Source: Dysidea avara
Lineage: Eukaryota; Porifera; Demospongiae; Dictyoceratida; Dysideidae
Direction of reading: 5' to 3'
DNA: 64,000 bases
NCBI RefSeq assembly: GCF_963678975.1
Contig: NC_089276.1
Coordinates: 4,675,098 to 4,739,097, forward strand
Shown here piece by piece: positions 1 to 64,000 of this stretch (position 1 is the stretch's first letter; the number at the start of each line of letters is the position of its first letter). Below the pieces are notes generated by a model. It was not told where the DNA came from. It worked only from the letters and a program-made list of their open reading frames with translations, and did no database searches. The translations under genes were made by a program, and so were the position numbers.

Positions 1-3000
1 ACGTCTCGTGACTGGTTAACATAGCCACAACATAATCATGTCCCTTCACACGAGCATAATCCAAGGATGATTTACCACAGTTGTCTCTCTGACTGGCATC
101 TGCTCCTCTGTCTAACAACAGGGCACAAGTGTCCACCTTGTTGTATACTGCAGCCCAGTGAAGTGGGGTACGACCCTATAATAACAGGAATTGGATGTGC
201 ATATGTGCTCTAGTATGCCCACTTATCCAACAATCTCTGAAACTCCCCATCTTGTATATGTACTAGATACACAATGGGCCAGACAAATCAGTGCACTGGA
301 CCCAATAAAGTGCAATGCCACATGTAACAGGAATGTACACTAAAGTAATGATATTCATATGATGTGCACATTGTGTGCTTCTGTGTATTATTCTCACATT
401 CACAGGCACTAGCACACACTTATCTACCATACAACATTACACATAAGCCATGTGTGTTTGTGTGTTGTGTAACATGTTAATGTGTCACTACTGACACACA
501 GCACCAGAGAAATGTGTGTTTTGTTCACTTAACTGCAGCTCTCAGTAGGTGACATTTACACTGCTTAGTCCTGATACCTCAGTTAGCAACCACCTCTTTA
601 ATTAATAGTGGACATGTACCAACATCATGTGTGTATGTACGTTCCCAAACACAGCTAAGGTGTGCTTTATTACTGCATTAATAAGATCACTCTATTTATA
701 GTGACCATTTTTAATTTGGTCACAGAGATGGCAATATATGAATCACAACAATGTAAAGTTTTTCATATTCCACATTGCATCATGTGGGAGTGGATGGAAA
801 AATAATCTTTGTTCTCACCAGGACTATGTTGAAGCCATAATGATAACCATAGCATGGCTTTGTTTTGTAGGCAGTGGACACTAAACCATATAATCCACTA
901 ACATGAACACCCTTGTAGGTTGTGTAATGTTTCTTCCAATTATGAATGTATTCTTTATGTAATAGCAACAGAGCAATCAAGCTAGTGCAAGAGTTGAATG
1001 TTTTCCAGGGAATTTTCACATAGTAGGTAAAGTAAAAAAAGTGTTTTAAAAGTTTTGGTTATACAAATGTGAAACATGGTGAACTGATCTGTGTGTCACA
1101 GAAATATACACACAAGATCAACAAAATCATACTGTACCATATGACAGGAAATTTTGACAGAACGTCAGTTGTCAACTTTTATTCGCCAAAACTCTAAAGT
1201 GGTATTTAGATTTTGTCAACATTTAATTATGGATTCATTAACTCTTCCTTCCGTCAAAATTTTCTGCTGTATGGAACATATTGCTAAATGAGACGGATCC
1301 TTCCATGTAGTTGAATAATGGTACCTTTTTATCCGTATCATAAACTGCATCCAAGCGAAGGTTGAGGATCACCTCACAGGCCTTGCATGAGCCCTTCTCA
1401 GCAGCAGTATGCATCACTGTACGACCCTGTGTGTGTATGTAATAGCAATCATACAGTATATGAAGAGTAGTGCTGTTGCCACAGAATGTACTTATAACCA
1501 CTACACATTGGACAATCGTTGAGTCTTCGTACACAGCAGTCAGTCCCATTGATTGTGAAATGGCCCACTCTAAACTTCACACAAAAGTGTTCATTAACAT
1601 AATATTTTAGTCAGCAGATGAATCCGAGCCATGGACAGGCATAGGGAGTCTTTATGGATGGACTCCCTTTACAGTATACATTACTCATCAACATGTATGG
1701 GATACATATCAGTATATGGGGATATGTTGGGTTGAAGTGTTTCCATACAAATGTAACTTATAGTGCTTCTATAAGTGTTTGTGTGCACACATCTTGAAAC
1801 TGAGAGAAGGGAAGGATATCAAATGTGTGTGTAATGTAAGGAACCTTGAAACCTTATAGATATAATGTCTGTGCGTAGGGTGTATGTCTGTGTGTGTTGT
1901 GTGTTGTGTGCAGCATGTAACATAGCAGACATATGTCCATACCAGTTTGTCCTTAAAGTACGTCATATTGGGAGACAGTAACAATTTGAGACACTTCACA
2001 TCGTCAACATGCACAGCCCTGAGGGTGTAAACAACAAACAACAGTCAATCAATCTATTGTCCTTAGTCTACCTGCACACAGAATGATCACAACTGTGCTT
2101 TGCAGTTAGTAAACCAATGTAAAGTATTAGTGTACATGTATCAAAATGTTATTGACTGTCAAAACCAACAGTTTACATTTCACTGTTGCACTCTATAATA
2201 TTGTTTTTAAAACATTAAACTCTATACTGAAACCAAGAAGTCTTGTTATTTTAACTGGCAGAATGCAGAGGAAGTTCCAAATCCTGTTTGGATCTTTTAG
2301 CACTTGAATGTTGCTGGAAGATCAAGTCACCACCACTGGGGTTGTATTACAGGCTTTAGCCTATGAATGGTTTAGCCTATGAGTGGTGCAGCAATTTCAC
2401 ATGAGGTAAGCCAGATCTGTTGGGATCAATAAGATGCTTGTTCTTATCATGAAGGTTTTTCCTTTAATTCCTTGAGTTAAGGGTTCACTATATTACTACC
2501 ATAATATATGGCCTTAGCTTCACTATAGGTTTCCTCTGATCTACTAAACAAAACTGTTTTGACTCACCAGTGCATGGCAGTCATACCATCAATGTCTTTT
2601 TCTTCCTTGTCTGCATGTTTGTCCAATAGGAACGCAGCAATGTTGACATTGTTATGGAAACATGCCCACATGAGACATGTCATGTTAGCCTTGTCCACAT
2701 CATCCACACCATATAGGGATGTCTATTGGACAGAAATGCTATTTGATAAAGGTGTACTAAGTTGTGCAAGTGTACAGCATGTACATGCATATATAGCTCC
2801 TCCAGGTTTATGCTGTTTGTATACCTTCAAAATTATGTTGATACATTTAGTGGAGGAAGGGTGCGTTGCCCAGTGTATCGGGAGGCGGCCATCTTTGTCG
2901 CGAAGGTCCACCTGTGCTCCGTTCAGTAGCAGTAGTTCCACCAACGACACAGCTCCTTGATAGGCAGCCAGGTGTAGTACAGTGGATCCATCATTACTCT

Positions 3001-6000
3001 ATTATAGTGAAGAACACAGGATGGGTAATACATACTATGGTATAACTTCTAAATCTGTAATGAGGACAATTGACACACTTAGTTAAGGTCTGACTCTCAA
3101 AGTATCCGTTATTATTTGTACATAACCTGACCTGGGAAGTCAGGACATCTTAACAGGACAACGTGGTTACATATAAGTTCCACTGCAGTAAGTAATCAGT
3201 GCTTGTATACTTTAATTAATTTCGGTCCACCTAAAGGTGTCATGACACTAGTGTACCAATTTTCCAGGCTTGCTTACAGCTCTATGTACATTATATGAAA
3301 CTTTGTTATTGCCACTACATATACTGCACCATTTCCTTTTCGGACAGGACATGTATTCATGTACTTGCTTCGACAATACCACAAACGTAAATAGGAAGAC
3401 AGCTACATACATACAAGAAGAATAAGTAGAAACAGCTAAAGATGAATAGAGCAAGTTAGTATTGATTTATACCTTTACCATAAACTTAACAAACAACAAT
3501 CCAGGACATGTACAACTTCCATTTTTCATTGGCATAGTATTACCAGGAGCCCATAATGATTATGGACTTCTGGCATTACTCAAAATGGTCAATGACTCAT
3601 ACCAAGAGTAAACTTCTCCATTATTCACTCTTGCTCGTACTACGTATAGAAGACCTGTATGATGGGATAATGTAATGAAGTGTATCACAATAATAATAAC
3701 ACAGGGCTCTTCCCACAATGATCAACACTCGCACAGAAACAATCAGAATTCTTGCAAAATAAATTTGATCAACAGCCTACTGAAAGAGTAGTCATTGCCC
3801 CTAATTTTGAGTGCATGTTTGAATACAGAGGGAAATGTGGTTCGATCCTTAGACACTTGCCTAGACTACAAATACAAGTCACCATCTGGTTTAGTAACAG
3901 ATTTGGGACAACGTAGGGGCAGAATTTCGCATTTATGTGTTATTTATAAGTCCAATTACTCACTACACTACACAGTCCATTGGCTATGAAATGTATAAAT
4001 GATGGCACCTAAGAGGGAACAACAACTCCATTATACATGTGTATATGATGCAATCATTTTATAAAAGACCACTTGCCCCAAAATCCCGCAAGTAGATTAA
4101 CTAATGGCTGGTAATCTAGTTGTATCTGTTAACTTTATTATTAACCCATCTGTGTGTACACATGCTGGGATGTGCCTGCTGCAGCCATTGATGTGCTTGC
4201 GTAATACCATACTTGGTTATACTTAGTAATGGCTTGTTTGAATGAACCATATGACCCATGGACTATTTGGACGGAAGCTACAACACACACACACACACAC
4301 ACACACGCACCACACATATGTACTGACACAGTATACACACATATACTTACCTGATGATCCAAGTTGGTTCCTTCCTTCATCAACAAATCTGCACTAGCCA
4401 GATGAATTCCCTTAGGATGGATACTATAGAAAGTATGAACCACATCACAGTACATCAAAGGTGAAAGAACTACAAGAGGACCACAATGTCAAGAGACAGA
4501 GACAAAGCATTGAATTACTGTACCATTTGAGTATGTATCAATCTCATAGGCAATTCCTTACTGTATACATATAATAGTATCTCTACTTACAGTACATTAT
4601 TGTGTATACCTGCATCTGTCTATGGGATTTCTGTGTTTGATAAGTGTCTGTGAAATGTACAGCCACTAGAACAAACAAATAGAAACGTTTTGGGTAGTTG
4701 AACCTAATGTACACTTGATTAACAATGTTTATTTCCCCTGCCAGTACACCTGCAACCTGCAGCTTTGGACACCTGCAACTTTACCAGGAAATTGCCACCA
4801 CCTGCTTGTAAATGTGCTTGTATATACAACGCACACTAGTATATAATAGAAACCAAGAGTGTCGAACGGTGTATTAGCCCGTGATTAATAATTGCGTAAA
4901 GTAACATGGACATTTCAGTAATTGTTCGTTTATGTGAAATGGTAATTTGAAATACATATGCAGCAACGGGTCTTTGTTCGCCAGTTTTCCGTGTTATCAA
5001 CCAAGTATTCAACAGTTATTGTAGGAAAGTGTAGTAAGGACCCAAGATAACTCCAGCTCGCTAAAACAATGGTTGCACAAACGAGTGTGTTGCCACACCT
5101 TCAGGGATCCGCTTGGCAGTGCCAGAACTTTAACATTAGCCAATTCCCTTTAACACTATCGTGTTTTCGCTTGGTTAAGTGGCCGAATTGGGCTAAATAC
5201 AGCAACCCTTAATGGCAATAACAATGAACAATTACTGAAATATCCATGTTACTTTACGCAATCATTAATCACAGGGTTATACACCCGTTCGATACTCTTG
5301 GTTACTATTATATACTCTTGCATAAACACAAAAAGAAAGCAAACTAAAACCTTCAGCTATGGTATACATTGTCATGCTTACCAGTACAATACTTGGCCAC
5401 CTATACTCAGGTGATATAATGAAAATCCTCCTGGGGCAGGACTAGTAATCCACACATCACCACATGCAGGTGAAGGTATTTACTTCCCAATATGTACCCA
5501 TGGACCATATATAGCTGATGCAAACAGCAATTAGTGTAGGTAATTCCACTACTATACACTCACCAGTACATTAGAGCCATCTTCCCATCAGCATCAGTCT
5601 GGTTCACATCAGCACCATGATTCAACAAGTGTTGGATGGTGTGGATCTTACCAAGACTATTGATACAATGAGATCATGTAAGTGTGTTATGATCAGGAAA
5701 TTTAGTACAAGTATTGTAGTGCTTAGTCACAAACTTTAAGTTCATGTTAAACCTTCTAATAATACACACACCCCAAGATAACATGTAGCCTGTCTGTATT
5801 TCATGCACAAATTGAACCAATATTTGTGCTAGGAAAAGCAGATATGTATGTGCACTAATGCCAGTGTCATTCTATACCAAAAACAGCCTAGCTGTGTAAA
5901 AAAAGAGGCAGCCTCAAAAAAACCTGGGTGAAAATGTTGTGAACTTGCAATGTAGCTCTAGAGGGAGACTTGTTATGCAGCCAAACTCTCTACACGGAGA

Positions 6001-9000
6001 CTTTGGTAATGTACATGAACTCTCTCTCTCTTCTGGGCAACATATAGTTGAACTCTCCTATAGGGTAAACCAGCTTGCCTATGGCTGATTTTGGGATCTA
6101 CAATTACAAAAAGGAGTGGCAAATATCATTGGCATTTACAAGTCTTCCTGTAGAGAGTTCGGCCACATTACAAGTCACCCTGTAGAGGGTTCAGCTACAA
6201 GAAGTCAAAGCTAAGTTACAAGCTACCCAGTATAGAGTTCATTATGAGCTATACAAATATGTCATTTCTGTAGAGAGTTCTGCAGGAGTTATAATTATTA
6301 CAAGTTGCACTTTTGGTACATGATAATAATAATTAACAACTAGCTAAATAGTTCAAATCAATAAAATTTGTCTTCTCTTCTTCCTACAGTAAAGAAAAAA
6401 CAATGTAAAAATGACTTGTAATGTAGCTGAGAGCTTTAATAGAATGTATAACTGATAGGGTGACTATACTATTAGAGGTGTTTCGATTGCTCACTTGCTA
6501 TGTACAAGTAGATGGTTTTTGCATAACTCACAGGTTTTGAACCCCAATTATTCTTTTCAACTGAAAGGCCTTTCTAAGATGATTACTGCAGAGCCTGGTT
6601 GTTAAGTGCACATATATATTAAGTGCATATTACCTGTTAAGCGCATACTCATTTCTCGTACTTAATCGTGGATGATAAGTGCATGTGGACGAACACGAAG
6701 CTCCAACATGAGATGACTTACCAAGCAAGACGGTCTTCTGTAGTATGCTCCACATGAAAGATTCAGTGTACTAAAACTGGACTCAAAATATTGGTACATG
6801 TAATGACTGCAATTCACACTACCCCAAGAGAGGAAATCCATAATAATCATGATGAGGTTTATTTATTAGGCACATGCGCTTAACAACTATAATATTATGT
6901 TAATCACAATATTTTTTCGCAAACTTATATTAGGCATATGCACCTAAGAACCAGATTCTACGGTAATCTACTTTCATGGCTACAGGGTAAACCACTTCCA
7001 AGGTACGGATTGAAAATAGGTTTGTAGATAGATTAACCATTGTAGAGGTACTAGTACAAATAAAGACCATTGAGTTACAAAATAAAACAAAAAAAACTCC
7101 AACCATGTGTATCAGGCACACAATCTAGCTTGGTGAAAACACATCTACCAGACAAACCACTGAAGGGGACATACTGAAAATTGAAATGTTTTACTTTTTA
7201 AAAAAATCATACATAACTCTTTTAATCCGATCTGTACAAAATTTGAACTGTAAATGTGCTGTATGACACTGCTACATACTGCCCTCCAAATTTACGAAGA
7301 AATAAGACAAACTTTGAAGGTGCATATCTCAGTGATGGCTAGGTGGGTTTAACTCAAATTTGGAAAAGGAAGTGCCCCACCCTGAAAGAGTTTCCGCAAC
7401 AAAATTGGATAATTTCTGTTTAGGAACTATCAAGCTATGAATGTGAAAAAACAACATTTTTGGTTCCACTTGTTTGCTATGCACCCGAAGCAGCTGTACT
7501 TGGCCACATGATACACCATTTGCTTAATAACCACATTATATATGAAACAATATAGTCTTTGTCTACAGACAAATCGTTCTACTGATGGCAACCTTCTAAT
7601 AGTATGAAAATAACTCATTAACGACTAAACTTCAAAGCATACTATGTGTGCTATAGTCTAATGTGTTATTTCATAACAAGCTACTTGCTGTCTAACTTTC
7701 ACAATCCAATAGATACCTGTGGGTAGGTATTTAAAATCGTTAGATACCTGTGACAAAACTATTTGTCACATGGGTAATGTGCTTTGCTGGATTCTAGTCA
7801 CAACAGCCATCAGAAATCACCACTAGAGTGTGAAGAAAACATTGCTGGATCATAAAGATGATCGTATTCATCTAGGAAGCCAACCAGTGAGTTATTTTAG
7901 CATCAATTCGATCAGGAAGCCGCCATTACTGGCAGTGACCAGAGCTGCTTGAGCCATAATCTAAATCAGTTCTTGCACAAATCCACAGTATCTTCACTAT
8001 TTAAAGACCTTCAGAATGACACAATAATCAGCTCGGGCGAAATTGTGCCATATTCCTCAGGTCCCTAAAATAGTGAAGATACCTGGATTTGTGCAATATA
8101 CTTAGTTACAGTCAGGTATGAAGACTGCTCTGTATTAACAGCCAAACACACTGGGATACTCAAATTATATTCTGACTAAAAGTCTCTAATAATACAATCG
8201 CTATGAATGGCAGTTTACTATATACAAAAAGGCTGCACAATAGACTTGTTTTGTCCAGGCAGCCAAATGTATCCTAATGTTGAGGCTATGAAAGTGAAGC
8301 AACGGCAGTTATTTAGTAAGCAGATTTCAACCTCCCTATTACCACTCCCCAGATTTCCAATAACAAAGCAAGAATAAGATGACTGCCAAATTACATACAT
8401 TTACAGGACTACCTGACTGTTCTATGAGATTTCTCCTTGTATTGCCCAATGGAACAACAATATCACGATATCAATATATTATTTGGATTAACACAGTGTC
8501 TGTTAATTTCCTTAGTCTTGAAATACTAGGCTTGCTATTTCATTGATTATCACATGATGCTAGGGGACAAAATGACACTGCAAATCAATATTGAGATACA
8601 GTGGAACCTCGGCTATCTGAGCCCCTTGGGACCAGGGGTGGTCCATAAGCTAAGTCTGAAAAGAAAAAGTCTGTATATTTCTGAAACTGGTATAAATAAC
8701 CTATAAAGAACATTGATAAAAAAATGTCAGTATTATTTAACTACCCTAACAGAACAGTAACTACTCTAATAGAGCAGTCATTTCTGTAGTTCGGTTAACT
8801 GAGAATCTGGATAAGCACAACTGAGGTTCCACTGTACTCTAATAGAGCAGTCAAACAGACAGTTATTGTTCAAAAAACACATTGTCAAAATTCTGTGATA
8901 TTTAGTCATATCATGCCTGATTTTTTAGCCATGATATAATTTTTAATACAGATAGTGTAAACAGTGCTGTATATAACACACCTTGCTGCTTTGTGCAGAG

Positions 9001-9826
9001 CAGGTAGTTCCTGTTTCCTCTGGTTACCAGAGGTGGACACAAAGTATTGAGAAGCATCTGGAGGTAGTGGCTGTGATGAGAGGTCTGGTTCATCATCTGC
9101 TGTGACCACATGACTGTCATCATTAGGTGACATCACTTGAGGTGTTGATGATGTATCAGATGGCGATGTCACTGATGTTTCTTCCTCATTAGCTGGTGTA
9201 ATTGGCTTCACTGACAGTATTGTAGCAGGTTCCTTCACCCTTACTGGAGCTGGGGAATCTCCTGAGTGTCTTTTTATACTAACTAAAGTGTTAACAATTG
9301 ATCACAAGAGGTAAAAACTTGTACAATATTGGTTTACACTTAACAACCTATATGGGATATAGGATAGCCAGCTATGCAAATAATACAGTTATATTCCATT
9401 GCATAATGTGAAACAGGACCCATACCAGGTCAAGTTGCTTTGTGGTAAGTTTTAAACATTGAGAAAGTATGGTCTAAAATGTGAATACTACAAACACACA
9501 CACCAGGGGTCATCGGTAGAACAGCTGGCTGTTTTGTCCCATATCGAGGACACGGAGGAGGTGGGACAACATGTTTCTTATGCACCAGGTAGGGTGGAGG
9601 ACTGTGAGAGCGTCTATCATCAACTATGGATACTGAAACAATCAGAACAAACTAAATGTTGTATGTACACAAGTGATGAGATAATAGTACACAACAGAAA
9701 TAATACACATATACATAACATACCAGTAGAACTGCTTCTGTCCATAATGTTAGGTAGCTGTCTAACCATCTCATTGGGATCTGAAACAACATGTACACAA
9801 GAAGTAGTGTATTACATCTACAGTGT

Positions 9827-9907
<81 letters not shown>

Positions 9908-11215
9908 GTACAAATACACACAATGTACAAATGCATAGCTACCTGTCAATTTAGGAAAGTTCAACGCTTTAGCTGGTGACACTATAGCACTATCCTCAGT
10001 AACGCCATCTTCCACTACTACACTACTGCTATCAGTATCGTTAGCTTCTTCAACACTTTCTTGTATGATCTCCACACCATCAGAATCCACCTTGGAGACA
10101 ACACTATCAATTGTAACAGACTTGTTGTGATGATAGGTAACTGCTGCTTGACCTTGGTGTTCATTTTGTTGTTGAGGCATAACAACATGCATGATTGAAT
10201 CAGTAACTATTTTTGTTTTTCTGTTGGTGTCAGCACTGTGCATAGGAAACTCCATCACACTAGAGTGTTCATGACGAGAACTTGCTGATACTGCAGTGTT
10301 GTTCTCCAGCCGATGTGCCTCTGTCTCGGACATGCGTAACTTAGACTGTGAACTTGATGAAAGTGAGATCTGTTGAGGTATTGGAGCTGGCGATACTGCC
10401 ACTACGTGACTGTCAAAATCAGCTTCCATCTGTTCCCCTTCCGAGTGAGTATCAGCCTCAGGCTTTATGGAGTCATTTAAAATTGGTATATTGTCTGTAG
10501 AAATGTTTTCACCATCTTTAGAGCATACAAGTTGGCTAGCAACAATATCTCCTGATGGTGAACTTATTCCATGAAGTACCTCTGAATTGGTAGCACTAGC
10601 TTGCTCTACCTTAAGGTTAGTGGCACTTTGTATGTCAACATTTTCAGCAGCGCTACTTTTTGTAGTATTAGATTGTACACCTGGTGGAGGCTTTTTCTTC
10701 CTTTTCTTCTTCTTTCTGTCATTTCCCACTCCTAAGCTCAGCTTTTCTTCTACAATAGGAGACTTATCCTCTTCAATATCCACTAGTGTTTCTTCACTTG
10801 TAATGTCAGGCCCACTCCAAGCATTGATGGCTGCTTTAGGAGGCTGTAATGGCGCATTCTTCTCCATGTTAGCCCGCCCTGATGGTGACACGACGCCTGA
10901 ATGTATTCTACTGTTGGTCAGGCTAGAAGTAAACAAACCAGCAGATTTTCGTTTCACAGGCGGGAAATTCAAGTGGGCATGCTTTGAAGTGGGAGAGGTG
11001 TCTGTGGTATCCACAGGTGCTTCATCTTGTGCTCGCCACGCGTCTCTTTTAGGGAATCTTGTCTCCGTTTCTTCAGGCATTACAGACGCGGGACTTTTAC
11101 GATTTGAAATCCATTGTTGGTGAATTTTCAGCGTCTCCAAAGCCTTCTGCAAGGTATCGTTTAGCGGGTGAGACGTTCCAGGAGCAGGAAAGGTCAAAAC
11201 ACTGCCAGTTTCCAT
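1..11215 (-). CDS. Inversin-like ankyrin-repeat protein, 5' part (partial at window edge)
   Basis: Exons in transcript order: 11215-9943, 9780-9724, 9632-9504, 9261-8982, 5656-5564, 4423-4351, 2998-2825, 2722-2568, 2018-1943, 1426-1325, 175-<1. All junctions keep frame, and at least 862 residues are visible. The first ~570 residues are low-complexity and Ser/Thr/Asp/Glu-rich, with a basic NLS-like run (RKKKKRKKKPPP, near residue 167). From LPALHKAASLGKIHTIQHLL onward there is an unbroken ankyrin array: GADVNQTDADGKMALMYC, then GSTVLHLAAYQGAVSLVELL, DGRLPIHWATHPSSTKCINI, GMTAMHWAVHVDDVKCLKLL, GRTVMHTAAEKG and GRTPLHWAAVYNKVDTCALL. The LMYC, LPIHWA and TPLHWAA blocks follow the order seen in inversin (NPHP2); ANKRD55 is the alternative. 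Inversin is a ciliary/Wnt scaffold protein. Its IQ motifs would lie beyond the left edge. The long N-terminal extension is not typical of vertebrate inversin. Family assignment is from recall, not a search. Confidence 0.72.
4838..5316. mobile_element. 479-bp MITE with ~95-bp terminal inverted repeats
   Basis: The left end AGTATATAATAGAAACCAAG and the right end (CTTGGTTACTATTATATACT) are inverted, and the match extends through GAGTGTCGAACGG, TTAATAATTGCGTAAAGTAA and CATTTCAGTAATTGTTC. The interior is non-coding. Intron of the inversin-like gene. Confidence 0.75.
5930..6310. repeat. Degenerate short tandem repeat cluster in opposed orientations
   Basis: A loosely repeated unit built on ACAAGTCACCCTGTAGAGAG followed by TTC, roughly 30-45 bases long, occurs about four times from 6143 to 6310. 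Inverted versions (GTTGAACTCTCCTATAGGGT; GAACTCTC...) occur at 5940-6080. Confidence 0.5.
7973..8096. mobile_element. 124-bp hairpin element
   Basis: The arms TTGCACAAATCCACAGTATC and GATACCTGGATTTGTGCAA are reverse complementary with few mismatches and extend through TTCACTATTT/AAATAGTGAA. Non-coding, in the inversin-like gene's intron. Confidence 0.65.
8599..8834. mobile_element. 236-bp pogo/Tigger-like MITE with TA duplication
   Basis: Ends CAGTGGAACCTC and GAGGTTCCACTG are exact reverse complements. TA flanks both sides (8597-8598 and 8835-8836). Such ends and a TA target are characteristic of pogo-type Tc1/mariner elements. It carries one palindromic repeat copy (8763-8780) and sits inside another. 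Confidence 0.85.
9827..9904. repeat. (AC)n microsatellite, ~78 bp
   Basis: Longest dinucleotide tract in the window, in intron 1 of the inversin-like gene just downstream of its exon-1 donor on the minus strand. Confidence 0.95.
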
Positions 11216-11373
11216 GTTGACAATGACGTGTTGTTTATCAGTATTTTGGTAACCAAGTTAAACCTTGGGGGTGTGTCCATATCATTATTCTATTTAAAGC
11301 TTACTGCGGTTGGTAGCTAAGATTTTATCACTTTTTAAAGCTAGTTCATCTTACGGTCAGATAGGCTCGATAT
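11216..11373. promoter_or_regulatory. Shared head-to-head promoter (inversin-like / HMG-box gene)
   Basis: Only 158 bases separate the two divergent start codons, so both promoters and both 5' UTRs must lie here or overlap the coding starts. There is no obvious TATA box at a convincing distance. Inferred from gene layout only. Confidence 0.55.
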
Positions 11374-14300
11374 ATGGCGGAAGTTGTGTCAAAGAAAAGT
11401 AGAAAGCGGCAACATAATTCGCAGTTAGACGACAGTAAGGACAATAATATAATATAGATGGGAAAAGTTGAAGTGTGTGCTAATTAGAAACTTGCACGTG
11501 TATCTATGTAGACGATGATCTACCTGCTAAACTACAGAAGGTGTCAGCAGGAAAGAAGGCCCCTTCAATGGAAGCAGAAGAAGCGAGTCCACCTTCAGGT
11601 TGCTTTCAACTTATTTCCGTATTTCTCTTTCATATAAACCTTTTAGACAACGGTATTAAAGGGAACACTAGGGGAGGAAAAAGATTTAAATTTCCTAAAC
11701 GTCCAGTGAATAAATGTGAGTACAAATATTATTAATATATGCACACATGAATTTAATCAAAAAATTGTGTGTATTAAATGTGGTATTTATTGTTGCCGTA
11801 TATTGCAAGTACATATACCAACTAGTGTGTTTTAGTTGTGTGTCTTATGTTGTACAGCTAAAATATGTATATAATTTGTTTAGTTACAACCATTTATATG
11901 GTGGGCCTAATCTGTTTTATAATCACAATGGTTTCTGTTTGGGACAATCTTGGCTGCTTTGTTGACTATCATGGTAATTACCACGTTATATATTATTTTA
12001 GGACTGCCATTATAGTAGAACACTTAGCCAGCATAAAACCTTGTCGAATTGTCCTTTAATTTAACAAACTTTTTTGCCACAATAATTATATATTATTATT
12101 CGTATGCATTAATTGTGTTATGTGATGAACCAGACAATTTGCTGAAGTTTTTTTTTTTGTCAATCAGACTTTGCCAAAGTGTTTTTGTGTTGCCAACTAT
12201 ATGTATCCTCACTTGTAGATAATAGTATATAGCACTGTTACCTTATGCATCATTTCCTATTCATAATTCCTGTGCTATAAATATGCAGTTATCAATGTAA
12301 TATGATGTGCTTCCTGTACTGTTCCTTGTAATCTGATGCTTCAAGGTATTATTATTATTTCCTGTGAGTATAATTGCTAGCAGGACCACCGAGAGAATTT
12401 AGGGGGCCCAGGGCAAATTAAGAAGTCGAGGCCCCCTACTAGTATGTAACTTGCAATTGGTAACATCTTGGTGTGCACGAAGCATGCCATATTAGGGGCA
12501 TGTCCCCCCAGGAATTTTTTGAAAATTAGACCCTCTGAGAGTGATTTGGGCAACAGTTTTATCACCTATATAGTAACAGCTTTATTAGGGGATTTAGAGC
12601 TTGAATTTAAGTAAGTCTCAGTTCTGTCAAATACCACCTAGGATATTTCTAAACACTATATCCTCTGAAATTGAGCGCGATACTGATTTCAACAGTTTGT
12701 TGGAGCAGCTTTGATAACTAAACATTTGTCATTGTTCAGTGACACTATAATATGGCTAACAGACCATTGTCTTCATCTCCTATTTTGCTACTGGATCCTC
12801 TCAATAGAAGGTTACGCTCAACTAAAAAACATTTTAACATCCAAAATGCACTTTAGTATTGTTTCTCTCCATTTGGCTGTTTCAGCGTCTTATTTGTTTT
12901 TGCATGGCTGCATCTACTCCTTTCTTTTCCTTTATCGCGGTTTCTAAAGATTTCCAAGCTCAATAACGGGAGACATGCACAGAATTCTGCTCATGACTTT
13001 TAACTTGGTCATAAATCTGCCGCCAATTATCCTTAATGTCACCATCCGTTGAAGCAAGCAATGACGACGCTTGTTTTCCATCAGTATCATGAAAGAGGCA
13101 ACATGAAAAGCAGAACAATTTGTTTGTTGAACAACTCCACACCAGCCAATCCACATATACTTTTCCCCCATTACTCAGAGTTTTGCTGAACACGTTTTCA
13201 GGAAAGCATCTTCCATGGGAATCATGTGAAAATCTTGTTGGAGTTTCAGTGAACCTCTAAACCAATGCTTTCTCTTTGTGTTTTGGAAAGATTTTTCCAT
13301 TTTGCAGGATCATTGCACACAATGGCGTTTGAAGTAGAAGGTAGTGTATCCTCTTTGTGAAGTGGCATAGGTGCTACTGGTACAGGTAAGAAAAATTCAT
13401 AGCAGCTACCTAAATGATAATGGGAAATTAGGAATACTGTCGATTTTAAAGGTATAAGAAGACAACGATCAACATGCACCAGCCTGCATTTATTGCAGTA
13501 TTTACTATTCTAATTGATATACAGAATGATATACCAAAAATATACAGTTATATAAAATTGTAGAGGAGCGCTAACCAAAATTTACTTTTTTTGGTGTTAT
13601 CATTGTTTGAACATTGATAAGGAACAACTTGCTCTGATTGACTGACATTGTTCAGTGGTTCACTATGTCATCTGCAATAGCCAATTCTGGACCTGTTTAC
13701 ATTTCTGATAGCTGCATTTCTGATTCTGATTGTTGTTCATCCAGCTGTCCTGAACTAGGTTCTGCAAGCATTTCATTGTTTGTAGTTCCTGCAGTTACTA
13801 TTGGTGGTGGTTCCGCATTAACGGGTGCAAGATCCACCCGCAGTCTTTTAAGGTCTGCCTTCCCTTAACCTCAATTTCTATTCGCTGCTGTTTCATTCTT
13901 CGCTTGGAAGCCCTAGACTGGTACTGTCACTTCATAGTCTACTAGTTGCCCTGTTACCAGAGTTTGTGGCATAGCACCAATTAACACGTTACCTCGTACG
14001 TTGTTGCACGTGAATAGTGACGAGATTAAAAGTTACAGTGCTCAACATAAGTGCCTTATAAGATGTATTTAATACGAGCAATGGACTAGTGGTTTGCTGC
14101 CTGTGGGGGATGCTCATTTCTATGGATCTTGCTGGCTAATGCTGCATGGGTAATTGACTTCTAAGGTTTCCTGTGTCTTTGAGTCTACCGGAAAGAATTA
14201 GACTGTTGTACGTTTTTATTGTATGTGTGGATATAGCTACGTATGTCGGCGGCCCTGATTGCTAGTATAATAGTGTGTACGTGTGTATACTGTTTGCCAG

Positions 14301-14932
14301 TGCTTGGGACTGTCAAATTTTACCCTCTGAAGCTTCTTGTAATCAAACTTCTGAGGCTTTGTTGATTGTGTCCTGTCAGTTATTAATGACCAGTTGATCA
14401 GTGTACATCTGCTGCACATCACCCTTTGTTATAATACAGCTACATAAGACTACATTTATCTTGGTAGCCTCAAGGAAGCACATGACTTTACAGCTGGTAA
14501 GACCTACCAGTGTCCATGGCTACTTAAGCCCTGGAAGGGTAAAACAACTTTCAGCTTCAAACCGTCCTAGTGTGTGTGTGTGTGAATGTATGCATATGTG
14601 TGTGGGTATTTGATATGGGCGGAGTGTGTATGCATAAGACATGTATTTATGTATTTTCCAGTATCTGTGTGTTGTGTGTGTGCATACACATGTATGTGTC
14701 TCCTACAGGTAACATGCCTTATGTTGATCTTCCCTTGTAGCATGGTTGTCCCACATAGCAGCTAACATAGCAACCAAGCTGGTGTCTAGTGCTATAGCAA
14801 AGAACATTGACCCTCGACGAAATCCCGAAGAGGACACTGAAGATAGCTTTGTATTGTCACGTCAAGATCTAGCAAAATCCTGGTTTTTTCTTGCCAGAGA
14901 GGTATGTACTGATGTGCTGGTTGCGTGCTTGC

Positions 14933-14972
<40 letters not shown>

Positions 14973-16115
14973 ATGCGTGCGTATTTGTGTGTAATGCATG
15001 GTGTAACATGGAATTTTGTGTGATTACACATATTGTATACTGCACTCTCTATGGTTGCAAAACAACACAACCCAGAGGTAGTGGAGCAGGTCAAAGAGGT
15101 GTGAGGGAGGGGAGGCAACTTTAGCAGTGAAATTTACACAGTGAAGTTTGAAGCATGCAACTGATATATGATTGGGGTTCTAGGAGCTTGATCATGAAAT
15201 GTGAAGCTCTGAGAGGGAATGTTGCTACAGTACATACAGTATAAATGAACCCCTTTTCCCATTCCCCAATTGCAACGTTATCCCGTAAGCAAAAGCTATT
15301 TAACTATACATTGTCAAGAGCTATAGTATGTTCACGTTGAGCTGAATCCTGAAAAACAGCTAAAAATTAACAGTGGATTTTTTCTCAAAAGATTTAACAT
15401 TTCAGCCAACCAGATGATTATTGGTAACAGCAAAGGTGTCAACAACAGACATGTACGGTTTGGCTCCATTACAAGTTTGGGAAAGGGCTGTAATGGACAC
15501 TGTACTTATATGGCTTCCACATAGGAAATATATTGTGAAAATTTTGATTAACCGTAAATATTATGTCAAACATTTGAACAAAAAGATTTTGAAATATTTT
15601 TAGCGGGTCAAGCAGTACTACAAATGAGCCAAATTTCAAGATCGTGTATAATTGCATCCATGAGTTATTAAATGTTTTTGAGGATTCAGCTCAACGTGAA
15701 CATACTATAGAGTGGTCTCCCTGATCCCCTGCTGCCACCACCATATGGCACAACCTTGTACATATACATGCATGCAAATCAATAGCTATACACATCAGCA
15801 GCTATCATATTAGATGTGGGTGGTTTAACATTAATACACCAACATTTTGCAAGCTGCACACATATATGCATTCATTCTGTTGCTAAACTAATCACAAGAT
15901 GCACACAGATGCAATAACACCAAGAGCTATGTAAATGCATGCATGCAACTGGGCCCGATATATACTACCAGTACACTGAATGCATGCAAAATACAAAATA
16001 ACAGCACTAGCATGTGTGGTGGTGGTGCATAACAAATTTTCGTAAGGGGTAGGCTCTGCTGTCATATGGAGTCTAGGTCTTCCTATGAGTAGATGCAGGG
16101 TATATAGTGCAAACC

Positions 16116-16168
<53 letters not shown>

Positions 16169-19100
16169 CAGTTCCATTGCTAGTATTACAGTGTTACTAT
16201 ACATCTTTTATCACCTGTAGTATCCACTATCATGTCCACTTAATGATATACTGACTGACCTGTCACCACTGGCCAAAGTGTCTACCGCAGAAATCATGAA
16301 ACAAGAGACAAAATTAAAGGTGTGTTAAATAGTGCTAGTTGTCACAAGAGTTAGTAAGTGTTGTTTCACTGTACACGTGTTGACTGCAGTCCTGGTTACC
16401 GTATAGAGGGAAACTTTGGTGGGAGAAAACTTTGGCGAATTTGGCGATTTGCTACAAATTCGCCAAAGTTTAACCCGCCAATTACTCGTAGCACTTGAGA
16501 TTAGCATTTTCATAGCTATAGATTGAGCTTGAATTCGCCAAAGTTTATTTCGCCAAATGCGATTTAGCTTGCTATTCGCCAAAGTGTACCCCCGCCAAAG
16601 TTTCCCTCTATACGGTATATATCTCTGCTTTATGAGAAATGCAGCATAATATTTGCGTTTCTCTGTATATTCAGTACAAGGATCAGTTACCCAAACAGCC
16701 TGCTACAGCTTATGTTCAGTTTGTCAACAGCAAGAGATCAAAGATGATGGAGAAGCATCCTGAAATGGGACAAGTTGATGTGACTAAAATGTTGGCACAG
16801 AAATGGAGAGAAATTGGACCAGACAGAAAGGTGCGTTGATATAATTATGTATTTGTTTTAGTCTATGTAGTGATGTATAATTATGTGCGAATGTTATCAT
16901 ATAGGAGAAATATATTCAGAGATATGAGACCATGAAAAAGCAATACAAAGAGGAGATTGAGGAATTCTATTCAGAACATCCTGATGCTAGACCATCACCT
17001 AAGCCGAAGGTAAACACCCACAAGGGGGCGACCACACCAAAGAAAAAGAGTACAGAGAAGACCACAGAAGTTGGTGAAGATGATAGTGATAGCACAGAAC
17101 AAAGGATTAATGAGGTGTGTAAACCTTCCTTGCATTTGCTTGACAGCAACATTACGTTGTATTAAAGTAGACTTGAAACTGCTAAACGTTTTTGAGTACA
17201 GTACATGTTTAGTAATGTTGTATTTAGTATGTCCTCATTGTGGTTCAACTATTGGTTTTCTTTTTCATTTTGTAGCTCAAGAAATTAGCCCCTAAGCCAC
17301 CTGTGACTGCTTACTTTCTTTTTGTGAATGCTAAAAGACGTCGTTACAAGGATAAGCATCCAAATATGAAGGCATCTGAGATAACCAAGAATTTAGCAGA
17401 CAAATGGAATGCTATGAGCTCAGAGAAACAAGTAATGTAGCGTGTGTGTGTGTGTGTGTAGTAGTAGTAGTAGTAGTAGTAGTGTTATTTTAGTTAACTA
17501 AAACTATAACTAAAAGTGGTTTTAGTTGGAGCTTTTACTTTTAGTTATCTAAAACTAAAACTGAAGGATTTTTGATTTTTAAAAAGACTAAAACTAAAAG
17601 TGCCTCAATTTTTACATAGAAGCTTATACTAAAACTAAAATTATTACTTACAGGTTTTTGCAAATGAATTCATCACCTTTGCAATTGACTTCGTCCTGTT
17701 TGCAGTAGAGTTCGTCGCCTTTGCAGTTGAATTTGTCAGCATTTGATTTAGTCGTTTTTGCATTAAAATTTGTCGCGTTTGCACAAGAATTTGTCATAAC
17801 TACAGTGACTGCAAGAAACCAGCCGCTCATCACAAGGTGAATTATTTTTGCCATGGAGAATACCACTCGAGACACTAGAGAGTAATTGATGCTGGTTATA
17901 CGCAGCAAAGCCATTAGCTGTCTGTCAAGTTAATTAGCTGAGTGACCACATCCATTGCCAATAGCGAAGTACAATTGCGAATGTTACTGAAGAAGTTGTA
18001 GCAGAAGAATTATCACCTTTACAACAGTTGTACTTTGACAAGATCATGAAGCAGCTGCGTGTTTACTGCAGCTGCCAATCTTGTTACGGATGAATTCTTG
18101 TGCAAACGTGATGAATTCTAATGCAAAAGGGACGAAATCAATTGCAAAATCGACAAATTCAATTACAAACACGATGAATTCTACTGCAAAGGCGACGAAT
18201 TCTACTGTAAATGGGACGAAGTCAATTGCAAAGGTGATGAATTCAATTGCAAAACCTGTAATATTTACAAGCAACTGAAACTAAGAAGTACTTACTACCT
18301 ACAATTATAAAACTTAAAAACTAAAACTAAAAGTTCTGATATTGTAGCAACACTTGAACACATGTAGCTCATTCACTATACACATACATACCATCTTCTG
18401 ATGAATATAAAAGTAAGTATTTAAATATTTAATAATCATCACAGATTCACAATGGTTTAATGGTAAAAAGTAATGTTTTCAAGCAGGTTGTAGCTATCTA
18501 AAACTATTAAATAATAAGAGCTCTTTAAATTATATAATGAAATTACGTGCACTATATTATACTTGTTCGTATGTAATTATTGTATAAACCAAACACGGTG
18601 ATTTGAAAGTGTGCAACTGTGCATCAAATTATCGAAGGGTAGCATGCACTGACTGGTATTGCTTTGGAAATTGTTTTCAGCTATGTTAAATGCATTACAC
18701 AGCATTACAAGATCAATACAAGAAGCGTCTCCACAATCAATCCAGAAATACAGGCAATTCCCATTAAAGATGTAGGAAGCCATCACACTCACTAGTGCAA
18801 ATTGAGCTGCCTGCTGAAAGAAATGGGACGCAAAAAAGGGCAAAGATAAAGTCCATGATGTGTGCATTGTACGTACTACAGTATGCCAAAAGGTACCAGT
18901 AAGGCTGAAGCAATATCTAACAGTGAAAAATTAAGCGCCGGTAGCCTTTCCCGTTACTGAGCTATGTGCTTGTCTGAATGCATCGGTCAGTCAGATCAGC
19001 CAGCCAGCCAGCCAGTCAGTCAGTCAGTCAGTCAGCCAGTCAGTCAGTCATGATCAATCCATCAGCAGAAAATTTCCACTTAAACTTTGTGACAATTTAA

Positions 19101-20898
19101 TGGATGCATTTTGGGTCACACTGCATAACACTTTTGGGTTTGATTATACCTACAATACTGCCACAGCTATTGTGGGGCTGGTTTTAGGGATTTTTGACAA
19201 AATTCTCATGATCCATGTTATATAGTACTGTTTGATAACTGACATCTAATGCTATAACTAAAATATATTAATGATGGTAACCATATAACTAAAACCTTTT
19301 CTACTTACAGCTATACCTAAAACTAAAAGTTAAATGCGATACTAAAACAACACTAGTGTGTAGTGTGTGTGTGGTGTGTGCACAGTGTGTGTATGTAGTG
19401 TGCTTGCATGCATGCAGTGTGCATGTGCTCACATGTGTGTCATATAGTTACACCAGAAACTCTGTTAGGAAGCTACAGTTAGTCTACAAGAAACCAGCAA
19501 ACTAGTTATCATTGTATTCATTGTTGTTGTAGGCCAAATACAAGAAGGTTTATGAGGATAACTACAAGGAATATAAAGTGAAGTTGGAGGAGTTCCAAGA
19601 GAGATATCCTGATGCTAAGGAGTTACTTAAAAGGTGGGTCTATTTACTGTACAGTAGGGAACTTTGGCAGCATAAAGCTTTGGTGAATCTGCAAATAATC
19701 CGATTGACAATAAAACTTTGGCAAATCATTGTGTTTTGTAATGTGCCACTAGACAGCGGAATTAGCTAGTGACAGCTGGAAGTGGAAAAGGCTTGGACAA
19801 GTTGAAGGACAATTTGCCAAATTCACTGATGTTTTATGCTGCCAAAGTTTGATACTATAAGTTTGCATCATGTAGCTACAAGACTCCACTAGTTTGTTTG
19901 TTTTGGCTCATGGATTACCTCACTCAGATACTTGATAAAGATTTTGGTGTTTGAATATAAAATTGGTACTCATACTCTTAAGATCACATGATCCAATGTT
20001 TTGTAATGAATTTATCATTGCAAAAGTGGGTGTGATGTTCCTCACACACCAGTTCTGTTGGGATCCGTGTGTATCCTTTTTATAACAAAATATTTGGCAC
20101 TAAGGCTGAACTGTTGCAACATACTGTAGTAATAATATCTGTTTGTTTACTTTTTACAGGGGTGCAAAAGCAAAGAGGTACGTACCTACGAATCAAAATG
20201 TGTACTCAAGTTTGTAGTCATTTCTTGTTGGACATGTCAAACTAGCTCTAATCTAGGCACTTGTAAAATGGGGTAAACCAGCCAACTTTTAAATTTTCCA
20301 CGTGAAATACAGCCACCAACCTATTTTAGAACTTGGCCTGTAGGTGACTGGATTAGAGCATGCTTCATCTTCCTGTTAAACTCTCTTGTTCTCTTCACAA
20401 TACAGAAAACCGAAGGCAGCTACTGTGACATCATCTACCACCGCAACTGTAGCTGTTGCAACATCATCTGCCACGAGCACAAAATCAGGTTTAACTAGTC
20501 CAACAAGCAAACCAAAATCCAGTTTAACCAGTCCAACAAAGTCAAGTGTAACCAGTCCAACAAAGTCAGGTATAACCAGTCCAACAAACACCACCACAAA
20601 TTCTCTCCAAAATCACAAGGCAAAACAACAACAAACACAAGATGAAGAAGAAGACAGTGACAATGAAGACAGTGACAGTGGTAGCAGTAGTGATGAAAGC
20701 AGTTCTGAAGAGGAGGAAGAAGAGGCTCCAACTACCATACCTCCAGCAGCAATAATAACCAGTAAAGCAATTTCTTCTAAAGGTCCAGTGGCAAGAAAAG
20801 AAATAAGGATCACTAAACAAGAAAGTAGCGACAGTGATGGTAGCAGTAGTAGTAGCAGTGGTGAGGAAGACAGTTCTTCAGATTCTGATGGTGAATGA
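11374..20898 (+). CDS. UBF-like protein with two HMG boxes and acidic Ser-rich tail
   Basis: Exons: 11374-11434, 11512-11598, 11647-11715, 14741-14901, 16221-16319, 16675-16830, 16905-17114, 17276-17431, 19533-19633, 20160-20177 (18-nt microexon), 20406-20898. The total is 1611 nt, 536 residues. Box 1 (~160-235) starts LPKQPATAYVQFVNSKRSKM and continues KYIQRYETMKKQYKEEIEEF. Box 2 (~284-366) starts LAPKPPVTAYFLFVNAKRRR and ends near KLEEFQERYPDAKELLKR. The box-1 layout (P-x-T/A-x-Y-x-x-F, HPEM, DVTKML, KYIQ) recalls UBF box 1. The tail has four TSPT(K/S/N) repeats, then long acidic and Ser runs ending SSSDSDGE, like the UBF tail. UBF-type proteins bind rDNA and support Pol I transcription. 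Vertebrate UBF has about six boxes, and the N-terminal part here (WLSHIAANIATKLVSSAIAK) was not recognised, so a different nucleolar HMG protein is possible. Confidence 0.75.
11716..14740 (+). other. Large intron of the HMG-box gene
   Basis: Apart from the hAT remnant, it holds a short inverted block around 12395-12440 (GGGGGCCC followed ~35 bases on by GGCCCCC), a poly-T run near 12150 and short GT runs near 14570 and 14660. No additional exon was found; the flanking exons join in phase 1. Confidence 0.6.
12700..13920 (-). pseudogene. Decayed hAT-type transposase with TTF-like zinc finger (N-terminal part)
   Basis: This lies in the 3-kb intron 3 of the HMG-box gene, opposite strand. Pieces in separate frames read in order: ASKRRMKQQRIEIEVKGRQ (~13900), NAIVCNDPAKWKNLSKTQRE (~13310), VYVDWLVWSCSTNKLFCFSC (~13140), and WKSLETAIKEKKG followed by AETAKWRETILKCILDVKMF (~12960-12820). 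The pattern W-L-x-(F/Y)-S...LFCF-x-C-x-LF followed by a W-R-x-x-L-x-x-(I/L)-L-D block is that of ZMYM/TTF-finger hAT transposases (DUF4371 type). Several stops and frame changes show it is dead. No catalytic C-terminal half was seen. Confidence 0.6.
16114..16164. repeat. Poly-C run joined to (AC)n
   Basis: About 19 C residues followed by about 16 AC units, in an intron of the HMG-box gene. Other (AC/GT)n tracts of 20 bases or more: 4281-4306, 14937-14970, 24833-24852, 25316-25342, 28743-28781, 43832-43880. Confidence 0.9.
16399..16615. mobile_element. 217-bp TA-flanked MITE with GCCAAAGTTT-rich interior
   Basis: Ends CCGTATAGAGGGAAACTTTG and CAAAGTTTCCCTCTATACGG are exact reverse complements. 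TA flanks both sides (16397-16398, 16616-16617). The interior repeats TTTGGCGAA / TTCGCCAAA several times. Tc1/mariner-type target choice. Confidence 0.85.
17441..17483. repeat. (GT)n(AGT)n compound microsatellite
   Basis: Ten-odd GT units followed by eight AGT units, immediately after the exon-8 donor of the HMG-box gene. Confidence 0.9.
17650..18259. mobile_element. Foldback element whose arms are 21-bp tandem repeats
   Basis: The left arm (17650-17800) and right arm (18083-18259) are imperfect reverse complements. Each arm consists of ~21-bp units such as GATGAATTCAATTGCAAAGG-like sequence, about eight units in the right arm. The core between them is non-coding. (A)ACTAAAACTAAAAG-type flanks occur at 17490-17645, 18300-18335 and 19310-19350. 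Intron 8 of the HMG-box gene. Confidence 0.75.
18998..19050. repeat. (CAGT/CAGC)n tetranucleotide array
   Basis: Tandem CAGT and CAGC units over ~50 bases within intron 8 of the HMG-box gene. Confidence 0.85.
19651..19857. mobile_element. ~207-bp MITE related to the GCCAAAG family
   Basis: The arms ACTTTGGCAGCATAAA and TTTATGCTGCCAAAGTTT are inverted. It starts 18 bases after the exon-9 donor of the HMG-box gene. Ends are less exact than in the 16399 copy. Confidence 0.6.
20490..20595 (+). repeat. Coding minisatellite, ~27-bp units
   Basis: Four imperfect units (GTTTAACCAGTCCAACAAAG-like) within the last HMG-box exon encode the successive TSPT(K/S/N) motifs. Confidence 0.75.
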
Positions 20899-21476
20899 AA
20901 TGACAGAAATGAATGTTTATTTTTCGTGTACTTGTATCATGTACATGTATGTTACTGTGAATAATCTGTTTAATAAAATTTGGTTTTGTAAAATACTTAT
21001 CCTAACGGAATACTTACATCTGTACACTGTACATATATTAAAATGCCAAACACTTGTACTTTTAACTGACTACTCTGAAATAGCGGGACAGTAACATTTA
21101 ACAAAGGGGGATATGCTAAAATTCTCCCAATTTCTGAGAAACTGCAGTTTAGCTCCTAAAGGGGTCCACAACAAAGCCAAATCTTGGGTATACGTAGGGA
21201 AGATAACTTGAGATCTGAACATATTTGAGAACAGTTATCAAAAATCATCTTCATTCTTGCCAGTACAAATTTTAGTTATCAGTACTGCCAATAAAACAAA
21301 ATTTGTACAATGAAACTTAATAGATTAAGTACCCTGAGATAGCACAGCACATAATATTAAAAAGTTGAATATTCTGATAAATATGTACATACCATTTACA
21401 TGTTGTCATAGAATTGAGTATGTTTTAAAAACCACATGTGTGAGGCTAAAATTGAATGTTAGAATACAATTTGCTG
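20899..21476. other. Convergent intergenic region
   Basis: This 578-base spacer lies between the stops of the HMG-box gene (+) and the transporter gene (-). It holds the plus-strand poly(A) signal. No reading frame or repeat of note was seen. Confidence 0.6.
20972..20977 (+). terminator. Poly(A) signal AATAAA of the HMG-box gene
   Basis: Canonical AATAAA 74 bases after the stop codon at 20898, the only good signal in this 3' flank. Confidence 0.7.
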
Positions 21477-24400
21477 CTATGATTTCACTTTGACATCAAT
21501 GACAGCTTGATAGTTCTCAACGGCTAGTAAGATTAATCCAATTAAAGTCAAACAGAATGCTGCCATATCTTTGGGTGTTCTCCACCACCTGCGAGAGTGT
21601 CCATGAAGATGTCGATAATGTTGATAGCGTATCTTGAGAAAAGCAATTGGCGGTAGAACGTACAAGATGAGACAACCACCGATGGAACCCACAAAGTCCC
21701 ACACTTTACTAACCTAAAAGAATATAGAGAAACTTTACAAAAACAATACACAATGCCATAACCCCTTTTAAAAAGCAGTCTGTAAAATTCCTGGATAAAC
21801 TGTTTGTTCCAATGGGATACAGTTATAGCACCGTGCTTCAATTCAAACACATGATGAAATATAGGCACATGCTATACAATACTACACTAATACAAACGGC
21901 AGATTAGCCTCACATCTGTTATGTTGCTAGCAGACACGAATGTAACAGCAAACAATATCCATGTCTCCATAAACCACATTGTTTTGCTCATCTGTAAGGG
22001 AGTAACCATGGTAACTATGAGATCACATGAGCTTAAAATTACACTTCTAAAGAGAAACAGGGAGTATGTAATTGTGGAATGTACCAAAATACACTTTGAT
22101 GTCTACAACAATATCGACTGTTCAATTAGAGTTGTTTTACCAACAACTGTTTGTGTGTTCTATTAGTAGTTGAATGGAGCCAAGATGATTACAACATTTT
22201 TACTCACAGAAATTCAAAAATAACGTACCAGTAGTACATTGGATGTCAATGGCTCCACTAGCTGGTCTTCTTCCTTGAACGCAAACCATCGTGATCTTGT
22301 ACAGTTCCTCAGGAACAACAGTATGATACCATTGACAGCATCACGACATGGGTTCATCAGGACAGGATAACTGAAGAGTAATGTGAAGAAGAGTGCTATC
22401 CTCGCAGCTACAATCAACCCATCATTAGATGGGTAACCCTTTATGACGTCAGAGTCTGTGCAGTTACGAAACTAGAAGAAATTCACTGATAACAAGCATG
22501 GATACCAGTAGCCAAATAAGGTCACACAATATGTAGACAAATATAACAACATATTCCAAAGATGGACATATACTATACCTGCAAGTAGCCAAATATGGAT
22601 ACAAGTAGGTAGACAATGAAAGCAAATGTCATGGATACCACAATGATGGCTTGCATCTTCCTGAATGAGACGTGTCGCAGTTCTCTCTCGATGGCAAACA
22701 AGTTGAAATGACACAAAAAGGTCAAGCTACAGTATGACACACACGTCAGACCAGACACCATATCGGTCGGCCAGTTTTTGATTAGTCCTCTATCAGTGGC
22801 TTCTCCATTACGTAAAGATGACACTGATCTTATCACAATCACCAAAGTCAACAAAACGATGGCTATAATACTGTAAGAAAAAGAAGTGAATTAAATATAG
22901 GACTACGCAGGAAGTAGTGACAGTTGGCTATTTTAGACTAACTTTAAAACTACAAAGAAACAGTGAGACCAGCTAATTTTTTGCTGCATAAAGAAATTTC
23001 TTTTTCAGAAAACTCTATGGAAATTATATCGATGAAGGTATTTTTCAACTTAAATTGGCAAAAGAAGCTTCACTGTGATTGGCTAATCACTGGGGTCATA
23101 AAATTATTTGCTATTACATTAAGATGAAAAACATTACAGTAGTATTGTGGTCTGTAAAAAAATCAAGAATTACAAAACCTATACGAGCATACAAATTTTC
23201 TACCTGTACTATTTGTACACTGCTCACCTTAATGTATTAGTGTACTTCAGTGGAGTGAACTGTCTCAGTAATAGTAGAGGGAACAATGGTAGAAATGATA
23301 TACACAGTAGGACAGCATAGTTGCCTAGCAACGCTATCCACTGAGCCACACAGTCACTATCATGTCCACAAGATTTGTTCACGATGAAGTCAAGAATACC
23401 TTCAAGCTGTGATAAAACATGTATCTTATGCACAGAGACAAAACAATGATTAATGCTTAACATATGCAAGTGTACTTTGAACTAGAAAACCTTAGCACTT
23501 GTGTAATTGCCTCTATCAGGTCACAAAGTGTTTCTCTATAACAGACTAAATATATACTTTCAGTTTTTCTAAAACATAAAATCTTCAAGAGCTGTGTTGA
23601 CTTTTAAATAGCAAACAGTACACACTTTTAGCAAGAGTTAATAATAGAAGAGAGAGCTCTTCTATTATTAACTCTTGCTTTTAGTGTAACCATGTTACCA
23701 AATACTATGTGAGTAACACATATAGGGCTTTGTGATTGTCTTTGATGCAGTAGGCTTCCATTTCACCTTTGGTGAGAGAAACCAGCTGGCAGAGTTGTGG
23801 TGTTATGCACCAAAATTAATTTTAAAATATTTTTGTCCAATTTCTATCCAGTGCATATATAGGCATTTTTGATGGCTACAACTTAGTTACCTCAAAACAA
23901 CAATTTTGATATGCACAAGAATCTAAAATAACTACCAAGTTGCCCATGCAACACTATGTATGTATTGAGTATGTTTGTATCCATGTACCAGATTCCCTTG
24001 ATAAAAGCCCAGGCTTTTATTTCCTTCCAAGCATTTTTGACCAGGCCAGTGAGACTGGGCTTTTATTTTGGATTGGTCTGACCGATGCCTGGAGTTTAAT
24101 TGAACTCTGGTGGTGATATAATGGGATTACTGTAATGGTAAGCATAGAAAACAGTGATACAGCGTGTTGACAAGGCTTAGAAAAGTGTAATCAAGGCTTA
24201 GAAAATAGTTGTATCATACGTATCTGCATGCATCCTGACTCTCCTGGACTAACTCACAGTACCTTCATCCTCAGAAGGGTCTAAACAAAGTATGAAGAAG
24301 CAGCAGCAACAAGGGAACCAATTAAAACCAGACGCGGCCTCTATTCGATACCAGGCGTCTATTTTCCAAAGGCATGGGGAGCCTCCCCCACTTATAACTG

Positions 24401-26844
24401 GGATGGGTATTTAATCAAATACAGCTTTTATAAGAGGAAATACGGTAGTTGTGTGTGTGCTCATATGGCATGCTATATGATATCCACAAAAAGACTTTGC
24501 AAATGAATATTTGGCCAGTGAATTATTTACCCAAACAAATATATTATTAACTAAATATTCAAACAAACACATATATGCATCCATGGCTGTGTCAACCAAT
24601 AGCAAGATCAGGACTCAGAAAGTGATGGAGGGATGTGACATTGGAAGATAAATAAAATGGTGTGGGGAAACAACAACAAGAAGGGTAAAATGTGCTGATA
24701 GGTCAAGATTATTCAGTACCACCATAATGAGCTTTCTACTTCAAAGAGAGTTGTGCATGATTGTTTCTCCAGTAGCAAACAGATCTAGCAGGTATGCACG
24801 TGTGATGTGCAATGCAAGTGCACACATACGTGTGTGTGTGTGTGTGTGTGTGCGCGCACGTGCGTTGCATGTCTACTTGGCCAGGCTGATGCTCTAGAGT
24901 ATCGGCCTAGTAATTTAACCCAATCAAAAGGCTCCAGGTTTGATTCTTGGTTATATATGGTGTTGTTGTTTCCTTGAGCAAGAAACTTTACTCACATTGC
25001 TCCATTCTACCCAGCCAATAAATTGGGGACCTGGTACCAACTGGGGAAGCAGCCAACCCAGCTATAATATCAATGGGTACCCAGTGTAAACTGAGGAAGC
25101 AAATGCCAACTGTCCATATCTCATATAGCAGGTGAAGGTCCAGGTGGGACTTCGGGTGCCCACAAATTCACCTGTGAGACATGGTACAACCTCCTGCAAG
25201 TTACTAGTCCTGCCTCAGGAGGATTTGCCTGTGCTGACTCCTAACACCTGAGTAGCGCACGGGTGTGGTTCACTGGGTAGGTGTGACCATGCCAGTGGCA
25301 GCCAAAGGCTTTGCTTGTGTGTGTGTGTGTGTGTGTGTGTGTGCACATTCCTTATGATACAATACAGGTCAGTGTGAGATCACATGACATAACAATACAT
25401 GATGCCCTTGTCACAATGACATTTTAAAAGATAAAACCAGTGTGAGATTGATCCTTTACTATACATAACAAAGTGTCTATTATGGCAACTTGCATTATCA
25501 AGAGTACAATAACATTTTCATCATGTTGGCAAGCAACAGCACACTTTACTATACCATTCATCACGTTCAGTAATGAATACACATAAGGCCAAGTTTCTCA
25601 GACCTAGGTTTAGGGTTGGTAAGTTGATAAAAAAAATCACTAAAATATTCATTTCTGCTGGCTGTAGATCAATCTACATATCAAATGGTAGCTGAGCTAC
25701 ATTATGATGTCTGTGGAACTTGTCAGTAGCCAGCTATGTTTGGTGTTCCTCATGAGCTTTTAAGATAAAACTTGCTCTACTTGCAAGGTGATCATGTGAT
25801 TAACATAAACAAACAAACAAAAAAGTCGGTAGGGCCGAGAAACAAAAGATTCAGTTGAAGTGGTACACGATATTATTTTTGTGCACGTACCTAGGCACAA
25901 AAATAATATTTTATTGGAATATCTAAAGCACAACACATGCATACATCTATATACATGTACAACGCCACACTTCATGCAGAAAACCTGTATGACCATATTG
26001 TCACAAGGGGGTGTCACGTAGGTACGTGCTGTAGGGAGATCTGCGACCACAGTCAAACTTTTGACTGGCCGAATTTCAATTTCACCTGTGACCAAGAGCC
26101 CTTTACAATCTTTGACCAGTGACTTATAATTAGCGACAATATTTCAGTACTTCTTGATTGTAGGTTGGAAATTTTTACCCTCGACTGTTGACTTGGCACG
26201 AATTTGGTGACCTTGACCTTTGACTTAGACCACGGTCGCAGATCTACCTACAGAAAGTGCCTGTACATTGTGTCACCACCTTGTTGTTAGCACACGAGCT
26301 TGTTTATGGGTCCTGTGCTAAAAACAGGGTATATATATATATACGGACATACCTGATCTCTGGCAAATATCATATAGGCGATGAGACACAACACCAGAAA
26401 CACAGTCACCACCATCAACATCACAAACTAGAGCAAACAACAGAAACGTGAAGAGCGGGAATAACGAGCCAGCACTTTGCTGAAGTGTGCACTCTATACA
26501 AGTCATACCTTTCCTATTATGCCAAACGAATACTCTCCCAGATCAGCATAGCTGTTAATGATCGATTTCCCGCTCATTGACTCCACGAGATGTTTGGACT
26601 CCAGTAACATGTAACCTATTACGATCGCTGTTACCATCACTAATACGAATATGACTAGAGAAAACAGCAGCCCGCCTTTCATGAAGGCGTACGGTAGTGA
26701 AAGAGTCCCTGCTCCCATACACGTGGTCAGTAGAGCGAATACTGAAGAAAAGAACGTTCCTTTTCGTTTCTTTACTGAGTCCCCGGCCACCATTGTAATG
26801 ATTTGTTGAAGCGGTAGTGATTCCAGGCTCGTGCTTACACTCAT
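21477..26844 (-). CDS. Amino-acid transporter, Aa_trans / SLC38-like
   Basis: Seven exons: 26844-26509, 26427-26353, 23406-23228, 22870-22579, 22471-22229, 21991-21914, 21713-21477. Lengths 336, 75, 179, 292, 243, 78 and 237 nt give 479 residues plus stop with every phase matching. Exon 1 carries FSSVFALLTTCMGAGTLSLP followed by YAF, the first-helix signature of the AAAP/Aa_trans family. Later hydrophobic segments include FVMLMVVTVFLVLCLIAYMI, NYAVLLCISFLPLFPLLLL, IIVVSMTFAFIVYLLVSIF, AARIALFFTLLFSYPVLMNP and DMAAFCLTLIGLILLAVENY, consistent with about 10-11 membrane helices. The family length is usually 450-500 residues, so this is complete. Members co-transport neutral amino acids with sodium or protons. 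Substrate and membrane (plasma or lysosomal) cannot be told from the sequence. The 2.8-kb intron 2 (23407-26352) is packed with repeats. Confidence 0.85.
23631..23678. repeat. Perfect 22-bp hairpin
   Basis: The arm GCAAGAGTTAATAATAGAAG plus AG is followed by a 4-base spacer (AGAG) and its exact reverse complement. It lies in intron 2 of the transporter gene. Confidence 0.85.
24876..25342 (+). mobile_element. tRNA-derived SINE with conserved central domain and (GT)n tail
   Basis: The head has a box-A-like GGCCAGGCTGATG and a box-B-like GGTTTGATTCT (24938-24948). Then comes a block containing CCTTGAGCAAGAAACTTTAC, CACATTGCTCC and GGGGACCTGGTACC, of the kind shared by several metazoan SINE families. 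It ends in (TG)n. Intron of the transporter gene. Confidence 0.65.
26030..26252. mobile_element. 223-bp MITE with ~19-bp inverted ends
   Basis: TGTAGGGAGATCTGCGACC and GGTCGCAGATCTACCTACA are inverted with one mismatch. Interior is rich in TGACC/TTTGAC words. Transporter intron 2. A separate hairpin (ATTATTTTTGTGC / GCACAAAAATAAT) lies at 25869-25910. Confidence 0.65.
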
Positions 26845-27062
26845 CTCATTAACAAGACCTCTAAATAGATCAAAATAACTTCAATGTTCGCCACTTTACG
26901 TACATTAACACTTTTCTTACCCATCACGTGTCACTGCGTGCTGAAATTAAAACCACTACCGGGTATTAAAATAACTTGGAATTTAAAATATCATTTCAAA
27001 TTTCGTGAATTAGTAAAATATGGTGCAGAATTTACAGGTTGACAGAGTGCAATATTTTATGA

Positions 27063-28741
27063 CTAGTCCGTTCTCTCTTCCACAAATACAGTTTCTTGAG
27101 GAAACAATTTTGCCTCTTTGAAAGTCATTGATCCATTCAGAGTGGTGATCTACCGAAGAAATGGAAACAATATAATTAAAAATCAATTCAAGCCTTGAAT
27201 CAATTTTGTAAACTACTCTAATTAAACAGTGGACAGCTGTGTAATGGAATTTGTTCTGATATTTACTGTTGTAAACAACACACGCATGTCAACTCACATC
27301 TCTCCTAGGAAAAGATGATAGTAGTTTGTATTCAGCACCACTGTAGCCTTTAGAGCCAGTGTACATGAACAACACCTGAAAAATAACCAGACAAGAATCA
27401 ATGCAGCAAATCACTAAAAACTATGTCCCTTTATCTGTGTAACCATGCTTACTCGTAGTTTATCATCACCATGGAATCTTCTAACTAAGGAGCTGCCATC
27501 TGGACACCTCAGCCTGATGGTTGTAACATCTTCCACTCCTGCCTCTGGCTCTGCAGGCAGTTGCTCCTCACATTGTTTCTTCTTCTCCTATAACAAGTAT
27601 ATCACATGGGCTAACAACATATGGCTGCTGTGTGACAGCACTTCTACAAACTACATTACAGATCTAGTTGCACAATGCAACAACGCACACACCTCTTCCT
27701 GAATCATATGTTGTATCTTGGCTTGTGCCTCACGTTCCTTAGCTAGCTCAATCATTCTCTGCTCCTCCTCGGCACGTTGAGCCTGTTAAACACAAAGTCA
27801 AGTGACCCTTAACATCTTCTAACAGCACACACAATTGGTATACTAATCACCATAGTTAGCTTATATGTTCCAGGAAAGAACACACACCTTTTCCTTGTCC
27901 TGTGCTAAGGATTCCTGGTAGGCCATGTCTTGTTCCATAATCATTCTCCCTCTAGCAATACGTTGTTGCTCCTCTGCAGTATCATGTTCCACTGCTAACT
28001 GGTGCTCCTCCACTGCCAGGATCAGTGCTCCCATTAGTAGGTCCATCTCTGTGAAACCTGAAAGATAAGGAGGAGTACAGCTACAGAAAAATTAGGGGAA
28101 TTTAGAAATACCAATGCCACACCCACTACATAAGATGTGACATATGCGTATTTTAATTGGCAAAGCTAATATTTGGCGATTTGCTAAAATTTACATTTAA
28201 CGACATTTTAATTAGGCAAAATGCTCACTGTGTTATAACGCCAAATAGTTAAAATTAATACATCATCAAATAAAACACATTTGATAATTTTTGTTATAGA
28301 TCGCACGTAAAGCTTGACTGGATACTTACCAATCATTGCATGCTGCTCTTTTGAGTACCAATTGTACTCTCTGGGGTGCTGAGACTTTTCTGCTGCCATG
28401 CTGACAGCATTATTAACCGACTTCTGAACAGCTTCGATGTCTCCTTGGGACAAAATTGATGGGCTGCAGCTTGGGCGCCTTGTTCTATTTTGACATATTT
28501 TAACATCGACATTTTGAGCACAAGCAGCACAAGTGATTTCAAAACGGGGGGTTCAGATGAAGAATCGACCAAGTTACAAACAATCAAAGTAAAATAAGGC
28601 CTGCAGTTACAAAAATAATATCAGCGAATTTTAAATTTGGCAGTTGGTGAGCATTCGCCAATACAGCCAAATCTAATACGTCACCATATAAAATACGCAG
28701 ACGGTACATAGTACACACGCCACATACAAGGACGCGCATAT

Positions 28742-28785
<44 letters not shown>

Positions 28786-31700
28786 TCACACCTTGTATCA
28801 CATTGCGAACTTCCACTTGTCCCTTACTCTTGAACACAATTAACATGATGGGAAGGTTATTAGGATCCACAGCCATCACGCTCCTCGCAGCATCATTACC
28901 AAAACTCTCCCTCACCATATCCAACAACCTATACAACACAGTTACATACATGACACACAGCCATTTTACGTCAGTAGGATCTAAGGTATACCCATCACCT
29001 AGGAGTCGAAGGCAATTTCTTGGGAAGAACCTGTGACTCTAGTACACGTGGAAAGCCTAGAAATTTAGGATATACACAGCTTTGAAGCTCACATGATGCA
29101 TGATCTGAACATCTACCACATCCCACTGAGCCCCATGGTTTGCTAATTTTGCATTTTGATAATTGATACTTGTGTGAAATACCAAATAGAAATATGTAAG
29201 TGGTGTGCAACACATCCCAACTCTTCATTGATATACCCTCATTACAAAGAAAACACAAATGGCATTGCATGTAAATACTAAGAAACATATACACACACCT
29301 CCTGTCAGTGGACAAATAAATAATTGGCGTCCACATTTCAAAAGAGAATACAATTCAACAACTACACAACCTAGCATTAACTGTTAACACTTACTGGTCT
29401 CTCAGTTGTATTGTAGTGAGGTCCCAAGCCCAAGAAACAAAGTTCAGGGAAAGGTAATTAACGATGGACTCAGCACACAGTAGCTGACTACAGAACACAT
29501 TACTGAGGATGCTGCGATCATGGTGCAGGTAGATGAGCAGTGGTTTACGTTGGGCAGCTGGAACAGCTGTTGACTCCTTGACAGCATCTGCCAGTGAGCC
29601 GATGAAGAAGATGGGATGAACAGAGCCATACCTGCAACGGTACAAATAGTAGGGGATGACCCACAACTAAAGACAAATCAGTAGTAGTAGTAGTAGTCTA
29701 CATAAACTTTGCTGATGGCAAAACATCATTACAAGCACTACACAATATTTCTAGAAGTGGGTCTGGAATCATCACAGGAAACACACACAAATTAGTTCAT
29801 ACAGTTGTTATGATAATTGCCATATTTTACGTCACTGCTAAATCACCTATTGGAGAACTGGTGAGTGAATGAGTTGAGGGCCTCTATAGGATTGGTACAG
29901 TCAGGAGGGATCAGTGGTGCCAGGGCAGGTGGAGCTACTGGGGTCGGGTCAGTGCTCAGGGAGTCCATATCCATCTCAAAATCATCACCATCATCCTCGC
30001 TGGATTGTGCGCTAGCATATTCTTGACTGCTAGTTGAAGAGGTGGAGCCAGCTGGAGTACAGGCCCTGTTGTTATCCCTACCAGTTGTGTTGACTGTATT
30101 AGTAGTGAACTATAAGAGAAAGAAGTATTGGGTGTAACACAACACTGGCATAACACTATGCACTACATATAAGTATACACGCATGCAAGCACACACACAG
30201 ACACACTACACATACTGCATTAGAAGTGTTTTCAGCAGAATCAAGTTGTACAGACTCTAGTGTTAAAACATGTTCACCATAGTTTAGACCTGCGTCCTTT
30301 AGTAATGTCTACACCAATAAGGTGGATCATATGATCATTACATTATCATCACCAAAAGCTCACATGATCTGATAATCCAGGAGGGAGCCCCACCCACCTC
30401 TGGAAGTCAGCAGATAATCCACACTTGTGACTAGCCTGTCTCTTTAGTTCTTTAATAGTAGTTGTGGGTGATAATTGCAACTCTACTAGATGATTATTAT
30501 ACTTCACTTTGATATGACACATCCTACAAGTTGATTGAGATGTACAGCAGGTTATTGCAGAAAACAAAACTACCACATATTAACTGAAGTCCCTTTATTT
30601 TTGTACCAGTGCTGGTGTTCTGATGTCAGAGGTATTATACATTAATACAACGGTATCTGCATTCTGAACTTTCAGTTCACCAGGTATCAAAAAATAAATT
30701 TTAAAAAATGATTGCTCTATTAGAGTATATAATAAATTTTGCAAATGCATTAAATACACATTTTTAACCCTTCAAAACCTGAATTAAATTTGAAATATAC
30801 ATACAAATTTTCGAGGTACGTAATTTTCACAGATCGACAAATTTCAGGATTTTCGCGGTTTTATTTTCGAGGATCACTCATTTTTCACTGAGATTACCTA
30901 TTAGAAAGCATAGAGCTAAAACCTGATAATTGTTAATTTTAGAGGATGAAGAAAGCCACGCAATTGCTACATCTGCAAAAATTATGTCTCGAAAATTTGT
31001 ATACGATAATACGTAAGTGTGAACCATAGGCAGAGCATCAGGTGTATAACAGGATATTCTTATACACCAAATGAATTTCATGCGCTACAATAACATGTAA
31101 ACAGTTTTATACTACACTAAAGAGGCAGGCATCGTCTTTGCTGGAACTTGATGGCATTTTCAATGTTACAAGCATCCATTATAAGATTACATGATCTATT
31201 GTATACCACTGGATTCTGTAGCGCACGAGGATTCTAATGGCGCTTAGTTTAAGGCCAAAGCACCAGGTAGAGCGAAAATTTGCCTTGTTTAATGAAGCAG
31301 TGTACAGCCATGGCGGACATTTGATGAAGAAGGCTGTTTTCTAAGTGGTGTGATGAAAGGCGTTAACGCGTACCCGACTACATCAATGCTTGGTGCCATT
31401 TTATCATGGAGTTCATGGTGAGTATGTAGTGGCTGTAGGATCTTTCTATTGTTAATACTTGCGAAGTTATAGTAGTTTTGAATAGAGACATGCGTCAGAC
31501 CCTAAATATAGGCTTACCGGGTTCGAAGGGTTAAGCGCAACGTCAGAGTTACAGACTTCAGTTAACTGAATACCAGGTGGTGCCCAGACAACTATTGAAG
31601 TTCAACTGTAGGACCTAATTGTATTAGTGTACCCCCCTGAATCTGATAAGGACACCTTGATAATCAGGACACTTATAATGGTCTAGGGAAAGTGTCTTGA

Positions 31701-34700
31701 TTGAAATACTTGCATGATTCCACTTAAAGGGATAGTGCAGCACTTGAAAAGCCATATAACTTCAATGATTTCACCGGCCAGTGAAATAATGCAAGTTCAT
31801 GGAAATACATGAAACTCACATTGTATGTGTGGTTATTAATGGACGAGCATGGCAGCTAATGGTTACTAATGGATGACAGTAGCTGTATTAATAGGTACAA
31901 TGGTACTACAGAAATGCTAAAGTGTTATTGACTCTCACCTCGTGACAAACGGTTCACTTATAATTTGTCCTCAATACTTCTCCTTTTATATCAGTTATGT
32001 TAGGTATATGTTTATGTTAGTACTCCACCATACAAACATACTGAAATCAACCTCCACCGCACTTCCGTTTACATATGCAACATTCATTATGTTAAGTTAT
32101 TGGGCTTTGTTAGTGCTACACTGCCCCTATAATATTCCGTTTTGTTAACAGAGCTTGTTATGGGTGTTACTAATAGCCATAAGCCTGTTGAATACTTTTA
32201 ACTAATAAGAAGGGACAGATTATACAATATTCATTGGATGGCAGGAAGTGTGATGTAGATTATTGGCTGTGAATTTGCTGTACATGTTAGACAGGTGGTC
32301 ACTTAATAAAAGTCTTCAGAAAAATCCCAGAACACGGACACCATTACATCAAGTACAGCCATGATATTTTACAGAACACTAGGGAATTTTGGACATATAA
32401 AACATGGGAGCATCTCGAAAATCACCAGTGTGAATTAGCTAATGAATGAATATATTGTTAAGCACTATAAATCCATACTGTCTGTGGAGTACCATGGCTA
32501 AAGCTGTTTAACTATAGAGCAAATATCACATTTGGCCTAAAACTAAAGCACACTTACTATGCTTTTGATGGTCTTCGTTTACAAAAATATCCATCCTTCA
32601 ACCAGTACAGAGGTCATGTTAAACAGCATCCCATAAATGTACATGTTCTCACATTCTTCTGAAGTAAACCTCTGCACAGACCACGATGCATACATCTGAA
32701 TGAGATTATATTTGGGACCTCATGATAGTGGCCATTATACTTAATTCAGGTGACTGCCAACAGAGGTTCCACTACTACAATGAGGAACACAAAGTTCTGG
32801 AATAACAGAACAAGGAGTCATTCAGCATTATAAGCAGACCCTTGCCAAAAATTTCTCAAAGATGAGATGGAGAAGTAGTGAAACGTGAGGATCTGTGTCA
32901 ATGGTGATATCCCATTGTATCCATTTTATACATGAGCTAATAATTATTGATTGTGGGTTTTAGTTTCATGTTGTCTTGTCCGTTCACACAAAAGTTTCAA
33001 ATGTTAGTATTACTACCTGATAGGAGAGTTATGTACCATATAAAATTTTAGCTAGTACACATGTGCACACAAGTGTGCTTGTGACTAGGATTGACCACAC
33101 TACAAATGGAACACACATACACTTACCTGTTATTTACAGAACTGTTCTGGTTGCTGGATAGTCTGATATCATTACCATGTGTAGTAGTCACATACAGGAA
33201 CTTCCCGTCAGGATCACTAGCCAGTGACAACTGGTCAATTCTCAGCTATAAGGGGAATGAGGCAGTAAACAAACAAGTAGAAGGAAAAAATTTGTTGGAT
33301 TAGGGATCAAAGAAAAAAAAGCAGTGAAACAAGGGAATAGCTAAAATGTGGTAAAACAAGGAAGGTTGCATACACCTGCAGATATAACTAGTAGACATTA
33401 TATCCCTAAACTTCAGACTATACCCAAGGGATAATATGTCCACTAGTATAATCTGCAGGTATAGGCAACCTTCCACGTTTCACCACTTTTTAGCTATTCA
33501 CAACTTTTTTTGATCCCTAGCTAAAATTTCTATTTTCTATATATTTGTTTGGTTTATTTAATAACATGATTATGACAAATGAACTGCATTAAAAGAAAGA
33601 AAGGCACCAGGAATGCCATAATGGCAATTTTGTGTCAGAACGTGTGCCCAACAATCAATCATGTAGCGGAAAGGGAGGTGCGCATGGCCCTTTTTTTTTC
33701 AGTTATGCTCTACAGCATTGCAAACAAAGAACAGTACAAGAAACACCTCTGCAATCAATCCAGTCACTACAGAAAATAGATAAGCATAATAGCCAAGCCT
33801 AGGGAAGCTATATTGTGCTATCGCAAATTGACATCTCGCATTGTCAGCGAAAAGAATTAGAACACAAAGGAGAACAAAACAATGATGCATGTATTGTACA
33901 TACTTCGGTTGGCAAAAGGCACATCTTGGGACGAAGCAATGTTGAACAGTGAAGAAATCAAGCTCATAGCCTTATCCATTGTCAAGTGGTTGGAGGCATC
34001 AGTTAGTTAGTCAGGCAGCATATAATTCTGTCAAATCTTTAGAAACGGGTTTGGGGTTGGTCTGAAGACATATTTAGGTTTGTCAAGCTGTCATGAAGGG
34101 AAATTGAAGTTGGTTTTACGGTGATATTTTTGGCTGGAAAAGTCCAGTTCTTCATGATCCCTAATATGCAGTACTACTGTACTCTTAGCACAATTTGAGA
34201 GCTAATACTATTAAAACACAAAATACATTGCTTCTGGGCTTTCCCCCCCTCACAATTAAAGGGACTTTAACCTTGACCATACAAGGTTTCAGGTAAACTA
34301 ACGATTGTCCACAGATGTATTCCATTACAAATACAAATGACCACACAGAAACTCCGCTATAGTAGAGGGATTTTTATTCATCTGTTAATTCTTTAGGAGA
34401 CCCTTGTAGTGCATTGCTGATGATCTGCTCTGGCTCATGTACCTCACATTTACAAGTATAGTACTAGGAATGGACCCTTATCCGCATTGACGTCATAATT
34501 GACAAAATGGTCATGTTTGTGTGGGGACTTCGCCAGGTTTTATTCGTAGTAACTAAAATAAGCCTTGCTTGCGGCTTTCACAACATGGGAATATTGGATA
34601 ATGAAGGTAAGAGGCTTGAGTTAGCGTGATGTGGTGATGCAAAATAATCCCACCAGGTGAAACCAGACCTAAGTTTTGATACAGATATAAAACTGTACAT

Positions 34701-36684
34701 ATTTGTTGTAAGTAAGTATGTATGCCTCACCTTGCCCCTTGTTGCTATATATTAACATTACCATAGTGAAACACCACCTCTCACAATACAATCCTGTACA
34801 AAGTCCCCACACTGTCGCCACCATTTTTATGTTGTGATGTCATTGCGGATAAGGTCTATTTTCAAGTTTGATTAGGGATCACAGAAATAAAAAAGAGAGG
34901 TCACCACAATATATAAATATATATATATATATATCAACTCTTGATAATATTAATCCACAAGTAGATTATACTCATTCTATTTACAAAATACTACAACCTA
35001 AAAGGAAACTGGCACTTACGATCATATTAAGCACATACTTATTTTTTTACCTGACTAATGCTACCAAAATTGATACAAGAGTTTTAACCTTGGTTTTGGC
35101 TGAAACCATTGTATACTCATACAACATGATATTACCTCATCCTGTAAAGCCGGTGTTTCTTTCTCCATTCTTATCAGTACTTCATCGGGACCTAACCAGG
35201 ATAGAAACCGCTTCAAATCCTGTCTTATTTGACCTAGAACATGATAACCATATTTAACATCAAGTACTTTGGCTGTGAGTAATGTGTGCTTGTATTAGTA
35301 AAGTGGAGGCAGAATTATGAGGGTTTAAGTTGTGGGATTTAGTGCAGAAACTATTTGAGATTCTCATCAGCATCAACTATATCCCTGTAGCATGTACAAC
35401 ACTAGGTTGTCTGGGAGCATGCATCAAGAAAAGCTTAGTGATCAGATCTGGTAATATTTTCTATGCCTTTTCATTGTAAAATTATAATTACAGCAGCTCA
35501 TAAAAAAATAAACTAAAAACCTATCTATCTACCGTATAACCTAAGGGGCAAATTTTTAGAGGATGAGCAATGTTACTAAAACTTTCGTGGATTTGCAAAC
35601 ACTCCCAAAATGTATTAGACTATATGGAGGTCAAAATATTTCAAAATTCTCTGGTAACCACAAAACCATGAAAAATCTGCAAAAAAAATTCCTCCTCAAA
35701 ATGCTTAGATTATACAGTATGGCCTCCCTCATTCTATGATCTACAGCTTGTCCTATTCAACACCACTGAACAGGAGAAATTCATAACTGTAAATGAGGTT
35801 TCAATCACTTGATATTTGAACGCAAACTTCAAAGAGTCTGGTCATTGACTACCGACTGAAATTCATAACAGCTATACTTATAAAAATGACATTAACTAAT
35901 TTCATGGAATTGTGAAATTATACCTGAATAACATTCACATCAACATTGTGAATGCATTTATACCCTTCATCAACCAACAGTGGCAACTTTATGTACCATA
36001 TCTCAACATTACAAAGGTGATTACACAACTCTCTGTAACCCAATTTCAGGTGATTTAGTTGTAGCTGGGTGGTTGGAAGATCAAGCATTATCAAGGTGTC
36101 CACACACCAGCAACTATGACAACATACTACACACCTATCCTTTGGGTAACTGGTATTGATAGTGGTAGGGAACCATCCTCCCATAAAAATGTTATGATTA
36201 TCTCATCAGTAACTGCTGGAGGGTTGATAGGAGACGTAGAGTGGCTCCTACTGCCACCAAACACCGGCTCTCTTGTTGCCCCTTCAGACCCCTGTGATGA
36301 CTCCTCTACTGCGTATGCCTGCGGCATAATGGAGTTGATGGCTTCCTGTAAGAAAAAACATACAGTAACGGATAAATGTTAAACAACACTATTAGCTATT
36401 GGGAAATTTATTTGCAAAAGAAATTCCGTGCGCTTTGCAAGTATCCCATAATTTAAAATACTTATCCCACGTGCGTGTCATGAATTCTAGAGCCTTAATA
36501 CACACTTCTACTCACCACAAGGTTCCAGCCATGTTGTTCAAGGACTGATATACTCGTTTCTATATCCTCTAGGCCCGTAGCAGCCTGTTTGAAAAATAAG
36601 CGTGTCGAACAAAACGTGACCACGACGAAAATTTACCTGGAAAGTCGCCAGCTGATTGTCTCTATCATTGCCTATACTAGCCAT
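27063..36684 (-). CDS. FAF1: FAS-associated factor 1 (UBA-UBL-UBL-UAS-UBX), complete
   Basis: Sixteen exons: 36684-36637, 36584-36516, 36345-36135, 35233-35136, 33245-33127, 30523-30364, 30308-30216, 30109-29847, 29631-29395, 28928-28792, 28443-28330, 28057-27888, 27782-27693, 27587-27453, 27375-27298, 27149-27063. The total is 2109 nt, 702 residues, all phases consistent. Domains: UBA (1-55; LATFQAATGLEDIETSISVL); first ubiquitin-like domain (~86-175); second (~182-262; VELQLSPTTTIKELKRQASH); acidic SEDDGDDFEMD (~303); UAS (~340-500) with the diagnostic LLIYLHHDRSILSNVFCSQL and NYLSLNFVSWAWDL; a charged helical stretch (520-615); C-terminal UBX (~622-700) with YKLLSSFPRRD, whose FPR turn is the p97-binding motif, and KLFPQETVFVEE. 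FAF1 is a ubiquitin-binding adaptor of the p97/VCP ATPase in protein degradation. Human FAF1 has 650 residues; the extra length is mostly linker. It starts 231 bases from the divergent MSH1-type gene. Confidence 0.95.
30524..33126 (-). other. FAF1 intron 5 (2.6 kb)
   Basis: No coding exon was found; the flanking exons join in phase 2. It contains one palindromic repeat copy (30710-30728) and an inverted-repeat element (30801-31002). The stretch 31100-33000 holds nothing I can assign. Confidence 0.55.
30801..31002. mobile_element. ~200-bp inverted-repeat element
   Basis: ATACAAATTTTCGAGGTACG at the left is mirrored by GTCTCGAAAATTTGTAT at the right. FAF1 intron 5. Confidence 0.5.
33301..33519. 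mobile_element. ~219-bp MITE, FAF1 intron 4
   Basis: The left end TAGGGATCAAAGAAAAAAAA is mirrored by CTTTTTTTGATCCCTA. The inner parts GGAAGGTTGC...CCTGCAGAT and ATCTGCAGG...GCAACCTTCC are also inverted. Confidence 0.7.
34475..34854. mobile_element. ~380-bp MITE, FAF1 intron 4
   Basis: CCTTATCCGCATTGACGTCA is mirrored by TGATGTCATTGCGGATAAGG, and the arms extend into GTGGGGACTT / AAGTCCCCAC. Non-coding. Confidence 0.7.
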
Positions 36685-36915
36685 AAATATGTGATGAAAA
36701 AAATTGATAAATTATAGCGAAGAAAGAAGTGGCTAAGTTTTTTTTAACGGTGACTTGGCAAACCGACAACGCGCTTGAAAATAATTTTTCGTTTCTAATT
36801 AATGCAGCTCACGCGCTTCAAAATTTCAAAGGATTTGTGCGCTGTTAGCAAAACGTGTTCGGCTGAAGTAACTATTTTGCTCTAATGAACAGTCTCATTT
36901 GTTTACAGCAACTAG
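36685..36915. promoter_or_regulatory. Shared head-to-head promoter (FAF1 / MSH1-type MutS)
   Basis: 231 bases separate divergent start codons. The stretch is AT-rich with no reading frame. Inferred from layout; a bidirectional promoter is likely but not shown. Confidence 0.55.
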
Positions 36916-39900
36916 TTGTTTCTAGCAATGCTTATGTGGAGCAGGAGACGTCACGTTTTATCACGTGCCCTGCAGCGCTTGGTGGGAGGAGCTGACTTTT
37001 ACAGTTTCCAGGAGAAAAGTGAAAATAGCTATCAACTGAAAAGATTTTATTGTAAGGCAAGCATAACAGCTAAGAAAATACCTGCCAAACAAAAACAATC
37101 GCTTTACAAGCAATTTCAACGAATCAAGGATCAGTACAAAGACTTCATCCTTTTATTTCAAGTTGGTGATTTTTACGAGATCTACGATGGTGATGCTAGC
37201 GCTGTGGCGGACAAGACATCGCTGCGCATCGCCAAACACGGTGGTGGTAAGCTGATGGCGGGATTTCCCAAGAGATCGCTAGCTGAATGGAGCAGGGTGT
37301 TGGTGAAGGCAGGATTTCAGTTAGCTGTATGTAACCAGGCTCCAGGAAGGTAATGATTTTCACCTAGGTTCCTTCCATCAGGATGTTTTTAAGATTTGGT
37401 GTGGGCAGGAGGCTTATTATCATTATTTTATGTGACTGCTCTATTAGAGTATCTCAATCCTTCAAGGCCAGGAAACTATAAGCTTCTTTGTGAGCAACTG
37501 TTGTTTGTGTGCAGGGCTCCACTGAAAATCAGTGTTATTACAGAGTGGACCCCTGTTAAAATATTACAATTGCAACCGTTCTTTCTATAGCTTGATTTTA
37601 TTGTGTTTTTAGCAATACAAAATAGGAGGCTTCATAGTATATAGCAGCACAGGAAGAGATTTTGGAGAAATAACAACATTTGAATGTGGGTGTCCAGAGG
37701 TGATTTGGGTGCAGGGTGGGAAATTACACTCTCATTGGGTAGTTTCTACAGTTAGCTATGAGTAGTGATCCTAGTGGAATAATATCTAATGATATCAGAC
37801 TAGACACTGTACAATGCCGGATCATTTTTCACTACTGTTGTGTAAAATTGAATGTTTTTCTGTGTATTTCTCATTACAGTTTTGAGAGTGGTAGTCGTCT
37901 GATGAAGCGTCAAGTAGTGAAACTGATCACACCAGGTACACTGCTGGAACCACTAGACCAACATGCCAACTACCTACTCTCTGTCTACCCTGGACCCAGT
38001 CATCTACTGGGGCTTGCGTGGATAGACCTCTCCACAGCTGCTTTTCAGGTATGCCATATATGTAGTACTCCAGGATTTGAGAGGCTGTTAGAGATGAGCC
38101 CTTGCACTCCCTAGTGACACATTACCTTGATTTATTGTTCAAGCAAGTATACCTATTAAGTTTGAAGTAAAATGGCTGAGTATTGATTTGCAGTGTTGGG
38201 CAAGTTACTTTTTAAAGTAACTAGTTACATATTACATATTACTTGCAGCTGAACTAATTAGTTACAGTTACATATTACTCATAAAATAAAGTAACTATAA
38301 TAATATTACATATTATATTACTTTGTGTCCACGGCCTTAAGCTGTCACGTGTGAAACTACCACCTTATCACGTGACATAATTGCGTTGTTGGACAATGTG
38401 CAAATCTTGGTTATAAGTAAGAAGCTGGTGAATAAGCTTCATTCAGTAGGCTTCATTACTTCGTTGTGGTTAGGCGTTACTCAGTGGATCACTAACGAGA
38501 TTAGTAACTTCGTTACTTGTAGTAATAATATTATGTAATATTAGATTCTTTACAGTAACTATATTACTTAGGTAACGGGTTACATTTGTAAGTAAAATAA
38601 CTGAGTTATATTACCTGTTTTTATAGCATATTTTGTTATATTACTTAGTTACCACAAAAGTAATAATATTACGTAACGCGTTACTCCCAACACTGTTGAT
38701 TTGTGTTAGAAGATTTCATGTTGATCTGAACAGTTGCCATGGCATTTTTAACTGAGCATGCATTTTCTATTATCATCTCTTTGGTATGAAAATTTTCATT
38801 ATAGCATTTTTGGTATGTACATTTTTATAACTTTTAAAAAAAAAGTAGTCTCTAGCTAGTTATCATTATCTTTGGTGTGGGACATTTTACAAAAATTCTT
38901 ACTGTGTATTTTCAACTGAAAAAAAAATCTTTTAGAAGTGTTGATTCACCTTTCAGGTACAAATCCTGATCCTATGTTGCAAGCTCAATTTATAATACAC
39001 AATTTCACTGTTCCGGTTGTCTAATAGACTGAAATAGTTTATTAGTTTGTATGCTTGATAATTGTTCATGTCTTATTAGATCAGCTCTACTGCAGCTGAA
39101 AATGTTGATGAAGAAGTTGAGAGGATTTCCCCAGCTGAAGTACGTACAGACATTTTTCTGTATTATATACCACACTCTATAAATTTTATGTGTTGTAAAT
39201 AAATGAGTCACACACACTATATATTATCGTCAGGTGGTATTACCTGAGCACACATTTGATCAGTTACAGTCTAGTAGTGGTCAGTCAGTATTGGAGTCAT
39301 GTTCAGTACTACAAGAATGTCACCTCACTGCTGTACCTGATCAGTGGTATAGTGATCATGTGACTACAACAGACAAACAGTGAGCCACACCCACTTTACC
39401 TGCAACTTGTACTGTACTCATCTCTCCTTTAGGGGTAGGAATTTGTCTTCACTATTTGATGGTAGCCAGTTTTCACATATTGAAGTAAGTAGACATACAC
39501 GAGACAACACTGATATACAGAACTTGGTGTAAAGAATTTCTTTTCAATATTGCCATTCATCATGTTTGCATGTGTGATGTAATATCAACCCTTAAAGATG
39601 TTAAGTATTATTGAGCCAGCTGCCTTGGATAACAGCTTGGCTGAATGAAGAGAATTTAATTACTGCTAAAATCAAATAACTGTCATACATACATAGTATT
39701 GGTAAGTTGGTACATGACAATCTAGCTTGTTAATACAGTGGAACCTGTTTTAGTGGCCACCTTTAAAGAAAGGCCCCTAGCCTACTAAGCATGCATGTCC
39801 ACCAATAATGCAGGCTATTGCAAATATTACAGTAATGCAAGTTTGCACGTGAAAGTACCTTGGCAAGAGTTATAAAAGTTTTCACAGTTGGGCAAACACT

Positions 39901-42900
39901 CTTACTTGGTCAACATGATTTATCAACTGCAAGTATCTCTGTCAAAAAGTTTAGAAGTATTAAAATATCTTTACCAGCCTAGTGAGCCTCTTCTGTTCCA
40001 CACTGAACCATTGAGAATGGCTGTAACCTTCACACCTGACAAGCAATGGTTGCTAAACATTTTAAATGATTTTATGTCATACTGCGTTTTGTGTGCGATC
40101 CCTCTATTGTACAGACACTTACCTATTATATCAAGACCAAAAATTGGTCAGTAGGTGACCTTTTGACTATCACACTCATTACAGCATGTGTAGCACAATT
40201 GTCCACTGTAGAAGACAGCTGGTGCTGGACTGTTGAACTTCATCCTACACACTCAGAAGGACATTGTCCCTCATCTGTCTAGTCCTGTGAGATACCATAG
40301 AGACCTTCACATGTCTATTGATGCTAACACAAGAAGAGCATTAGAGATTATCAAGTAATGTGTTGTATAGTGATGTGTGTATTTTGTGCATGTGTGCATC
40401 CAATACCTACATATATAATATATATATATGTATGTATGTTGTGTATGCAGTTATGTCATAGTAGGTTAGGTACTTACAGTTCCATTATCCACATATAGTC
40501 CAGCACAAGGCAACACCAGGAAGTCTACTCTGCTGGGTAGTATTGATAAGACAGTCACAGCTGGAGGTACTCGTCTACTGAAGAACAAAATCACGTATGA
40601 TAACCTGTTAGCTCCTGTGCTCTCAGAAGCTGACATCACCACTTTCATAATTTATAACACAGTTTCTGTTGGCCAGCCTTGCAGATCAGATGCTGTGTAC
40701 TAGATGATAATGTTTCTTTTTTATTATCAGAGTCTTTAATACTTTTTTTCGAAGGTTGCATGATTGCACAGGTGGCAAACAGTAGCAGTGTAAGCATTGC
40801 ATTTGTGTAGAGGCTGTGTGTGTGTGTGTGCATGCGTGCGTGCGTGGGTGTGTTTGTGTGATATTTTATCTTTTTGTTTATACTTCTACCAGAGCTCCTT
40901 CTACTGATCTGGATGAGATCCACCAGTAAGGTCACATCCTACAGATGTGACTACCTCATTACTGTACTGCTACTTGTAGCCACCTCAACTGTGTGGAGGT
41001 GTTCTACCATAAACCAATGGAGTCTAAGAACCTCCAGTTAACTCTGAAGTCCTGTGCTGACCTGGAACGTATAATTCAAAAGGTAATACCGATGATGTGT
41101 GGGCGAATAATACCAACAGTTGTGGCAAGAGTTCATTTCGTACTCTCTGAAACTGTCGTATATGTATACTACAATGGAACTTCACCCCTAGTGTGTTTCT
41201 GACATTGTGTGCAATGTTACCTTTTAACTTCTCTAATAGAGAAGTCATGCTTTGTGTACAAGTTAAGGGGATTTCTTTATAACATGTTTCTACAGATTGC
41301 AACAGACACAGTTACACCATATGACCTACAGATGATGGTAGTTACATTTAAGGCAATTGGTAAGCTATCCCTTATTGATGGTATTGTGTAATAGTGTGTC
41401 TGTGTTGTAGACAGTATTAAGGATATGGTGAAGAGTGAATTTTCTGATCTCTCTGTGGAGTACAGTGATTTGAAGTCGTTCCCTGACCTGATTACTGAAC
41501 TGAATAATGCAATAGGAAGTTACAGCAGTAGTGTGAGAAATATTAAAGTTGGTATGTGTAGTTGGCTGTTAGACTATTACTGTATTTGTAGTGTACACAT
41601 GTGAGTGTGGTGCACATATGTAAGACTGCATTGTGCGTGCTTGTGTATAGCCCTCATTTGTATACTTGTTTACCACATATTTGTATGTTGTTAGGTTATT
41701 CACGTAAGGTTGATAAACTCCGTGAAGGTTTGGAGGAGAACCGCAAACAAGCTGAAGATCTCTGTGAAGAACTAAGGTATCACAACAATTCATGGAATTA
41801 AAGTGACATTTATTTTAGGGGTCAGTGTGGCCTGACTAAGATGGCAGTGGTGGAAAACAGATATTGTCTCCGCCTGTTTGAGGTATCCAAATCACAAGCC
41901 CCTAAAGCTGAGAACTGTTCAGAACTAGTGAAGTACACAGTACACATCGAATAACTTATTGTACCATTATCTTAACTGTACACTAGGATAGAGCAGACAG
42001 CTGGCAAGACAAGATACAGGTGAATATGCTCCATTAATAATTAAACTCTTTCTCATTGTCATTTTAAATGATGAAAGTTCATCTTTTATCTGCTTTACCA
42101 GTGAGAGTGAACACTGGAGGCAAAGCCTGTACATGCAAGTAGCAGCTTTATTCTATCATGATCAGATTTACAAAATGATATCTTCCACACATGAAAGAAA
42201 TAACCACAAGTTAAGAATATGGGACATAACTCTACACATAGAAACATGTAAAATTTTAACCATTTCCCGTGTTGTATTACTTCTAAACAAATTTCATGGA
42301 AAACTGGTTGTGTGTGGAACACACCTGGTTGCAAATCCAGTCACACAAACTATTGAAGTACTATTTATATGGTTATCCAACCAACTGTTTTATTATTCAC
42401 AGCCCTAAGCACAATGTGAATCATAGCCATGTTTTTTTGTTTTGTTTTTTTTTAATTTCGTACATATTTTAGTCACGTAAAGCTGCAGCAATTGAACTCA
42501 GAATATCAGACACTTCAGGAAAAACATGAAGCCGCTCAGGACAGTGCCTTCAAAGATCTCTGTGCTAAGGTTTGTCTGCCACTTCACTGCTGTAATTGTG
42601 TGAGGTACTTGCTGTAGGTTTTAGAAAATGCTGATGAAATTAGTAAATCTACACTGGCCATTTCTAGAATGGATGTGGCTGTTTCATTAGGTCTTGTGGC
42701 TTCTGGCAGGGTGAGTGTATGTATGTGTATTTGTATGTATGTATTCTGTCTACAGGGCTATTGTAAACCAGTGATGGTGAAAGAACCGGTGTTTCACATT
42801 AAGGCTGGCAGGCATGCAGTAGTGGAGGCTATGCAAAAAGGTATAATTGTTTTGCTAACAAAACACTCCAATATAACAGTCACACTGTTGAGCGTTCTAT

Positions 42901-43827
42901 TAGAGTGTTTTCGTGATATGGAGTTACTTGGCTGATGATGCTGTTTCCCTGTATAAATAAATTGTATATATATGTGAGTTGTTTGCTTCTGAATCTACCA
43001 CAATATTCAATCTACCACAATATTTAATACTTTCCCACAATAGTTTTTAAATGCTTTTCCTGTGATTGCAGCATAATAGAAAATGCAAATACTCTAATAA
43101 AGCAGTCAGGTGTGTATAGTTCAGGGATACCATACAGTACTTATAGCTCTGTTTGAATGAAATGTTACACAGCTATATTCCCATAGACCACTTTGTGAGC
43201 AATGACTGTGACTTGGCTGAAGATAAACTATGGTTGATAACAGGACCCAACATGGGAGGTATAGATCAGATCTATGACATTATCATGTAACATACCTTGT
43301 TTATAGGAAAGAGTACCTTTCTCAGACAGAATGCTCTGATGACCATTCTAGCACAGGTGTGTAGTTTGTGTGACTACAGTAACTCTATGTACTATCACTA
43401 ACTGCAATGTTAATATTATAAAAAAAGCTATATCACCTAGTCACTTCTGGGGAGTTGACAGGATAAGAAACTTTTTCCCGAGTTCTAATTTTTATATGAA
43501 TGGTGCCTCCTGCCAAGAGTCTTTATTTATTATGTATTAGTAAGAATTAGCATATGTATTAAAGTATTTCTGTAGATGGGTAGTTTTATACCAGCTGAAG
43601 AAGCCACCATTGGTGAGTATCTTCAACTGTAGTTACTGTGTGATGTTGTGTGATGTTGTGTAGGAGTTGTGGACCGGCTGTTTGCTAGAGTTGGAGCCAG
43701 TGATAATGTTGTAAAGCACATCTCCACCTTCCATATGGAAATGTCAGAGACTGCCCATATCATCTCTCATGCTACGCCTCATTCCGTTGTGATCCTGGAT
43801 GAAATTGGTGTGCACATTACACTACAC

Positions 43828-43882
<55 letters not shown>

Positions 43883-45135
43883 GCGCACGCACACACACAC
43901 ACACATACACACGCACACGCATACACACACCATAGAAACACCATTTGGATGACTCATATAGAAGCAGAAGCTTCCTAACTCTCTTGCCACATGACATTGA
44001 GTAAGCTTAGAATTTAGGTCATACCCAAAGAGGGTAGAAAGGTGAACACTACACATACACAATGCATATACTCACTAGTAATACCACCCATACCTCTCTC
44101 TCTTAACAGGTCGAGGGACATCAGCCATGGAGGGCTTATCCATAGCCTGGGCAGTAATGGAACACCTACACAATGTTATTGGTATGTTGCTAACACTATT
44201 ATGGTATCACTACCACTGACTGTACACCTATTTCCTGTTGGCTAGGTTGTCGTACTCTACTGGCCACTCACTATCATGAGTTGGAGTCACTGGCCCAATC
44301 CCTGTCCAGAGCAGGCTGCTATAAACTGGTAGCAGAAAGATCTGAAGATGACCTGATATTCACTTATAGGATAGAGGTGATGTTACTTATTTTGCTTTAG
44401 TTTACCATTGTAAATAAACCATCTTAACTTTGATAAAATGATGGCTTGTCTCAAGGTTTTTGCAACTTGACTATCGTGGTCAGGTTTTATGAGCAGGTTT
44501 TTCGAGGAAAAAATATTTTGTGGATTTGCCACCATTAGGGCACAATTTTTTACGAAATAGCTGCCAATCCGTCCTCTCAGAAAAAAAACCCTGTAATTGG
44601 GTTGTTTGCCTTGTATTTGTGCAATCTTAGAGAAGTTCCTTACCCTTCATGTATTGTTCCACTTAGCCAGGAGTCTCTGAGAGCATGTTTGCTATCGATG
44701 TGGCACAGTTGTGTGGAGTACACGGTGACATTATCAGTAGAGCTCAGGTGACCAGTGTATTGTGTACTTGTGTATCCCTTACCTGGGAGAAATCTGACTG
44801 CTCTATTAGAGTAATTGTGTATGTACCAGTGTACTGTCTTGCCTGTTGCTTTAAACCCCACTAATACTGCTGAATAACATACTGCCATTTATTACAGACC
44901 ATCCTTGCTTCACATGACACTGATTCGGTGCTCTCCACTCCATCTGCTGTAACAGTTACAAACCAAGTTACTTCAAAAGCTGAAGAAGAATGTCTTAATG
45001 GTAATATTTTACCAATTTATATGCTTATGATTTCTGTCTTTAGCTCTCAGAGCACTGCGCCCTGATAAAATGACTCCTAAGGAAGCACTGGATCTCTTCT
45101 ACAACCTGAAATCCACTCTCAGCAGACAGAAATGA
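36916..45135 (+). CDS. MSH1: MutS homolog of the MSH1 (mitochondrial) type, complete
   Basis: Twenty-six exons: 36916-37349, 37880-38048, 39080-39139, 39234-39379, 39433-39484, 40212-40354, 40499-40594, 40893-40925, 40980-41082, 41296-41359, 41411-41551, 41695-41776, 41819-41932, 41987-42019, 42473-42569, 42618-42710, 42756-42840, 43187-43258, 43307-43356, 43576-43612, 43664-43807, 44110-44181, 44246-44376, 44667-44747, 44898-45000, 45044-45135. The total is 2727 nt, 908 residues, in phase throughout. The N-terminus ([20 protein letters not shown]) is basic, lacks early acids and looks like a mitochondrial presequence. Domain I has [14 protein letters not shown] with the mispair-reading F-Y-E at 86-88. 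Connector and core follow ([28 protein letters not shown]). The ATPase has Walker A GPNMGGKST (668-676), Walker [13 protein letters not shown] (D747, E748) and the bacterial-style ATHYHEL. It ends in a short helical tail ([14 protein letters not shown]) without the HNH or GIY-YIG domain of coral mtMutS or plant MSH1. Its likely role is mitochondrial DNA mismatch repair. The FYE motif excludes MSH2/4/5; MSH6 and MSH3 have long N-terminal extensions absent here. Confidence 0.85.
38191..38695. mobile_element. hAT-type MITE with perfect 8-bp target duplication
   Basis: This lies in intron 2 of the MutS gene. Ends CAGTGTTGGG and CCCAACACTG are exact reverse complements and continue into runs of AAGTTACTTT / GTAACGCGTTAC-like sequence. 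TTGATTTG flanks both sides (38183-38190 and 38696-38703). 505 bp, no coding capacity. The 8-bp duplication and CAG...CTG ends point to hAT mobilisation. Confidence 0.85.
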
Positions 45136-45301
45136 TGTAACATATTTACAATTCATGCATTCTTTGATTCAAATCACTCAGATTATTTTTAATGACCAGA
45201 TCCAAGCTGTACACATAATTTTTGTGTTATAATTATAATTCACGTGATCAATATAATTGGATTTTTACAAAGCGTCACGAAATTCAAAATACCAATTTTA
45301 A
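45136..45301 (+). promoter_or_regulatory. Short spacer: MutS 3' end and CIP2A promoter
   Basis: Only 166 bases lie between the MutS stop and the CIP2A start, with no canonical AATAAA. The CIP2A promoter either sits here or overlaps the MutS 3' exons. The two genes could be partly co-transcribed; this is inference from spacing. Confidence 0.4.
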
Positions 45302-48073
45302 ATGGCAGCCCGCGCTGTGAGTACGCGACTGGTGTTGACAACTTTCTACGATATCTTGTCGAGGTTGAAACTCAAAGCTACTTCCAGTGACGTGAGAGAA
45401 GCAGAACGACAAATTGACGTGCTATTGACTGCCACCGGCTCCGTACATAATTTGGAATACGAACCAGCAGAACTGAAGAAATGTATCAATTCCATGATAG
45501 TATTAGTAGACCAGGACCACAGTACTGTAGTGTTACTAGAGAAGATATTAAAACTGTTAGAAAATTTCGCCTCGGATGAATCGTTGAAGAATTACATGAT
45601 ATTTCAATGCCAGCTATTGGCAAAATTGTGTAATAACTTTAGAAGGTGGAAGAACAGGTCCCACACAGACACAACACTAATACAAGCACTAAACCTGCTC
45701 TGTAAACTAACTGGTGAAGTAGTGCTGAAATGTCCTGATGGAATCCTTGAGGAAATAGTCCAGTATACACTATCAGTTGTAAGGGCTGGATCGTGTGATG
45801 AGGTAACTGTGTTGTGTATGGAGTCACTAGCTAATATGTGTAGATACAGTGTGTCAGTGAGGGCTTATATCAAAGGCCAACCATCCATTAAAGCAGTTCA
45901 GAAAAGTTTGATCAGTTACTTGTCACAGGGACAACTTGCTATCATTGTTACATCAATACATGTCTTAGCTAGCCTCTGTCTGTATGATGACCTAGGTGAG
46001 TCTCTATTTAACAGTAAGAATGTTGATCAAACTTTTCAAGTGGCTTTCAATGTGTTGCTCAAAAGTCCCACATACCGGCCGAAGGCAAGAGCCGTAGATG
46101 TGTTGGTGGATATTGTACAATGTGAACGTATTCAGAAATGTCTATATCAGTACCACAGCCTATCACAATTTATTGAGATAATTGTGTCTTCGCTGCCATC
46201 AGTGGATGGTGATACATACTCGAAATTGATGGAACTGTTTGTGGCATTCATGCAGGTAAAAGGAATTCGTGGTTCACTGTGCAAGTTGTTTCTTAAACTG
46301 AACGATGCAACTGGTCTGCCAGCCCAGCCCAACCAACCATTCAATAGTACCATAGAATGGATGAACAGTAAAAATCAACAGTACTCTAAAACAATTATCA
46401 CTGTATTAGATTTCCTTACTGAGTTATTCACTGAAGTGATTGATGCTGGGTTTAGCAATGCCTGTGCTCCCTTCGTTGAAACATTAGTGCAACATTTGGT
46501 AAAGCACAGGCTTCATCCTCCGAACTACAAGAGGAAAGACAGACACGTAAGGTTCTCCACTTTAAGAGCACTCAAGACTCTTCATATCTGCCTTGTACTG
46601 AGTAACAATACATCATACATTGGACTGTTAGGGAACAATCTGAAGGGTCAGTTTTTGTCAACATTAATTCAGGGACAACTAGTACACAACCCAATTGTTG
46701 TGGCTTGTGACACAGAGGAGCAGTGTGACTGGGCAATGACTGGTTTAGAGGTGTTCCTACAAGCTACTGTGTTAGCTATCAAGCTTAGAACACTGTCCAG
46801 TTACATTAATGAAGTTGTGCAGAACACTGTTACAGATAGCAGAATGATGAAGCTACTTGCACAAGCACTAAATGTCCAGGATAAGGGCTATATTCAAGCT
46901 GCATTGGTGGTCATTAAAGCAGGCTGTACTCATGCAGAATTTCAGTTACAATCTCTTGCAGACAGCATTGCAGCCATGAACCATGAGCAAGCACAAGTCC
47001 ACCTTGTTCCCAAAGAGGACTCAGTGATAAGCCACACAAGCAGTACAAGTACTGGACAATCTCCTTCACAAATGTCTTCACAACCTAGTGCAGTACATCC
47101 TAGTGGAGTAGATGTTTCACTATCTCATAAACCAATTCCTGTGGACACTAGTGAAGTGGATGCACTGATTGATAGATTCAAGAGTGGAGTGGAACTACGA
47201 GATGCCAAGTCATCTGAAATAATGCAAGTTTATGAGTACAAGTTACAAGCCATGTACACAAAGGAGAGTCACTTACAAGACCTTTTGGAGGCTAAAGCTC
47301 TTGCTTTATCACAAGCAGATCGACTGATTGCTCAATATCGAGGAAGAAGGGCACAGGCAGATGCAGAGTGCTTAAAGTTGAGAAACATGTTACAAGAATC
47401 AGAAAAGAAATGCGAAGAACAGAAAGAGAGACTGGCGGAAGTCACTGCCAGCTCTGACAGCAATGTTGAAAAGTTGAAAGCACTTGATGGACAGAACAAG
47501 GTGTTGAAAAGAATCGTGGAAGAGAAGGAAAGACTTGATGTTGTGATGGAAGAACAGACAGCTGAGTTGGAACAATGTCGTGGATCACTGGCAGCACAGA
47601 CAGAAGAAAACAAGAAACTACTTGACGTCAACCAAAAACTCAGAAAGCAAACATCAACCATCAAACTACAGCACGACCATGCCATCTCAGAACTGGAAAA
47701 TCTGGAAAAGGAGAGGCAACAGCTAATACAGATTGTGGCAGACAAAGAGAAGCAAATTTTAGAACTACAATCAAACATCAACAAGTACAGCCAACAGTGT
47801 AACCAGCATGCACAGCGTAACACTAAACTAGAAGAAGAAATGGAAACACTAAATACCCAACTGTCCTCTGCCCAAGCTACCAACAGTATACTTACAGAAG
47901 AGGTAGCACGACTGGAACAATCATGTCAATCACTGGAGCAGCAGTTGTTACGCAGTAATCAGATAATACAACACCAGAAGAATGCCCTTGAACAGCATAC
48001 AATGATGGTTACTAGGATTCATGAACTGACATCTAACCCATCTCGGACTAGTCTTGAAGATGCTGACACATAG
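45302..48073 (+). CDS. CIP2A: CIP2A, PP2A-inhibitor / TOPBP1-partner homolog, single exon
   Basis: Uninterrupted 923-codon frame. Residues 1-560 are helical and armadillo-like (for example CMESLANMCRYSVSVRAYIK and SIHVLASLCLYDDLGESLF). A Ser/Thr-rich linker follows (~565-620). A long coiled coil runs from ~630 to ~905. The most diagnostic block is KESHLQDLLEAKALALSQAD plus RLIAQYRGRRAQAD near residue 655, nearly identical to human CIP2A, which also ends with an IHxL motif like MVTRIHELTS here. Length is close to human CIP2A (905). Human CIP2A stabilises oncoproteins by restraining PP2A-B56 and works with TOPBP1 on broken mitotic chromosomes. Whether that holds here is inferred. The absence of introns is striking beside a 26-exon neighbour. 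The start was chosen as the first in-frame ATG, 167 bases after the MutS stop. Confidence 0.93.
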   Translation: MAARAVSTRLVLTTFYDILSRLKLKATSSDVREAERQIDVLLTATGSVHNLEYEPAELKKCINSMIVLVDQDHSTVVLLEKILKLLENFASDESLKNYMIFQCQLLAKLCNNFRRWKNRSHTDTTLIQALNLLCKLTGEVVLKCPDGILEEIVQYTLSVVRAGSCDEVTVLCMESLANMCRYSVSVRAYIKGQPSIKAVQKSLISYLSQGQLAIIVTSIHVLASLCLYDDLGESLFNSKNVDQTFQVAFNVLLKSPTYRPKARAVDVLVDIVQCERIQKCLYQYHSLSQFIEIIVSSLPSVDGDTYSKLMELFVAFMQVKGIRGSLCKLFLKLNDATGLPAQPNQPFNSTIEWMNSKNQQYSKTIITVLDFLTELFTEVIDAGFSNACAPFVETLVQHLVKHRLHPPNYKRKDRHVRFSTLRALKTLHICLVLSNNTSYIGLLGNNLKGQFLSTLIQGQLVHNPIVVACDTEEQCDWAMTGLEVFLQATVLAIKLRTLSSYINEVVQNTVTDSRMMKLLAQALNVQDKGYIQAALVVIKAGCTHAEFQLQSLADSIAAMNHEQAQVHLVPKEDSVISHTSSTSTGQSPSQMSSQPSAVHPSGVDVSLSHKPIPVDTSEVDALIDRFKSGVELRDAKSSEIMQVYEYKLQAMYTKESHLQDLLEAKALALSQADRLIAQYRGRRAQADAECLKLRNMLQESEKKCEEQKERLAEVTASSDSNVEKLKALDGQNKVLKRIVEEKERLDVVMEEQTAELEQCRGSLAAQTEENKKLLDVNQKLRKQTSTIKLQHDHAISELENLEKERQQLIQIVADKEKQILELQSNINKYSQQCNQHAQRNTKLEEEMETLNTQLSSAQATNSILTEEVARLEQSCQSLEQQLLRSNQIIQHQKNALEQHTMMVTRIHELTSNPSRTSLEDADT

Positions 48074-48513
48074 CCAATATGGTATTGTCTACAATGTGCT
48101 CTAATGTGTATATTGTGTAATTTGTGAATGTGCATTGAAGATTTTGTATCATTTGGTTGTTATGCCATTCTTGAAGGTATACATAAAACAGAACCTGAAT
48201 TTTGTGACTTGCATACTTGTTCTCCTTTTCAGCCACCTTACTATACAAGTATGTCCCAAAATTAACTAAGACATACTGTGCATGCGGTACGTACTTATCC
48301 AGGACCACCTAAAAGTCCATAACTCTTAAACTCTAATACAAAACAAAATTCCACTATTCTAATAGAACACTGAGGACATATACATGTTTAGGTCTATTAG
48401 GTGGTCCTAAAATGGTTTCATTGTAACTTATGTTGGATTTAGAATGCCATAGATAGTTTAATGAATCTTTACAAGTTCTCACTGTACAAGTGCAGTAGGA
48501 CACACATTTATGT

Positions 48514-48519
48514 AATAAA
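48514..48519 (+). terminator. Candidate poly(A) signal AATAAA of CIP2A
   Basis: AATAAA 441 bases after the CIP2A stop. A 3' UTR of that length is plausible, but no transcript evidence is available. Confidence 0.45.
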
Positions 48520-49392
48520 TTATTGACAAAACATGTAAAAATGAAGACATTTTATGCTTCAGTTGTGTCAAGAGAGTTGACGGAGTTGTGAGGTACATGT
48601 TAAGTGATGATAGGTGAGCTAGATGTTTTATGGCCGTTATGATTTTGCAGCCATCTTGAAGGAATATGCTGGTACCAAATGGTGAAGTTTATAGTAGTCC
48701 AGAAAAGTCTTGGCTACATTCCTGCCCAACCTCAAGTCTTGTATTCTGTTAAGGAATATTCTGAATGAGTTACTACTTACTCTAGTTAACTGTATTGTGA
48801 AATCCTAATGCAAAAATTTCTTACACATTTTTTTAAAGATCAAGATTCTCTAATAGAGCAGTCATTCTCAAAAATATTTTTGCACGAAAATAAAAACTAT
48901 GGTAGCTACTCTCATATTCAAATTGTCACAATTAAATCCTCAAAATATCTACTAAAGAGACCAAAAACACGGAGAGATCTGAGGGAAGACCCGTGAACCA
49001 ATGCAACTTATTCTGACAAATCTAGCCAACATTGGAGAATATATAGCTACTTATCATCCCGCAGCTGGACATTTCTCTGTACCTTTCAGATTTTTCGTAC
49101 GTGGGGCAGCTGCAAGGCATTCTCCTACCAAGTGACTCTCCTACTGATGCATCCCAGATAGCTACTGTAGTTACATTTGTAACTTACTTGTGGTCTTGGC
49201 CTTGAGCTGCCATGATTCCTTTCGTGATGCCGTCTGAAATTCTTGAATGCGGTCTGAAATTCTTGAATGCGGTCTATGCATGATTAGCGTCAGTCCCTGC
49301 AAGCAAAAGGAACCGTCAAATTAAATTTGTCAAAGAGACAAGTTGTTCAATTCATCAAATATTTTACCATCAAAATTTCTGTTTTTACGGTA

Positions 49393-49492
49393 CTAGCAAG
49401 CATGTTAAAAAGATCGATATACTCTAATAGAGTAGTCATATTATATTCAGGTAACTCCTCTATTAGAGTATCTTGATCTTTTTTATGCTAGC
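49393..49492. repeat. Inverted pair of CTCTA-N-TAGAG repeats forming a 100-bp palindrome
   Basis: Two copies face each other: AAAAAGATCGATATACTCTA...TAGAG and CTCTATTAGAGTATCTTGAT followed by CTTTTTTATGCTAGC. The whole is an imperfect palindrome ending 18 bases from the carboxypeptidase stop codon. Confidence 0.75.
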
Positions 49493-49509
49493 AAAAACAG
49501 TTATAATCC

Positions 49510-52500
49510 TTATTCTTGGGCCCTAAGGCTAACAGTAATTATGGCAGGTCTCAGGTACATAGTCCCCACAACAGATACAGTAAGGATACAGGCTTGCTCT
49601 GTGTAAGGTTCCTGTACTTGGTTGCTACCAGTGGCATAACTAAAGAATGACACCTCCAGAGTGTAGCAGTTGGTACAAGCATTTAAACAGTTGCCTAGAA
49701 ACCTGAGTAGAGTGATATAACCATGTGACAATAGTAGATATGGTGTATACCTTCTCCCTGTTCCAGCCTTCACAGCATCTCGATTGAATGAAGTCTTTGA
49801 CTACACACACACATAATTACCACAATAACATAACATCCATATACAAAAGAATATTATAAGAGAGACAATTGGGACCCATTTATTATTACTAGAGGTAGTA
49901 GAGCCTCAGGGGCTGGAATCATAACCTGATTCTTATTGAAATTACTAGCTATCCCACTTGGGAGCATGAAAAAAGTCTACACTTCTTGACACAAAACCCC
50001 TAGCCTGTGAGATCGAACATAAATCTTGCAACTATGCAATACAGTAGGTGTCTGTATAACATGGATGCCTTGGTGTATGTGTCCTATTTACTTCAATGTT
50101 AGCTCAGGGATTTGCATAACTAAGATACACTGGTGTCCTCATTTCTCATAATATAGTCCACATCCATTAAAAGGATACGGTATACAGCATACCATAGGTT
50201 GGGCTATCAAACTATGGTAAAAGTTTTAACTGCTCAGACAACTACAGTGTATTCATTACATGTGCACAAAACAATGTTCAAATACTCTAATAGAACACAC
50301 ATCTATTCTTGAAATGCTTTGTTGCTTTTAATTTTGGACAAACGAGGGTCTACTGTATCCACTCACCCAAGAGAAATCCTCAGCATTATTACAGAGAAGT
50401 TTGGGGAAGACAGAATGTCGCTCAAACCGATCCTCCTCAGCATAAATATTACCATACATGAATCCTGTGATCATGTGATGTATTTACATATCCTAATATG
50501 GTGGTGGCTTACCATTGGTTAGAGTGGTGTGAGCATGTATGTCAATATAGAAGTCCAAATCAATGTTCTAAGATAGATAAAGCTATATATAGTAGTACAC
50601 ACGCACAGTTGTTCCATTTTATACACAGCATGTTAGGATGGAATTTCAAAAAAAGACCAGTAATAACACTAAGATGTCACCGATACTGGGGGACTTTAAT
50701 ATTTTTTAAGTACAGCTACCCATATATGGAGCAATTGTTTTGATTGGACATCGTATTTCAGCTGAGAAAAGAAAAGTGGAACTAGATATGGTTATAAAAC
50801 ATTAACTCAACTCCTTATGTGTAAGTTCTTTTTCTGTAATATCTGTTAGCATAATATATATACTGAGGAGAGTATCCTACTCTTATATACCCCTGTAGAA
50901 GGGCGTATCGTGAAGTTATGATGTAACGACAAGATGTTGTGGTTTGTGACGTACCAGCAGCCGTAAAAGTGCAAGAATCGTTAGAACCATTTCACACTCG
51001 TGACGCCGTATTTGCAAATGGCCTAGCAAGAAACGCCTACAAAGAGGTCTTAACCCATGAAGAAACGATTGTAGTTCGGTGAGAAACGCTTAGAGCTGGA
51101 GTTAATTTGGTTGCTAGCGACGTTGTTAGGCACACGTTCAATCAATACCATGTTCAACTAATGACATCATTAATTATACAAAGAAAAACGGGCGAACTCA
51201 GAAGTGTTACGTCATAACTTCACGATACGCCCTTCTACAGGGGTATATGAGAGTAGGATACTCTCCTCATTATGAACTCTTGCTGTTAGTTATCCCCAGA
51301 GCTTTTGAGTGGTCCAGCTATCCATGAGCTGCAATGGTGGTCATAGTCATGCACACTATTTTTTACTGATCTAATTATGATCTTTAAATCAGAGATTGTC
51401 TGCTTTTTTCAACTGCATGTGCTAAGCACATGCTGCCAAGCTAGGGGGTCTGGGGGCATTCGCCTCCAGGAAAATAGATGCTGTGAAATGGCATCTAGAG
51501 GCTATTTTACATGCAAAGCCTCTTTCTCCATTCAAGGATATATTCTGGTAATTTTGTACTACAATACCAATGAGTAGCTAATTTTACTTTCGTGATACAG
51601 TAAAAACTTAGTTCTTTGATATATGGAAGCCATTGGGACTGTAATGTATAACATATACGTGATCACTTAGTCCAATGCAGTGCCATGCAGATTGCTCACT
51701 GGAACTTTTGAGTAATTTGAAGACAATTAACAGAGAATCAAGCAGTGTAATTAGAACATTGGCTATATTCTATTAGAGTATTGCGATGACTGTTCTATTA
51801 GAGTATATTCCAATGACTGCTCTATTAGAGTATTTTGATCCTAATTCAAGTAGCTGAAGGCATTGTGGGCTCCGGCTCTGCTAGTCGTTAGAATTCCAGC
51901 TCTCCTTTCTTGGCTGATGAATAATTTTTTAACATAGCCACGTGTACTCAAAATTCTCCCACTACAGGGGCACATTGAATCCTGTGAATCTATCTATCCT
52001 ATTGAATCCTAGTCCATAGGATTCGATGCACTCTAGCCATTTTATGGTTTGTCACTTCAAATAGAGGTCTCATATTAACCGTATACATAACCCGATAGTC
52101 TCCACACAGCTGTGTAACACCACAGATAATATACGTAACCATAGATTGGAAACGCGCATTAATTTTTTCATCTGTCCTTGTTACAGTCACGTGATATTCA
52201 CCGTTGCTAAAGAGGGAGTGGCTAGAGTAATGCGAATGTCTAGAATATAACTACTCTTGAAACAGTTACGTAGCCAGTATTACATAGTCGAGAGTAGATT
52301 GTGCACATGTATATATAGGTTTATAATATTTTAAGTGGTTTATTGCGAATGGCTACTTCTCTGCTTCCCAAAGTTATTTTCCTTGAAGCATTGGTAGGGC
52401 TACCTAGCAGGAAAGAACTACTGATAGAATCTCCTAGAGCCCGTTGCATAAAGAAATTTGCTGATGAACTTTTGGCTACATCACAAAAAGAAGACACTGA

Positions 52501-55500
52501 GATACAAGCAAAATTTGCAACTGAATTATGTACAGTATTGGAGTCAGCGATAGAATTTTCTGCACCATCAACCATGACTAAACTAAGAGAGCAGTTATGG
52601 ATACATTATGCTGGACTAATAAACAATACACTACCACCATTGTGGAATCAATTTTCAGAAAGTATCAATTGTAGTGTACACACTGGTCAGCCATTATTAA
52701 TGGAACTGATAAATGAGAGCATTGTAGATTATTTGATTAAGAAAGCATTCCCTGTGTTGGAAGTGCCAAGAGTCACACAGTCTGTCGAGCTGAGCAAAGA
52801 TGAAGAGAATATCTTACGATATGCATGTGGTTATATTAAGGCAAAGGTTTTCAAAGATTAGTGGTGACAAAGCAGCTCTGTTTGTCAAGTGTCTAGACAG
52901 AATGAGGCATGACAACGATGAGGGTCCCACAACCTCATTTTTAGATTACACTAGAGAATGGGTGCACAAAATCAATAGAGGAGGGTTACTATGGTGTGTG
53001 ATAATACCTTTGTTTCTTTAGAACTAACTACTAGGAATGAACTTCCTGATCACTTATTAAGAACAGCAGTGTCCAGTGTATCACAACCAGAAGAGGGAGT
53101 ATCAGCTCTTGTGCAATCTATTTGCAGCAATGAAGATGTTCTTTTTCAGTGGACTTTGGTGGGTGTTGAAGATGAAGACATGAATCGAGAGTTGTTAGAA
53201 CACATTGTAAAGTTATGGATAACTATGCGAGGCTTTTCATTGTCAAGGACATGGATGGAAGACTACAAAGGAGTTATAGCAACAACAACACAGAAAAAGA
53301 AAAGTCTGGAAGCAACTGAAACAGACTAAATAGTTATATTGTATTCAGTAGTAGTATATAAGCAATATTGATATGTTATATATAGTAAAATCATTTCCTC
53401 TTCCTCTTTGGAAATGGTGTCTCATCTACAATGAAATCAGTACTCTTTCCGGTTCTCTTGCAGTTTCCTCGTATTGGGTCAAGAGCTGCCGACCCTTGTA
53501 CTCTCAGTGATATAGCAGAATCGTTAATTTGTTGTAGTGTGGGATTGTTATTGCGTCCACCTTTCATCCTTATCTGACCAAACAATGCCTCCACAGTATC
53601 CTGATTGAATACAGAAATTTTACTCCTGGCTGCTTCAAAAGAAAAGGTGCCATTTCCACAAAGTACTTCACTGTAAATTTTATAAACTGCATGTATGACC
53701 TGTAAACATTCAACTCTCCATTAACCTGTTATGTGTAATCCCTCATCGGTTTCTTGGCTTAAGATCATATGTTTCTTTTCATCTTTTGTGAAGCCTTGCC
53801 GCTTTGCAACACTTTCTTTCAATTCTTGAAGACATCCAAAGAAGTCACATTCCAGCCACTATAATATTATAACAGTCTATGATAACATATACACAATAGA
53901 GTGTATAGCCTTTTTTTGCATACCCACAAAGCTCTTGTGTAGCTGTGTCCAAAGGAATTAGACCAACAATTCCTCGCAGTTTTTGTAAGGTGAGGAACAT
54001 CCACAAAAAAGTACAAATATCGATTTTCCATACTATAGGGTTTCTCACTTTGTGTGTGATAGTCATGGGTTCTGCAGTGTCAGGATTTAATTCACAGCTA
54101 CAAGCTAACTTGTGCATCCTGAAAATTTTTCGATTTTGTGATGCTCCATCCCCAGTGACAGATATAACCTTAAACCCTGCACATTCCAGACAATGGGGAA
54201 CAATAAATCTGCAGTAACTCCATCTGTGGGGTAGTATGCATACGGAAATCGAAGGTGGATAATGAGTCCTTACACCATGAATGTCAACATATTGCTTGCC
54301 ACAGGCATTGGTTGGATGGAGTCATCAGAAAGTGAGCTTTCAAATTTCAAAAGATAGTTATTAACGGGTCCCAAATCAATAAAGCCTACAAATTTGCAGT
54401 CATGCTTGTTGTACACAATTCCTTTATCTTAACCTCATCAATAATGTCACATGTTATTGCCAGTCTTCTAACTCATCAATGTTAGTTTCTGATCTCGATT
54501 GTTTTGCTTGGAATCCTATTCCCCATTGACAAAATGTGTGTAGTCTTGCGGGTGCGATTAGTAGGAAGAAGCAATACATGGCTAAGAGCATCATATGATG
54601 ATCCTGAGAGCATAAGCAAATGCAGACACCACCTAATAATTATGGAGTGCCAACATCACTGTGTGGGGTGTTTTGAAAGATTAAGAGACTTGCTGGTTCC
54701 AAAATAATTGATGGAAGCTATTCTGCTGGTATTTCTTGTCAATATCTTCAGAGTGGCTTTTCATAATCTCTGATATCCCTCCATGAATTCCATCATCTAC
54801 AGTAACAGCTTACTTGTTATGTGATCCTTTATCTTTTTTCAAGTAAGCAATCTTCTGACAAGAATGTTTGAGCCTTCTGCTGTTTCCTGTTCTCTTTTGT
54901 GAAGTCATCTTTCATTGACATGATTCGTGCTGGTGCATTGAGATGGTGATTGGTTTTGTTGCTTGAACCAGTGATGGTAAGTTGCCCTTAAAGTGTCTCT
55001 GTATTTTGAACACTCCAAACACTTGATTCCATTAATGAGACAATAGCATTTACTTGATTTAACTGTTTCACAGAACACCTGTCCATTTAAGAGATATGTA
55101 CCACTCTTGTCTAAATAAGCAGACAATTCTCCAGATACAGCATGAAAATTACCACCCCTACTGGCAGCCATTGTAACAAACTGCTCAGGATGCCCTGGAC
55201 AGGTGTTTAGTAAGTCAATTTTCCATACCAGCTGATACAATGTTGTACAATTAACTACATCAGGTGACCCAGCTAATGCTTCACAGTCCCCACTGGAAAC
55301 TACTTGTCCATAGATAGAAAGGGACCATGTCATGTCAGAGCAAACAGTAAGGGAATGTGAAATAACTAATGGTCATGTATATGAGGCTTATGAGCACTGC
55401 TTTTGGACCTTGTATACAATGTGATGCTCACTAGAATGAGATGCATTCCATGAAGGTAATTCAATGTTGTTGAGGTCTTCAAATGGCTCAGAGTCCTCTG

Positions 55501-58500
55501 AATTGTTAGAAGTCATAGGTGGAATATTCTTAGGTATAGCTTGGGTGGACATCCAACTGAATAATTATACTCTTGCGGCCTGACACTTTATTTCATGGTA
55601 TTTGTCTAATTCTCCTTTTCCTACTCATAATTCCTGTTGAATTAGTTTGAAGACAATTAAACTATTTGCATACAGCTATTGCACTCGTACCTAATGCTAT
55701 GTGTAGAACTCTGTAGTTCACTGTCATTGTATTAAAATTACAAAACTATACATAGCATATTCATTAATACTAGTTGTACCCACGCAAAATGCACTTTTAC
55801 TAGGACCATTGTTAATTGTGTCAATACTGTATGCATTTGAAATTTATCATATCGACAAAGACATTATTCGGCATATAATTTGACATGCATGCATGATTCT
55901 ACAATGGTGTGTTGCATTTTTGAGTGACAAACACAAATGTCACAATTGTGATGGTGTTGAACAGAGCAGTGTTAAGTGTATGTATTCCACAGATGATGAA
56001 GTTGCACAAACTAACATAATAAAATATCTGAGCGTGATCGTGCCTGGGAAACTGATTTGCGACTTACCATCATAGGCATGATCAGTTACCATCACCAATG
56101 GTAGGTGAATCACCACAAAGAGCTATTCTAATTAACATGCATTTTCACAAACAGTATAGATCAGAGGTCATATACGTCATCGGAATATTATCCATTTATT
56201 AGTTGTCAGGGTATGTTCTATTAGAGTAATGATACTCTGTACACGGGACTGCTGTATTGTTATACTGTTGTGCATGTTGTATTCATTACTTTGTTCTGTG
56301 GTGATGTGTATAATAGGATCAAGATCAAGCCACCACCGATGCAATTTGCAAGATTCTGCCATTGGCTTGTACCCACAGTTCAGCAGTGGAACTGGAATTG
56401 TAATTCTTAATTATGTCTACTATTTTCTCATTATTCTTTGTGCGTGGTGGACTGATGTGTTGTATATTTATTGCATTGCAAAGTGTGTATATTAATGTAA
56501 TGTGTTGTATTCAACTTATAATTGGCTGTATAAGCAAGAAGATAAACATCAGTACTGATAGGGTGTTCAAGCAACACAATGCTATATATATTCAAGTAAG
56601 TGAAACATGTGTCTGGCTTTGAGCTGCTTTCAGTAAAAAGGATATCAGTATATATCAGCATAGTCCAAGAGTTTCCTTCATACATAGAATGGTTTTTCAA
56701 TTAGAGCACATTATTATTATTATTATTAGACTTTACAGCATATACAAGGGCGAAGTGACGTAAGGAAGGAGATACCAAAATAAGGTGTATGCTGATGGTC
56801 TAGCAGCAACCTGTGCTGCCAGCCATAACATTAATAAAATTACTTAACTATAGTACTTACAAAACAGAAAACAAAAGCAACTTAATTATACTTACAGTAT
56901 TTTGGTTGCTCGTGCGTTCTACTAGAGTAGATGTGCGTTCTATTAAGGTAGATAAAGTTGCATAACCTCTAGTCAGCTATGCATGCACAGCATGTCCTAT
57001 TAAATACTTTCTATTATTTATCTCTCAGCAAAGTATAGAGACGTGTTAATAGGGCGTTCTCACAGTGGTGTGTAGGGGCTGGATCATATGATCCGCTTAT
57101 AGAGTCTCTCCGCTCAGTGTCGTAAACGGAAAGTGCTCAGGCAAATACATGTAATCTGGACTGTTTTCATCTCCCTTACAGTGGTACAGACAGACTGGTA
57201 ATCTTCTGTTTTTGGTCTGTCAATAATTTGTGGCCCGCTTGTCGTCTTCTTGTCATAGAACGGTGTAGGTGGTGAGTATCTATCCTTGTAGTGGACAGTG
57301 CAGCAGGATGCAGAGTGTGTATTGCCGGCAAGCCTTTTTTGCGTTGTCAAGCTGCCTGTTAGGAGTGATCATCGCTCATAGACTTGCCACACCCACTACG
57401 GAACTCTGCTTTTATAACTGGTGGGTGTGTTTGCCAGATAATCGCAACCACACCAGATCACATGGTCAAATTCACTGATGTGATTGGTTAAATCACGAAA
57501 GTGATTGATCCTATCTAAACTTTTAGATAGTTAAACCATGATGTCATATGATTTCTATTGGAAATGCGCGTATACCAGAATGCTGTATACATGTATCGTA
57601 AACTTATAATGGCCATTGACAGTGGTAAGTATTTTGCAACCAAGGTTAGCACATAATGATAGACACGAAAACCACCTTATGACACATTGGTTTGGACGGA
57701 TAGTTGGTCTAGCGAGTTTGAAGCTAATCAGGGGAGAAACCTGGGAGGAGTTTGTGTTTGAAATTTTTATGGCCTCAATTTTTCCGTTTTCTCATTTGTT
57801 GTCCACAGGGGAGAGAAACATCTAGTGTAGGCTGAGAAGGGGAAGGCTGGTAACATGATAAGGGTCTCCAGAAAGTTTTGGACAAATTTGTGTCTTCCTC
57901 AGGTAATTACGGTGGTTTAAAGGGTATTCCCTTAGTTTAACAAATCGCCTCCAATTCTGGATCAAAAGATTTGTCTCAAATTTTAAATTTGAATGGTACC
58001 AATCCGATTAGAATCTGACCAAGAACAAATTGGGGCAGTGCCACAAAACAGTTAGAGAATTATTATATAGATGTACAAATTAAAACATTATTCAGTAATT
58101 TAATGTAGCCATTTGCATGACAAAATGAGTACACATGCTAGAATACCTAAATGAGAGTTATTTCTTAAAACCAGTTTCTTTTTAAAATTACAAAACTGTA
58201 AAAAGTGTTAGCTTACAAGTAATACTTACCGGATATGTCAGTAGTACTGCAGCGCTCCACACAACCGCATTCTCTAACAAGCGTGGGCAATACCCTTTCT
58301 GTGTACTACAATAATTAGTAATTAGTTGCCAATTAAGTGACTAAACCACAACTGTTTCTACCATTGCTTTGTTAGCAATGAATTCACACACCATAATGAG
58401 AATAGGGCATGGTGAGTGAATACATTTTAACACACGTTTCCAATCCACGTTTACGTATATTATCTATGGTAACACTCACTGGGTCCCTGTCATAGCCTAT

Positions 58501-61500
58501 GACAAGTTCTTTAGTAGCACACAGTGTAGGGTGTACCCAGGGTGATGGATCATGCCAGTGTCGATTGAGGTCAAACCCCATCAGTGAGCACCTATAATTA
58601 CACATGCCCACCAGTACATGTAAAACACACACACACACAAGGCCAACAGTATCGTGCATGTCTGTAGTAAGTGTGTGGCTCACAATTAAACATCTTAAAA
58701 TGGAATCAAAAAGGACACCAAACTAACATGGGATCCTTGTACAAAGACATGGAGACCAGGACACAATAAAGATGACTATAAGCAATGTACACTCAATAAC
58801 TACATTCTGTGATGTGATTATACACAACTACAAGTGTAAAAATTTATAATACGCTAAAATGTGCAACAATTTACATTAAGGTTTACATGTTTAACTCACC
58901 GGTAATTTCCCAAGTACACTCCATCAGGGTTCAGCATGGGAACTAATATGGCTAAGTAATGTGGTGAATGAGAGATGTGTTATTTGCCTACCAATCTTAA
59001 AGATGATATGGTCCCTTAGCACCTTAGCTCCAGGATCACTGCTCATTAAATAATCTGTTAGTCCTGCAATAAGATACAAGAGTACTGTTACAAAGATGTT
59101 GCACACGAAAATTTACTGCTGTATCTCAAATTGTAAGCCCATCGTTTACTCAATTAATTTCTTATAGTTAGGTGGCTTAGCAAAAAAATGTGGACACAAC
59201 TGACAAAAGCACCAATTTTTTTCTGTGAGTTTCTTACCACATTAGATTAAAATTGTTGATAGGATCCACCTCAGGCATGCATGCTGGGAAGCCATCCAAG
59301 GCTCGGAAATATGCCTTTTTGCAATTTTGGCATTTTAAATAGTAATTTGAAACTTTAGAATAACCTAGAGTATTTCAAGTGACACTAAATTATAAAGGAT
59401 GTCATTAAGTTATAAATTATGTCATTAAATTTAAATATTTATGAACACATGTCTATGTTTTGTGTTTTATTCACAATTACTCTATTAGAGCAGTCGGGCA
59501 GTCCTGTAACACAAAGATAAGTACATCTCCACTCAGTGTTTTACATTCCCTTGAACCACAATCACTTAAAGCATGCAATGATCCACCAGACCACCACCAC
59601 AAGTATCCCTAGGCTGTGTTGTGCAGTGCATATGCACTCTCTTCAAGCATGTACGTATTTTGACAGATGGAATCTTTAGATTAGCTCACTCTGAAGTGTA
59701 CAATTTCTGGCGTAGGGGCCCAGATCTAGGAGTGTTTACCCTCTCAGAAATTTAACCATGTACTTGCTTATAGGAGAAGCTAGTATAGTACATTTCATCA
59801 ATTGTTTACTTATGATACAACAAGCGTACCATAACAAAAATAAAAACAGCAAGGAAAAGAACTAAGCTTTCTGAAAACTAATCAGTGCTGCATGATCAAA
59901 ATTATATTTGCAGGACTGATTTATTGAATGTGGGAATTTGAAAGACTATTACTGCTAGAACAGTCATCTATAATATAAAGTTCTGCTACACAGTAATAAA
60001 ATTACCATGACCACTGTGCTAGTTGAACTCTTCTTTGCATGTGATTTCAGCACAGCTATCTTACCCAATATTGTATGCATACAATTGTGCCAAACATGTC
60101 ATAGTTGAAATTCTACACTTTTGATTAACTGATCGACGACATATTGCAATTCTGTGTTCTTTACATCCTAACCTAGCATGTCACAGCTAACTATGTGTAA
60201 TCTTTGGTTGCTAAGTTTCACGGTAATGGTGACTGTAAACATGCAATATTAAAAGTTATTTTTCGCTGCTACAATTTGATCTTAAAATTGCAATACTTCA
60301 TCAGATTGCATCATATGTCTGAAACATCTTTAAAACTATAGCATTTGATATATACATACCTGCATGTCCAGTCAAGCTCTGGTAGCAAGGCAATTATATT
60401 TACATGTACGTAGTTAGTCATTTATACTCTACCATTGCATAATGAAAGCTGTTTGGAAATTCATGAAAAAAATCCATGGTGACTGCATCCCTGGGTTATA
60501 CTGTACTTAAACCACACTTTGCTCTCACAAACCCTGGTGAAATCCTATACATTATATCCACTACTACAAATATGCATTTTAGCATTAATTCAGCTTGAGA
60601 CTTGAGTAAAGGAATTTTATCTTACATGGTATACAGCTGTACTGCTGGGTTATGGTATGAAGAACCTTATTGTTGTGGTCATGCATGTGATTTCAGCATA
60701 AACACAAAATCATGCTTGTAACACTAACACATATTTTCATACTAAATAACAAGAGCTGGTGTAGTATAAGCTGGTAAGTTATCAAGCTATAGCTACTTCA
60801 CAAACAAGCACAAAATGAATTCTGTATAAGATGTGACATCTGCATGACTGCAGTATTTATTTATTTATTTATTAAGGCTTTACAGCACAAGTGCTGAAGG
60901 TCTGTAGGACACCTGGTCCTATAGCCTGCTTAAAGTTGTTACAGAAAGTGTGTTTGAAAAGGTGGAGAAGTATCCATGACTGGACCTGGGCAACCTCGAA
61001 CCTGCAGCCATCCGATTAACGTTTGAACAGGCTGTAGGACCAGGTGTCCTACAGACCTTCAGCACTTGTGCTGTAAAGCCTTAATAAATAAATAAGTGCT
61101 GTAAAGCCTTAATAAATAAATAAAATAAAACATATTATGTAAGAGATATTCATTTATTATATACCACAAACTAATTACTGCAAATATTACAGTGTATATT
61201 CATGAGCAACTATAGAGAAATTTCTCTATACAGTTTGTGGATCATACAAGCTGTATATGCTGTAAACTATAGGTGACCGGATTTGCAAAAAGTACACACA
61301 TTTTAAATACCAGCAAACAAAATGATGTAACACTTGACTCCTTATACTGAACTTGCTCTTAGTACCAGAATGCAGCCAGATACTGTAGTTACACCCATGG
61401 AAAATTTCAGGCTATTATATGCCATGATCAAAAAGTTATGAAGCTTCTAAATTCAAAAATAGGTCAAATTCTGTGTGTCACGGAAAAGGTACAGATCCAG

Positions 61501-63621
61501 TAACAGTCAGTATATATGAATGAAACAATTACTTGTCAGGATTGAATAAAGCTTGTGAGAGTAATATTACTGTTTATCAGCTCTTGGTTTAATCTTTAAC
61601 CCTGCATAATGTTCTCTTACATGAAATAGAGCAAAACTAGCACTTATATGGCTTGCCGATTTTGAAAATTCTTCAGCTACATAAATATAAATGCTTTTAT
61701 GGAAAGGCCCTTTTTAGAATGAGATGGATCGAATATCCTATCAAAAAATTAAAGTTAAGGTTGTACTACATATGTGGAGAAAGTTTGGTGCTTTTGTCAC
61801 TTGTGTCCACATTAGTTTTAAATTTGGCTTTAAGCAACCTAACTGTTATATAGGACACCTTTGAAAGATTACTGATGCTCAAAACTTGGTCCCTTGAAAC
61901 TTGCAGCATACACAGGGAACACTAAACTATTCTGTAAGCCCCAAATTTTGTCACTAAAAACACCTGGACAAAATTGCAAGCTTGGTGCAATTTCCATACC
62001 AGTAATTCATAATGTTCTAACATTGGCAGTGTTGGAGGACAAGTTGCTAATCAGAACAACTGATTATTGAAACTGCTACACTCATTATCAAGGTATCTCA
62101 CTGATGGGGTGTCTCATTAGCACATTTGTCCCCTCACCTTGACACACTAGTGAAGCTGGAGACTCCCCAGGATGCACCCGTGCTGTTATGAACACCATAT
62201 GACGCTTCTTCCCGGCTTCATCAGCCATGTTGCCTGACAAATGACAAAGTGCAGTGAAGTGTGTTTAATTACAATAGCTTGATGAGAGATATGTTCAGCT
62301 TTACTGACTCACTTGGAGAAGTTATGGTTAATAGGTCTAGCCTTCTCTGTTGCTGTAGGTATGAAGAAAAATATTAACACACATACTACACTACACTACA
62401 CTACACTACACACAACACCCACCACACTATAGCAGAGAAGTTCTCGTTGAAAATGGCTTGTCTGTCTCTTCTCAAGAGCATTCAAATACACTTGAAGTCT
62501 TGCGTAAGTATATGGGTAACAATAGGCAAACTAGAATAATAGAAAACTATGATGAATGCTCCACAGTCAATACTAACATATGTACCTGATACACTTCCTC
62601 CCTATCAAAAGCAAAGGCAAATGACATCACATAGTTCTTTTTGTGGTCCGGACATCGATAGTAGAAGACATTTTTAGCAGGAGTTCGTTGCCATACTGGC
62701 CGTGAGGTAGACTTAACCATTGGACTCATTCCATCTCGGTATAGACTCTTTACCTTACTGAAGTTGACCAGATTGAATATCACCCTCTATGGAACATAAC
62801 ACACGTAAGTATCTTTCTTTAGTATGAAAGCTGGGATCACATGTGTCCTCATAGTTTTCAAGAGGTCATTTCTTTAGTATGGATGGGAGACCATGCAAAA
62901 ATATCCTGGTTGCAATTTTGAGTATGCTAGTGACTCAGTGTACGTATGCTGGTGTGCGTGTGTGTGCACGCGCATGTATACATTTGTGTGTGATATTGTC
63001 TTTGGAAAATGCAAAATATATTCCAATTTGAAGAGCATTCATATACAAAACAGGAGAAGCATATGTAACACATGACCATTAAGGATTCTGCATCTAAATG
63101 TGTTAATTTAGGAGTATTAATTCAATGCCTATTTAATACTATACCACACAAATACCTGATCTGCCTTCATGTTCCGTACACTAAAGTTAAACCAGACCCG
63201 AAACCTGCAAGCAAAATAACATTAAAAGTTCACCAAGCACATGAAAATACTTACTTTGGGTTACATGTATCTGGTCTAATAAACAGGTCATATTCAAACT
63301 CACTGATGTAGTCAACTCTGCCTAGATTGCCTACATGGGTTTGCAAATAACATGGGTTTCCATGGCAACACCAAAATACAATGATGTATCAGTACCATTT
63401 TCAAAGCAAGCATCAAATGTTAGCTGCCCCTTGACTAAGGGATGCGCTGTTAACTCAGGTGGCAATGGCGTGTACCAGCTTACATTGCCCACAAATGGCT
63501 CCTTTAAGGTCGGATTAATAACCTGCGGGTTGTCCCTAAATTTTTCCACAATGTCACTCGTAGCATATGATACTGAAGTATCGCCATTTACAGTTTCATC
63601 GTCTGCGCATGAAGTTGCCAT
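49510..63621 (-). CDS. AGBL4: Cytosolic carboxypeptidase, CCP6/AGBL4 type (M14 deglutamylase)
   Basis: Fourteen exons: 63621-63396, 63330-63255, 63204-63156, 62786-62586, 62530-62423, 62352-62313, 62233-62138, 59063-58992, 58951-58900, 58591-58480, 50567-50513, 50464-50367, 49800-49751, 49702-49510. The total is 1428 nt, 475 residues, in phase. The CCP N-domain shows SEFEYDLFIRPDTCNP and RVIFNLVNFSKVKSLYRDGM with WQR and YYRCPDHKKNYVMSFAF. The M14 metal ligands are H254 and E257 in RVHPGES and H355 in FYIDIHAH. Substrate-binding NPDGVYLGNYRCSLMGFDLN follows the family pattern, and the catalytic Glu is E428 in CYTLEVSFFSYA. CCP6 trims polyglutamate side chains from tubulin and other proteins. 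Human CCP6 has about 500 residues. Sequence matches the family up to PYTEQA, then diverges for 24 residues to a stop, so the last part may be a read-through into an intron. The start is the ATG at 63621. Confidence 0.92.
50865..51268. mobile_element. 404-bp MITE with ~65-bp inverted ends
   Basis: The left arm GAGGAGAGTATCCTACTCTT continues through CCCCTGTAGAAGGGCGTATC and GTGAAGTTATGATGTAAC. The right arm ending GAGAGTAGGATACTCTCCTC is its reverse complement. Carboxypeptidase intron 10. Confidence 0.8.
51767..51840. repeat. Three tandem copies of the CTCTA-N-TAGAG repeat
   Basis: Units of 26-27 bases: TTCTATTAGAGTATTGCGAT + GACTG, TTCTATTAGAGTATATTCCA + ATGACTG, then CTCTATTAGAGTATTTTGAT + C. 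Confidence 0.85.
52349..53329 (+). pseudogene. Frameshifted companion ORF of a P-like transposon (unknown function)
   Basis: Starts MATSLLPKVIFLEALVGLPS and runs open to DEENILRYACGYIKAKVFKD. A frame change near 52845 then continues as RFSKISGDKAALFVKCLDRM. A second change near 52990 continues as MVCDNTFVSLELTTRNELPD, ending at 53329. The pieces are collinear, so I read them as one gene with two frame breaks. The ENILRYACGYI block followed by a C-L-x-x-M segment recalls uncharacterised ORFs that accompany mobile elements in sponges and cnidarians (impression, not a search). It converges on the P-like transposase, only 61 bases away, and may be a second gene of the same element. Confidence 0.5.
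53391..55333 (-). pseudogene. Decayed P-element/THAP9-like transposase
   Basis: Fragments in three frames read collinearly on the minus strand: a long open N-terminal piece (55333-54905) with GIKCLECSKYRDTLRATYHH; ARIMSMKDDFTKENRKQQK (~54900); WCLHLLMLSGSSYDALSHVL with LLPTNRT (~54600); GIVYNKHDCKFVGFIDLGPV (~54400); ISVTGDGASQNRKIFRMH (~54150); and MEALFGQIRMKGGRNNNPTL close to the end (53590). The R-W-C-L-x-L...L-P-x-x-R-T segment, the DGAS-x-NRK-x-F-R-M-H segment and the final E-x-x-F-G-x-I-R-x-x-GG-x-N-x-NPT are the collinear blocks of P-element and THAP9 transposases. Many stops and frame changes make it inactive. Terminal inverted repeats were not located. Confidence 0.75.
56705..56830 (-). 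mobile_element. SINE 3' end (related to 60854 family)
   Basis: On the minus strand it ends TGCTGTAAAGTCTAATAATA(ATA)n, matching the TGCTGTAAAGCCTTAATAAA tail of the 60854 elements. The upstream part is not clearly related. Confidence 0.4.
60854..61025 (-). mobile_element. tRNA-like SINE with (TAAA)n tail
   Basis: Minus strand: box-B-like GGTTCGAGGTTGCC near the 5' end, then AGGACCAGGTGTCCTACAGA-like sequence (one variant), then TGCTGTAAAGCCTTAATAAA(TAAA)n. In carboxypeptidase intron 7. Confidence 0.55.
61026..61125 (+). mobile_element. Truncated SINE copy in opposite orientation
   Basis: CAGGCTGTAGGACCAGGTGT through TGCTGTAAAGCCTTAATAAA, followed by a second short repeat of the tail. It forms a large hairpin with the 60854 copy. 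Confidence 0.6.
62380..62413. repeat. (ACTAC)n pentanucleotide array
   Basis: About six tandem CACTA units just downstream of the exon-5 donor of the carboxypeptidase gene. Confidence 0.85.
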
Positions 63622-63773
63622 TTGCACATAGAAAGAGCCATTTACTTTAATAAACGCGCACCATACAGATAACGGATGCGCTTTAATTAGAACAAATTCT
63701 AGTACTTTCTGTAGAAACCGGGCTAAGTTTGTAATTGTTATTTTTGTACTGAAGTAAAAGGTCTGGATCGAAA
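63622..63773. promoter_or_regulatory. Shared head-to-head promoter (carboxypeptidase / right-edge gene)
   Basis: About 150 bases lie between the carboxypeptidase start and the first plus-strand ATG of the right-edge gene. Inferred from gene layout. Confidence 0.4.
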
Positions 63774-64000
63774 TGGAAATGGATGATATATACGATGCAG
63801 ATGTATGATTGTGTATTGCAATAGCGTAGATATAATCAGCTTTTTGTAAATGATATATTTGTATTTAGTTTGTACTATCATTCACGTGTAGATGAACTCC
63901 CCTAACAGAAGAGACAGACGGAAGAAAAGAGGCTGGGATTCCAGTGAGTTAATTAGTACTTTTGTTTGATGGTGTGTATTATATAGAATTAGACACCCGA
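63774..64000 (+). CDS. 5' end of an unidentified basic protein (partial)
   Basis: A plausible three-exon start: 63774-63803 (MEMDDIYDAD) with a GTATGA donor, 63892-63943 (MNSPNRRDRRKKRGWDS) after a TAG acceptor, with a GTGAGT donor, and from 63987 (KLDTR) after a TATAG acceptor. Phases agree. Only about 32 residues are visible, strongly basic after an acidic start. The start may instead be the ATG at 63892. No family can be named. Confidence 0.35.

What the first reader, a model, noticed from the sequence alone, without database searches (positions are those of the whole stretch)
8763..59497. Dispersed short palindromic repeat: TACTCTA-N-TAGAG(C/T)AGTCA
Seen: at least 19 copies, both orientations, at about 8763, 8836, 30710, 37432, 41227, 42892, 43091, 44795, 48352, 48845, 49420, 49453, 50282, 51767 (x3), 56211, 56925 (x2), 59477. 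The core is CTCTA-N-TAGAG with asymmetric flanks (AGTCA on one side, GATC/GAGATA on the other). Copies fall in introns and intergenic DNA, cluster from 37 to 60 kb and are nearly absent from 9-30 kb. It is too short for a normal MITE and too constant in the core for random AT-rich sequence. It could be the footprint or minimal unit of an unusual element, or a protein-binding site.
Basis: seen in the sequence. Interest (0 to 1): 0.75.

Follow-up and report, generated by a model that had tools for sequence, protein, structure and literature searches.

The report
Dispersed 22-base repeat in introns
A DNA word of about 22 letters recurs about 25 times, in both directions, in introns and gene gaps of this animal-like sequence, far more often than chance allows; it may be a recognition site for a DNA-binding protein that has also been copied locally, but what it does is not shown.

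Summary
CTCTANTAGAG occurs 11 times against 0.06 expected and heads the list of over-represented dispersed words of 9-12 bases. The unit is about 22 bp and asymmetric, AANTACTCTAATAGA(G/A)CAGTCA. A weight matrix finds 25 copies (null mean 0.125); 21 sites lie within 3 of 18 mismatches (null 0.15). Strands are balanced. None of the 25 lies in the coding-like sequence that I could mark; seven sit in introns, read by eye, of a MutS-like and a FAF1-like gene. Flanks share no common body, apart from local duplicates and a few GATC-flanked copies, so this is not the end of one long transposon; target-site duplications are not in excess. The palindrome is not maintained: its outer pair is broken in 12 of 25 copies. 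Copies cluster locally (P 5e-5) and many neighbours share variants, which supports short-range copying. Best reading: a recognition site for a long-footprint DNA-binding protein, multiplied partly by local duplication (0.45). Main rival: a neutral micro-repeat (0.30). The genome-wide count was requested thirteen times and never answered. The host is probably a sponge or another non-bilaterian animal (inferred).

The parts
8739..8760 (+). copy, head-to-tail (20 bp) with the next
   Evidence: 23.5 bits
8759..8780 (+). copy, exact consensus in 19 bp
   Evidence: 34.2 bits; 0 of 18 mismatches
8832..8853 (+). copy, exact consensus in 19 bp
   Evidence: 29.7 bits; 0 of 18 mismatches
22115..22136 (-). 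diverged copy, with a further degraded one about 32 bp away
   Evidence: 20.8 bits; neighbour read by eye
27211..27232 (+). diverged copy in an intron of the FAF1-like gene (read by eye)
   Evidence: 18.6 bits; flanking exons
30709..30730 (-). copy just upstream of a FAF1-like exon read by eye at 30352-30579 (minus strand)
   Evidence: 29.7 bits
37433..37454 (-). copy in intron 1 of the MutS-like gene, exact consensus in 19 bp
   Evidence: 33.2 bits; exon 1 ends about 37350
41226..41247 (+). copy in an intron of the MutS-like gene (acceptor near 41295 read by eye)
   Evidence: 27.2 bits
42861..42882 (+). copy, left arm of an inverted pair, intron about 42841-43185
   Evidence: 19.3 bits; exons; hairpin z -3.19
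42889..42910 (-). copy, right arm of the inverted pair, same intron
   Evidence: 27.0 bits
43087..43108 (+). copy in the same intron
   Evidence: 30.0 bits
44795..44816 (-). copy in intron about 44749-44897 of the MutS-like gene, exact consensus in 19 bp
   Evidence: 32.7 bits; exons
48352..48373 (+). copy inside a 108-bp element with 12-bp terminal inverted repeats (48301-48408)
   Evidence: 23.3 bits; ends found
48843..48864 (+). copy with the AAAGATCAAGAT extension
   Evidence: 30.3 bits
49417..49438 (+). copy, left arm of an inverted pair
   Evidence: 30.0 bits; hairpin z -7.33
49452..49473 (-). copy, right arm of the inverted pair
   Evidence: 25.4 bits
50280..50301 (+). copy, A variant with CACACA arm
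   Evidence: 30.4 bits
51762..51783 (-). tandem copy without the CAGTCA arm
   Evidence: 18.9 bits; tandem array found
51787..51808 (-). tandem copy, 0 of 18 mismatches (A variant)
   Evidence: 32.4 bits
51814..51835 (-). tandem copy, exact consensus in 19 bp, ggatcaaa upstream
   Evidence: 34.4 bits
56210..56231 (-). copy without a full CAGTCA arm
   Evidence: 23.5 bits
56911..56932 (-). tandem copy (21 bp), CGCAC variant
   Evidence: 22.2 bits
56932..56953 (-). tandem copy (21 bp), CGCAC variant
   Evidence: 20.9 bits
59475..59496 (+). copy, central base T
   Evidence: 26.9 bits
63895..63916 (+). weakest accepted copy
   Evidence: 17.4 bits; 5 of 18 mismatches

Best explanation
A dispersed recognition site of about 22 bp, core TACTCTAATAGA(G/A) followed by CAGTCA, most likely bound by a sequence-specific protein with a long footprint, for example a multi-finger C2H2 or paired-type protein (the protein class is a guess from footprint length). 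Sites lie in introns and gene gaps in either orientation and have been multiplied partly by local tandem and inverted DNA duplication. Shown: the excess, the unit, balanced orientation, absence from the marked coding-like sequence, local clusters, and variants shared within several clusters. Inferred: that a protein reads it, which kind of protein, and that distant copies are kept by that reading rather than by copying alone.
For: 25 copies against a null mean of 0.125. Conservation stops at about -5 and +16 and flanks share no common body; no excess of flanking direct repeats. Precise insertion of a 22-bp unit has no known nuclear mechanism (recalled), whereas a binding footprint sets edges by itself. 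Core positions change less than the CAGTCA arm: 19 changes in 10 core positions against 22 in 6 arm positions among 25 sites with at most 4 of 18 mismatches, P 0.0098 under uniform placement; with at most 5 mismatches (38 sites, of which about 8.5 are expected by chance) P 5e-5. None of 25 copies in the marked coding-like sequence. No hairpin covariation, so reading as DNA is likelier than as RNA or a hairpin. Homotypic clusters with gaps of 20-73 bp.
Against: The G/A variant is linked to arm changes (P 0.003; 0.021 after collapsing clusters), which points to lineages of copies. The core-versus-arm contrast is not backed by the overall heterogeneity test (P 0.40 at 4 mismatches, 0.033 at 5), and clustered copies are not independent. 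The flanks are not wholly featureless: weak conservation at -8 and -12, about as weak as at the distant positions -35 and +40, and an AT-rich word, TTAAAAA, within 100 bp of 8 of 18 loci (1.2 expected; a maximum that high in 3 of 200 random sets), though at scattered distances. No binding, accessibility or cross-species data could be reached. The Amphimedon promoter survey was seen as passages only, without its logos.
Confidence: 0.45

Rival explanations
1. A neutral micro-repeat: copies of a unit of about 20-30 bp related by descent, spread by slippage, template switching and repair-templated insertion, with no function.
For: Excess information, 26.6 against 12.3 bits. Graded decay, from 6 copies with 0 of 18 mismatches to several with 4-5. 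Three tandem groups with different periods (20; 25 and 27; 21 bp) and two inverted pairs, members often sharing cluster-specific variants. Linked variants. Longer shared left flank in 48843, 49452 and 51814. A copy near 22147 that reads, by eye, like one with a 2-base deletion.
Against: Distant copies stop being alike at about the same places; templated insertion should give ragged ends. No excess of flanking direct repeats. Changes from the consensus are not transition-rich (46 transitions, 68 transversions among the 38 sites, which include chance hits), unlike ordinary neutral decay.
Confidence: 0.3
2. Arms of a short foldback (MITE-like) family: the full element is the unit in inverted pairs with CAGTCA inside, and single copies are halves left after loss of one arm.
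For: Inverted pairs 42861/42889 and 49417/49452 fold strongly, z -3.19 and -7.33; the second lies in a longer palindrome with GATC and GCTAGCA arms. One copy (48352) lies inside an element with 12-bp terminal inverted repeats.
Against: 2 of 18 loci are inverted pairs. With the unit masked, flanks of 25 copies fold no better than random positions: 3 of 25 in the best 9%. Only two self-matches involve copies, over 28-29 bp. Right flanks of single copies show no second arm (read by eye). Flanking direct repeats are not in excess.
Confidence: 0.15
3. Binding sites that arose one by one through point mutation, with no copying at all.
For: No common flanking body and balanced strands.
Against: Shared variants within several clusters and variant linkage; seven gaps of 100 bp or less against 0.9 expected.
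Confidence: 0.06
4. Chance or low-complexity artefact.
For: None found.
Against. Control: 129 fetched prokaryote and viral stretches (1.14 Mb), each picked for holding a seed word, gave 94 hits in all, and only 2 stretches held a second independent hit.
Confidence: 0.01

Closest known systems
C. elegans meiotic pairing-centre motifs (12 bases, bound by HIM-8 and ZIM C2H2 proteins)
   Same: A short fixed word enriched in part of a chromosome and read by zinc-finger proteins (passages of PMC9071541).
   Different: Word and length differ; that family is defined by position at a chromosome end and by genetics, neither testable here.
Placozoan loop-anchor motif that resembles Mutator terminal repeats
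   Same: A motif of a non-bilaterian lineage tied both to a mobile element and to proposed protein reading (passages of PMC12221973).
   Different: There the motif sits in a transposon's terminal repeats at promoters; here no transposon end was found and many copies sit in introns. The logo is not held, so letters were not compared.
Repetitive hairpin-forming elements (RHE) of sponge mitochondrial DNA
   Same: Short palindrome-bearing repeats multiplying in non-coding DNA, perhaps in the same kind of host (abstract and one section of PMC2800124).
   Different: Those are mitochondrial and defined by hairpins; this is nuclear and the palindrome is not maintained.
MITEs
   Same: Short, AT-rich, many copies, in introns and gaps; inverted-repeat elements of that look lie elsewhere in the window.
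   Different: No shared body with terminal inverted repeats, and no excess of target-site duplications.

Membership tests
MITE / non-autonomous DNA transposon | terminal inverted repeats bounding a shared body | tested here: not met
   No body shared by the copies; inverted pairs at 2 of 18 loci
MITE / non-autonomous DNA transposon | target-site duplication | tested here: not met
   Direct repeats of 5 or more bases beside the unit in 4 of 25 copies against 23.6% of 3000 random places; two of the three longest are tandem neighbours
MITE / non-autonomous DNA transposon | empty sites in relatives | not testable with these tools
Hairpin-forming element (RHE type) | maintained hairpin | tested here: not met
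   Outer pair unpaired in 12 of 25 copies; covariation at chance level
Hairpin-forming element (RHE type) | location in mitochondrial DNA | tested here: not met
   Copies lie between and inside intron-bearing nuclear-type genes
Protein-binding site family | conserved core without a shared flanking body | tested here: met
   the core-versus-arm contrast is P 0.0098, overall heterogeneity P 0.40
Protein-binding site family | bound by a protein in vivo | not testable with these tools
   No binding or accessibility data are held
Pairing-centre-like or architectural motif | regional enrichment on a chromosome | tested here: inconclusive
Minisatellite / satellite monomer | mostly in head-to-tail arrays | tested here: not met
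   Head-to-tail groups of 2-3 copies at three places; of 18 loci at most 6 hold more than one copy
Described structured RNA | match to an Rfam family | tested here: not met
   0 matches at gathering threshold in the window

The most novel reading that the evidence does not exclude
The unit is a genome-organising address, such as an architectural, insulator or meiotic pairing motif, in a non-bilaterian animal: a lineage-specific long-footprint protein reads tens of thousands of copies (if this density holds genome-wide), and short-range duplication keeps seeding new ones.
Probability: 0.12. Interest if true: 0.75.

Novelty: new variant of a known kind. Interest (0 to 1): 0.42.

Why it matters
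If the density of about one copy per 2.5 kb holds genome-wide, this would be an unusually common long fixed word for an animal genome and would point straight at its reader protein. How non-bilaterian animals organise chromatin is open: a passage of PMC12221973 calls CTCF conserved across bilaterians and the loop factors of non-bilaterians unknown. A ready-made candidate motif makes the question testable by pull-down. If it is only a micro-repeat, it still raises the question of how a 22-bp unit spreads in nuclear DNA without transposon ends.

Tried and rejected
Rejected: end of one long transposon; maintained hairpin or strictly symmetric dimer site; described RNA family (0 matches); tRNA in the window (0 found, a scan with the bacterial code); foldback flanks at the copies in general. 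A partner word in the flanks is not settled: TTAAAAA lies near 8 of 18 loci, which 3 of 200 random sets match in their maximum, but its positions run from -97 to +108 without a fixed spacing; I read it as AT-rich context.

Two short frames of the MutS-like region against solved structures gave one weak match of no use and none. Paper searches for the letters of the core (8 papers) and of the longer unit (3 papers) listed none whose title or abstract start concerns a dispersed repeat; I opened none of them. Searches on sponge repeats and motifs gave background; one on MSH1 in sponges listed a single cnidarian paper, not opened, so the link of MSH1 with non-bilaterians is recalled. A first EM run drifted into AC repeats below its threshold and was dropped in favour of the fixed matrix.

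Differences between counts: the 25 sites (matrix trained on 21 of them, so in-sample) and the 25 (plain mismatches, at most 4 of 18) share 21; the second set adds 4515, 6461, 8414 and 52579 and drops 51762, 56911, 56932 and 63895. Searches use the first set.

Not searched: repeat libraries such as Dfam or Repbase (not on hand), so a catalogued name cannot be excluded.
Full report
What is there. The core word CTCTANTAGAG occurs 11 times in 64 kb; 100 dinucleotide-preserving shuffles give a mean of 0.06 and a maximum of 1. Among words of 9 to 12 bases found in at least five 1-kb bins, simple repeats left out, this family heads the ranking against a third-order expectation at every length. Lining up 21 copies by orientation shows that the unit is longer and asymmetric: AANTACTCTAATAGA(G/A)CAGTCA, about 22 bp. 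A matrix of that unit finds 25 sites at 16 bits or more, against a null mean of 0.125 (maximum 1) in 40 third-order random sequences; the matrix was trained on 21 of those sites. A mismatch count that is blind to position finds 21 sites with at most 3 of 18 mismatches (null mean 0.15, 20 random sequences), 25 with at most 4 (null 0.85) and 38 with at most 5 (null 8.55). The two sets of 25 share 21 sites.

Control outside the host. 129 prokaryote and viral stretches (1.14 Mb), fetched because they contain a seed word, give 94 hits at 16 bits; three stretches list two hits, one of them the same site on both strands, so two hold a second independent hit. The density in the window is therefore special to this DNA.

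Host and genes. No name was given. The window carries a 923-aa single-frame CIP2A-like gene (45302-48073). Upstream of it is an intron-bearing MutS-like gene whose first exon matches bacterial MutS structures better than MSH6 (9.1e-12 against 1.9e-4); further exons read, by eye, GPNMGG, KSTFLRQ, ILDEIG, RGTS and THYHE. There is also a FAF1-like gene with the start of a UBX domain, an HMG-box exon, a transposase-type RNase H piece, and many short inverted-repeat elements. From memory, an MSH1-type gene in an animal points to a sponge or another non-bilaterian; this is inference. Four protein relatives were found, at 99, 91, 91 and 89% identity, without organism names.

Where the copies lie. 0 of 25 copies are in the 9744 coding-like bases that I marked by hand (15% of the window; P 0.016 by proportion; the list is rough and incomplete). 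Six copies lie in introns of the MutS-like gene, as I read the splice sites: 37433, 41226, 42861, 42889, 43087 and 44795. One lies in an intron of the FAF1-like gene, 27211. Strands are balanced, 13 plus and 14 minus among 27 sites (the 25 and two weak ones). Of 18 independent loci 13 fall in 37-60 kb; a scan test gives P 0.036, for an interval suggested by the data.

Edges and copying. Outside the unit the copies share no common body. Self-comparison of the window gives 16 matches, two of which involve copies, linking 48843 with 49452 and with 51814 over 28-29 bp. Pairwise flank scoring finds 5 similar pairs where 0.33 is expected: two are tandem neighbours, two compare flanks that contain another copy, and one (48352/50280) is a short A-rich match. 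Weak conservation at -8 and -12 (0.44 and 0.49 bits) is about that of the distant positions -35 and +40 (0.41 and 0.36). Direct repeats of 5 or more bases beside the unit occur in 4 of 25 copies against 23.6% of 3000 random places, so there is no sign of target-site duplication. Local clustering is strong: 7 neighbouring gaps of 100 bp or less against 0.9 expected, P 5e-5. The clusters are three groups with tandem members (periods 20; 25 and 27; 21), one looser same-strand pair that includes a weak copy, and two inverted pairs with CAGTCA inwards. Some neighbours share variants, for example CGCAC at 56911/56932 and ACACTC at 42861/42889; but of 9 within-cluster distances 3 are 7, above the between-cluster mean of 5.9, and 6 are 2 to 4. 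Short-range duplication, direct and inverted, is the natural reading.

Palindrome. The core is palindromic, but the symmetry is not kept. The outermost pair is C-G in 12 copies, T-A in 1 and broken in 12 of 25, and no covariation measure exceeds shuffles; the five pairs together are formed in 81.6% of cells, more than for slid partners (21.6-65%), as a palindromic consensus must give. With the unit masked, the flanks of 25 copies fold no better than random places (3 of 25 in the best 9%). Of six stretches folded whole, the two inverted pairs stand out, z -3.19 and -7.33; the tandem group at 51.8 kb gives -2.43, the other three -1.13, -0.88 and 0.09. A hairpin is not the general feature.

Binding site or micro-repeat. 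For a binding site: common edges without a shared body, a core that changes less than the arm (19 changes in 10 positions against 22 in 6; P 0.0098, though overall heterogeneity is P 0.40; with the looser set P 5e-5 and 0.033), no marked coding copies, no structural constraint, and no excess of transitions (46 against 68 transversions in the looser set). For a micro-repeat: 26.6 bits in the unit against 12.3 needed at this density, graded decay, and linkage of the G/A variant with arm changes (P 0.003 over 25 copies, 0.021 over 18 loci) and with core changes (P 0.021 over 25 copies); core and arm changes themselves are not correlated (rho 0.18, P 0.38). The information argument loses force if the motif is regional, as the scan hints. 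An AT-rich word, TTAAAAA, is commoner than expected near the copies (8 of 18 loci) at no fixed distance, and fits either reading. I put the binding-site reading, with local copying, first at 0.45 and the neutral micro-repeat second at 0.30; the evidence in one window cannot part them cleanly.

Comparison with the known. C. elegans pairing centres show that short fixed words bound by C2H2 proteins can be enriched along part of a chromosome (PMC9071541, passages). Placozoans have a loop-anchor motif that resembles Mutator terminal repeats (PMC12221973, passages), and the same paper reports 84 manually annotated, diffuse focal contacts in the sponge Ephydatia muelleri. Sponge mitochondrial RHEs are short spreading hairpins (PMC2800124, abstract and one section). 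Yeast mitochondrial GC clusters are a further example of tiny mobile palindromes (PMC4478555, outline with abstract and opening text). The Amphimedon promoter survey lists four enriched motifs of unknown identity (PMC4773876, passages), but the logos are not held, so identity with this unit is untested. The unit fails tested defining features of MITEs, hairpin elements and satellites; for a binding-site family the sequence feature is met and the decisive one is untested.

Limits. The genome of the window was never reachable (13 identical requests), relatives could not be fetched, and no repeat library was on hand. All conclusions rest on 64 kb.

Noticed in passing
36934-45136 (+): Intron-bearing MutS-like gene whose first exon is closest to bacterial MutS among solved structures and begins with a possibly mitochondrial leader (by eye); probably an MSH1-type gene, ending about 165 bp before the CIP2A-like gene.
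   Followed up: partly
45302-48073 (+): CIP2A-like gene of 923 aa in one uninterrupted frame, beside intron-bearing neighbours.
   Followed up: partly
52319-55372: A transposase-type (TNP-like) RNase H C-terminal domain on the minus strand (53394-53720); frames at 53845-54321 and 52319-52858 look transposon-like by eye but match no Pfam family.
   Followed up: partly
50860-51273: Inverted-repeat element with 68-nt arms, 96% complementary.
   Followed up: no
17654-18254: Arrays of a 21-bp unit (TTTGCAATTGAATTCGTC-like) in inverted orientation, forming a repeat region of about 600 bp.
   Followed up: no
48301-48408: 108-bp element with perfect 12-bp terminal inverted repeats AGGACCACCTAA that contains one copy of the motif.
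   Followed up: partly
60853-61131: Inverted repeats with 74-nt arms, 96% complementary.
   Followed up: no
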